A DNA stretch of 52,164 nucleotides from Dicyema japonicum (Eukaryota; Dicyemida; Rhombozoa; Dicyemidae): the NCBI GenBank assembly GCA_011109175.1, contig RDEW01000039.1, positions 540,053 to 592,216 on the forward strand, written 5' to 3'. The position numbers were made by a program, and so were the translations under genes. A model generated the notes under the pieces. The model saw only the letters and a program-made list of their open reading frames with translations, had not been told where the DNA came from and made no database searches. The stretch's first letter is position 1. Each line of letters begins with the position of its first letter. This document shows positions 1 to 52,164 of the stretch, in pieces.

Positions 1-1323
1 TTTACAATCTAGGTCGTCGACTGGCAATACAACTCCAAGTTTGATTTTGAGTGGATCTCATTAACTACTCGTCTTGAAGATTTAAAGTTCGATATAATTT
101 TAAAACAGATTGAAAATTTCACAAAATACAAAAACTTCGCTGATTTTCAAAGCAGTCGAGAATTCGACGGCTTCTCTTGATCAAATGGAAATAAAAATTG
201 CTCAAGTTTAATTAGTCAAAATTTCATTTTAGAACCGAATTGTGGGGTCATTTGAGATTTTACAAATGCACTTTAAACTTTTTGACCAATCACGTGCTGA
301 AACTGTTTTGAATGAGTTACTTGCCACACTTTTATCAATTTGGACAGTCTTTGTTAATTTTGAATGTGAAAAGGTGCTTTTCGATTTATTCGTAGAAAAA
401 CGGTTTTTCATGTGAAAATAGAACATTCCTCAAGTCTTCGATTGATTCAACTATTCTTATTGTCATGAAATTATCAGAATCCAGTTTTAGGCCGTTCTTT
501 ATGGAGGTTTTATTTATCCTTAACTCTTACTAGGTTTGGTCATGGGCTCTTAATGACCAAGAAGTTACTGAAGAAAACTTGATTAGAATGCTTTACTTTT
601 ACAGATTTTGTCGCAGGTTTCTTATTTGAAAATATAAATTAGGCTTTCGGCTGAGTTGAAAACGATTTTTCTTATATTTGTAAATATTTTCCACGACAAG
701 TATGATTAATCTGCTTTTATTTGGACTTGAAAAAATAGGTACTTGTATATCTTATTGTGTTAGATAAGTTTAGCGATATTCATAAAGATTTGTTTTCTTC
801 GATCTTTGACACTCTATTTTTCTGTTTCGCTAATTCAAATCCTGATTTGTTGATCAGATCTTTCAGTTTGACTCAGATTGGTCGAATTATGATAGATTAT
901 GTTTTTTTTAATTTTCATGATAGATCTTTAAATCTGATGAAATTGGAGACGCTGTTATAAAGCAGAATTTGATCCCTGCAATTTCTCAATATTTTTCTAC
1001 TTATGACGATGAAAATGAATGGCAAAGTATTTCTCAGTATCTTCTAACAAAAGCCAAAGAAAATTTTTCTGAAGTTTATTTTTTGTTTTTCATCTTAGAA
1101 AAACATTTTCTTGACTTTCGATGTATTGGAGTCCATTTGTCGGAAATTATCTGTTAGATTTACAGTCATTCTTCCTCCAATAGTTCCCTTTGTAGCAGAA
1201 CGAATGGAAGGTAGTTTTATAATGTTAAATTAAGATCGCAATGAGATTATCTCAAACAAGTGTAATAACTTTGCACTTTTGGTTGAGGATATTTGTGGTG
1301 AATCGCTCTCCAGTTATTTTTAA
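1..1323 (+). CDS. HEATR1: HEATR1/UTP10 homologue, 3' end of gene (partial, 8 very short introns)
   Basis: C-terminal region (BP28CT) of the HEAT-repeat protein HEATR1/UTP10, an SSU processome component that acts on pre-rRNA in the nucleolus. The gene enters from the left edge; bases 1-12 look like the end of an intron. Conserved segments read after splicing are VMKLSESSFRPFF, VILPPIVPFVAERMED and the C-terminal ending GESLSSYF-stop (stop 1321-1323). Introns that restore the frame lie at 87-108, 206-232, 374-395, 507-533, 617-642, 739-763, 1074-1098 and 1211-1234 (22-27 nt each, GT...AG). Two places need one base added or removed to keep alignment with the family: near 684-701, and near 955 between LETL and KQNLIPAIS. 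They may be sequence errors. The frame and order of segments match the family to its last residue, so identity is fairly sure. Confidence 0.86.
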
Positions 1324-1360
1324 CTTTTATTAAATGTAAATTGTCATATTATTTTTGACT

Positions 1361-1804
1361 ATGAAATATTCTTAATTTTACTATTCTTTGTAAACTTTTT
1401 ATTTTACAAGTTAAGTTACTACATCATCACTGGTAAACTACACATAACATAAAGAGGAAAGGGACTCTTGTCGGTATCCTAGTTATTTAAGGAAAGTCAA
1501 TTCCTTAAGATCATTGAGATGTGTCTGTCTTAATGAATTGGTGACTGGTAGACATGGCGTTTTCTTAATTTTTAACGCCAATCGTACACGGAATTTTTTT
1601 CATTTAAAATTAGTGAAGAAAACGATCTTTTACTCTTCCATTTTTAATACCGGAAGAACTTGTCAAATAAATGAGAGCAACGAGAATTCATTTTATCATA
1701 TAAACGAGGGAAATCTCTATTTTTTAAACTACATAAGTTACAAATTTTTATTATATTGTAATGACATAAAATTTGAAAAAATAATTAAAATAAAATCTCA
1801 GTAA
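1361..1804 (+). CDS. Small unrecognised gene with two 21-22 nt introns, possible signal peptide
   Basis: I do not recognise this gene. After removal of candidate introns 1390-1410 (21 nt) and 1433-1454 (22 nt), a frame stays open from LSYYIITEERDSC to the stop at 1802-1804, about 125 residues. It is rich in Cys, Asn and aromatic residues and contains a possible N-glycosylation site (NANRT). The proposed first exon (ATG 1361) would add a hydrophobic ILLFF stretch like a signal peptide, but it holds a TAA and is one base short, so the start is uncertain. It begins about 40 bases after the HEATR1 stop on the same strand and ends about 120 bases from the convergent TPGS1 stop. A secreted or membrane-anchored small protein is a guess from composition only. 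Confidence 0.35.
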
Positions 1805-1923
1805 GCCAAATTAAGAATTCGTTTTCATTTTGAATAGATGATTCGTCGTAATTCAATAATTTGTTCAAATTATATGGCGAAAGTAAGGAAGCTGATTCAA
1901 CAATTCTAAGCCCTTAGTGATAA

Positions 1924-2529
1924 TCAGTTATTGCTACCGTTTCCTCTTACAATACTTAAAGCTTCCCTTAACGAATCGATTAAACCCTTATAGGTTTCTT
2001 TAGATAGTTTATTCTTACTTAAATAATAATAAAGTTTTCTTCCGGTCGACATGTATTCTATCGTAAAATAAATTTAATCACCTTTTAAGTTTAAAAGATT
2101 CAAAATCGATGCAAAAAACTCATCGTAACTAGCATCGTCATTTAATTTTACACTTTCTTTTATTTTTTGAGGAAATTCTCTAATATCATTATACTTAATT
2201 TATAACTGATATAGGACAGAAATAAACTTGAGAAATAAATTTCGTTCTATATAATGTCCATCGTCTTAACTATAAATACCAATCACTTGATAATAATTTA
2301 AAAGCTGTCAGACAATTCAAATTCATTCGGTATTCATCGTTGTTAATTAAATTAATATGCCATAAAGCTAGCTTAAAGTTATCATTTTCTACAAGTAGAG
2401 CAAAACTAAAAAAAATATAGCGAAAATAAACTGTTCTGTCAAAAACCGAAAAGGACTTGTCGGGCGTTTTTGAAGTAATTCATCTACTGCTGTATCTAAG
2501 GTAGTTTGTAATTCATCATAATTATTCAT
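1924..2529 (-). CDS. TPGS1: TPGS1 homologue, tubulin polyglutamylase complex subunit 1
   Basis: Subunit 1 of the tubulin polyglutamylase complex, which with TTLL1 adds glutamate chains to axonemal and other tubulins. The ATG is at 2527-2529 on the reverse strand and the TGA at 1924-1926. Four introns, at 2406-2431 (26 nt), 2265-2286 (22), 2194-2217 (24) and 2058-2081 (24), give an uninterrupted frame of about 169 codons. The N-terminal part has the family signature, a helical segment with LLQKRPTSPFRFLTEHF followed by FKLALWHINLINN, aligning with ARPxxPxxFLAxYF and ALWHLRLAHH of animal TPGS1. The protein is shorter than vertebrate TPGS1 (about 290 aa), mainly in the linker and C-terminal parts. 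Intron 3 is a multiple of three but holds an in-frame stop, so it must be spliced. No frame damage is seen. Confidence 0.84.
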
Positions 2530-3690
2530 AATCGGTTTGGGAAGTTAATATTTGTTTCTTAACAACAAGTTTATTAATGTTGCCAATCAAACTGTTTTTA
2601 AATTTTATAAATTTATTTTAATAAAAATACGATTTTTAAATATAATTATACGGCTACTTTTACATTTAATACAATCCGACCCCGAGACGGGGTAAAAATT
2701 CCCCAATATTGATGTTTTCCCCAAAAATGCGGGTCTTCTTAAAATGCTAAATAAAAATATAGAAAAAAATTATTTTTATAATATGTATTAAAAAAGACGA
2801 ATCATTAGTAAGTCTATTTAAATTTCTAATGATTCATTAGATTTTTATTTTTTGAAAATAAATCTTTCATTTTCATGTTATTTTGTTCTTTTTTCGTTCT
2901 TTTAAGAAAATTTTCAGGAGTTTCTCATTTTATTACATTAAAATGCATAGTGAGGGCACGTTCCATATCTTTTATGACGTCATACTCTAATTATCTCGTC
3001 TATTTTTATTACTGCTAAGATCATCATAAAATGTCTCTAAATTTTCTGATTAACTGGGCTGTTTTAGTTATCATGTTGTTTTTCTAGTATCATAAAGTTC
3101 AACTTCCAAGCACTTTTCAAAGCAATTTCATATTGCTGATTTATTAATTTTTCCCCGGTCAATTTTAAACATGATATTACATGTTGTGATCCATTTTATA
3201 GCTTAAACCACAGGATTTTTATCATAATTTTTTTATCATCCAATGATTAAAATTTTTAAAAGCTTGATCACATTGCTATATTAAAGAAGTCGTGTTTTTT
3301 GGAAAAAATATCATGTCGATGTTTGAATATTGGAACAAGTATACAAGTTGCATTATCTATGCCTTTTTTGCAATTTTACAAGCAATAAGTGTTAATGCTG
3401 GTTCATTTATCGAAAAACTTTTGCATCTCACAGAACAAAAAACTTCATAAACTTCTGTATTTAATTGGTGCCCATTTACTCAATAAAGTAGAGCAGACTT
3501 TACATATGATTTCTTCCCTTTTCATTTTCAGTTGGTATAGACTAGTTTTAGAGATGCCATTTTTTACGAATAAATGCATAATTTTACAGATCTGACTGTA
3601 TTTCCTACACATTCTAATTTTTTTCATTTTGATTTACGAGTTAGTAAGAGTCCTAGAAGAACACGAACAAGATAAGTATTCGGATTTTAC
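2530..3690. other. AT-rich intergenic stretch, no gene supported
   Basis: No conserved coding segment was recognised on either strand. Short open frames at 3389-3627 overlap each other in opposite directions and have no family signal. A G/C-containing patch at 2684-2745 (ccgagacgggg, tttccccaaaaatgcggg) has a weaker echo at 4080-4125 (tttccccaaaatgaag). The two may be edges of an old element spanning the R2-like fragment, but no clean inverted repeat could be aligned. Confidence 0.4.
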
Positions 3691-3714
3691 CGAAACTCCA
3701 AAGTCCCTTGTACT

Positions 3715-3970
3715 ATGAGACAAATTTCTGAAGGTATTTTTAGAAAAGCATTGTTGTTATGCAAGATTTCTCTAAATTTGTTCCCAGCATTAAATGAGCA
3801 TGCTATTTCGTTACTAAACTGCTACATAGATGTTGTAGAGCTTGAGCCCAAAGAGTATGATGAGATTGATGTTATGATACGTGGAGTACTCAAAGAAAAC
3901 CACGTTCATGCGCTGGCAGCCAAGAAGGAGACTTTACCTCGTGAGAATTCCACAAAATCTAGGTTTCCAA
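3715..3970 (+). pseudogene. R2-like non-LTR retrotransposon remnant (RT thumb region)
   Basis: The translation runs ...LNLFPALNEHAISLLNCY then DVVELEPKEYDEIDVMIRGVL and HALAAKKETLPREN. This is the pattern of the region after the reverse transcriptase core in R2-like and related LINEs: a short Tyr segment, then an acidic E..ELDvxtRkiL segment, then h..kasKerLylPR. Only this part is present; the palm domain and the endonuclease are missing, and the frame loses similarity after about 3970. It is a dead fragment. Family assignment is by motif order only. Confidence 0.5.
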
Positions 3971-4164
3971 GCAGGTTATGTATCCACAAAACGAGGTCGG
4001 GCTGTATTTCGTTACTAATTTTCCCATTTGGAGGTTTATTACTAAAAGAAATTTCATTATTACTATTAAAATGATGAACTCTCCCTAAAATGCAGGTTTT
4101 TTGCGCAGTTTAGGTTTCCCCAAAATGAAGACTGTATTTAGAAAATGCTGCATAAATAATAATT

Positions 4165-4575
4165 GAATTTGCTCTTCTTGGCTGAACTTAACGTCTGATT
4201 ATATCGGATCTGACAGTCGTGGGTTCGAATTCAAAAGATAGACTTTTCATCGAAGGTCAATTCTCGTTAAACAGATTTCACCTGTGAGGAAACGAGTCCT
4301 TATGTTGTTGGAAGGGATTTCCTACCTTCTACCTGGCAAAATCCACTAATGAAGATTACCATTATGAAAACTCTTCCGCCTAAGAATTAAGTGATGTCTG
4401 CGACGGTAGGACATGTGAGGAAAATGGAAGAGGTTGGACCCACTTCTCTACCTCTCTTCCGAAGCAGAAACCTGTAATGGACTATTGGAGGATGTTTATT
4501 CTTTGAAATAATTACTTGTAACTGTTTGTGCTGTGCCTATTAAAAATTGTAATAAATAATGGGATAAATAAATAA
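4165..4575 (+). mobile_element. Possible tRNA-derived SINE, second type
   Basis: Starts with a tRNA-like head: an A-box-like ttggctgaactta at 4178-4190 and a good B-box-like gtgggttcgaattc near 4220. An unrelated body of about 330 bp follows, ending in an AT-rich aaataaataa tail around 4565. The body does not match the SINE at 6320-6641. No target-site duplication was found, so the ends are approximate. Confidence 0.4.
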
Positions 4576-4839
4576 TTTTTAATCCATCGTGCATCGGTTT
4601 AATCAGTACTACCTATCACCAGTTTTTCCATCCAATATTAATCTAATCGGGTGCAATTGTCATTTCCGTTCTTTAATGCAAAACGTGACTTGAGAATAAA
4701 TATTAATAATCAGATGATAAAGCCCTTCGTATTTCATCTCCTTGGCCTTCTAAGAGAAAAAAATGAGTAAGGCACAAGATGTCTTGCTAGCTGCATGATA
4801 AACGTGAATTAATCCATTAATTACAATATTTCACGTTTT

Positions 4840-5067
4840 TATTAATAATAATAATATCAACAATACCAGAGACCACGATCACACAAACTAACTAATCACG
4901 TGATCCCAGCACGCTCTAGCAGGTCCCTCATCTAGAGCATGCCGCCGGGAGACAGTTTCCTCGGAGGTGGATGTCTAATGGTTCTCTTTGGAGGAGCATT
5001 AGGTGCTCTCTGGGAGTTACCAAAACTTACAGAATCGGTGAACCACATAGCGCCACGCTACTGCTTA
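4840..5067 (-). mobile_element. SINE-B copy carrying a LINE-derived 3' end
   Basis: On the reverse strand it opens with gtagcgtggcgctatgtgg, the head shared with copies near 10,090 and 48,940. It ends with a segment coding DLLERAGIT-stop followed by gtgattagttagttt and an (att)n-like tail. The 3' part matches the 3' end of the LINE at 33,190-33,720, whose protein ends LLEAGIT-stop. The open frame on the forward strand (4939-5127) is a shadow of this repeat. Confidence 0.55.
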
Positions 5068-5199
5068 AAATTAGAAAACACAAAACGACTTGTTCGTCGG
5101 AAAAAATCAATTAAATGTTTTAAATGAAATGTATTTTTTAATAAAAATAAAATTAATTATTTATTTGAAAACGGAATTCTTACTTTCTTTGTGTACTTT

Positions 5200-5832
5200 A
5201 TGCTTAGAGATTTATTTTTATTAACGAGAGGTCCATTTCGATATAGAAAATTCTCATTTTTTAATATCGTTTCTAATAAAGAACAAGAATATAAAGAACG
5301 CCGTTTATTAGGGTTTGCAATTAAAACTTAAAATAAGATACAATAAAGAACAATTATATGAAATAGCTGCGAACGTAAAAAACTACCCCCATTTTGTTCC
5401 CTGGTGTCATAAAGTCGTTGTGATTCCCGAAACTGATTCGAAATTTAAAGCTATTATGGAGATTGGCTTTGGAAATGTAACGACCAAATATTTATCTACG
5501 GTTACTACAGAAAAGCCTAATTTTGTTGAAGTTCATTATTTTTTAACTTTTTAAAGTCTCACTGCAATGATTCTGAATTTTTAATAAGTTAAATTGTGTT
5601 TGGAGATTTGACGACGCTAAGAATGAGAACCAATGTTATTTAGATTTCATGGTTTGATTTAACTATTTACTATATTTTTATTTTTTAATTTATATTTAAG
5701 GTTGTCTTCCATTTCAGATCGGCCTTACATTCGAAAATTTCATCAATCTTCTTTAATGAAGCTAGTAGTAAAATTGTCTCTTCATTCATAACTAAAGCAA
5801 ATGAATTGTATGGACCTCCTGCTAAATTATAA
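5200..5832 (+). CDS. COQ10: COQ10 homologue, mitochondrial coenzyme Q-binding START protein
   Basis: COQ10 family protein (SRPBCC/START fold), which binds ubiquinone in the mitochondrial inner membrane and is needed for efficient respiration. ATG 5200-5202 is followed by an Arg- and Phe-rich leader (LRDLFLLTRGPFRYRKF) suited to mitochondrial import. Then come the family landmarks ERRLLGYNKEQLYEI, NYPHFVPWCHK, CVWRFDD, FHFRSALHSKISSIFFNE and the C-terminal LYGPPAKL (stop 5830-5832). Introns: 5313-5337 (25 nt), 5531-5556 (26 nt), and 5652-5700 (49 nt, the longest seen in the window). Between SHCNDSEFLIS and LNCVWRF the alignment is gap-free at protein level but needs one extra base near 5590. 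That is a single-base frameshift, either a sequence error or early decay. Length otherwise fits the family. Confidence 0.88.
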
Positions 5833-6018
5833 TTCTAACATATGATTTTTATTATAAATAAAAATTTGAATTTTGTTATAATTTACTTTTATGGCCATGG
5901 GAAAATTACCTTTTGTACTTCTAAGATGCTTGACTACCTGTTTGTCGGATGAACAAAGGAGAAACTCCACATTGCCAGAGTGACTAACGTAAGAGATTCG
6001 CGATGCTATAATTATCAA
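5827..6018 (-). CDS. Unrecognised short frame convergent with COQ10
   Basis: A reverse-strand open frame of 63 codons (SRISYVSHSGNVEFLLCSSD at its start, ending in HMLEL). Its stop overlaps the COQ10 stop by three bases. No family was recognised. It could be the last exon of a short-intron gene, because an open segment (MITEKSPFTLKKHDMFPKG) lies just upstream on the same strand near 6015-6085. The forward frame 6036-6221 competes for the same DNA. Low confidence that either is a gene. Confidence 0.22.
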   Translation of the reverse strand: MIIIASRISYVSHSGNVEFLLCSSDKQVVKHLRSTKGNFPMAIKVNYNKIQIFIYNKNHMLEL

Positions 6019-6319
6019 CCCTTCGGAAACATGTCATGTTTTTTCAAAGTAAACGGAGATTTCTCTGTTATCATGGTTTTCCAATAACTCAAGAGACTGG
6101 ATACAGAATATACTTCGTGAGAGATATAAAATATGAACATACTAGCGGACGCAAGAGAATTTTAACTACTACCAAGCCAAATCATTTTTTCCCAAATTCA
6201 TGCATGATGTCTCTTGTATAGTGTTAGAGGCAAGTCCTCTGAAGTTGAAAGTTACAATTGTAAACGAATTAGAATAGACAGATTGAGATTACTATAAAAC
6301 ATGTACATTAGAGAAGTCT

Positions 6320-6641
6320 TAGTGGTTAGGTGTCGGGCTTAAGTGGCTTAGGCTACGGGTTCGAATCTCGCTGCTGTTCACCTGGTGGAAGGTTCCACGC
6401 ATCTACGATGCAGAAATGGTTTGACGAGTGACGCCGTCATCAGTGAATACTCACTGCGGAACTGGATTTGTCTAGAAAGGACACTCACACAAGAAAAAGA
6501 AAAAAAGAAGTGAAGATCATTCCTTGGTTCTACGATTAGTTAAAATTAACTGTTCTTTACTTAAATAAAGTGTGTGTCCTGCCTATGCGGAGCTATAAAA
6601 TACTATGGCTCTCGTGAAAAGGCTTTATTATTATTATTATT
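6320..6641 (+). mobile_element. SINE-A: tRNA-derived SINE with 13-bp target-site duplication
   Basis: The head has an RNA polymerase III type promoter: A-box-like tagtggttaggtgtcgggc at 6320-6338 and B box gggttcgaatc at 6357-6367. The unrelated body ends in a (tta)n run at 6624-6641. The insertion is bracketed by attagagaagtct at 6307-6319 and 6642-6654. A second copy in the opposite orientation lies at 39,171-39,486 and has a few more 5' bases (ccgggtggcg), so this copy is slightly 5'-truncated. Confidence 0.85.
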
Positions 6642-6783
6642 ATTAGAGAAGTCTAAACCACTCAATCAACAATAAGTATTCACAACAAATCATTTAAATA
6701 TTCTTATTTATGGTTTAACATCGAATTAATTTTAATCAATTTAAAAATAATATTAATTAAATTTAAAATGTTATTAAATAAAT

Positions 6784-7282
6784 ATGAGTTTAACTGGTAC
6801 TAATGGTGATGAAAGTAATTGACGATACGGTGACGATAGAAAATTATAAATATAACTTTTCAGAATCTTTAAACAAAATGTTAAATGAATCAAACGAATT
6901 AGCAAAAAATAGTACAAGATTACATGAATCTAATGATGCCATGGAGGAATCATTTAAGGATGAAGAAGTATCATACAAAAAATGCAGTGGGATACTAGAA
7001 AATAATTTTCAAAATATCTACAAAATTCCTGAATATTTAACTAAAGTTGAGAAAATCTCAAAATATATTAAAGAAATTCAAAATACTGTTAAAGATTTAA
7101 AAGCTCGTACAAATGTTTTATTGGCCAACTCTGAAAATAACACTGAAAAAATAAAATTAAGTCAAGAAATGGAAAATAAGAAAATTCAGCTAAAACAAGA
7201 AATGGACAGAGAACATGATATTTCGATTACAATTATTCCCGAAAAACAAGTAAACTTTAACCTTAAAAATAATCAAAAATAA
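6784..7282 (+). CDS. Coiled-coil protein, about 157 aa, one 25-nt intron
   Basis: ATG 6784 (MSLTGTNGDE) joins across a 25-nt intron (6815-6839) to KNYKYNFSESLNKMLNES and continues open to TAA 7280-7282. The alternative start at 6803 in the unspliced frame seems less likely. The product is Lys/Glu/Asn-rich with heptad-like spacing throughout (NMLNESNELAKNSTRL, KVEKISKYIKEIQNTVKDL), so mostly alpha-helical. It has one Cys and no membrane segment. Size and helical character recall small subunits of BLOC-1/BORC-type complexes, but no diagnostic motif was seen and I do not assign it. It follows SINE-A on the same strand and its frame is undamaged. Confidence 0.6.
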
Positions 7283-7539
7283 TTTATTTTTAATAAATAA
7301 CCGTATTTCTTAATTAACTGATTATAAAAACAAAAATATAAATAAATTTTCCCTTGTATTGCACAGAAATTGGGACCGTGATGAAGAATTTGTTCCTTCT
7401 TAACATTAAAAGTACAATATTGGAAAGTAGCTCTTATTCAATGCTAACGCTTTAATGTCTCGCTAAAGTTATATTTGTTTCAAATAACAGTTGGATAATT
7501 TATAAAAATGAGGTCAAGAAAGAATTAAAAATTGAATCC

Positions 7540-7905
7540 TATCCTAGTAGTTAATCGACATGAAGGTTAAAGATGAAGACTTATCTCTATTGGACTAAAT
7601 GTCTATTTTACTTCACGGTGGATAAAAAACCTTGTCTTAGTTCTTCTCTTGCGAATGGAAGTCCGAAGTTCTCTACAAAGAACTTGTCAATCACATAGGG
7701 TTGTAGTTCGAATCTAGTCCATTCCAAAAAATTGGAAGATCACTTATTCTATCCCTGTAGTTAATGGACATAAAGGCTTAGGTGAAGATTTATCTCTATT
7801 GGACTAAATATCTATTTAATTCATGGTGGATAAAAAACCTTGTCTTAGTTCTCTTCTTGAGTATAGAAGTCCGAAGTTCTGAACAAAGGACTTGGAATAT
7901 CAATT
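7540..7905. repeat. Imperfect direct repeat, two units about 200 bp apart
   Basis: Two copies of a segment of about 165 bp start near 7548 and 7748. Shared blocks include ttatctctattggactaaat, ggtggataaaaaaccttgtc and gaagtccgaagttct. Between them lies gtagttcgaatctag, a B-box-like string, so these may be two tandem SINE-like units. No protein signal. Confidence 0.6.
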
Positions 7906-9264
7906 TTCAAAACCTGTTTGGTTTTCGAGAAAATATAAAAGACTAACTTTATTCTCGATTAGTCTTTTTAGTGATATTGATTATCAATAGAGCGTTTGAG
8001 CATTTATAAAATAACTATAATTCTCATGTTTCATTCAAAGCGAACGATTTAATTCAGCTCCTTCGAATTTTAGACTGTACAAGAATCGATTTCTAAATTT
8101 GCTACATAGTTCTGTAGCTCTGTTTCATAAGTCAACCATTTTTATACAAACTATAAAAGTACAAAAAGTCATATAAATATTAAAAGATATTTTATGCAAT
8201 GGAAATACGTCTTTCCATCCTTTACAGCTTATTTATCTGGCTGACACTCGACTATTCAAGTACTCCATGGAAATGGACATCTCTAGTTTTTCCCAATAAA
8301 AGCTATCAATCATCCAAGACGCCACCAACAGAATTTCGACTCTACGTTTCTTGAGCAGTTCTAATAGAACGACAACGAAAACTAATAAGGAACCAAGATA
8401 CCAAGCATCCTCCTATAAATTCTCCCTCAAACGCCCTAAAATCTCCAAAACAAGGCTGATGCTATGCAAAAAGTACCTTAGTCTTAACCGGATTCGGTTT
8501 CCCAATTATCAGTCTGGGATTCTTTCTCAAAATGAATATTCTTATCTTTCTATTCCAGTGATCCTAGGGATATAAAATAGTTAGTTACTCCAGTCACACT
8601 AACGAGTAGCAGGCCAGTTGTCTTCAGATACCCAGCAACAATTGGTGGACGCTCTCATATATCTCTCAAAGACAGTGGATGTCAAAGTCTGATAAAACCT
8701 TCCAAGCAGAGTAGTTGCTTGTAAGCGTTGGTTATATATGAATCCGAATTAATTTTACTTTGAAAACTCCAGAGCGAATCTGGGAAAGAAAAAACGTAGT
8801 TCTTTTCCTTGACTAGTTTTAGAAGATTGTATTTTTGGAGGAGTAAATCAAATAAAACGTTGTGATCCGGCGAACGAATCGCACTAATATGGTTTTAGAT
8901 TTTTTGATGTCAGGTAGAGAAGGCGGAATACTATGAAGTTGGTTAAATGGTGATGATTTCATATATTGATTGACTGAAACAATGATGACCAATGGTAAAA
9001 AGAAACGAAAATTTCACCCAAAAGCTAAATAACTAGTTGAAAAAATTTTCGAAAATGATCATGTGAAATATACGACGCACAGCCAAAGATACCTTAGTGT
9101 AGTAAAAAGTTGTGAGACTAGTAAAATTCAACCCCAAGCAGTTTTGGAATCTTACGAATGGTAGTTTCACCAAGAAAATACAAATGGAAGTTGAACTGTG
9201 CGGTCCGTAGTAAAGAGTGTGACGCTGGACTTTGAAGGAGAACTAATGGTAGGGTAATACACGT
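7906..9264. other. Intergenic stretch without recognised features
   Basis: No gene or element was recognised on either strand. The short frame at 8351-8575 has biased composition and no family signal. Confidence 0.35.
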
Positions 9265-10190
9265 AGCAGTTCGACATTATTACTATTATAAGCAACAACA
9301 TAGAATCGTGTCGCGTTTACATGATCCGAGATACTAGTCTCTCCGACCATCTCGTATTTGATGCCAGACTCCGCAGACTGCTGAGGTCTTCACTGTTCCT
9401 TAGTGTTCTGTTTACTGGTCTCAAATCTCCATTAAGGACTTCGGGAAGCGTTATACGTGGACGGTCTCGGAACTTTTTACCAGACATTTCCAAGAATTCT
9501 TCCATGATGTTTGTTGGCGTATCTCGCTCCATTCTTATAATATGACCAAATAGTTTCCAGCGCATCCTCATGATTAGGGTGCTCAGAGGTCGAGAGGAGC
9601 ATCTTTTGACCAAATTTTTCACTCCTTACATTTAATCCCAAGAGAGACAGAAATTGATTCCTATGAAATAAGCCGAGCCTTTGTCCGTCGGTTTTTGAGA
9701 ATCCCCAAGTTCCAGAGTTATACGTAAGCATCAGTTTCACGAAAGCCTCATACAATCTGACTCGGAATTTATTTATTTATTTATTAACCCCGGATACACC
9801 GAGAAAGAAGTTAATGTAATTAAGTGTATCCAGTTTCCACTTCTACAGAAACAGAGTCCATCCGGAATCAGCATAAAGGGTAAGACGTCCATTACATGCA
9901 GTTGTGGAAACCCCTCCAGTGGAGTGGGGAAGAGCAAATGATCCTTTTTCATGCCGGCATGGCACTGGGCGTCGCCTAGACAGGTGGATCACATGACGCC
10001 ACTTTATTAGGAGGAGAGAGGAGGAACAGACAAGCAAGCAGAAAATTTAAACCAATTAACAACACAGCACCACATGGCGCCACGCAGCATCACATCTATA
10101 AAATTAATATATCCTGACTCGGAATGATTGGCAGACTGGATGTCTTTGGATCCATCCTTTCAAAAGCTGTTAGAAAAATTATTTTAAAGC
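9265..10190 (-). pseudogene. RTE-type LINE, 3' part, interrupted by a SINE
   Basis: The reverse strand encodes the C-terminal part of the same protein as the LINE at 20,150-22,150: LLKGWIQRHPVCQSFRVR, then VRLYEAFVKLMLTYNSGTW, RWKLFGHIIRM and FRDRPRITLPEVLNGDL. The first piece lies at 10,126-10,190 and the rest below 9,768, because SINE-B (9769-10,113) is inserted between them. Tail-like (att)n sequence occurs at 9274-9290. Frames are broken; it is a dead copy. The reverse transcriptase core is missing. Confidence 0.75.
9769..10113 (-). mobile_element. SINE-B inserted in an RTE copy, 12-bp target-site duplication
   Basis: On the reverse strand the head is gctgcgtggcgccatgtgg and the tail is a (taaa)n run at 9767-9785. 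The flanking duplication ctgactcggaat is at 9757-9768 and 10,114-10,125. Removing the insert rejoins the LINE reading CQSFRVR to VRLYEAF. A palindrome-like core, ggcgtcatgtgatccacctg, recurs as ggcgtcattggatccacctt in the copy near 48,870. Confidence 0.85.
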
Positions 10191-10245
10191 AAAATTAACA
10201 TTTGTATTTTTAATTATTTTAAATTTATATATTTAACGTGTTGTT

Positions 10246-10819
10246 ATGATTGAGGAATATCAATTGGACGAAACATCACCTACCTACTATATTTCTTATA
10301 TTCGTGGATTAAAGGATCCAATAAATTTATATGAATTAATGAACGAAAATCTAGTTTTGATAAAACCAGAATTAGTAATATTTTTATGACAATTAGATTT
10401 ACAACAAATTTCAACTTATAATAGCTTGCCTTTCAGCTTCACTAAGGAAAAAGTCGTCAAAATTAATTACAAAGTCATTTTCAAGAGAGGTTTTGGTGAA
10501 CCTGTCGATTAAACGTAAAGTAGTTCTTTATAAATTTAAAAATCAGATTTTTGATGCAATCAAACTATTTGGGTACGAAAATAGCGACAACGTCCTTATA
10601 TGCTCTACTAATAAGAATTTGTTAATCAATTGTCTCAGTACGATCAAAGGAGATTATACGTCGACTGATAAATTGAGACAATTCTGTTCGTTGACAGAAA
10701 TTTATAAAGTTTTTTTTATGTTTTAATTTAAGATCTACAATATCGACAACTATGAAGCTATGGATGAAAGGGATATCTCCTCCTTGATTTTATCGAAAAT
10801 TGCTATTTTTAATTTATGA
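10246..10819 (+). CDS. TPRKB: TPRKB / CGI-121 homologue, KEOPS subunit (apparently intact)
   Basis: Homologue of TPRKB (yeast Cgi121), the KEOPS subunit that binds the Bud32/PRPK kinase and tRNA during N6-threonylcarbamoyladenosine (t6A) synthesis. ATG 10,246, TGA 10,817-10,819. Introns are 10,375-10,396 (22 nt), 10,520-10,546 (27 nt) and 10,709-10,732 (24 nt). The spliced product is about 166 aa, close to the usual 175. Landmarks are YQLDETSPTYYIS near the N-terminus, VNLSIKRK joined to IFDAIKLFG (family NLS....ISEALKKFG), NVLICSTNKN, and LTEIYKIYNIDNYEAMDERD near the end. Intron 2 is a multiple of three with no in-frame stop, so an unspliced transcript would read through with nine extra residues. 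No frameshifts. It is one of the cleanest genes in the window. Confidence 0.86.
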
Positions 10820-10899
10820 TTATTTGTGTGTAATTGATTCAAAAGATGGATTTGGTTTTATCACTTCAATTTTTTTTCAATTCAAATTTATTATCAGAA

Positions 10900-11300
10900 A
10901 AATGAAGCGAATCATACACCAGTTGCAAAGAGAAAGTGAGCATCATCAAGAACAATAGTAATTCCAAAACGTTCACGGAACCGGATCTCCCAGTCTTGAC
11001 GAGATTGTACTTTTAATCTCTTGGAGAACACTTATAGTAGCATTTCCACCACACCAAAGTCTCAAACGAAATTGAGACGAAGGGCAAATGGTCCCGAAGT
11101 GCAGAATATTTATCCAACTTCCTCTGTTCTGCAGAGTCAGCGGCAGGACATTCTGAGTTTGTAGTCGAAATCATATTTGTCGAGGAAAGAAGTATCAACA
11201 CAGGTTACATCCAACACGATAGAGCGTCCTTATGCGAATGGAAAGATCGTCAAGTCCAACTGGTTCGATGATGGAAGAGAAACCAGCAGCTTCATGACCA
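10900..11300 (-). pseudogene. LINE remnant of the GKRPDG/YLDD family (end of endonuclease-like region)
   Basis: The reverse-strand segment AADSAEQRKLDKYSALRDHL followed by FVSISFETLVWW is the conserved tail that follows the GKRPDG...WD.T block in a LINE family represented better at 31,990-33,255. The upstream reading IEPVGLDDLS matches the LEPVGFYKRDGKRPDG block with losses. Frames are broken. Confidence 0.55.
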
Positions 11301-13048
11301 CGTTTAATATATTATTTAGGGTCACGGTCCTTGGAAAATTTTCCAGGGTTTTTCTTGAATGAAAGGGGATGAATTCCTATCGATCAATTATCTTCCCACG
11401 TTGGCATCTGTGAGCTTCACAAATAGTCAAACCAAGGCGATATGAATTGCCAACGTGAAGACTCTCATTGTCTACCAAAGAGATTGGGGAGGCATCCAAC
11501 CAACAATCGCTATCATTCATGCATGCTGAACGAAAGCAAGTCAGGAGTTGTGGTTATAGGATTTTTCTGAATTCCAAATAGATCGGGAGTTTACCACTGC
11601 CTCCAGCCTTGACTGTTGAACCGAACATTGAGAAAATTATCTACTAAGGACTTTAGGTTGAATTGCTGATGTTTATGATGTCCCAGCCCAAGAAGAGCGG
11701 CGAGCATCCTAGAACGAATAAAAAATTTTTAGCATATAGAACGCGATATGTGAATCAAATATCCTCAGTTTCTTGGATAGAGAACGGAACAAAGGGTCCT
11801 TAGACCCTCGTCAGCAGAACGAGCCCCGAGAAAAGTTGTCCAAACGATACCCCAGGGAAGACATTCATTATAATTTAATTACTAGCAACGCAGTTCTCTT
11901 CGCTCAGATCAAGCTAACTCTTCTAAACAGTGACATGCTCAGCTTGTCCCTGACCCAGTATTGATCCCAAACTTTTATTTTAATATTTCGATCTATTCTA
12001 ACTCAAGGACCCACCCACATGTGAACTATCATGTCTTGGAGGTCCTCAACCTTACTTTATATCAAGTTCTCACTTTAGCTTATTTGGAACCATCCATAAA
12101 AATTTCCTTATGCAACGAAATCGATTGCAGACAAATGGGCACGATAATACACTAACTTACTAATTTATAAATAAATTATTAGCAAAATACATGTAATTAT
12201 ACCAACTATCATCCTATACAGCCAACTTCTGAATCTTGATTCACCAAATTCTTTTAATTTTTCTCTGATAAAATTCCTACGTGCCTCAGAACCTCGGGTT
12301 TTCGGTATCTAAAATTTCCTTCCCTCAGAACTTCGGATTTTTGATGTCTTCTGAATTTGTCGCTTCTTCTATTTTCACAAGAAGAAAGATAAGATTCCAT
12401 CTTTAAATTTTGGTTGAAAATTATTCTGACGATAACTATCAGTTAATTGACTAAAAAAGAGTTGTGTTAATGGCATCGGTTTTTTGTATTAAATATCCTC
12501 ATTGTCTCATAGGGAATTCAGTTTAATACACATTGGTGAAATTTTCAAGCTTGAATCCTTAGCAGTTTAAAAACCTTGAAAAACTCTGATATATCAACTG
12601 CTACATGGTGACATCATAATTCGGTAGTTTGAAGAATGAGAGACGAAGATATTAAAATTTAGTCTCTTACTCGGTAGGACTAAGATTTTTAAATTACTAA
12701 CACGAGTGTTTTGAAAATTAGTTCTTAGTAATTTCAATAAGAAATGTTAAAATATACCAGTAATCAATGAACGGAAATGCGTTTTCAATTGAGAGCGGAT
12801 ACCCTTGATTTATAAAAACATTTAGCTTGTTAACTATTCGTGTTAAATAATATGGGGACAAACAAATTATTAGTGATAATAGTACAACAATAACGTATAA
12901 TTAATAAAATGAAGTCAGAAAGGCAGCGCGATAGCGAAAATCACCCGAATGCGCAGAAATCTGACCTCCTCTAAGTCGATTCAGAATAGGAATTAAAGTT
13001 AATAAATATAAAAGAATTCAAAACTTTATTCATTTTAAATTACATATT

Positions 13049-13254
13049 ATTATTATAAGCACGTACGCGATGCCAAGATCAAGACAAAGCATGTGCAACA
13101 CGAAAAGTTAACAATCTAATTAACATAAGGCACTTTCCAATCCTCCTGAGATCTTCATCTAGGATTACCGGCAGTGTTGTCATCGGCCGGCGCGGAAACG
13201 CAGAGCCTCTAAGATAAAATACTCCTCCATTGCTATGTTGGCAAGGGTCCCCAT
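13049..13254 (-). mobile_element. 5'-truncated RTE 3' end with target-site duplication
   Basis: The reverse strand encodes AFPRRPMTTLPVILDEDLRR, the C-terminal stretch of the RTE-type protein, and ends in the (taa)n tail. The duplication taaattacatatt is at 13,036-13,048 and 13,255-13,267. The partner arm has a single uninterrupted copy of the site near 38,990 (ctgtaatttaaaatg). Confidence 0.82.
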
Positions 13255-13547
13255 TAAATTACATATTTTTAACTAATAAATAAAATATGTAAGTAAGGTT
13301 AATATAATTATAAAATGTAATAAAAAAATTCACAATATATTGGTCGGTTAGTAAAAAACTCAAAGCCATAAAAAAATTCCTGATCGACCGTTTTCATTTT
13401 TTTGCAACTTCAAAAAAATTTACTTTTCATTTTTAGAAGAATTATTATTTTAATATAAATTCTAAAATTTAATTATATGATGCTCATTCTAAATACTTAA
13501 CTTTCAAGTAACATTAAAAAAATTTTACGTAGGAAAGCACTGCAGTG

Positions 13548-14355
13548 CTTATTGATTTCGTCTGCCGGGATATGGATACGCTGGAAACTATACTAAAAGT
13601 GATCCCTCAAAGCTTGGAGGACTGGCCCCTGGTAGTAAACTCAGACAAAACAAAAAGAACTAGCATATCCCGTTACACGACGCGAAAAACAATGGAGAAC
13701 ATGCAAGAAAGTTGGATCTCTCTTAGGGGACTCTGAGGACGTTATTCACAGAAAAGTTCTGGCGGTTGCTTCTTCAAAAAATTGTGGGCGATTTGGATGT
13801 GATGAAAGTACATAGGCACTCGCCTTCGAATTAGGTTGTACAACTCTTTTATCGAACCAATTCTACTTTATAATGCGGGGACCTAGGGCTTAACTACCAA
13901 AGAACTGGAAAATCTCACTCTTTCCACAGGAAACAACGGGGACTTCTTCTGGGAGTCTACTGGCCAAAACGGATAACCAACGACGAGCTATATAGAATTA
14001 CTCAAACAACAAAGATTGGGAATAAAGTTACTTGTGTAAAATGGCAGCTCTTTGGACATATCCTAAGAGCTTCGAAACTGGCACCGGCCAATCAGGCCAT
14101 GGAATCATACATTTTTGTATTTAACAAGACAACGTATCGAGGTCGACAAAGAACAACGTTTCCGTCGACGCTCGACAAAGAACTCACTTGCATGAAAACA
14201 GGAAAGGATCTGGATGATCTGAGGGCGGTTGCCAGAAACAGAGGAGGGTGAAAAACGACTCACAGCGCGTGTCCAGAGATGCATGTCAAAAGTAGAATCT
14301 CAAATTAATCAACTTTTCTGGTTCCGCAGACATTGAAATAATAATAATAATAATA
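13548..14355 (+). mobile_element. 5'-truncated RTE copy with target-site duplication
   Basis: Begins just inside the YADDVDF motif (LIDFVCRDMDTLETILKV), runs through the thumb and C-terminal W.LFGHILRA region with several frameshifts, and ends in (aat)n at 14,336-14,355. It is bracketed by aaagcactgcagtg at 13,534-13,547 and 14,356-14,369. The partner arm has one uninterrupted site near 38,778 (aacactagtgctttcc). The product would lack most of the reverse transcriptase. Confidence 0.85.
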
Positions 14356-14713
14356 AAAGCACTGCAGTGTTGGTTCAAAGACAATAGAAACCTTTCGAAA
14401 GATTTTCGGCAAACAACATCATCCACTTCGCTGCAATTTCAAATATGGAAATTTCGAAAGTTTGTTAGAAAGCAGTTTTAATTCACTTTAGTTTAATCTT
14501 GATATATTTTATGATAAACATTTATCTAATTTTGTCTGCCAATTACTGTTATTACACAAACCGTATGCATTCACTGGTATTATGTCGCGAGCGCAATGAG
14601 CGACCGAGCGCTACGTGCGACCAGTCAATGTCAATCAATCAAATTAATGTCAATCAATCAAATTTTTTTCAAGATTAAGAATAATTATTTTTAACAGCTA
14701 TTAGTGACTACAT

Positions 14714-15641
14714 TCAACTTCTTAAGTCTTTTGAATGTATTTTCATTACCGATCCATCACTATTTTCCACATTGACAAAATTGTTAGACAATTTTGCAAA
14801 AATAGTAACTGGATCCCCATACGGATGTTCGAACTTTGTTAATTAGAAGGATTCGTCATAATCTTTTGAATGCGAGCCTTTTAAGTAATTAAAAATTGAA
14901 TACAATATCTTCAACATCCAAAACATATTTTGAGCGATGTACTCCCATTTTCCTATTCATTTTCTTATAATATGAGACTCCAAATTAATTTTAGGAAAAT
15001 TAAACTCAAATTCATCTAAAAATATATTTGAATACAAAACCTTTTCTAAATGTTTCTATGTTGTCTCGTTCAGTATTGTTTTTTTACTAAGTATTAATCC
15101 TGGAATCCCACGATATCTTTGGAACGGACTAACTCCTACGAAAAAATATAGGAAACAATTTACCTGTAGATAAGTGAGGCGTTTGATTATACAAAAAACA
15201 GCTTTTCGAATGTATCTCACCAACTCCTTTTCATTATCCAAACTCATCATTTTTGACAAGCTTCTTGTGATCTTCTGGTTAAATATCTCCACAAACCCTT
15301 GACTTTGGGGATTGTTGGGTCTTCCATGTATTTGCATAACTTTGTCATATGACAATTTTTGAATTCTGTACCATTGTCGGATTGTAAATATTCCATAAAA
15401 ATTTCTTCTAGTTTATGGGCCACTTCATTTCCACTTTTATTCACAAGATTTTTCGTAAAAGCACATTTGGAATAAACATCAACAACAGAAAGCAACCAAG
15501 AGAAATGATTATTTTGATCTTTAAATCTATAAAATAACATAAACTTTCAGACCTTTTAAGATCAATCAGATCGACTTGAAATTTCTCATTAGGCGCATCG
15601 GAAACAATATGAGTTGAATCATCATATTGTTTTCGTGGCAC
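14714..15641 (-). CDS. DDE integrase, Ginger/KRBA2-like, with three or more 26-28 nt introns
   Basis: A retroviral-type integrase core. The reverse strand reads APNEKFQVDLIDLKR (first Asp), an intron at 15,527-15,552 (26 nt), HFSWLLSVVDVYSK, LQSDNGTEF (second Asp), IHGRPNNPQSQGFVEIFNQ (Glu), YNQTPHLSTG, an intron at 15,136-15,163 (28 nt), VSPFQRYRGIPGLIL, RSKYVLDVEDI, an intron at 14,878-14,903 (26 nt), and HPYGDPVTIFAKL ending HSKDLR-stop (14,714-14,716). All three catalytic residues are present. Single-base shifts occur after EF (near 15,345), before YNQTP (near 15,200) and near 14,850. The N-terminal zinc-binding part is not seen. The HG.P..PQSQG.VE form resembles Ginger transposons and the KRBA2/SCAND3 integrases rather than Gypsy. 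Host-like introns suggest either intron gain in an element or a domesticated gene. Confidence 0.72.
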
Positions 15642-15645
15642 TGAG

Positions 15646-15694
15646 AATTTTTTTTTCCAAAAATATTAAAATTTTTTTGGAAAAAAAATTAATA
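15646..15694. repeat. Near-perfect AT palindrome
   Basis: Arms tttttttttccaaaaa and tttttggaaaaaaaa flank a short ttaaaat-type loop, giving a hairpin just upstream of the first integrase exon seen. Function unknown. Confidence 0.6.
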
Positions 15695-15714
15695 AAATTT
15701 AAACAATAGAAGTC

Positions 15715-15970
15715 AGGTAGTTGCCGCCCTCACTGCGTGGATGTTCCCTCTCAAAATTGCGAGCGAAATTCGCTCAAATAGCCAGCGGCGTTCACGGGGA
15801 TCTCTGTTCACGGAGATTTTCTTTCACAAATGTCCGACTTAGAATTGGCAAATATTGTGTGATTTTTGACATATGACATTAATTGACACATGATTTGTTG
15901 CGGGTTGTGCATGGTTGTGCGTTGTGCGCGCGACATATTACGAGGTAGACTGGAGGATATTTAATTTTAG
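15715..15970. repeat. Dispersed repeats next to the integrase gene
   Basis: 15,715-15,820 is related to 32,015-32,165 (forward) and 22,860-22,982 (reverse); shared words include caaata.ccagc.gcg.tca. 15,845-15,960 is a GC-rich block with gacatatgac and tgcgcgcgacatatta that recurs in reverse at 41,018-41,115 and in shorter form at 45,655-45,735 and 14,584-14,620. No coding signal. Confidence 0.6.
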
Positions 15971-15974
15971 AACA

Positions 15975-16172
15975 TTTTCATTAGATCCATCCCCACGTGG
16001 AACATATTCCGAATTAAAAAGTTTCCTTGAACAAAGTGAAAACAACTTTTGAAGACTCTTTATGACACAACGTCGTGAATTTGCCAAATTACGAATTTTC
16101 AAATTGGCCTTTCTTAGGGCAAAAATAATCGAGTCGACGTGGTCATTAACGGATATTAAATTTTCATTTAAA
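15975..16172 (-). pseudogene. Partial duplicate of the TEDC1 gene
   Basis: On the reverse strand this segment is nearly identical to 26,573-26,785 of the TEDC1 gene. It covers the end of one exon, the short intron and most of the next exon (coding ANLKIRNL and the following residues). The intron is kept, so it is a DNA-level copy and not a processed retrocopy. Similarity stops at both ends where LINE and repeat sequence begins. Confidence 0.85.
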
Positions 16173-16265
16173 ATTCTTGAATTAGCAACAGATCAATGTG
16201 ATTTTCTTTCACAAATGTCCGTAGTTCGAGTATCTTGTTCCTGATTCCATTTATGTTTAGTTAGA
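16173..16265 (-). pseudogene. LINE endonuclease N-terminal fragment
   Basis: The reverse strand encodes IRNKILELRTFVKENHIDLL followed by LIQE, the start of a Jockey-type apurinic-like endonuclease (family pattern L..F......D.LLIQET). It abuts the TEDC1 fragment. Part of the same reading (cacaaatgtccg) recurs at 15,820-15,838. Confidence 0.6.
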
Positions 16266-16689
16266 CTATTATGGCTGGTCAAGGGTTTGCCTCAACGTCT
16301 CCGCAGCGGCGCAGGCCTTTCCTTATTGGTCCACCGTGAAGATAGGGGAAAGTGTGGTTTTTTTTCCAAATGCCAGCACGTCGTCGGCGAGCCACATGAC
16401 ATTTTTTTCCAAATGACAATTTTACAAAAACTTATGTAGTTGTAAAAAGATATTGTTGAAAATATGTACAATACCCCTTTACCCACAAAAAACTCAATCT
16501 GCAGGCCTTTTAAATATCGCATAATAATGTCTGCTTTATTCTCCGTCATATTAATTAAACACGACCATCAACAAAGCAAAGAAACATACTCAAACCTTTA
16601 TTTTAAATTTAATAATAATATTGTATCATTAATATAAATAATTTATTACTGAGCGTATGTGAATTTCATGACACCCTGATAGTTGGGTC
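16266..16689. other. No recognised feature
   Basis: Mixed-composition sequence with a reverse open frame (16,292-16,549) that shows no family signal. Confidence 0.3.
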
Positions 16690-17640
16690 AAGTGTGTTTG
16701 CTAGGAAGCATGCCATAATAACGACCGAGAAAACACGGGCAACTCACCTAGGCACTATCAGACCTTTTTTGTCTGCTAAGATGTCGATGACGGTGTGCTA
16801 ATAAATGTGAGGGCGTTGATCGAACTACGAATTAATAATTTGTATGAAAGGATCAGCTTAAAAAGTTTTCATAAGGTCCTCTTCGGAGCATTGGATAACC
16901 CACACGTTGACCTTAAGTCGTCGACAATTTGACTAAAATATGGTGACAACTCACCTTGATCGGAGGCGTTGTACACGTATATGCAAGACCGCAATATTTT
17001 TTTGGGGTGATCAACAAATACGTGTCCCCATTGTAACTCAAGGAGCATGTCGGTTGATCATTTAGTCATTCGGTGTAGACCCATGCTCTGCCACGATTAT
17101 TTATACAGTCATAACGAGTAGTGCGGAGTATTCATATTCTACCATGCAATAAGTATAGTATTATCCACACCAGAAAGTTGCGGACTCATAAGGTGGAGTC
17201 TTTAGTAGAGAACATCAGGGTCCAAATCAAAGTAGACAGTGTTATACGAACCTTGGTGCTAGTCAAGCACAATAAATCTGACATTGTGGTACACGATAAG
17301 GAGTCTGCCAAAATCCTTATAATATAAGTTGGTATTACGTCCAAGACATTTGCAGACTGTTGAGGCGAGGAAAAAAAGGAAGTATGACTTGCTTGCAAAC
17401 GAGATGAGTCAGATGCTTGGTTGCAAAGTTCTCGTTATTTCAATAGTAATGACGTGGGAAGAAATTCCAACAAAGTACGACAAGGGTTATCTAAAACAGT
17501 TAGATAGGAGCTTCAGGCCTATATACAGTCCACTTTTTTAAAGCAAACACTAGAGATCCTTACACTGGAATATAAGAGGCAAAGCTCTGAGGGCTCAATT
17601 GGACAAGGCGCTCTCGGAGCTGTTTCAGCAACCAGAATCG
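16690..17640 (+). pseudogene. R2-like LINE remnant: zinc knuckle plus restriction-like endonuclease
   Basis: In order across broken frames: a C-C-H-C zinc knuckle CPHCNSRSMSVDHLVIRC at about 17,020-17,080, then CHDYLYSHNE, then HNKSDIVVHDK...ILIIEVGITS at about 17,265-17,340. That last segment has the (P/S)D...E arrangement of the restriction-like endonuclease of R2-type LINEs; the usual PD reads SD here. KRKYDLLANEMSQML and VMTWEEIPTKYDKGYL follow, typical of the C-terminal end. Stops and shifts interrupt it. The reverse transcriptase is not present upstream. Confidence 0.65.
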
Positions 17641-17779
17641 AACTTGCCTTAGGTGACAGACGAGGAAAATTGTTGATATATTGACCATATGGAAACATCA
17701 CGGCGCTTTTAATAACAGTCTACTGCAGAACCTTTACCAATATGGTCGTACTTCCCTGGACTGAGTAGTCGCTTATGTC

Positions 17780-18840
17780 AACCGCACTATCTTGGATGAT
17801 TATTATCTGTGTCTAAACGCCACTTAACTACGCCGGATAATATGGAAGTTTGGTCCTAGCTAAAGAAAGAAATTGACTAAAAAAGTATGTCCGGTTAACT
17901 CAGGATAAAAAGCTCCGTCTGATGAAAACCTCTAACGGGCATGACAAAATCCAAATCTTCCTAAAGATTCTTGGTGATTATGGAATCTCCGTTGATTAAA
18001 ATACAACAACCACTTAATCAATAAAAATTCTATCCCAGGCTTGTGGAAATTTGCACTCCTCCTTCCAATTCTGAAACCCGGAAAGACGAAGAAGGACCCA
18101 GCTTCATCGCGTTACATTGTTCGATATCGAAAATCCTTGAGAGGTTGGTACTCTCTAAAATCAAAGACTTTCGGTAGTGACATTTCAATATGGATTCAAA
18201 AAGGAGAACTTTCTACATTAGTCAGACATCTGAAAACCACGATGCTTCATTGACGTCCACAAGGTTTTCAACACACTGTCGAGGAAGATTCTTACTTGGA
18301 AAAAATCAACAAGAATCTTCGGAAAGCTTAAAGACAGTCAAAATATTTTCCCCGGTTTTTTCTTAATGATGTTCCCCAAGGATCTTCATTGTCCCCATTT
18401 TTATTCAATCTATTCATGTTCGATCTCCATACACCGGAATCCGAAAAGATATTCTTCTCACTTATGCTGACAACATTTCATAGCTTCACACGATCGAGAC
18501 ATCCAGACTGCTATTCCAAAATTGGAACGGAATCTGGATCGTCTTAACGAATGTTTATTGAAGAACCGTTTGTCGAACAGTACTGAGAAGTCCGCCACAA
18601 ATCTTTTCACATAAGACAAGAGATTGGGAAGGCAGAAAGTCGAATTAAAAGCGAATAACGACGCTATCCCATTCAGCAGGTCTCAAAAGATCTTTTGGCG
18701 ATTTTTGACGCGCAAATTCATTCTTGATTTTTGAAATCGCTACTTGCAGCCTCTGATCCATTGGTAAGAAGATTTTACATTCCTTCCCAGCATTTTCTTC
18801 TGACCAGTAAGTCGATCACTCACGGGAGATCTGATTCTTA
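17780..18840 (+). pseudogene. Jockey-like LINE reverse transcriptase, degenerate
   Basis: Readable motifs in several frames: KTSNGHDKIQIFLKILGD (about 17,930), LWKFALLLPILKPGKTKKDP (about 18,040), and VPQGSSLSPFLFNLFM (about 18,375), followed by a damaged YADD-like region. The order matches fingers and palm of a Jockey/CR1-type reverse transcriptase. Numerous stops. Confidence 0.7.
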
Positions 18841-19604
18841 ACTTTATATTTATTTGTTATTCCCCCTTCTCGGAATTGCACCGGAATTTTGATGATGTTG
18901 TTTGCTGGAAATCTTTCGAAAAATTGTTGGCGTTCTCAAATTAACATAACTGCTAGTGTCTGTTGTCCAGACCCTCACTTTAAAGTGGGACCTGGTTCGA
19001 CGCCATTCCAAGCAGAGTACTCTGGACTTTTATTTACGACGACTCAATTCGAATCGTCTCTCATTGCGACTTGGACTGAAGATCTATGTGCCACATCATT
19101 GTAGATGCGGTGATCATATATGACAGTTTTGAACTACGTCTACTGCTGTGATAGAATAGCACCAGCACGGTCCCCTGACGCAAGGTTTTAAAGGAAATCA
19201 TTCAAAGGGTTTTGAAAACGGAGGATTTTCTCTCAGTACTCGAACCCAAAGGGACGTGTAGACGAGATGGGAAACGTCCTGGTTAAATGAACATCTTTCC
19301 AGTTGTTGCCAAAAAAAATCTAATCTTGGAGCGAATGAATTTTTAAAGAAAAAAATTCGGTAACCTAATCTCAGCATTTTCAGAAAATTTTCTCAAACAA
19401 TGTTAGCTATTCGAATGGATTTTCTTCGCAATCCTGAAGGGGAATAACCGCGCAGTTAAGGCTAATTTTTTTCATTTCGCTTTATAATTTTATTTCCTTT
19501 TGTAATAATTAAATTCTCAAGATTATAGAAGCAGAGTTTTTCAAATATCACATATAAGTTCATTCAGAACAAAGGGGAAGGGAAGAACACTTCCAGTTTT
19601 TTTC
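18841..19604. other. Decayed repeat sequence
   Basis: 18,862-18,960 resembles 38,680-38,780 and the reverse of 14,370-14,440 (shared tttgctgga/cgaaaatctttcgaaa and actagtg), a third partial copy of material from the inverted duplication. No coding signal in the rest. Confidence 0.4.
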
Positions 19605-19690
19605 AGTTATGGGAACACCTCCAATGAAGTGGGGTAGGGGAACAAATGATCCCTTTTCGACCATCCTGGCACTAGACGTTATCTGAAACA
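19605..19690 (-). mobile_element. SINE-B fragment
   Basis: The reverse strand reads ggatcatttgttcccc and cttcattggaggtgttccca, matching the middle of the SINE-B copy at 9769-10,113 (ggatcatttgctcttcccc, ccactggaggggtttccaca). Confidence 0.6.
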
Positions 19691-19739
19691 GAAAGATAAC
19701 TTGACTTCACTTCAGTAAAACAAGAGAAAATAAAAAACA

Positions 19740-20127
19740 GAGGAAAGAAAGACAAACCTTTAACCAAGTAATCAGTGGGATAATCGAATCCAGGACCAAT
19801 CGTAATTGCAAAGCTATTTTTAACTTTATCAATATCATTAACATTATCATAGGAAAAAATGTTTAATATTCTAATTAAGTTCCCACATGTGCACGAGACT
19901 ATCATCCAGCCATTCACACGATAAGATATATGTGATTGATGATGTATATGAGTATTAAGAATACAATGATAAAGAAGATACAAAATATGAAGAAATTCTT
20001 TATGGCGAATCCTTTCTGAATAGAAATCAATATTTCGGTGAAAAACGTAGAAAATAATTTTAAAAAAATTAGACGATTTGAGTGTAGCCGAACTTGAAAA
20101 AGTTGTTGGATTTCTTAAAAGTGACAA
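19740..20127 (-). CDS. Uncertain short-intron gene fragment with a possible membrane segment
   Basis: A reverse-strand frame contains VSCTCGNLIRILNIF and FAITIGPGFDYPTDYLVKG, followed by a good GT donor at the LVKG codon. In another frame just upstream lies a strongly hydrophobic stretch (NFFIFCIFFIIVFLILIYII) that a 21-nt candidate intron (about 19,900-19,920) could join. No family recognised. The RTE copy begins to the right at about 20,150 and may have broken the gene. Confidence 0.25.
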
Positions 20128-20149
20128 AGTTCGAGATATTATGTGTCTA

Positions 20150-22150
20150 ACAATCTCAAAAGAACGAAACTATCCTGAATGCTATTGTCAACTATTGAGG
20201 ACGTACTCGGAATACGAATCTTCGTCGTTGATATTTATTGCCGGGGACTTTAACGCTAAAGTTGGGATGCGACGCAGTGGAGAGGAATCGTTCATCGGCA
20301 GGCATGGACGGGGTGGAGAAACACCCCGGGAACACTACTGGCCAATTTCTGTCAAGCGAATGATCTTTTCATAGGAAACACTGCCTTTATGCACCCAGCT
20401 CGCCACAGGAGCACATGGACTGGCCATAGAACGAACTCGGAAAACAAAAGTGTCAATATTTATAATCAAATTGATTACATCATTTGTCGGACCAAGGACA
20501 AACACCTACTGAATGATGCCCGTTCTTATGGAGGGTCGATGATAAATAGTGACCATAAAATGGTTATTGGCAAGTTCTCCTTGAAGAAATACTACATTGG
20601 CAAAAGAACCTGAGTCTAAGCAAAACGCTACCACCTTACCATACCCATGTATATATGACTGAGAAGCTCTGGTCTCAGCTGCTGCTGGTGACAAACTACC
20701 AAAAACATATAGAGAACCACCTATATACATTGCCAGCTAATTATGACTATACAAGACCTATGGGATCAGACCAAAAGCATTATTTGCCTTGCCGCAAACA
20801 CCCACCTTGGAGTGAGACGGCAGACAACCGGAAATATGTTCACTTGGCCATCCAGACTCCTTATTACTGGCAAAACAACAACGAGAAATATGGATTACGA
20901 AAAGTTCTTGCATCTGTTGCTTTGGACCGCTTAAAACATCCTGCAGGAAATTACCTATCAGCATGCCATAGTGGATTTCGTGAAGGAAGGTCGACAGCGG
21001 ACATTCTGTGGAGCCACAGGTGGCGGTGTGCAACGGCTCAAAGATACAAAAATGCCACGACCATCCTGGGCATCGACATGTCAAGAGCTTTCGACACCAT
21101 TAGCCGACACAAGCTAATGGTTGTCCTTCATCAATTTGTGGACCAATCATTGCTACGGATAATCAGAGTACTTCTCTCAAGTACTGAACTGTCAGTCCGA
21201 ATTGGGAGAACTCTATCCCGACCATTCAAAACTACAATCGGCACTCCTCAGGGAGACTCCCTCTCCCCCTTACTATTTGTGATATATCTCGAAGCTGCAC
21301 TAAAGGATCTAAGAACTTGCTATGAAGGAAAAATAAACGAAGTCGTATACGCGGATGATGTGGATTTTATATCCGAGGATACAGAAGCTCTCACACATCT
21401 GCTGGAAAATGCACCGGACAAACTGGGGGAATGGTTCCTCATCGTTAACCGGGCCAAAACGGAAATCACGGAAATCAAAAGAATGGACAACATCCTTAAT
21501 GAACGTTGGCGACATGTTAATAAGCTTGGATCCCTACTGGGGGACACAGAAGACATCATCAAAAGGAAAACACTTGCAGGAGTAGCAATGCGAAAACTCA
21601 AAAAGGGATGGCTGAAAGGACTAGATGTCAATCTGCGGATACGCATGTACAATGCATTTGTGAAACCGATACTGACATACAATGCTGGTACTTGGGCCTG
21701 TACAGGTGCGGAATCAATGGCTCTCGATGGGTTCCACAGAAAACAGCTTAGAGTATTATTTGGCATGCAGTGGCCAGCCAGAATCTCGAATACCGGTATT
21801 TACAAAAAATGCAAGAGTAGGCCTCTAAGCCTGGAAATCACTGACGCCCGGTGGAGACTGTTTGGTCACGTACTACGCATGGATCTTGCTGCCCCGGCTA
21901 ATGTGGCGATGGAGGACCATTTCATGTTCGAGGGCAAATGCTTCCGTGGCAGACCAAGGATGACCCTACCTATCATGCTGCACAAAGACCTCCAAAGGAT
22001 GAAGAAATGCCTAAAGACGGGAGACGATCTGGACATGCTGAGATCGACTGCGTGTAACCGTGGAGGATGGAAGAGGCTAACTAATAACATTGTTTCTTGT
22101 ATTGCACATGCTTTGCTATAACTATTATGGCAAGGCGATAAGTGCTGTAA
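20150..22150 (+). mobile_element. RTE-type LINE with the longest reverse transcriptase frame in the window
   Basis: The endonuclease C-terminal part (FIAGDFNAKVGMRRSG near 20,240, IYNQIDYIICR near 20,460, NSDHKMVIGKF near 20,560) is followed by a long frame at 20,655-22,121. That frame carries SGFREGRSTADILW, GIDMSRAFDTI, TIGTPQGDSLSPLLF, VYADDVDF, RMYNAFVKPILTYNAGTW and RWRLFGHVLRM. The catalytic YADD is intact. A short taataataa tail is at 22,150-22,160. The N-terminal half of the endonuclease is missing and the region 20,330-20,900 has frameshifts, so it is 5'-truncated and probably dead, though younger than other copies. The GDFNAKVG and W.LFGH.LRM signatures suggest the RTE/CFDP2-like group. 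Confidence 0.82.
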
Positions 22151-22160
22151 TAATAATCCT

Positions 22161-23092
22161 GAATGCGTAGAGATTGGCACATTTTTATCTCATTGTCATC
22201 TGGCTGAGTGAATCAGTCTTCGAACGATGTTTTTATTAAATGTGATTTACATACACTAAAAATATTAATGACAATGATATGATCGTAAATAAAATTGGCG
22301 AAGGTCAGTTGTGGATTGTTATGGAGATTGAGTTTATCGTTTCTATGATTTATTTTTATATTTTTAATTTAATAATTACTATCGGAAAAATTCGATCCAA
22401 TTTCTAATTATAATTTGATCCAACCAGCAAGAGAGTTCCCAATGGACGGCACTTCCTTCAAGTACGAACATGCAAAGACTTCTGAAGGAGGACGGGATCA
22501 CCTGAATTTTTTTCATTCTGATGGTGGTTTTCTGGTTCAATAATTTTAATTTAATCGTATCTCTTTAATTATTATCTAGATCTTTTAATATGGATGTGAC
22601 CTCTCGTTTCACTTCTAATGTTGATGGATGAAATGATGAACTCAGGCGAATTTGGATATACAAAGTTTCAGAACGAAGAAGCTTAGGCTAGAGTGTGCTA
22701 TGAGATACACTAACTTCATACACTAAACTTGGAGGATCATCTATTAGAAGATACGAATATATAATGATCGCTGCTGTGATTCTATGTATTTTGCTAATTA
22801 TAATTTGAAAAAAAATTTCAAATATAACTAAGAACGTCTGGTTCTCTTACGCCTGCGATTTTGAGTCGTCTAGGGAATCGGATTTCTACACTAACAGGAG
22901 ATACCCTTGAGCGCTTCTGGATATTTGAACGAACCTCACTCGCCATCACAAGAGAGAATAACAGGGCGCCTACTGCATGACCTTTTTGTTTATTTTATTC
23001 TGTTTTAATTAATAAAATGTAAAAACTAAGAATTGACAAATTTCTAAGCGAAATGTTAAATCTTTATTATTGTAAATGTCAGTTTTTTTTAA
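22161..23092. other. Intergenic, with two dispersed repeat fragments
   Basis: 22,480-22,555 (tttttttcattctgatggtg, gttttctggttcaata) matches 31,050-31,105, probably a LINE 3' end. 22,860-22,982 is the reverse of the repeat at 32,015-32,165. No gene seen between RTE and the CCDC113 stop. Confidence 0.45.
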
Positions 23093-24392
23093 TTATTTGC
23101 TCATTTTATTCCATTTATTTTTTGTTAATTTTAAAGAGACCTATAAATAAAATAACTATTACAGTAGCGATTCCTGCCTTTCTTTCACAATCTTGACATT
23201 GTTTTGTCTTTTCTTTAAGTTCTTTAGTTAATTTAACATAATCCATTATATCAGGAACGATATATTCTTCTAATTTATTCGTCATTTTTTCATTGAGTGT
23301 TTCAGCATTATTTTTTTCCTTTCAAAAAGTAATAAAGGCCACCTTTATTGTCTCTGTGATTTCATGTTGCACTTTATTTATGATTTCTTGTTTCTGTGCA
23401 ATTTGTTTCTCTAAATTTTGATATTCGTCTGCAGCTATTTTTAATTTTTTCTAAATTATTCAAAACTTAATTACTCTGTAATTATTGAGATTGTGTAAAG
23501 TTTTTCCACTTAGAACTTTGAGATATAAAAGATCTTGATTTTTTTCATCGATTTTATTTAAAAATTGAGAATTTTCAATTTTTAATTGCAAAAAGTCAAC
23601 TTCTTGTAGAACTTCACCAGTTTCTTCTTTCTAATTTTATACTAATTTTTCGACCTGTCGCAGTTGTATTAAGAGTTTGTTACATTGACTTTTAGCAGAC
23701 GATTTTTTTAATTTTATTTTATCTATTAAAGTAGACTTGATTTTATTTATGATATGAAAACCTTATTTTTTATTACAGAATTGAAATATTTTATTATTTT
23801 TTCTGCTGTTAATTTTTGAATTTTTCCATTAACATTTACTTCATTTGCAGTTTTTTCCAGTGACGTGTTTTCAGCCTCTAATTCCCAGTCGTACTTCGCT
23901 TGCTTTTATGTTTGTCTAAATTAAAGATTAAAAATATGTACGAAATGTTTTGTAGAGTATTTCTAAATTTCTTCCGGTTTTTCTTAACATTGGAAAAAAC
24001 ATTGTCAAATTCTGCCAAAGAAATTTCATATTTTTGTTCAGTAGTCAATCGATTAAGTCTCTCTAATGTACTGCTTCTTGATTTTGAACGCCTTTTTAAG
24101 CTTCCCTTCAAGGACAATGAGTCACTCTTATCTGCGTTTTTATCACTTCCTTCTACTCCTTTCTCTTCATTACTAGTCCAATGAAGTTCTTTATTAGTTA
24201 TTTTTGTTAAATAGCGTTCAAACATGTCTAATTCGGTTTCCAAATATTTATTATTTTCCCTTTAAATTAAAAATTAAATCACTTTAAGGTTTCAATTTCT
24301 TCTTCTAATTTCTCTATAGAGCATTGCTCAACATTTATGTCACTCTCGGTATCTTTGTACGTCGAATTACTCCTCACTTCTGAACTAGACAT
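23093..24392 (-). CDS. CCDC113: CCDC113/CFAP263 homologue, ciliary coiled-coil protein
   Basis: Homologue of CCDC113 (CFAP263), a coiled-coil protein of ciliary axonemes and centriolar satellites that partners with CCDC96. ATG 24,390-24,392 (MSSSEVRSN). The first intron at 24,260-24,282 (23 nt) joins EIETLKENNKYL to ETELDMFERYLTKI. Later come KRRSKSRSSTLERL, LTTEQKYEISLAEF, LRQ spliced to KEETGEVLQEVDF, LQLKIENSQFLNKI, LHNLNNYR spliced to KKLKIAADEYQNL, and EYIVPDIMDYVKL. After a last 22-nt intron, the end NKWNKMSK matches the family end KAWNRMK (stop 23,093-23,095). About seven introns of 22-26 nt. One problem: after the intron near 23,905-23,930 an in-frame TAA precedes KQAKYDWELEAEN, so either a base error or a nonsense change. 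Length and segment order otherwise agree along the whole protein. Confidence 0.88.
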
Positions 24393-24659
24393 TGCCAAGC
24401 AACTTAAATAAATTTCATAGCATTTAAAAAATAAATTAATAATTACGAATTTAAAGTTTAATCAAGTAATCTTGTCAATTAAAAAATTATTTTTACATAA
24501 AAACAGTTATATTTGGGAAACATTATTTATTAACAGAAGTTAAAAACAAGCAAAAATATCTTTCAATTATGTTTGGTTTCTCAAAAATCGAAAACGCATT
24601 TCTACTCACGATTTGTGTTTAAAGTGCCAGATCCTTTCTCTCTAAACCCTTTTTTTTTT

Positions 24660-25140
24660 CGCGATAAGCAATTCAATGTGGCTCAGCAGGATTAGTGGTT
24701 CCAATGACTTTTGATGTTTCGACGACGATTAGTTCAAAAATGAAATGTCCACCGAGACTTTTGTATCAAATTTTTAAAGGGTTTCGGCTTTTTCTTAGGC
24801 TGATTCTGGGTGAGTTGCCATCAGTGCAAAGTTGACGGAGAGACCATCCACACAGGTTGCGTCCCATGCGAGGAATCTATCACTTTCCCATGGGAAAAGA
24901 GTTATCTAGTCGGGTCTTTTGTTGTTGAGTTCTGTCGGATGAAGTCAAATAAATCCGGAGTCCAAGGCTTCCAGTCCCCACGTAATAACTCAGTTGATTT
25001 TGACACCTTCAAGCACTCCTCCGACCGGAGAAAGTATGAAGACCCTTCATGTCGACCGTCTTTCTGCATCTACAACGGTGGGCCACAAAAACATCTAACC
25101 TGAGACGGACGCAGACCATCTATTCTTGTCTAACTGTCAT
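24660..25140 (-). pseudogene. LINE remnant of the GKRPDG/YLDD family
   Basis: The reverse strand reads FLAWDATCVDGLSVNFALMA and EKAETL, the WD.T block and following acidic segment of the family also seen at 31,990-33,255 and 10,900-11,300. The forward open frame at 24,810-25,103 is a shadow of it. Broken. Confidence 0.55.
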
Positions 25141-25439
25141 CCAATAGTGTCCCAAGAGAAGTGCATGGTATAGCTCTGAGCTAGCGGCCTTTATTTTGTC
25201 GATGCAGAAGCAGGTATGCAAAAAATGGTCAAGTTCTGAATTTATTCCATCAATAGTTTTGGAACATAACATTTCGTCCCAGTCTCGTTGTTTTTTTAAC
25301 GTTTTTTGGTATCATACGATCACCATATCTGGCGTATGAGACCGGTAGAAGTGTTAGCTCAGAGAGCGATTTTAAACACCAGTGCTTGGCTGAAGTCATC
25401 CACTATAATAGAAACGTCAATGAATTCGCATTTGGTTAG

Positions 25440-25690
25440 TAAGGACCTTCAGTGAATATTAGAGTGTTCCCCAAATCGAAGGAGTAACAAAAGTAAAGTC
25501 TTTAATGTGGCTCGGACGTAGGCCATCAAGGCCAACACTACTGCTTCCTGGAAATAATTAAATAAATCGATGTCGATCGAAGATAAACTTGACATGCGCT
25601 GATTTGACATCGAAGATCTCAAATATGTTTGTATCTGTTTTAACTTTGAAAAAGAACGTTCACAGCTACCCATTGATTAGTCAAAATCTT
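25440..25690 (-). pseudogene. hAT transposase C-terminal fragment
   Basis: The reverse strand encodes CERSFSKLKQIQTYLRSSMS then QRMSSLSSIDIDL, the conserved dimerisation end of hAT transposases of the ZMYM1-like type (ERSFSKLKxIKxYLRS...RLssLaxLsIe). Only this end is present. Confidence 0.8.
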
Positions 25691-26112
25691 CAACGCTGTC
25701 AATAGAACACGCAGATCACTAGCAGTTGATCTTGTTTATGATGAAAAAACATAGAGAAAAAGTGTATAGCTAAATAACGTGAACTTTATGAGTTGGATCT
25801 GCTTCCCCCTACAGCATGCTTGGACTGGTTGCCCTGACAGTAACAGAAGTAATTAGGTGATTCCGATTTCCCCTATCCTCCATGCCATTTTCATTCCGTC
25901 ATATCGAAAAACCCAGCTGCTCTCTTTAGCATCTGCGCTTGTGTCAACGCAGGAAGTCGACGTGTGATATGAATGAATATAATTGATTCTCTGTCTCTTA
26001 ACAGAACTGGAGGATCTGCAGCTATAAACATTAATTTTACAATATAATTTATTTTTAAATTTTATTATTTTAAATAAAATTATATTTTATATTTGAATCA
26101 TGTGGTATAGTA
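25691..26112. other. Upstream region of TEDC1, no feature seen
   Basis: No recognised element. AT content rises over the last 80 bases before the TEDC1 ATG, a plausible promoter position but without a defined motif. Confidence 0.3.
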
Positions 26113-27439
26113 ATGGCAAATATTAAAGAAACACTTCAAACTTTTTGCAGAATTCTAAATAATGCAGGCTTTATAAAATTAACACCAGAGGATTTTAGAA
26201 GAGCCAAATTTGGTAACGATGATGAAATTCTGGTGAATTAAATAATTGAATATTCTAGAGAAATTCATTGTGGACTTTGCTTATTCAAATATTTTTATTC
26301 CACCAAAATCGTAGTTTTCCAAAAATTTTATTGGATTTTGAAGAAAAAGGTCTTTTTATAATAAATTTCAGAAAAGTATTTGAAAATGATCAAAATATAT
26401 TTTAATATGAATCAAATAACTACTTTTAATAATTTCACAGTTGAAATTTCAAGTTCCAACTTACTTGTGATGATCGGGGCACTAATGATTAATCAAAAGT
26501 TTATGGAAAATATTTCCCTTTCTTTCATAAATTCTACATTAAGTCTATCATCACAGAAGTTTCAAAATAATGAAGAAATCTTAAATGAAAATTTAATATC
26601 CGTTAATGACCACGTCGACTCGATTATTTTTCCCTAAGGAAGGCCAATTTGAAAATTCGTAATTTGGCAAATTCACGACGTTGTGTCATAAAGAGTCTTC
26701 ATAAGTTGTCTTCACTTTGTTCAAGTAAACTTTTTAATTCGGAATATGTTCCACGTGGGGATGGATCTAATGAAAATGTTTTAAAGCAAAAATCCGCGAA
26801 ATTTGATAAAAATTTTTATTCAGTTATGAATTATTTGTCCGGAATACTTTCAAGGTATAAATTTCACTTATTTAGGAAAATTTGGAAGTTAATAGTCAAA
26901 TTATTGAGGATTTAACTTTCTGGTATACAAAGGGAGAGAAAATATTTTGGAAATGGATGGAAAGTGTCTTGGAATTTTTTATTTCTAACAAAAATGGCAA
27001 CGTTGAGCAAGATAATGATCATATAGAAGAGTTGGCTCTTCAGGTTTCCTCAGAAAAATTGTTGAGTCTTGCTAAGTTTTGTTTAGCTTTTTCTTCCTAC
27101 CAAGTTTTTCTTTATCAGTTATGTAGACTGGACTCGATAAGGTGATTAACGTGAATGTCTCTTCTAAAAAATCTGAATTTTTTGGAATTTCTAATAATTT
27201 TTCTATGCCTTTGTTTTTTGAAACTAATTTGAATTTGCCCTTCAGTAAAATGGTTAAATTTTATTTTATTTCAGAATTTGAATGGAATTGAAGATACTAA
27301 CAGAACAAGTGAAGAATCAAAAAATAAATTTGAGAGGATAGATAAACTTTTTGATGATGCTTTAAATAAGATTGTCAATTCAGCATTCCCAAAATTGAAT
27401 GAATCAGCTTATATAATGACAAAATCATTTCCTACTTAA
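26113..27439 (+). CDS. TEDC1: TEDC1 homologue, tubulin epsilon and delta complex protein 1
   Basis: Homologue of TEDC1, which with TEDC2 and delta/epsilon-tubulin stabilises triplet microtubules of centrioles. ATG 26,113 (MANIKETLQTFCRILNNAG). LTPEDFRRAKFGNDDEI aligns with the family FRRAKFDRPE. After a 26-nt intron (26,233-26,258), LRNSLWTLLIQIF aligns with ALWQLLFRVL. Further introns: 26,350-26,371 (22 nt), a 29-nt one ending before 26,644 (GCC AAT TTG), one near 26,856-26,876, and 27,253-27,274 (22 nt). The second diagnostic block is TKGEKIFWKWMESVLEFF (family RELVFWQWMDTVL). The protein ends at TMTKSFPT-like residues with TAA 27,437-27,439. One base too many or too few near 26,850 separates SGILS from ENLEVN, and the exon pattern around 27,080-27,160 is uncertain. 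Confidence 0.8.
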
Positions 27440-27599
27440 TAATTTAAACTTTAATTAACTTTGTAAAAATATTATAATTTAAAAATGATTCAATTGCTAA
27501 CAGAATCACTGTTTTTTGAGAATTAATTATCACTATTGTGAAGAACGATATATTTTTACGAACATAAATCTACGACCCTCAGATCTCGGACTTAAACTT

Positions 27600-28530
27600 A
27601 CTACAATTAATTTTCAGCATTCCCACTTTTTTGGATTATTTTGGTAAATTTTTAAATTACTTTACGAAGATCCTGCCCTATGACCCCAAATTATTCTGTT
27701 TTTCTGTATTGAAGAACTTATTTATATGTGGCGACCTCAATGAGAGACACATTTTTTGGTTAAATTTAAAGTCCCCTGATGAAAGAGGCGACCTCATCAC
27801 AAGTTGTCCTAATAATATGATCGCCTTGAATGACCTTAAAATTTTTACTAGAATCTCATTAAGGAGTACTGATTGGTGCATGTCTCCTGATCTAACAATA
27901 TATTGCACTACATTAACAGGAATTGATTCGTGGAGTGTGAATTATCATTTTTTCGCGACCACAACCCAATGCATTTAATTTAAGAGGATCTGAATGGGGT
28001 CTCGTTCATCATCTGAAGTCAAGAGATTCAAGAACTATAGGAATGCAAATAAATTTGGTTTCAGTAATTCGTTGAGAAAGAATAGGCCACATGACTCTCA
28101 TCACAAATGCATTCGATTGATTAGGCCACGAAAATTATCAGTACGGTTACTCAAAAGAATGACAATGTGCTTATTGCAATCACTTCTGTGAGAAAAGAAA
28201 ACACACTTGAGGGAATCAAAATTATTTATTACAAAGAGCCTGCAAGTGTTTTGAGTCGGTTAATAAGGAGACTAATTAATTTAATTTATTATCGCCGGAA
28301 CCACAAGAAAAGGAAGATTTATCGTCTAAATTAAATTCACTCAGATAGACCACCCTCAACGTCTTTTACATCCTATTTATTCTGAAACACGAGCTCTTAT
28401 TCAAACGGGAAATAAACTAAGCAAAGTTAAAAGACGCTCAGTTGATGTCGGTGAAAAGATATCAAAACTAAATAAAGAAAACATGTGTCCTGACCATATA
28501 ATGAGGCCTCCACTTTTTTAATGATAAATG
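27600..28530 (+). pseudogene. Jockey-like LINE, endonuclease part
   Basis: FICGDLNERHIFWLNLKSPD, then ERGDLI, MIALND, TRISLRSTDWCMSPDLTIY and SWSVNYHF give the C-terminal half of a Jockey-type endonuclease (GDfNahh..W, G..L, TR, SspDLt, dHfpi). The region after 27,980 looks like the linker before a reverse transcriptase but has lost its frame. It ends where the CWF19L1 duplication unit begins. Confidence 0.7.
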
Positions 28531-28617
28531 TCTCGTCTGAAAACTGAGAATCCGGGTTTAGTTTGAAACTAATTGGCTGTCGTGGGTTTAGTTTCGTCTG
28601 GTAAAAAAGAACTACAT

Positions 28618-28800
28618 CTATTGAATGTCTAAAGTGAAAGCATTGTAATTCGGTAATTCTTGTTGAATTTCATTTATGTTAACTTTCATTATGATTAAGG
28701 CTGATCCGTGATTTTTTCGACGTCTCCATATGAAAGCAAAATACGGCAAACCCTTGATCCATGGTTGCGGAATAAAGAACTTTCTATACTTTTTCATCAT
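28618..28800 (-). CDS. Short divergent frame upstream of CWF19L1, conserved in three units
   Basis: A 60-codon reverse frame starting MMKKYRKFFIPQPWIKGLPY. The other two units have the related starts MVKKSRKFAIPQSCIEGVAV (about 36,395) and MVKKSRKFLIPESW (about 46,250), but lose the frame after about 33 codons. It may be the first exon of a gene whose remainder is absent or spliced in a way I could not resolve. The divergent position suggests a shared promoter with CWF19L1. No family assigned. Confidence 0.3.
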   Translation of the reverse strand: MMKKYRKFFIPQPWIKGLPYFAFIWRRRKNHGSALIIMKVNINEIQQELPNYNAFTLDIQ

Positions 28801-29038
28801 TTTGAAGTGGACAATGGAACCACTTAGTTAGTCACAAGACATTTTTTAGTCAACTTTGATAAAATTGTCAACTTTGAGGATACCAATAAAAAAAAGACCT
28901 AAGTAAATAAAACAGAGTATATAAATTCATTTTAGTTAATTTTTAAAATTAAATAAAAATAAAATGAATTATATTATTCAAACAAAATTATTCAGTTTTT
29001 CATTATTTTAGGTTAATTAGTATTCATAATTCATATTA

Positions 29039-30732
29039 ATGTTGAAAATGTATTGTAATTATAATTTCAGTTTAATTTGCGGGGAAGTTGACGGTGAATT
29101 CGAACGTTTATTTGAGAAAATCAACAAAATCAATGCCAAGTCTAATATGATGTATTAAAATTAATTATCATAGCTTCTCATTTGTGTAGGAACTTTTTTA
29201 GCGATTATAAATCGTTAAATACATTTGACACCAGTTTAGGTTTCATTATAACAAAATTCAGTTAATATTGATACGTATATTTTCTGTCCTCAGGAACCAC
29301 CGATTCCCTTCGATTCACCAAAATCAAATACTTTCGAAAATCACAAGTTTTTGATCTTCCTAATGGAGTGGTCCTCGCTTACAAAGAAGAGACGACAAAT
29401 TTTCCTGGAAAAGATATTGATATTCTCATCACTCCAAAATTGCCTTATGGCGTGTTAAATATGTCGAGGATTCTGATGAAGTTAGGGTAATTATTTTAAC
29501 AATTGTAAGAACAATAATTTACATCTTTACGTCGACTTTGGTTGTCGTGATGCTGCCAGAGCTGTCCGCATGTTGAAGCCTAGGTACCATTTCTCATTGA
29601 CTGAGAGATGTTCGTATGAAAGGCCACCTTTTAGGTTAAATATTATTTCATTTTTTCAGAATTGTCAATTCAATGGGAACTGAGTTGCTATCTCATTTTA
29701 TATCATTGACCAAAGTGGGAAATTTTAATTTTAAGGTATCCCATGATTTTAACTGTTTAGTGGTTATACGCCTTATCGATTAAACCGGTCAACCTCTCTA
29801 GTCCAGATGAACTATTTCCCGCTGTCGATTATACTGAGAATCCTTATATTGAACAGTTTAAAAATGACCCAACTGATGACAAAAAGTCAACAATGAAGTC
29901 ACATAACAATCCGCACTTTTTTTCGGAACAACTTGGCATATTCGAAGAATCATCCCAAAGTGCATCTGTGTGTCAATTTAGGTACCGAGATCGAATGTAT
30001 GTTTTGTCCTAGGTCTTCAAACATGGAAAAACATCTCATCATAGACGTATTTGATCGCGTATCTTCAATTATTAACTACTAGTGCTACCTGTCATTAGCT
30101 AAAGGCGGCATTGATCTTTATCACGTTGTAATCTCACCAATTGACCACATACAATCATTCGTTTGTTTGGACTCTGAAACAAAATGATTTCAATAGGTTC
30201 CTTGATTTATCATTGTAGATTTAAATATCTGATCGGCCGATTTTATGCTCAATTTGAACGAGTTCCGTTTATTTTTGAATGTAATTTCCACAATCATCAC
30301 CTCCAATTGCAAGTTTTGCCAGTCTTATTTTAGGTTGTCGCGATTCCAGTCAACTTGGTTGATTTTATTGTCGAGACTTTGCATTCTTATGCTCGTAATC
30401 TTTTTGGTGGTATCCGAGTTGTCTTCTATGGATGACCTCCTTGAAGTTTGGATGATTTCATAAAATTTAGGTTGCCGGTTCTAATCAGCCGTATTTTTAT
30501 GCGGAGATTGGCACCGTAGGAAGGTACTTTATTTCATTGAACAATGTTAATAGCTTTCCTAGTAATTTTGGAAGGTACTCTCTTATGGTTTTTGTAGGGA
30601 AATTGTATGTGATGTACTTAGATGTGGTAATCAGATAAATTGGAGAGTCTGCATTCTTGAGGAGGGCTGAATGAAAAAGGCTAATGTTGAGAGTTTAGAA
30701 AATCGCTCAGACATTTTAGTTTGGTTAAATAA
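29039..30732 (+). pseudogene. CWF19L1: CWF19L1 homologue, copy 1 (most damaged)
   Basis: Same exon order as copy 2, with readable segments LICGEVDGEFERLFEKI, KDIDILITPK, DDKKSTMKSHNNPHFF, CMFCPRSSNMEKHLIIDVF, the CYLSLAKGG region, and NWRVCILEE near the end. Compared with copies 2 and 3 it has single-base losses in the exon ending NYD (aatatgat), in CVGNFF (gtaggaac) and after CGVLN (29,460), plus extra bases in the last exon (gagggctgaatg). The short introns are in the same places. The number of shifts is higher than in neighbouring genes, so it is probably a pseudogene. Confidence 0.82.
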
Positions 30733-31989
30733 ATTTAATTTCTTTAATGTCGATTATAGGTAAATAAATTATACTCCTTCATTAATAATCACTAATTTTC
30801 TTGCTCTTCATAAAAGACGATACTTTTCAAGGTTCTATTGATTCAGATAGGATTCAAGTTAGAATCATTTGTGCTTCCGGCACTTATTAATAAATTATAA
30901 AAATAAAAAAAAGCTCAAGTATTGTAACGTTTAATTTATTGTAACCTATTGGCATGAGAAATTCAGATATAATCCTAAATTAAAACAAAAAAGACCATTA
31001 GTCAACAATTATCCAGAGGAGTTCTCTTGGACGACATTCCTTCACTCCGACTGAATTTTTTCATTCTGGCTATGACGGTGGTTTTCTGGTTCAATACAAT
31101 TAATTTAACGATGTGCCTATGCCAATGGTCTCAAATGAATAAAATGAACTTTTTTCCAAAATTTATTCCATTTTGAGTAATCATATTCTTCACAACCTTA
31201 AAATCAATATCGCTTGGTATACTGGTCTACTAGGACCAATGATATGTCTCGACTGCTACCTAATTTTGAAAAATTGGTGTAATCGTTTATTAAAAATCTA
31301 AAAACGTTTTTAGGGAAATTTATTTTGTTTTTTTGTAAAAAGATATTTATTTACCCTTGGTCCCTTCAAATGAAGAATATCGGTTCCTAAAGTCACAACT
31401 AAGAGCTGAGACTGCAGTTGTATTTGATGCATCGCATAACTCGAAAGCGGATCCTGACAAGAGAAAAGGTGGCCTTCTCTGGTTGTTTAAAAAGTGAAAG
31501 GAGCAAAACGAGGACGTAGATTCTCCGATTCTGTGCAAATAAGAATGTAAATCCATATGATGACCACAGAGGATTTGTTCCAAGTGGACACGAACTTGAC
31601 GCTGTATGGAAGCTTTGTTTCCGTCAATGTTTGATGGAAGACGTCCCAGGAGCCTGTTGATACAATAACTTCAGATGGCATTAGTAGAAACTCAATAGTG
31701 GATCATTTTAAAGCTCAACTGAGTGGGTTCAATCTCTGGGATTGTTCGAAAATGCAAACTTTGTAACGAGGGTAGCCCGATTCTCCTTTTGTTTGTGGAA
31801 AGCCAAAGCCAGTGAGTCGGATGGCCTAGTGCTTTCAGTTTAGGTGGTTTTTAAACAGCAGGTAATTATACTTAGAGCGGAGTTTCAAGTCATTTGTATA
31901 TTTCAAGGTTTGTCATTAATAAACAGGGACCCTAAACAGGAACACCATGGTTCATCGTTGTTTTGATAATTTTTTTTAAATTCAAATAA

Positions 31990-33255
31990 TTTATTAAAGA
32001 AAAAAATGAGAAAATGGTTAATATAGCGGCCGCCCTGACGTCGCTATTCCCTATAAGGATGGTGAGCAAGATTCGTTCAAATAACCAGCAGCGCTCATGG
32101 GGTTTTCCTGATCGTGTAGAAACCCGATTTCCTAGACGACTAAGAATTCCAGTGTTGCAAGGGAACCAGACGTCTCAACTGCGTGTAGAACGAACAAAAT
32201 CATTGGGTAGGACCGTGTACTTTGCCAGTTTCAACCTCTCGGTCTTCTCAGCGGTAGAACAAAGGCACTCTGGAGTAGGTTGCAAGAGGCAAATGTGTCG
32301 GTGTAGGTAACGTCCCAGACAAGAGGTTTCCCGATTTTAAAAGGGAAAGTTGTCATCCCATCTGGTCGTTTTCCGTCACGCTTGTAAAAACCGACTGGTT
32401 CGAGCATGGAGGAGTGTCCGGCTGCGTCCAAAGCTGGCCTAATGACTTTGTTTAAGGCCATGTGTCAGGGAAATCTGGCTGCACTATTCCTACAGGAGAA
32501 AGGTTGTAGGCCAATACAGTCGTTCTGGTCTCCACATTGGCACGGATGTGGAACACAGACTTTTAATCCCAGTCGTAATTAGATCCCAATACAAAAGCAT
32601 TCATCATCCACAAAGGTACCCAAAACTCACGGCGATGTTCGCTAGATGAGACTAGCAAACCTTCAAAAAAATTCGGGCATATAGCATCGTCCAGGCCCCG
32701 CTGAAAAACGCTGAACAAGGAAAGCTGATAAGTACAGCTCTAGACCTTACGAGCATAGCCAACGTCCTGGTCAATAGCGAATTCAGGGAGGGAGTGTAGA
32801 ATCCTCTTAACAAGGGTGTTACAGGCCATTAGCGATGAGAGATATGTAGGGAGACAAACGTCTACAGGGTTGCAAATTCCAAGCCCTTTGAGTCTAACTG
32901 GCACCGTGGCTTGCTTCCATAAGTAATCCTCGAACCGGACGTTGAAGATACCATTTCAAACGGAAGATCCCTTTAATTTGTGTGAGTTGGTCACACTGTG
33001 TGAAACAAGGAGCAGTCCTCGGGACCTATGCAAGTCTCTGTACGTTGAGACTGTTTTTCAGGAGGAATAATGAAGTATGCAGGTTAATAGACACAAGCGG
33101 TCGAGTCTCTCCGAGTAACAGTTGTTTTTTACGTATATCTCTCCCCATTGCATTTGTGGTGATTGGGGATCCGAGGAATATAAAATCTTTGTCGGGTGAA
33201 AATTTATTTATTTTATTTATTTGACTCCAAGACCACCAAGAAAAATAGGTCAAAA
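31990..33255 (-). pseudogene. LINE of the GKRPDG/YLDD family: RT C-terminus plus endonuclease-like block
   Basis: In reverse order along the strand: DKDFIFLGSPITTNAMGRDI, LHTSLFLLKNSLNVQRLA, a GLGI/LPTYLSSL segment, then MLEPVGFYKRDGKRPDGMTT and GKPLVWDVTYTDTFAS. The RPD...WD.T spacing resembles a PD-(D/E)xK (restriction-like) endonuclease motif. The family is common in invertebrate genomes as reverse transcriptases ending in this block. Several frameshifts. The palm domain of a related copy lies at 40,200-40,580. Confidence 0.68.
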
Positions 33256-33720
33256 CTAACTAATTAGGTGATCCCAGCCTCCAACAACATCCGAACTCTC
33301 TTCGCCTGGTTTTTTGATGACCCAAACGCATTCCATAAGCGTCTTCTCTTCCTTCTGCATATGAATTCAATCGGCGTGCACTTTTTTATAATCGACCGAA
33401 TTTCCTCTGCATGGGCCACCTTTTCCTTGAATGAGTTTCCCAGTTCCTTGCAAAAGCGTAGGAAACACTGGCCATTCTTCAACGTCGCCTCACCAGAGCC
33501 GAGGCCGCCAATGGAGATGTCAGTGAAGTTCATAATTTTCCGCCTGAGAGAGTTCAAGCGATCAATTCTCGAAGAGGGAATGGCAAATCTCCAGGCGGAG
33601 CAGGCATATTCAATAGCAGGAACAATGACTTGTTGGTAGACCTTGCTGATGCAAGCATCAGGGAAAAAGGGGCTCTTCTTTATGATCGCTTTTAAAATGT
33701 TTCAGAATAAACGGATTAGC
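33190..33720 (-). pseudogene. Jockey-like LINE C-terminus and 3' end (LLEAGIT family)
   Basis: The reverse strand reads SKVYQQVIVPAIEYACSAW, RIDRLNSLRRKIMNF, FLRFCKELGNSFKEKV and ends RMLLEAGIT-stop. A 3' untranslated end with gtgatc/ctaattagttagttttgac and an (aaata)n tail follows. This is the end of a LINE reverse transcriptase protein; its 3' sequence is shared with the SINE-B copies. Confidence 0.68.
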
Positions 33721-33951
33721 GTGGCGGCATGCGGTTCACCTATTGTTGTTGTGGCACCCGGTGCAAGTTTTGCATGAAAAAAAACCGTTTGAACTTCTCC
33801 ACCACTCTACGTCTTTTAGAAGAGTGGCCTACCAATTTTGTCGGGTGTGCAAATGCTTTCAGGTAGTAAATTATTATTATCCCAAGAACACCAATAGTTA
33901 ATTACTAAATTCATTAAGTGATCTCAAAGGCGGTTCACGGCTAATTCGTCT

Positions 33952-34508
33952 AAAACAATTCGTCTAATTAACAATTCGACCAAAATCGTCATGTTTGTCT
34001 AATAACAATTCGCCTAATTTGCACGTTCGATCTATTTAAATCCAAAGTTTATCTCATTTTTTACGGAAATTACCAATTAAGACCTACTTAATTAACCTAA
34101 ATGCGTAAAAGTATTATTTATAACTGTAAAATTAGATATTTTATTACATTTTAAAATGATCCCTCAGTTCATTGAATATGAAAAAGGTCAAAAAAATTAA
34201 TTCTTAACGAATATACTTATTACAAAAAAAACAAGAATAAAAATGTAGTATGGAAATTATCGAGTGTCTAAAAAAACAAAATTTGAATGAATCATTATTC
34301 GAACAATTTGTAGCTGAAGAGAAGTACAATCCCCAAAAAGTGTTTTCGCGAAAGTGCTTCACGAATAAAAAGAATTGTTGAAAATTTTAGATTTGACAAT
34401 ATAAAAGAACATCTAAGAAGAATAGGTCACAATATTTCTTCTTAAATATCTTGAATAAAATGATTTAATTGTTATTAGACAAACATGACAATTTAGACGA
34501 ATTGTTTT
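33952..34508. mobile_element. MITE-like element with terminal inverted repeats
   Basis: The left end aaacaattcgtctaa plus catgtttgtctaataacaat (33,953-34,010) is matched in reverse by 34,467-34,507 (attgttattagacaaacatg ... ttagacgaattgttt). The left arm has an extra block of about 18 bp. The total of about 556 bp contains a short frame at 34,251 (MEIIECLKKQNLNESLFEQF) without a recognised transposase domain. No clear target-site duplication. Confidence 0.72.
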
Positions 34509-34539
34509 AAATAAATTTTCTTTAGATGAATTTTCTGGT

Positions 34540-36060
34540 TAGGTCTCTATCAGATTTCTCATTTTCTCCTCGTGCGTTTTCTTGGATCCAACGCAACTTC
34601 TCTGTGGCGGGGTGGTTTGAGAAATAGGATTGGAGAGGGGTGATGTATACCCTTCTCTTAAGGCACATCGTGGCTGTGTATTGTGGAGAGTTGCATTGTC
34701 TGCACTGGGTAGCAATCCCTTTCTATTTTGTCGGATAAGTTTTTCAAGTAATGAGGGTATTAGTTTTTCAAGTTTCCAGAGATTACTAATAGTAGTGGCT
34801 GTTATGGTCTGAATGTCGCGGATTCTTTGTTTGTTTGTTCAGGACAGATTGATTCCCCATGACGTACAGGCATAGCTGACAGATGGCTCGATGAATTGTT
34901 TGTACAACAATTTCAAAGCTAGGAAAGGGGTTTTAATGCCACCGAAAATAGTTTTGATTATCCCTAGCTTTCTTGAGCAGCTTCCAGAGATGCCGTCGAC
35001 GTGAGATGAAAAGGACATGTGTGTGTCGAAGGTGGTCTCTCAAGATTTTCAGTTTCTTCGTGAAAGGTATTTTTGTCTTGATAAATATATCCACTGTCAT
35101 TTGTACAACTCGTTTGTCTGAGGAAAATAAAGACGAAGAAGTTTTTCAGTAGATATATCAAGCTGGTTATAATTTAGCCAAATTTGAATCTTGTGAAAGT
35201 ATTCTTGTAGTCTTTCTGATGCCTTTTAAGAGATCTTGATCGCGAAGTTCGATTAATAGGTCATCAGCGTATGATAGGAAGAAATCGTCTATATTATCGG
35301 GTTGTGGTAAATCGGACATGTATAAGTTAAATAAGGCGGGTGAAAAAGGGGAACCTTGTGGGACACCATTGGGTAGTAATCCTGAAACTGATTTGGTCCC
35401 ATCCATGTATACTTGGGCCCTTTACCCAACTGAGGAAGTTAGCAAGCCAAAGTTTTATATTGGGGTTGACGGAGAGGCCAAACAATTTCCGGGTTAGGAT
35501 TTTCCTTGAGACAGACTCGAAGGCCTTTTGTAAATCGATCGAGCAACGACTGTTTTGAGGCGGCGAATTTGTGTTAAAGCCTTCTAGGATAGATTGGTTG
35601 AGGGAAGTTAGGTAGGTAGAAGTTGAATACCCCTTCTGAATCCATGTTGTGAAGGTGAAAAAGGATGGGACGGGGTTATAAACTTAAGAATCAATTTTTC
35701 CAATAATTTTGATAAGGTGCATAGTAAAGAGATTGGTCGAAATGATGCAGGATTGCCCTTAGGCTTCCCAGGCTTAAGGATTGGGCGTATATAGGACAGT
35801 TTCCAGATAGTTGGAATTGTATTTATGTATATTGAATAGTTAAAAATCACTGTGTTTGCATCAATCGCAATAAGTCCAAAATGTTTTAGTAAATACCAGA
35901 TAGAATCAGGCCTCAGATGAGGGAAGAATTCATCCTCTTCAAACCCTCACTGACAACTGAATGTGAAATAAAGTTATTGGTGGTTCTCTTCGGTCTCATA
36001 GAGGATAAAGAAGACCCATCCATGAGGATAAAAAAAGTTTTGTAGGGCTTATACTGGCGT
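34540..36060 (-). pseudogene. Jockey-like LINE reverse transcriptase
   Basis: The reverse strand carries IPTIWKLSYIRPILKPGKPK, ASFRPISLLCTLSKLLEKL, SPSQHGFRRG, LLPNGVPQGSPFSPALFNLY, FLSYADDLLIELRD (YADD intact), then SSHVDGISGSCSRKLGIIK and EPSVSYACTSWGINLS. These are palm and thumb of a Jockey/CR1-type element in the right order over 1.5 kb with a few frameshifts. The endonuclease is absent, so it is 5'-truncated. Confidence 0.78.
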
Positions 36061-36144
36061 AAATTTCAAAGTTAGACTCTGCTGATTGCCTGCTGTCTTT
36101 AAAAATCCTTTTGGACCAAATTATTTAATTTCTCTCCATGTCTC

Positions 36145-38470
36145 ATCTGAAAACTAAGTATCCAGAAAGATGGGAGTTCATGGGTGTAGTTTTCGTCAAT
36201 TAAAAAAGAGCTACATCTATTGAATGTCTAAAGAGAGCATTGTAATCGGTAATTTTCGTCTGAATTTCATCAATGTAAACTTCCATTATAATGATGCTGA
36301 TCTCGGATTTTCCTTGACGTCTCAATATGAAAGCAAAATACGGCAACACCCTCGATACATGATTGCGGGATAGCGAACTTTCGACTCTTTTTCACCATTT
36401 CAAGTGGACAATAAACTAATTAATTGAGTCAAAAGACATTTTTAGTCAACTTTGATGGAGCTCAAATTTAATGTTTCCTTTGATTTTGCATTCTAGAGTG
36501 ACAAATAAAAAACCTAATTAAATAAAACAGACTATATTAATTCATTTTAGTTAATTTTTAAAAATGAATAAAAAATAAATAGATTATATTATTTAAACAA
36601 AATTATTGATTTTTTCATTATTTTAGGTTAATTAGTATTCATAATTCATATTAATGTTGAAAATGTATTTCAAATATAATTTCAGTTTAATTTGCGGGGA
36701 AGTTGACGGTGAATTCGAACGTTTATTTGAGAGAATCAACAAAATCAATGCCAAGTCTAATTATGATGTATTACAATTAATTATCATAGCTTCTCGTTTG
36801 TGTAGGCAACTTTTTTAGTGATTGCGAATCGCTAAATACTTTTGACACCAGTTTAGGTTTTATTATAACTAAATTCAGTTAATATTGATACGTATATTTT
36901 CTGTCCAGAGGAACCACCGATTCGTCTTAATTCACCCAAAATCAAATACATTCAAAAATCACAAGTTTTTGAACTTCCTAATGGAGTGGTCCTCGCTTAC
37001 AAAGAAGGAACGACAAATTTTCCTCAAAAAGATATTGATATTCTCATCACACCAAAATGGCCTTGTGGTGTGCTTAACTATCTCGAGGATACTGATGAAG
37101 TTAGGGTAATCAATTTAAAAATCTAAGCACAATAATATAAAATATTTCGTAAAATATGGATGTCATGATGCCGCCAAAGCTGCCCATATGTTGAAGCCCA
37201 GATATCATTTCTCAGTGGGTGAGAGATGTTCATATGAAAGGCCGCCTTTTAGGTTAAATATTATTTCATTCTTTTAGAATTGTCAATTCAATGGGAACTG
37301 AATTACTATCTCATTTTATATCATTGATCGATGTTGGAAATTTCGAATTTAAAGTTTCCTTTGATTTTAACCGTTCAGTGGTTATACGCCTTATCGATTA
37401 AACCGGTCAACCTCTCTAGTCCAGATGAACTATTTCCCGCTGTCGATTATACTGAGAATCCTTATATTGAACAGTTTAAAAATGACCCAACTGATGACAA
37501 AAAGTCAACAATGAGTCACATAACAATCCGCACTTTTTTTCGAAACAACTTGGCATATTCGAAGAATCATCCCAAAGTGCATCTGTGTGTCAATTTAGGT
37601 ACCGAGATCGAATGTATGTTTTGTCCTAGGTCTTCAAACATGGAAAAACATCTCATCATAGACGTATTTGATCGCGTATTTTCAATTATTAACTACTAGT
37701 GCTACCTGTTATTAGCTAAAGGCGGAATTGATCTGTACCACGTTGTAATACTACCAATTGACCACATACAATCATTCGTTTGTTTGGACTCTGAGACAAA
37801 AGATGATTTCAATAGGTTCTTAGATTTCTGATTGTAGGTTTAAATATCTGATCGTCAGTTTTATGCTCAATTTGAACGAGTTCCGTTTATTTTTGAATGT
37901 AATTTCCACAATCATCACCTCCAATTGCAAGTTTTGCCGTCTTGATTTAGGTTGTCGGGATTCCAGTCAACTTGGTTGATTTTATTGTCGAGACTTTGCA
38001 TTATTATGCTCATAATCTTCGTTTGGTGGTATCCGAGTTGTCTTCCCAAGATGACCTCCTTGACGTTTGGATGATTTCATAAAATTTAGGTTGCCGGTTC
38101 TAATCAGCCGTATTTTTATGCGGAGATTGGCACCGTAGGAAGGTACTTTATTTCATTGAACAATGTTAATAGCTTTCCTAGTAATTTTGGAAGGTACTCT
38201 CTTATGGTTTTTGTAGGGAAATTGTATGTGATGTACTTAGATGTGTTAATCGGATAAATTGGAGAGTCTGTATTCTTGAGGAGGCTGATGAAAAGGCTAA
38301 TGTTGAGGAATTTAGAAATGCGCTCAGACATTTTAATCTTATTAAATAAATTAATTTCTCTTATATCGTTTATAAGTAAATGAATGACACGTGTTCAAGA
38401 ATAATTAATATTCATTTGTTTTTACATAAGGAAAATGGTATTTATTAAAGTTCTTTTGATTCTCTGAATT
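36145..38470 (+). repeat. CWF19L1 duplication unit, copy 2
   Basis: Matches 28,535-30,760 and 46,010-48,330. It lacks the extra downstream segment that units 1 and 3 share. It includes about 500 bp upstream of the ATG with the divergent short frame. Confidence 0.87.
36654..38349 (+). CDS. CWF19L1: CWF19L1 homologue, copy 2 (best preserved)
   Basis: CWF19-like protein 1 family, related to yeast Drn1, a partner of the lariat debranching enzyme Dbr1. ATG 36,654; a 21-nt intron joins MLKI to LICGEVDGEFERLFE, then NYD to LLVCVGNFF (metallophosphatase-like fold). KDIDILITPKWP, MLKPRYHFSVGERCSYERPP, WLYALSIKPVNLSSPDELF, CMFCPRSSNMEKHLI and CYLLLAKGGIDLYHVVILPI follow, then the HIT-like HNHHLQLQ (CwfJ C-terminal domain 1). 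SNQPYFYAEIG, FPSNFGR spliced by a 23-nt intron (38,194-38,216) to EIVCDVL, and NWRVCILEEADEKANVEEF (CwfJ domain 2) end at TAA 38,349. About twelve introns, all 20-25 nt. Two single-base losses (near 37,511 and 37,855) break the frame; both could be sequence errors. Confidence 0.88.
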
Positions 38471-38564
38471 CAAATTATATCTCTTACGTATTTTATTTCA
38501 AAACCTCACTATTCGATGTTTTATGAGTCCTTCAATGTTAAGGATTCAGCATGATTAAAAATAA

Positions 38565-40085
38565 TACGAGTGAAAGCATACGGCTCTTGTAGTAACAGTA
38601 ATTGGAAGACAAAATTAGATTAAATATATCAAGATTTAGCTAAAGTGAATTAAAACTGCTTTCTAACAAACTTTCTCTACCCCCATCTCTGTAATTACAC
38701 CGGACTGGATGATTTTGTTTGCCGAAAATCTTTCGAAAGGTTGCTGGAGTCTTCAAATCAACACTAGTGCTTTCCTAGTTAAAATTCTTTAACGTTATTT
38801 GAAAATTAAAATAATAATTCTTCTAAATATAAATAATAAAATTATTTTGAAGTTGCAAAAAAAACGGTCGATCAGGAATTTTTGTGGCTTTGAGTTTTGT
38901 ACTAACCAACCAGTGTTTAATCAATTTTTTATTTAATTTTAAATTATATTAACCTTATCTAAATATCGGATTTATTAGTAAAATCTGTAATTTAAAATGA
39001 CAAAAGTTTCGAATTCTATTACATTGATTATCTTTTTAATTCCATTTCTGAATCGATTTTAATGGGTCAGATTTCCGCGCATTCGGGTGATCTTAGCGAA
39101 CGTCGCTAGCCATTCGGATTTCTCCAGTTAATTAATTATACGTAATTATTGTTATATAATCACTAATAATAATAATAGCATTTTCACGAGAGCCATAATA
39201 TCTATAGCTCCGCATAGGCAGGACACACACTTTATTTAAGTAAAGAACAGTTAATTTTAACTAATCGTAGAACCAAGATCTTCACTTCTTTTTTTCTTTT
39301 TCTTGTGTGTGAGTCCTTTCTAGACAATCCAATTCCGCAGTGAGTATCCACTGATGACGGCGTCACTCGTCAAACCCTTTTGGCATCGTAGATTCGTGAA
39401 ACCTTCCACCAGGTGAACAGCAGCGATAATCGAACCCGTAACATAAGTTACTTTAGCCCGACACCTAACCACTACGCCACCCGGCTAATCACTAATAATT
39501 TGTTTATTCCCATATTATTAAAACAAATAACTAACAACTAACTAAATGTTTTTTTAATCGATGGTATCTGCCCTCAGCATTGAAAACGCATTTCCGTTCA
39601 TAGATTAACTAGTATATTTTAACATTTCTTATTGAAATTACTAAGAACCAGTTTTCAAAATATTTGTTAGTAATTTAAATATAGAGTAAGAGACTAGATT
39701 TTAATATTTTAGTCTCCCACGTTCTTTAAACTACTGAATTATTCTGTCATATATTAGAGCAATGTATAAGTTAGTGAATCATTGTGTGTCCTTTTGTCTG
39801 CAATCAATTTTTAAGCATAAGGAAATTTTTATAGATGATTCCAAATAAAGTAAAGTGAGAACTTGATATAAAAGTAAGTTTGGGTACCTCCAAGACATGA
39901 TAGTTCACACGTGGATGTGTCCTTGAGTTAGAAGAGATCTAAATTTTGGAATTTATATTGATGTTAAAATAAAAATTTGGGATCAAAGTCACTAGGTTAA
40001 GGACAAAGTCAGCCGTGTCCGATTAGAAGAGTTTAGCTGAATCTGAGCGAATGGAACTTTGTTGCTAGTAAGTGAATACTGGATC
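38565..40085 (+). repeat. Inverted segmental duplication, arm B (partner 11,878-14,583)
   Basis: Reverse-complement partner of arm A. It lacks both RTE insertions of arm A and carries SINE-A at 39,171-39,486. Boundaries are set where similarity ends (ccgtatgc...ccaattactgtta at one side; gctagtaa at the other). Confidence 0.85.
39171..39486 (-). mobile_element. SINE-A copy, 13-bp target-site duplication
   Basis: The reverse strand head ccgggtggcgtagtggttag carries an A box. The B-box region acgggttcgattatcgc follows, and the body is near-identical to 6320-6641 with an (att)n tail. aatcactaataat flanks it at 39,158-39,170 and 39,487-39,499. Arm A has a single uninterrupted site (attattagtgata near 12,870). 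Confidence 0.9.
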
Positions 40086-40199
40086 ACTAATACATTTTAG
40101 CTTTCGATAACAATAACTTAAATTCTTTCTCTATTGACGCAGACTATGAGGGAAATATTATTCAGTTAAGCTGAATGTCTAAACGTCTTTAACAATGTC

Positions 40200-40580
40200 A
40201 GATGAGATCGCCTACTTAAAGCTTCCTCTCCCCGGGTATCTAAGATCTGGAACTGGGTGCCCTGGTGTATGGTTTGGACAAAATTCTTGTCTTTGAATAC
40301 AATAATGACCTTTCTCAGACCGGCGTTCAGCAAGAGGATCTACTTGGACCACTCCTTTTAGCTCTTATTGTCGATGATGTTGCACGAAATGTGAGTTTCC
40401 AATTCAACACATGGTATCTAGATGGCGCTACAATCAGAGATCTTCATGACTCATTTAAAGAACCTCTATATCATTGTCTTTGATGGGTTTGATTTGGCGT
40501 AACTACATCGAAGACTTAAATTATCAACATCTTTCTGTCCGATCCAATTCAATGTATTTGTGCTTTCGGCGCTTATTTTG
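40200..40580 (+). pseudogene. LINE reverse transcriptase palm fragment (GVQQ/YLDD family)
   Basis: QTGVQQEDLLGPLLLALIVD and FNTWYLDGATIRDLHDS correspond to the GVQQGDPLGPLLFAL and WYLDDAT motifs of the family with the GKRPDG block. The second catalytic Asp reads Gly (YLDG), so it would be inactive. Isolated fragment. Confidence 0.68.
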
Positions 40581-41149
40581 CTTCAAAACCTCACTTATTC
40601 AATGGTCCTGAGACCATCTTTTATTCCATGTCGCAAGAGCGATACCATTAAGAGATGAAGTCATTCTGTTCTATATTTTAACAGTAATTAGCTGTATTTA
40701 AAATATTGTAGCAACTAGATGTTTGCTGTTCACTTATTTTTCGCTATATCCGGGGTTTTTACTTATTTTTTTAAATGAACGATTTATCCGGGGATAATCA
40801 ATTAAATTAAAAAATCTGATGATTCATACACTACATAAAAATCAATAATTTTCCTGAATCTTTCAAAATCTCGAATCCTCCAGTTATTTAAAGTCATAAA
40901 AATAGCGGATTCTAGAAGATTTAGTAAACATAGTATTTAATGTAATGTCCAATTCTAAGACGTTATTAAGAAAGACCTCATACGAAGCGTCAAGGCCACA
41001 ATGTAGAACTCGGATTAAATATCGTCCAGTCTACCTCGTAATATGTCGCGCGCACAACGCACAACCATGCACAACCCGCAACAAATCATGTGTCAATTAA
41101 TGTCATATGTCAAAATCACACCATGTCATTCGATAGTAGATTAGATAAT

Positions 41150-43004
41150 ATAATAGCACTTTCGCGAAAATATTCGTAAATTTAAGGATGCCAGCATACA
41201 GAAGTTATATAAAATGTTATGAGGAATTTGAAATAATCGAGCGCATTATTAAAAAACCAAGTATTTCCAAGTACCAACAGGTATAATAAATTTCGTCTTC
41301 TACAAAAAGCAAGAAATTTCATGATGATCAACGACAAAATGTATCTCAGAATAGAAATCACAAGCTTGTCATTTGGATTGATAATGAGATAAATGTTTTA
41401 ACCTAAGCACTCCATAACAGGCTCATATTGGAATGAATAAAATGGTGGATCTCTGCAATAAACACTACTTCCACATTAAAAGAAGTGTTATCCGCAGAGT
41501 AATTAATTCCTGTGAAAGCTGTAAGTTTTCTACTCCTTTAAAAGTTTGTTTTTTAGTAATATTTTAATAAATAAGTAAGAACATCATACCAATGCGTTAA
41601 AACCAAATGAAAGACATTTATTAAAAATTTCGGATTAATTTATTTCGTTTTTATCATACATTCAGATGAATTTACATTTAAATTTAAAGTACCAAATTGT
41701 TAGAAAAAAGTAATATTTGTGAAATAAAAATACATCAAATATGACTCTCAGAATTATTCCATATTTGTGAAATAAAAATGAACCCTTATTTGGGAATTTA
41801 TACACTTTCAGAAATTCTAAAAAACCGTGAATGTTGGAAAACTGAAACTACGATTAACAAGTCAAGACAGCCAAGTGGTAAACATCATCAACTTTATAAT
41901 TCACTTGTTGAATAGATGAAATTAATGGTTTCATTATTGAAGATATTATCATTTAATAAGCTAAAGTATTTGGTGAAAAGCTTGGAATCAATGATTTTGA
42001 AGTTAGTAAAGGCTACACAGATTTAAAGGAAGATTTTATCTTAAACTAAAAGTTTTTCATGGTTGAGCTAACAGCTTAACACAAGATGAAATTAATTAAA
42101 TAGACAAATATGATTATTTAAAAGAAGTGACCACGTATTGGTAAAAATGGATAAACTAGACTTTTTTCAATCTTACACTTTTAAAACAATTTCATCTAAG
42201 ATAAAAATGGCATAAAGCAATCAAAAGTGAGGATTACTATAGCTCTTTGTGCTAATGAAACTGGAACAATAAAAATTAATCTTTTTATTGGCCATAATAA
42301 AAGACAAGATTTTTAAATGATTTTGACTTTGAAAATTATTGTACTATGTAAATAAAAGGGTTTGAATGACAACATAATTTTTTATTGTTTTCATCAGTCA
42401 TCATAGTGATGAATTAAAATGTTACAGAAAAAAGTTCTTTTTACTGATTGATAATGTTCCATCTTTTAACGAAATTTTTTGAAAATTGAAATTCTATTCT
42501 TCCAAAACCACAACTGCACATCTTCAACCATGGATGCAGGAATAATTAAAAACTTTAAGCATTATTATAGAAAAGGTTTATTTTAGATTATATACCTTGA
42601 TTCGGAAAAATTTTTTGTGAATTTACGGAAAGCCATCATTATGGTATCTCACACACAAGTAAAAGAAGACAATAAAAATTGTTTTAAAAAGACTGAGGAA
42701 GTTAAATGTCTTGATTAATTTGCTAATGAAGATATAATGCAAGATCCTGTTTTGAATGAGTATCGAAAGAACTGAAATTGCTAATGAACAAGAAATAACT
42801 CAAACAGAAATGCTCACGAGAACGAAAACGTCATTCTTTGTGAAGATTATAATGTCGACGAGGAAATTATTGATGCTAAAATGAAGAGATTATTATTATA
42901 TGTGAAAACATAAATATTAACTACAATTAAATTAATATATTTATTCCCTTCACAATCCGAAAGGCATCCAAATTTTTTTAGTTCGGATTAATGAGGGTTT
43001 ACTG
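41150..43004 (+). pseudogene. Tigger/pogo-like DNA transposon, degenerate, with 3' terminal repeat
   Basis: Transposase pieces across frames: KLGINDFEVSKGYTDLKEDF (about 41,970), SKVRITIALCANETGTIKI with LFIGHNK (about 42,225), FFLLIDNVPSF (about 42,445), and LQPWMQE/MDAGIIKNFKHYYRK (about 42,530). They match helix-turn-helix, ..DETG.., DN and QPMD.GII..K blocks of pogo/Tigger. The 3' end has ttcggattaatgagggttta ending ctg at 43,004, followed by TA, a typical Tigger terminal repeat and target site. No matching 5' terminal repeat was found. Confidence 0.75.
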
Positions 43005-43079
43005 TATTTAATTTAGGTTTCAATAGAAGTAAAAAGCATATTCTATGAATATGAATTTAATATTACATTTACTAATGAA

Positions 43080-45537
43080 TTTCATTTACTAATGACGATC
43101 TGGACGCGATGAGACATGGAACAACTACCGACTGATTCTCTTCCCAACTGAATGCAAGCACTATGGCATGGGATTTGCCTTACACATGGATTACCTCGAA
43201 AAACTACATCGCTATCGGAGAGGCAACGACAGAATATGTGTCCTACAAGTCAAACTAAATGATCTATGCCCGTCCAAGAGTATATTAACTGTCATAAATG
43301 TCTATGCACCACATTGTAGACGAGTAATCAAGAAATCCATTGAGCTCGATGAACTCTACTCGGAACTAAAAAGCACATACTCTGATAATAATGCTTCCTC
43401 GTTTCTTGTCTTTGTTGCTGGAGATATGAATGCAAAGGCCGGAATGCGAATGGGGCCCGAAAAATCCTCTATTGGAAGACACGGGGACGGAAGGAGAAAT
43501 GCATCTGGAGCCTCTCTGGTGAACTTCTGCGGGGCAAATACCCTATTTCTGTACAACACGGACTTCACGCACTAAGCTTGCCACAAGACGACATGGCACG
43601 GATAAAGAAAAAACTTTGTCGAGAAGACCGTGAATATATAATCAAATCGACTACATTATCTGCCGAAAGTCTGATAAACACCTGCTAAATGATGCACGTT
43701 CTTACCAGGAGACAACAACTGATAGCGACCACAGGATAGTCATTGCAAAACTTTCTTTAAAAAAATACCTGACTGGGAAAAATACATTGAAAACGCGAAG
43801 AAGGCAAGACAAAGGCCCAATATATACTTTCAGACAGAAAAACTGTGGTTAGAGCCCACTGTAGAGGTAAATATCACGAACAAATCGAGACTCTTATGGA
43901 GAAAACCGCACCGGAATTGTCAGTACGAACTCTGTGGTATCAAACAAAGCAGGTAGTCTCCAAGTCAGCCAATATATGCCTTGGAGTCCGAAATCATTAC
44001 GCCCTAAAATTGGATCACCACCCAAACGTGCCAGATATGGCAAAGCATTGCAGAGAGCTAAGGCTAAAAAACGGCAAACACGTCAGACAAGAGTATAAAA
44101 AAGAGCTTAAAATCCAACAAAGGGAACTAAAATAGAAAATCAAAAATATGAACAGAAAACACTCACGGGAAATTATTACATCCCTATTAAAAGATTTGGA
44201 ATATTTAAAGGACAATTCAAGGATGTTTGCGGCTGCTGCAGACAAAAAAAACAAAACGCCCTTCACATCAAAGAAAAAAGATAGAAAATTCGTGGGTACC
44301 CGAAGAAGAGTTCTGGGTCGGACAACATAACCCCTGAGCTCCTAAAATATGGGAAAAAAAAACATAGCGACACAATTGCAAAAACCCTAAATGACATCTT
44401 TGAAACTAATACCGATCTAGGACTTGGAAATGGATTATTAATACCCATACAAAACCGAACAAATCAAAAGGACCAGTAGAAAATCTCCGCCCGATAATAT
44501 TTCTGAATTCGATGCTGGCAAACATTGCACTAAGTCGGATGAAAGGTGTGGCGGATCTAGGTATAGACCTATCAGCAAGTCAAAGTGGGTTCCGTGAAGG
44601 GAGGTCTACGGCAGACATTGTATGGATCCATAGATGGCGCTGCGCAACGCACCAAAGATTCAAGAGCGCAACGACCGTGTTGGGAATAGATTTCTCCAGA
44701 GCTTTTGACTCAATAAACAGACAGAAACTGATGAATGTGCTTGAGCAAAAATTGGATGAATCGTCGGTTAGGATAATCAGACTACTACTTGCGAATACAA
44801 GACTATCTCTGATGACAGATGGAGCAACTTCCCGCAGTTTCAAAACAACGATTGGGACACCCCAGGGTGATTCCTTCTCCCCTTTACTATTCACCATATA
44901 CCTTGAATCTGCACTCCGCGACCTTCGTAAATGCTATATAGGAGACATAGAAGAGAAATCTTATGCGGATGATGTGGATTTCGTATCACGAGACGCGACC
45001 GCACTCCAACACCTACCAGAAAATGCACCTGCGGCGCTTGAGAAATGGTTTCTCAGCGTAAATGTAAACAAAACTAAAATTACGGAACTCAAAAGAGATG
45101 ACGATATTACTCATGAAAGATTGATGTGTGCGGTAATCAAGATTAACTGGCCTATAAAGATCTCTAATGCAAACCTTTATAATAAATACAAATCCGTCGT
45201 ACTGTCAGATGATATTTTCAAATCAAGATGGAGCCTCTTTGGCCACGTGTTGTGCTTAAATGACCAGTTCCCCGAAAATGTCGCAATGGATAACTACTTC
45301 GCACACACAGGAGCCGGATTTCGCGGAAGGCCAAGAACTACACTTCCGACTATCTTGAACGAAGACCTATCGGCGGTTGGTATGAGACTAACTTCGGCGG
45401 ACAATCTGGACTACCTAAGAGAACTACTGCACAACAAGAAGATCATGGTCGAGGTTGACGGAGAGGATGATTAGGAATACGGCACAAGGGAAACTTAACT
45501 AATTTGTTTTCTCGGAGTGCTTTTAATAATAATAATA
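43080..45537 (+). mobile_element. RTE-type LINE, longest copy, internal deletion
   Basis: Endonuclease: ICVLQVKLNDL, LTVINVYAPH, VFVAGDMNAKAGMRM with SIGRHGDG (43,168-43,575), then NQIDYII-like and SDHRIVIAKLS readings. The reverse transcriptase frame at 44,512-45,474 has SQSGFREGRSTADIVW, GIDFSRAFDSI, TIGTPQGDSFSPLLF, SYADDVDFVSRD, RWSLFGHVLCLND and FRGRPRTTLPTILNEDL. Compared with the copy at 20,655, about 90 codons are missing between HERL and MCAVIKINW, without loss of frame. The (taa)n tail is at 45,520-45,537. Frameshifts around 43,575-44,500 make it non-functional. Confidence 0.82.
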
Positions 45538-46009
45538 ATATCAACTGGTGGAAAAAAATTATTCCAATGCACATGTTCAAAAAAATATAATTAATTTTGA
45601 TGTAAAAAATTGTCTCTAAATTATCTTATTTCAGTAATTAATCGTGATATTGTTTGTCATGATTTCGACATATGACATGATTACACATGCGCGTTGTGCA
45701 TGGTTGCTCACAATGCGCGCGACATATTAATTTAAAACTGTATTATTGATTTCGAAAACCATTTTTTAATAAATTGAGTTATTTTTTAAACGTTATAATC
45801 GAAGGAGACATCTGAAACCATAAGTTCTGAGTAAAAAAGTGCGGATGCACATAGAATCTTTGTTCGAATATCTTCGAACGACCTGGAAGTATAAAATCAT
45901 ATTAAAGTGAATAAAATTAAATAAAATCAAGAAGACACTAGAGAGAATGCGTGTAGAACATAACTATCGGCCAATCAGGATAGGAGTCATGAGAAACTGA
46001 TTAGACATT

Positions 46010-48330
46010 GGACTGAGTATCCGGAAAAGGCGGGAATTGGCTGTTGTGGGTTTAGTTTTGTCTCATGAAAAAGAGCTAAATAGAAAGCATTGTAATTTGG
46101 TAATTTTTGTCTGAATTTCATTGATGTCAACTTCTATTATGATTAAGGATGATCCGTGATTTTCTTCGACGTCTCCATATGAAACCAAAATACGGCACCA
46201 CCCTCGACCCATGATTCCGGAATAAGGAACTTTCGACTCTTTTTCACCATTTCAAGTGGACAATGCAACCACATAGTTGAGTCACAAGACTTTTTTAGAC
46301 AACTTTGATGGAATCTTAAATTTAATGTTTCCTTTGATTTTGCATTCTAGAGGTGACCAATACAAAAGACCTATTTAAATGAAACAGACTATATTAATTC
46401 ATTTTAGTTAATGTTTCAAAAATAAAATTAATTATATTATTTAAACAAAATTATTCACTTTTTCATTATTTTGGGTTAATTATATACATAATTCATACTA
46501 ATGTTGAAAATGTATTTTAAATATGATTTCAGTTTAATCTGCGGGGAAGTTGACGGTAAATTCGAACGTTTTTTTGATAGAATCAACGTAATCAATGACA
46601 AGTCTAATTATGATGTATAAAAATTAATTATCATAGCTTCTCATTTGTGTAGGCAACTTTTTTAGTGAAACCGAATCGTTAAATACTTTTGACACCAGTT
46701 TAGGTTTTATTATAACTAAATTCAGTTAATATTGATACGTATATATTTTGTCATCAGGAACCACCGATTCCTCTCAATTCACCCAGAATCAAATACATTC
46801 AAAAATCACAAGTTTTTGATCTTCCTAATGGACTGGTCCTTGCTTACAAAGAAGAGACGACAGATTTTCCTCGCAAAGATATTGATATTCTCATCACACC
46901 AAAATGGCCTTCTGCTGTGCTTAAAAATCTCGAGGATACTGATGAAGTTAGGGTAATCATTTTAAAAAATTTAAGCACAATAATATAAAATATTTCATAA
47001 AATATGGTTGTCATGATGCCGCCAAAGCTGCCTACATGTTGAAGCCCAGATATCATTTCTCAGTTGGTGAGAATTGTTCGTATGAAAGGCCGCCTTTTAG
47101 GTTAAATATTATTTAATTCTTTTAGAATTGTAAATTCAACGGGAACTGAATTGCTATCTCGTTTTATATCATTGATCAAGGTTGAAATTTCGAATTTAAG
47201 GTTTCCTTGGATTTTAACCGTTCAGTGGTTATACGCATTTTCGATCAAACCGGTCAACCTATCTAGTCCAGATGAACTATTTCCTGCTGTCGATTATACT
47301 GAGAATCCTTATATTGAACGGTTTAAGAATGACCTAACAGACGACAAAATGTCAAATGAGACACATAACAATCCGCACTTTTTTTCCAAACAACTTGGCA
47401 AGTTCGAAGAATCAACCCAAAGTGCACTTATATGTTATTTTAGGGACCGAGACGAATGTCTGTTTTGTCATAGGTCTTCAATCGTAGACAAACATCTAGT
47501 CATAAAAGTATTTGATCGCGTATTTTTTAAATTATTAACTACTAGTGCTACCTATCATTAGCTAAAGGCGGAATTGATCTGTATCACGTTGTTATACTAC
47601 CAATTGACCACATGCAATCATTCGTTTGTTTGGACTCTGAGACAAAAGATAATTTCAACAGGTTCCTAGATTTATCATTTTAGATTTAAACATCTGATCG
47701 GCCGATTTTATGCTCAATTTGAACGAGTTCCTTTCTTTTTTGAATGCAATTTTCAGAATCATCACCTCCAATTGCAAGTTTTGCCAGTCTTATTTTAGGT
47801 TGTCGCGATTCCAGTCAACTTGGTTGATTTTATTGTCGAGACTTTGCATTATTATGCTCATAATCTTCATTTGGTGGTATCCGAGTTGTCTTCTAAGGAT
47901 GACCTCCTTGACGTTTGGATAATTTCATTAAATTTAGGTTACCGGTTCTAATCAGCCGTATTTTTATGCGGAGATTGGCACCGTAGGAAAGTACTTTATT
48001 TCATTGAACAATGTTGACAACTTTCCTAGTAATTTTGGAAGGTACTTTTTATGGTTTTTTGTAGGAAAATTGTATGTGATGTACTTAGATGTGGTAATCG
48101 GATAAATTGGAGAGTCTGCATTCTTGAGGAGGCTGATGAAAAAGCTAATGTTGAGGAGTTTAGAAAATGGTTCGACATTTTAGTTTGATTTAATAAATTT
48201 AATTTCTCTTATATCGATTATAGGTAAATAAATTATACTTCTTCAAAAATAATCACTGAATTCCTTTTTCTTCACAAAAAACGATAGATCTTTTCAAAGT
48301 TCTTTTGATTCATATTGGATTTAAGTTCGA
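46010..48330 (+). repeat. CWF19L1 duplication unit, copy 3
   Basis: Same layout as the other two units. Downstream continuity with unit 1 resumes at 49,405-49,560 and 51,445-52,164 (tcaatatcgcttggtatact and the following 600 bp), so LINE, SINE-B, hAT and satellite sequence were inserted after duplication. Confidence 0.85.
46501..48203 (+). CDS. CWF19L1: CWF19L1 homologue, copy 3
   Basis: ATG 46,501, MLKI spliced to LICGEVDGKFERFFDRI, CVGNFFSETESL, YIQKSQVFDLPNGLVLAYKE, ILITPKWPSAVL, YMLKPRYHFSVGENCSYERP, PDELFPAVDYTENPY, CLFCHRSSIVDKHLVI, then a 26-nt intron to CYLSLAKGG. FNR spliced to FKHLIGRFYAQFERVPFFFE and NFQNHHLQLQ follow, and SNQPYFYAEIG to the C-terminal NWRVCILEEADEKANVEEF. One base is missing near 47,182 (gttgaaatttc, gttggaaatttc in copy 2), one near 47,450 and one in the last codons. 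It differs from copy 2 at many codons, so it is not a recent duplicate. It may be functional if these shifts are sequence errors. Confidence 0.85.
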
Positions 48331-48344
48331 TGTATTTGTGGATC

Positions 48345-48640
48345 CCCGAGAAAGAAAGACAAAAGAAATTTCAACTAGTTAGGTGATCCCAGTTCCCGTA
48401 GCCAAACGTGACGTCAACGCCTGTGCGTCTCCATTGTTCTCACTGCCGAACGGAAATGTTTTCTTGATCCTTACAGAGGAAACTGATTGGGGATGGAAAT
48501 TTTCCTGCCAACCGATTTTCTTTTGCATGAAACAGTGAGAGGCTGAATATGTGTCCATCTTCCTCGCAAATGCGGAGAAATCCGGAACTACATCTACGAG
48601 TTGTAGATTCCGTCAGCAGGGGAGGTATTTTGTTCTATAT
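48345..48640 (-). pseudogene. LINE 3' fragment (LLEAGIT family)
   Basis: The reverse strand reads FLRICEEDGHIFSLSLFHAK, related to FLRFCKELGNSFKEKV of the copy at 33,190-33,720, and ends with gggatcacctaactagttg plus the tctcgggg 3' region. Inserted in unit 3 downstream sequence. Confidence 0.55.
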
Positions 48641-48689
48641 TATAGGTCCCAGCATACGTATTGTTTTCCTTTGCAGTTAGTCGTATGAA

Positions 48690-48945
48690 TACAACTTAAA
48701 TTAAATTTATTCCAAAGACCAAGGGTAACCAAACTAACTAACTCCTTGATCCGGACTCGTTCCAGCGTTTCAGAACTTGTCTCCAGGTAATCACAATTCC
48801 CCGGGGAAAAAATAGTGGATCCTCTTGTTGCTGGCCAAACATTGGGCGTCACCTCAGTAAGGTGGATCCAATGACGCCATCAAAGGGAGGGAAAATAAGT
48901 ATTGATATACTAGCCACATAGCACCACATGTAGCCGCCTTATTTA
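48690..48945 (-). mobile_element. SINE-B copy
   Basis: Reverse strand head acatgtggtgctatgtggct (48,915-48,936). The core ggcgtcattggatccacctt with gaggtgacgcccaatg follows, and the tail is ggagttagttagtttggtta and (aaat)-rich sequence. It has the same head and core as the copy at 9769-10,113 and the same LINE-like tail. Confidence 0.7.
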
Positions 48946-50059
48946 GTAATTGTAATTGACAGATAAAATTAAATTAATTTTAATCTCAAATCTCCCATTT
49001 GTTGGATATTATTAAACTAAAATGAAATATGTCACAGTCCAATGCTCTGTGGCTCCAACTTTAGTATGTTGCTATGTGGCTACTTGAATTGAAGATTTGT
49101 GTTTGTTTCTTCTGTTCCTTCTCTTACCCTTTGACTCCAAGAAGTAGAATTGTTAGAGTGCGTCATATCGAATGCCATAACGGTTACAGTGGTGAATAAG
49201 GCCACTTTATTAAATATTAAATAAAAAAGATGATAAAGATCACTGAACCTGTTGAACGATATCAGATCGCTCACCGCAAGAAGAATAATGATTAAGAAAA
49301 AGGAGTTGGCTAATTGAACGTATTTACTCGCAAATCGTCAAGGGAAATGCGTTCTCGGTTATGAGAGCAGTCAGTAATTGCTAACTGTTAATTTTTGTCC
49401 TTAATTGGCTTAATAAATTTTAAAAAAAGTAAATAGAGGTCAAGTAATGTAACGTTTATTTTATTGTAACCGATAGGCATGTGATATTCAACATCTCTGG
49501 AAGCGCTAGATATTATGCCAATGGTCTCAAATGAATAATATGAATTTTTTCCAAAAAAATAAATTCTCTTAAAAAATTATTCCACTTTTATTAGGAGTGA
49601 TAAAGTTAAATTTAAATATAATATATTAAAATTAAACAAATTCTGTTTATTCATTATTTTTAAACGTTCTACCTTTATATTCTAAAAAATTATAAAGTTA
49701 GAAAGTTAAAAAATAAATCGTAAGGTTAAATTTTTTTAACTTTATTTTTTAAATTATTTCAAAAATTATTATTTTACTATTAAATAAATATTAAACAGTA
49801 TGTAGTTTACACGTTTTTTGCCACTTATTTCTAAGTTTTCTTTGACTAAAGCAACATTAATTGTTAACGAAATTCCATGAGAATTTCAATTACATAATAA
49901 CCATGAGTTATTTTGTACACTATGCTTAACGACAGTGAATTGCTTAAAAAAGCACTTTGTTAACCTTCACAGGCCAAGAAACATAAAAATTCCGTTGGTA
50001 AGATTTTTCGATGATATAGATAGATCGTTTGACCACATTTAGCTAACAAAAATTAAATT

Positions 50060-50880
50060 AATCTGAATTGGAAACTTGGATTTGAAGGTGACTAAGGCTT
50101 TTCTGAAATGTGCCATTCCGCTTAACAAATTATCAACGCCTTTGTTCATTGATCTTTTCAAATACAACCAAATTTCCCTTCCTTCGAAATCGCAAGTAAG
50201 GAACTGTGCCAAATATGTTACAAAAAATACATAGCTTCGTTCAGGGTATATTCAAGTATTTTATCAAATTTTATTTTCTAGAGAACAAAAAATTTTTGCG
50301 ATAACCGATGAAACTCGAATCCGAAACAAACGATGTGTCGCGGTTTTGATGGGATTAATCAAACTTCCTAAAATTACTTATTTGGTCTCATTCAAGCCAA
50401 TTGAGTCTTCACCTACAAAAATATTATAGCACAGATTGTTGATGATTCGATCCGAAATATAACGGGATAATTTTATGCTTTTTATTTCTGATGCTGCAAG
50501 GTATGACAGCCGGTATTGTTTTAATTCATTTATGATTTAGCTGGGAAAATTTAATAAAAAATTATATCCTAATATTTTCGTGTCAATTGCGCCGCCCATA
50601 ATTTGCAAAATTGTTCTATGGAAATCAGAAAATCTTATCCAGAAGTAGATGATGTGATAGCTAGCGTACAAACTTCTATTAGGAAGAACAAAAGCGAAAA
50701 TTGTTGTTTTCCGAAATTGGAATTCCTACCAAAATTATTCGTTCCTTATATATTGTCAGTCATCCTCTGCATCTGTCGAAAGATGTTTTTCCAAATTCAA
50801 GAGTTTTTTGAGGACAAACAGAAACTTTTGTACACGAAATCTGGAAAATTACGTAATGTCCATTTTCAATAAATATTCTT
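50060..50880 (+). pseudogene. hAT transposase, degenerate
   Basis: Across frames: VTKAFLKCAIPLNKLSTPLF with LPSKSQVRN; IFAITDETRIRNKRCVAVLM; ISDAARY; VNCAAHNLQNCSMEIRKSYP with EVDDVIASVQTSIRKNKSE; and the C-terminal dimerisation part SSASVERCFSKFKSFLRTNR. These follow the order of hAT transposases (catalytic DET region, CAAH/LAH, dimerisation). Multiple stops. It lies with the satellite at 50,950-51,440 inside an insertion that splits the downstream part of unit 3 (49,560-51,445). Confidence 0.8.
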
Positions 50881-50949
50881 TAAAAAACATTTGTATTTTA
50901 TTGTTTCATATCTATATTTTACAGGTTTAAATTGAAAATAAATAAAGTT

Positions 50950-51440
50950 AATTTTTTTCAAATTTTAAGGTTAAAAACTTGGTTTATAGGTTAATAAAGT
51001 TAACCTTTTAAAGTTAAATTTTTTTCAAATTTTAAGGTTAAAAAGTTTGGTTTATAGGTTTATAAAGTTAACCTTTTAAAGTTAAATTTTTTCAAATTTT
51101 AAGGTTAAAAAGCTTGGTTTATATTAATAAGTTAACCTTTTAAGTTAAATTTTTTCAAATTTTAAGGTTAAAAAGCTTGGTTTATAGGTTTATAAAGTTA
51201 ACCTTTTAAAGTTAATTTTTTCAAATTTTAAGGTTAAAAAGCTTGGTTTATAGTTTAATTAAGTTAACCTTTTAAAGTTAATTTTTTTTCAAATTTTAAG
51301 GTTAAAAAGCTTGGTTTATAAGTTAATAAAGTTAACCTTTTAAAGTTAATTTTTTTCAAATTTTAAGGTTAAAAAGCTTGGTTTATAGGTTAATAAAGTT
51401 AACCTTTTAAGTTAAATTTTTTCAAATTTTAAGGTTAAAA
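50950..51440. repeat. Minisatellite, about 8 units of about 65 bp
   Basis: Each unit contains caaattttaaggttaaaaag, cttggtttata and taaagttaaccttttaa. Units differ by single-base indels. Within a unit aaggttaa and ttaacctt form an inverted pair, so each unit can fold as a hairpin. It sits at the 3' side of the hAT remnant, and similar ttaaggttaaa words occur on its left side near 49,720. Confidence 0.9.
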
Positions 51441-51444
51441 AATG

Positions 51445-52164
51445 TTTGCCTTAGTAATCATATTTTTCACTACCTTAAAATCAATATCGCTTGGTATACT
51501 GGTCTACTAGGGACAATGATATGTCTTGACTGCAACCTAATTTTTGAAAAAATTGGTAGAATCGTTTATTAATATATAAAAACACTTTTTAGGAAAATTT
51601 ATTTTGTTTTTTTTTTGTAAAAAGATATTTATTTAGCCTTGGTCCCTTCAAAATTTCTAAACATGTTCTTTTTCTTTTCGTTATGAAAGGCATCTTTTTC
51701 TTTTATGATGCAAGAACCCGTTTCATGTTATATTACGACTATGACATCACCTATTTGACTACGCGGCGGTCCTTCAAGTGAAGGATACCGGTTGCTAAAG
51801 TCACAAATAAGAACTGAGACTGCAGTTGTATTTCATGAACCAAATAACTCGAAAGCGGATCCCGAAAAGAGAAGAGATGGCCTTCTCTGGTTGTCTATAA
51901 GGCGAAAAAACAAAATGAGGATGTAGATTCTCCGATTCTGTATAAATAAGAATTTAAATTCATATGATGACCACAGAGGAGGTGCTCCAAGTTGACACCA
52001 ACTTAACGATGTAGGGATGCCTCGCTTCCTTCAATGTTTGGTGGAGGACTTCCCTAGAGCTTTATGATACCATGACAGATGGCATTAGTATAAACCCAGT
52101 AGTGAATCATTTTAAGGCTCAAATAAGTGGGTTCATTCTCTGGGATTGTTAGATAAATGCAAAA
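51445..52164. repeat. Downstream part of duplication unit 3 (copy of 31,180-31,760)
   Basis: Close match to 31,180-31,760, including tcaatatcgcttggtatact, gttgtattt and ctcgaaagcggatcc. A patch at 51,660-51,770 is extra here. Weak open segments (forward ...NSKADPDKRKGGLLWL in unit 1, NSKADPEKRRDGLLWL here) are conserved between the copies and could be coding, but no family was recognised. It runs off the right edge. Confidence 0.75.

Follow-up and report, generated by a model that had tools for sequence, protein, structure and literature searches.

Very short GT...AG introns in the genome of Dicyema japonicum and a likely branch site at a near-constant position within them

Comparison with related proteins confirmed that segments of about 20-29 nt, both in genes of the D. 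japonicum stretch analysed here (52,164 nt; hereafter the window) and elsewhere in the genome, are GT...AG introns. Their removal from RNA is inferred. We consider them very probably ordinary U2-type spliceosomal introns of an animal, reduced almost to the minimum. The main observation is not new: ultra-short introns have been published for dicyemids (available text of PMC2222250 and PMC6543705). The new elements are a likely branch site whose position in the introns varies little, and genome signs of minor-spliceosome RNAs.

To place junctions with little assumption about length, related proteins were aligned to the DNA with splicing allowed and a nearly flat intron-length prior (10-2000 nt). 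For PRPF8, 18 of 19 junctions were 22-26 nt; the 19th (189 nt) lies upstream of the likely start codon and was excluded for that reason. The PRPF8 alignment scored 5106 with GT-AG ends vs 3111-4090 with four decoy end pairs. At kinesin loci on other contigs, 33 of 39 well-flanked GT-AG junctions were 20-29 nt, vs 0-3 well-flanked junctions of that length for each of seven other end pairs. When GC, AT and AC ends were permitted at the kinesins, the 30 candidates (10-351 nt) showed no common length class. Pooled over all supported junctions, 74 of 86 were 20-30 nt and 12 fell outside; the 71 distinct supported junctions picked as 20-30 nt had a mean of 23.5 (sd 1.85) and a median of 23. In a homology-free open-frame test, GT-AG ranked top only once corrected for dinucleotide frequency; in raw counts, three commoner end pairs equalled or exceeded it. 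Codon-usage gene finding with flat intron lengths was discarded: low penalties joined noise and high penalties left few genes, and a run seeded with kinesin splice sites gave a sharper 20-25 nt peak in round one and drifted into noise afterwards. It was replaced by the spliced protein alignment and by short-intron-limited models trained on its results.

A first-pass annotation of the window had stated that nearly all introns are 20-29 nt. This agreed with PRPF8 and the kinesins on other contigs and with six window genes or gene copies, in which 48 of 56 modelled introns (CCDC113, 9; TEDC1, 7; TPGS1, 6; the three CWF19L1 copies, 12, 12 and 10) were in that range. The other eight were 19, 30, 32, 34, 38, 50, 53 and 54 nt, and five of them belong to CWF19L1 copy 1, a sequence that differs from both sister copies by frame shifts. 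CCDC113, TEDC1, TPGS1 and CWF19L1 (copy 2) passed Pfam cut-offs. The CCDC113, TEDC1 and TPGS1 junctions listed here were placed by a gene model restricted to short introns, so they illustrate lengths and are no length test.

1785..2529, minus strand: TPGS1 gene, six introns (PF24480, 29.8 bits; cut-off 27)
2436-2456, 2406-2431 and 2265-2286, minus strand: TPGS1 introns of 21, 26 and 22 nt
2180-2206, 2058-2081 and 1913-1937, minus strand: TPGS1 introns of 27, 24 and 25 nt
23093..24392, minus strand: CCDC113 gene (PF13870, 122.3 bits)
24260..24282, minus strand: CCDC113 intron, 23 nt
23963..23988, minus strand: CCDC113 intron, 26 nt
23916..23941, minus strand: CCDC113 intron, 26 nt
23876..23894, minus strand: CCDC113 intron, 19 nt, doubtful
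23736..23761, minus strand: CCDC113 intron, 26 nt
23631..23654, minus strand: CCDC113 intron, 24 nt
23451..23474, minus strand: CCDC113 intron, 24 nt
23319..23342, minus strand: CCDC113 intron, 24 nt
23141..23162, minus strand: CCDC113 intron, 22 nt
26113..27439, plus strand: TEDC1 gene, seven introns (PF14970, 28.3 bits; cut-off 27.4)
26233-26258, 26314-26343, 26350-26371 and 26614-26642, plus strand: TEDC1 introns of 26, 30, 22 and 29 nt
26823-26875, 27104-27126 and 27253-27274, plus strand: TEDC1 introns of 53, 23 and 22 nt

The three CWF19L1 copies were resolved by spliced protein alignment, and copy 2 also matched PF04677 (58.3 bits) and PF04676 (39.1 bits).

29039..30661, plus strand: CWF19L1 copy 1, 12 aligned junctions, 7 of the 12 of 20-29 nt
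36654..38337, plus strand: CWF19L1 copy 2, 12 introns, all 20-25 nt
46501..48173, plus strand: CWF19L1 copy 3, 10 introns, all 21-26 nt
46512..46532, plus strand: copy 3 intron, 21 nt (equal length in copies 1 and 2)
46615..46636, plus strand: copy 3 intron, 22 nt
46704..46725, plus strand: copy 3 intron, 22 nt
46953..46975, plus strand: copy 3 intron, 23 nt
47101..47125, plus strand: copy 3 intron, 25 nt (equal length in copies 1 and 2)
47520..47545, plus strand: copy 3 intron, 26 nt (24 nt in copies 1 and 2)
47662..47683, plus strand: copy 3 intron, 22 nt
47778..47798, plus strand: copy 3 intron, 21 nt (copy 1, 21; copy 2, 20)
47913..47937, plus strand: copy 3 intron, 25 nt
48042..48064, plus strand: copy 3 intron, 23 nt (equal length in copies 1 and 2)

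The short introns proposed for TPRKB were recovered: the spliced protein matched CGI-121 at 76.3 bits, with matched residues spanning all three introns. In the COQ10-like gene, the exon at 5339-5530 matched Polyketide_cyc (44.4 bits), and the one longer intron reported earlier, of 49 nt, was present, its excision joining one open frame. The stretch 3' of that intron, a 53-aa piece for which Pfam gave no match, is presumably COQ10. Models of HEATR1, COQ10, TPRKB and others made at low penalty were dropped, since they split open exons.

10375..10396, plus strand: TPRKB intron, 22 nt
10520..10546, plus strand: TPRKB intron, 27 nt
10709..10732, plus strand: TPRKB intron, 24 nt
5313..5337, plus strand: COQ10-like gene intron, 25 nt; the next exon matches Polyketide_cyc
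5531..5556, plus strand: COQ10-like gene intron, 26 nt; closes the Polyketide_cyc-matched exon, with the frame beyond it unclear
5652..5700, plus strand: COQ10-like gene intron, 49 nt

The published figures for dicyemid introns, as given in the excerpts available, are a mean of 26.2 +/- 1.9 nt (16 introns), a median of 27 for Dicyema sp. and a mean of 38.2 for D. japonicum (Aruga 2007, PMC2222250; Zverkov 2019, PMC6543705, citing Ogino 2010; Lu 2019, PMC6736024). Our introns resemble those described there in being uniform and ultra-short in an animal host; they differ in being shorter, with a median of 23 in 71 introns picked as 20-30 nt. The earlier description of the segments as short spliceosomal introns stood; it had cited an average of about 26 nt for dicyemids, and the typical length here is 23. 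Among 131 aligned introns of 20-30 nt, 125 had the 3' ends already noted (TAG, 69; CAG, 34; AAG, 22) and six ended in GAG. The host grouped with animals in a PRPF8 tree of 20 rows (support 100/99), and the modelled PRPF8 piece was 78% identical to a mammal's PRPF8. U2 and U6 genes are numerous in the genome, and those whose sequence was inspected had canonical boxes (U2 GUAGUA, U6 ACAGAGA).

In the layout that we propose, GTW would follow an exon that ends in AG. Next would come some 12 T/A-rich bases under weak constraint and then the TNAY branch site, its A at a distance of 15-18 nt from the 5' end; a further 6-8 bases would close the intron with YAG. U2 and U6 would work at these sites as they normally do, with the exon-side AG bases partly standing in for the usual intron-side +5 G. 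The lower length limit would then depend on how tightly the spliceosome can bring the two splice sites and the branch point together. A 22-nt intron would have ~15 nt from the 5' site to the branch A and ~6 beyond, close to the minimum that spliceosome geometry permits. Animal-like spliceosome parts combined with such short introns may offer a test of which distances are truly required.

The introns had been expected to leave little room for a branch point. This held, yet a branch-like signal was present at a nearly fixed place: a U2-type motif, TNAY, whose A most often lies at -7 or -8 relative to the 3' end, at a distance of 15-18 nt from the 5' end. In the 131 aligned introns (71 passing a flank filter, 60 failing it), A occurred at -7 in 76 vs 42.7 expected from shuffled intron interiors (family-wise p 0.0002), at frequencies of 0.56 and 0.60 in the passing and failing parts, respectively; TNAY with A at -7 occurred in 38 vs 10.7 expected. 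A second set comprised 229 introns whose prediction drew on no sequence upstream of -3; these are predictions of a gene model alone and come partly from loci of the first set. Here A was at -7 in 119 (67.7 expected) and at -7 or -8 in 184 (114.3 expected), and TNAY was found in 57 (16.4 expected). The 78 predicted introns outside 20-30 nt had no motif signal (0.33 and 0.29). The suggestion that the window introns can serve to derive splice rules agrees with these results. The motif is weak in any single intron and base composition is extreme. We consider it likely that the A of TNAY is the branch point. In contrast to the motif found here, no branch signature was reported for 41 dicyemid introns analysed in 2008, whose 5' sites were described as the weakest known (PMC2483917).

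The A at -7 or -8 might instead form part of a compact element at the 3' splice site that U2AF-like proteins recognise, with the true branch variable or elsewhere, in introns that are nonetheless real. T at -5 in 77 of 131 introns (58.7 expected) and the common T at -6 resemble such a pyrimidine-rich element, and single-position fits preferred 3'-end anchoring (-2653 vs -2694). However, the enriched word TNAY has the form expected for U2 pairing, and the position of A shifted with length: from 22-nt to 25-nt introns, A at -7 fell from 62/87 to 20/51 and A at -9, the peak in 25-nt introns, rose from 11/87 to 30/51. We therefore regard the 3' element as unlikely. The fit of branch position resolved none in 26-nt introns. 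Regressed on intron length, branch position had a slope of 0.29 (bootstrap 0.11-0.49; shuffled range 0.23-0.83). Because 3' anchoring fits better and the slope lies inside the shuffled range, measurement from the 5' end is suggestive only.

Scores exceeded the Rfam cut-offs for U11 (67.6 bits; cut-off 39), U12 (85.4; 53) and U6atac (37; 33), so the minor spliceosome has probably been kept; in none of the 14 control genomes did any of the three exceed its cut-off. The best U4atac score, 32.4 bits, was below its cut-off of 53. These genes raise the idea that the minor spliceosome removes some of the short introns. U12-type introns have the consensus RTATCCTTT at the 5' site and TTCCTTRAC at the branch site. 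A genome search for the two together returned 28 matches vs 28 for the reversed pattern, no excess over the control. The match in C62 that looked best by eye, present at two places, proved to lie in near-identical repeats, with an upstream-frame stop in one copy. Scores of 764 introns formed no separate class; the most U12-like homology-aligned intron, a weak candidate, ranked second of the 764, at 2.58 sd above their mean.

37354..37378, plus strand: CWF19L1 copy 2 intron, 25 nt

We accordingly think U12-type splicing of some of these introns doubtful, and equally improbable the broader proposal that an animal with ~23-nt introns retains a functional minor spliceosome and applies it to introns <30 nt. 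If true, its minor introns would be shorter than any surveyed, and both spliceosomes would stand at the physical lower limit in one genome. In the minor-intron survey text available, the shortest average was that of Blastocystis, just under 42 bp; introns <30 bp were excluded in all species, and the main text has no word beginning "dicyem" (PMC10639083). Blastocystis has surveyed minor introns, whereas no U12-type intron emerged here. The retained U11, U12 and U6atac genes pose a testable question, whether the degree of shortening seen in major introns is also open to minor ones.

A close comparison outside the dicyemids is the ciliate Stentor coeruleus, as described in the accessible part of PMC9505925. 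It shares tiny GT-AG introns (15-16 nt), a fixed putative branch A, U2 GUAGUA and U6 ACAGAGA. Its A is the 10th base of 15 or the 11th of 16, and stands at the 10th position in 90.90% of all introns, a far stricter placement than here; that text reports no minor-spliceosome snRNA found, whereas U11, U12 and U6atac exceed cut-offs here. That the segments are DNA inserts cut from a working genome, like ciliate internal eliminated sequences, is scarcely credible: Paramecium eliminated sequences are similar in length (26-28 bp peak; excerpt of PMC9942806) and a Dicyema assembly has many circular contigs (excerpt of PMC6543705), but the strict GT...AG ends where other pairs fail, the U2-like branch motif with exon-side AG consensus, and the many U2 and U6 genes argue against it.

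With the usual minimum intron sizes of gene finders and read mappers, such genomes will be mis-annotated. Among the remaining loci for which short introns had been proposed, our gene model of the integrase had no integrase domain in Pfam, and the coiled-coil gene, under a model held to short introns, was a single uninterrupted exon (6803-7282).

Intron lengths were determined with a spliced protein-to-DNA aligner that permitted introns of 10-2000 nt at a near-flat length cost and prescribed only the end dinucleotides. Out of 120 listed relatives of kinesin, 70 were used to build the kinesin profile, and the targets were 20 loci picked out of 70 matches. With GT-AG ends, 139 kinesin junctions were aligned and 39 were well-flanked; 33 of these 39 were 20-29 nt, and the remaining six were 10, 30, 70, 1020, 1038 and 1828 nt. 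Fractions of well-flanked junctions at 20-29 nt for seven other end pairs were 2/9 (GA-AG), 1/8 (GT-AC), 1/2 (CT-AC), 3/6 (TG-GA), 3/3 (AG-GT), 0/2 (GC-AG) and 1/8 (AT-AC), and 38/77 for mixed ends (GT, GC or AT with AG or AC). PRPF8, aligned with a single mammalian template, had 22-26 nt introns at 18 of 19 GT-AG junctions; the nineteenth (189 nt) was located upstream of the likely start codon. The alignment score was 5106 with GT-AG vs. 3111-4090 with four decoy pairs, and the same 18 junctions were retained when GC, AT and AC ends were also permitted. Both protein families bear out the ultra-short, dicyemid-like introns proposed in the first-pass annotation. This finding is correct, and ultra-short introns are already in print for dicyemids; the new parts are a branch-like motif and retained minor-spliceosome RNA genes.

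A homology-free test was performed by counting removals that join two frames, each open for at least 50 codons, for 14 end pairs. At 20-29 nt, GT-AG gave 174 removals vs. 113 for CT-AC and 118 for AG-GT, which have equal expected frequency. The respective counts were 147, 125 and 151 at 30-39 nt, and 341, 379 and 342 at 40-59 nt. Three commoner pairs equalled or exceeded GT-AG in raw counts at 20-29 nt (TG-GA 194, GT-AT 180, AT-AC 174); after division by dinucleotide frequency, GT-AG ranked first among all 14 pairs. This test therefore gives modest support.

Three CWF19L1 copies lie in a row in the window:
29039-30661 (+), CWF19L1 copy 1
36654-38337 (+), CWF19L1 copy 2
46501-48173 (+), CWF19L1 copy 3
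A fourth copy was found on contig C112 (locus L042), and a further CwfJ_C_1 gene on contig C62 (L039) resembles CWF19L2 by eye. GT...AG segments of 20-29 nt had been said to join conserved protein parts in many window genes, and this holds: 48 of 56 modelled introns in CCDC113, TEDC1, TPGS1 and the three CWF19L1 copies were 20-29 nt. Junctions in CCDC113, TPGS1 and TEDC1 illustrate rather than prove this length distribution, because the gene model was held to short introns. Spliced models matched Pfam families for CCDC113 (122.3 bits), TEDC1 (28.3 bits; cut-off 27.4), TPGS1 (29.8 bits; cut-off 27), CWF19L1 copy 2 (58.3 and 39.1 bits) and TPRKB (76.3 bits, spanning its three introns). Lengths of comparable introns were nearly constant among the CWF19L1 copies (e.g., 21/21/21, 25/25/25, 23/23/23; one was 24/24/26). 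Small frame-shifting differences among the copies indicate that some are decaying or carry assembly errors. In the COQ10-like gene, an apparent frame change without an intron was seen by eye between introns 2 and 3 (5557-5650); it seems to reflect a pseudogene or an assembly error. Two long stretches (19939-22121 and 44512-45474) resemble retroelement reverse transcriptases by motifs read by eye. A stretch at 14839-15598 (-) is integrase-like by eye, but none of the integrase families in Pfam was hit by its gene model.

Kinesins, PRPF8 and the window CWF19L1 copies were pooled (192 aligned junctions). After flank filtering 86 remained, of which 74 were 20-30 nt; among the 106 that failed, 62 were also 20-30 nt. 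The 12 filtered junctions outside this range were 19, 34, 39, 65, 70, 86, 87, 189, 223, 608, 1020 and 1038 nt, and seven of them had a flank score ≤12 on one side. The 71 distinct filtered introns of 20-30 nt had a mean length of 23.5 nt (sd 1.85, median 23) and phases of 36/8/27. The upstream exon ended with A at -2 (0.69) and G at -1 (0.58), and the intron began with GT followed by A (0.54) or T (0.39). Animal 5′ splice sites usually prefer G at +5; this base was present in only 0.18 of the 71 introns, indicating that the preference has been lost. Weak dicyemid 5′ sites were reported earlier from 41 introns (PMC2483917). The 3′ ends of 131 aligned introns were TAG (69), CAG (34), AAG (22) and GAG (6).

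These 131 distinct introns of 20-30 nt (71 passing and 60 failing the flank filter) were examined for a branch site, with shuffled interiors as background and negative positions counted from the intron 3′ end. A was present at -7 in 76/131 vs. 42.9 expected (family-wise p 0.0002), at similar frequency in filter-passing (0.56) and filter-failing (0.60) introns. TNAY, a U2-type branch-like motif whose A is the candidate branch point, had its A at -7 in 38/131 vs. 10.7 expected. A second set consisted of introns predicted by gene model alone, from the same loci, under six settings with acceptor weights blind upstream of -3. Predicted introns of 21-27 nt outside the first set (n = 198 to 367) had A at -7 in 0.47-0.53 and at -8 in 0.41-0.48; predicted introns outside 20-30 nt had A at -7 in 0.23-0.33. 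Under the last setting (229 predicted introns), A was found at -7 in 119 (67.7 expected) and at -8 in 109 (67.6 expected), TNAY at -7 in 57 (16.4 expected), and no A at -6 to -9 in only 13 (59.0 expected). Among the window's 46 distinct modelled introns of 20-30 nt, part of which came from a gene model using the -6 to -9 region, raw counts were 26 with A at -7, 31 with A at -7 or -8, and eight with no A at -6 to -9.

The motif model converged on T-N-A-Y-T. The likeliest A position was +15 in 21-nt, +16 in 22-nt, +16/+17 in 23-nt, +18 in 24-nt and +17 in 25-nt introns; the model gave no resolved position for 26-nt introns. A at -7 was less frequent in 25-nt introns (20/51) than in 22-nt introns (62/87; Fisher p 0.0003), and A at -9 was more frequent (30/51 against 11/87). 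Added length thus seems to be partly absorbed 3′ of the branch site. A strict 5′ ruler is disfavoured: simple position fits preferred the 3′ end, and the slope of A position on intron length did not differ from that of shuffled sets. The 2008 analysis of 41 dicyemid introns, the only paper on dicyemid branch sites found in the literature searched, reported no branch signature (PMC2483917); in contrast, a branch-like motif was seen here.

The window spans C125:540053-592216 of an assembly that comprises 64.67 Mb in 191 contigs; a genome of 67.5 Mb is given for D. japonicum (PMC6736024). Both this size and the intron lengths are compatible with a dicyemid. In a PRPF8 tree of 20 rows, this genome joined eight animals (support 100/99), with no resolved placement among the eight. 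A genome search for spliceosomal RNA genes, in which the best candidates alone were scored and matches are lower bounds, revealed at least 25 U2 matches (at least 22 above cut-off) and at least 10 U6 matches (at least nine above cut-off). Both aligned U2 copies contained GUAGUA, and the one U6 copy examined contained ACAGAGA. DBR1 was represented by one short match (23/138 profile positions; 35.1 bits, cut-off 26). Among the best candidates, U12 (85.4 bits, cut-off 53) and U11 (67.6, cut-off 39) had one match each, and one of four U6atac matches was above cut-off (37 vs. 33). U2 was multi-copy, whereas U11, U12 and U6atac had one match each above cut-off among the candidates scored. The best U4atac candidate scored 32.4 (cut-off 53). 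None of 14 control genomes had U12, U11, U6atac or U4atac above cut-off, and an Rfam scan of the window gave no family at cut-off. Host contamination is unlikely as the source, because the contigs with U12 (C68), U11 (C1) and U6atac (C34) also carry short-intron kinesins (L033, L025 and L023, respectively). With its U11, U12 and U6atac genes, this genome differs from Stentor, in which no minor snRNA was found (PMC9505925).

A genome-wide search for U12-type sites ≤55 nt apart gave 28 matches vs. 28 with the reversed pattern, and U12-type scoring of 764 introns, mostly predicted, revealed no distinct class. The best-scoring homology-aligned intron was at 37354-37378 in CWF19L1. Among the papers listed in literature searches, none dealt with a minor spliceosome in dicyemids. 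A pan-eukaryotic survey of minor introns excluded introns <30 bp, and the word dicyemid is absent from its main text (PMC10639083). Two near-identical repeats, L051 (C62:977640-978240) and L052 (C62:1001590-1002020), each contain a textbook-looking U12-type site pair, with an upstream-frame stop in one copy.
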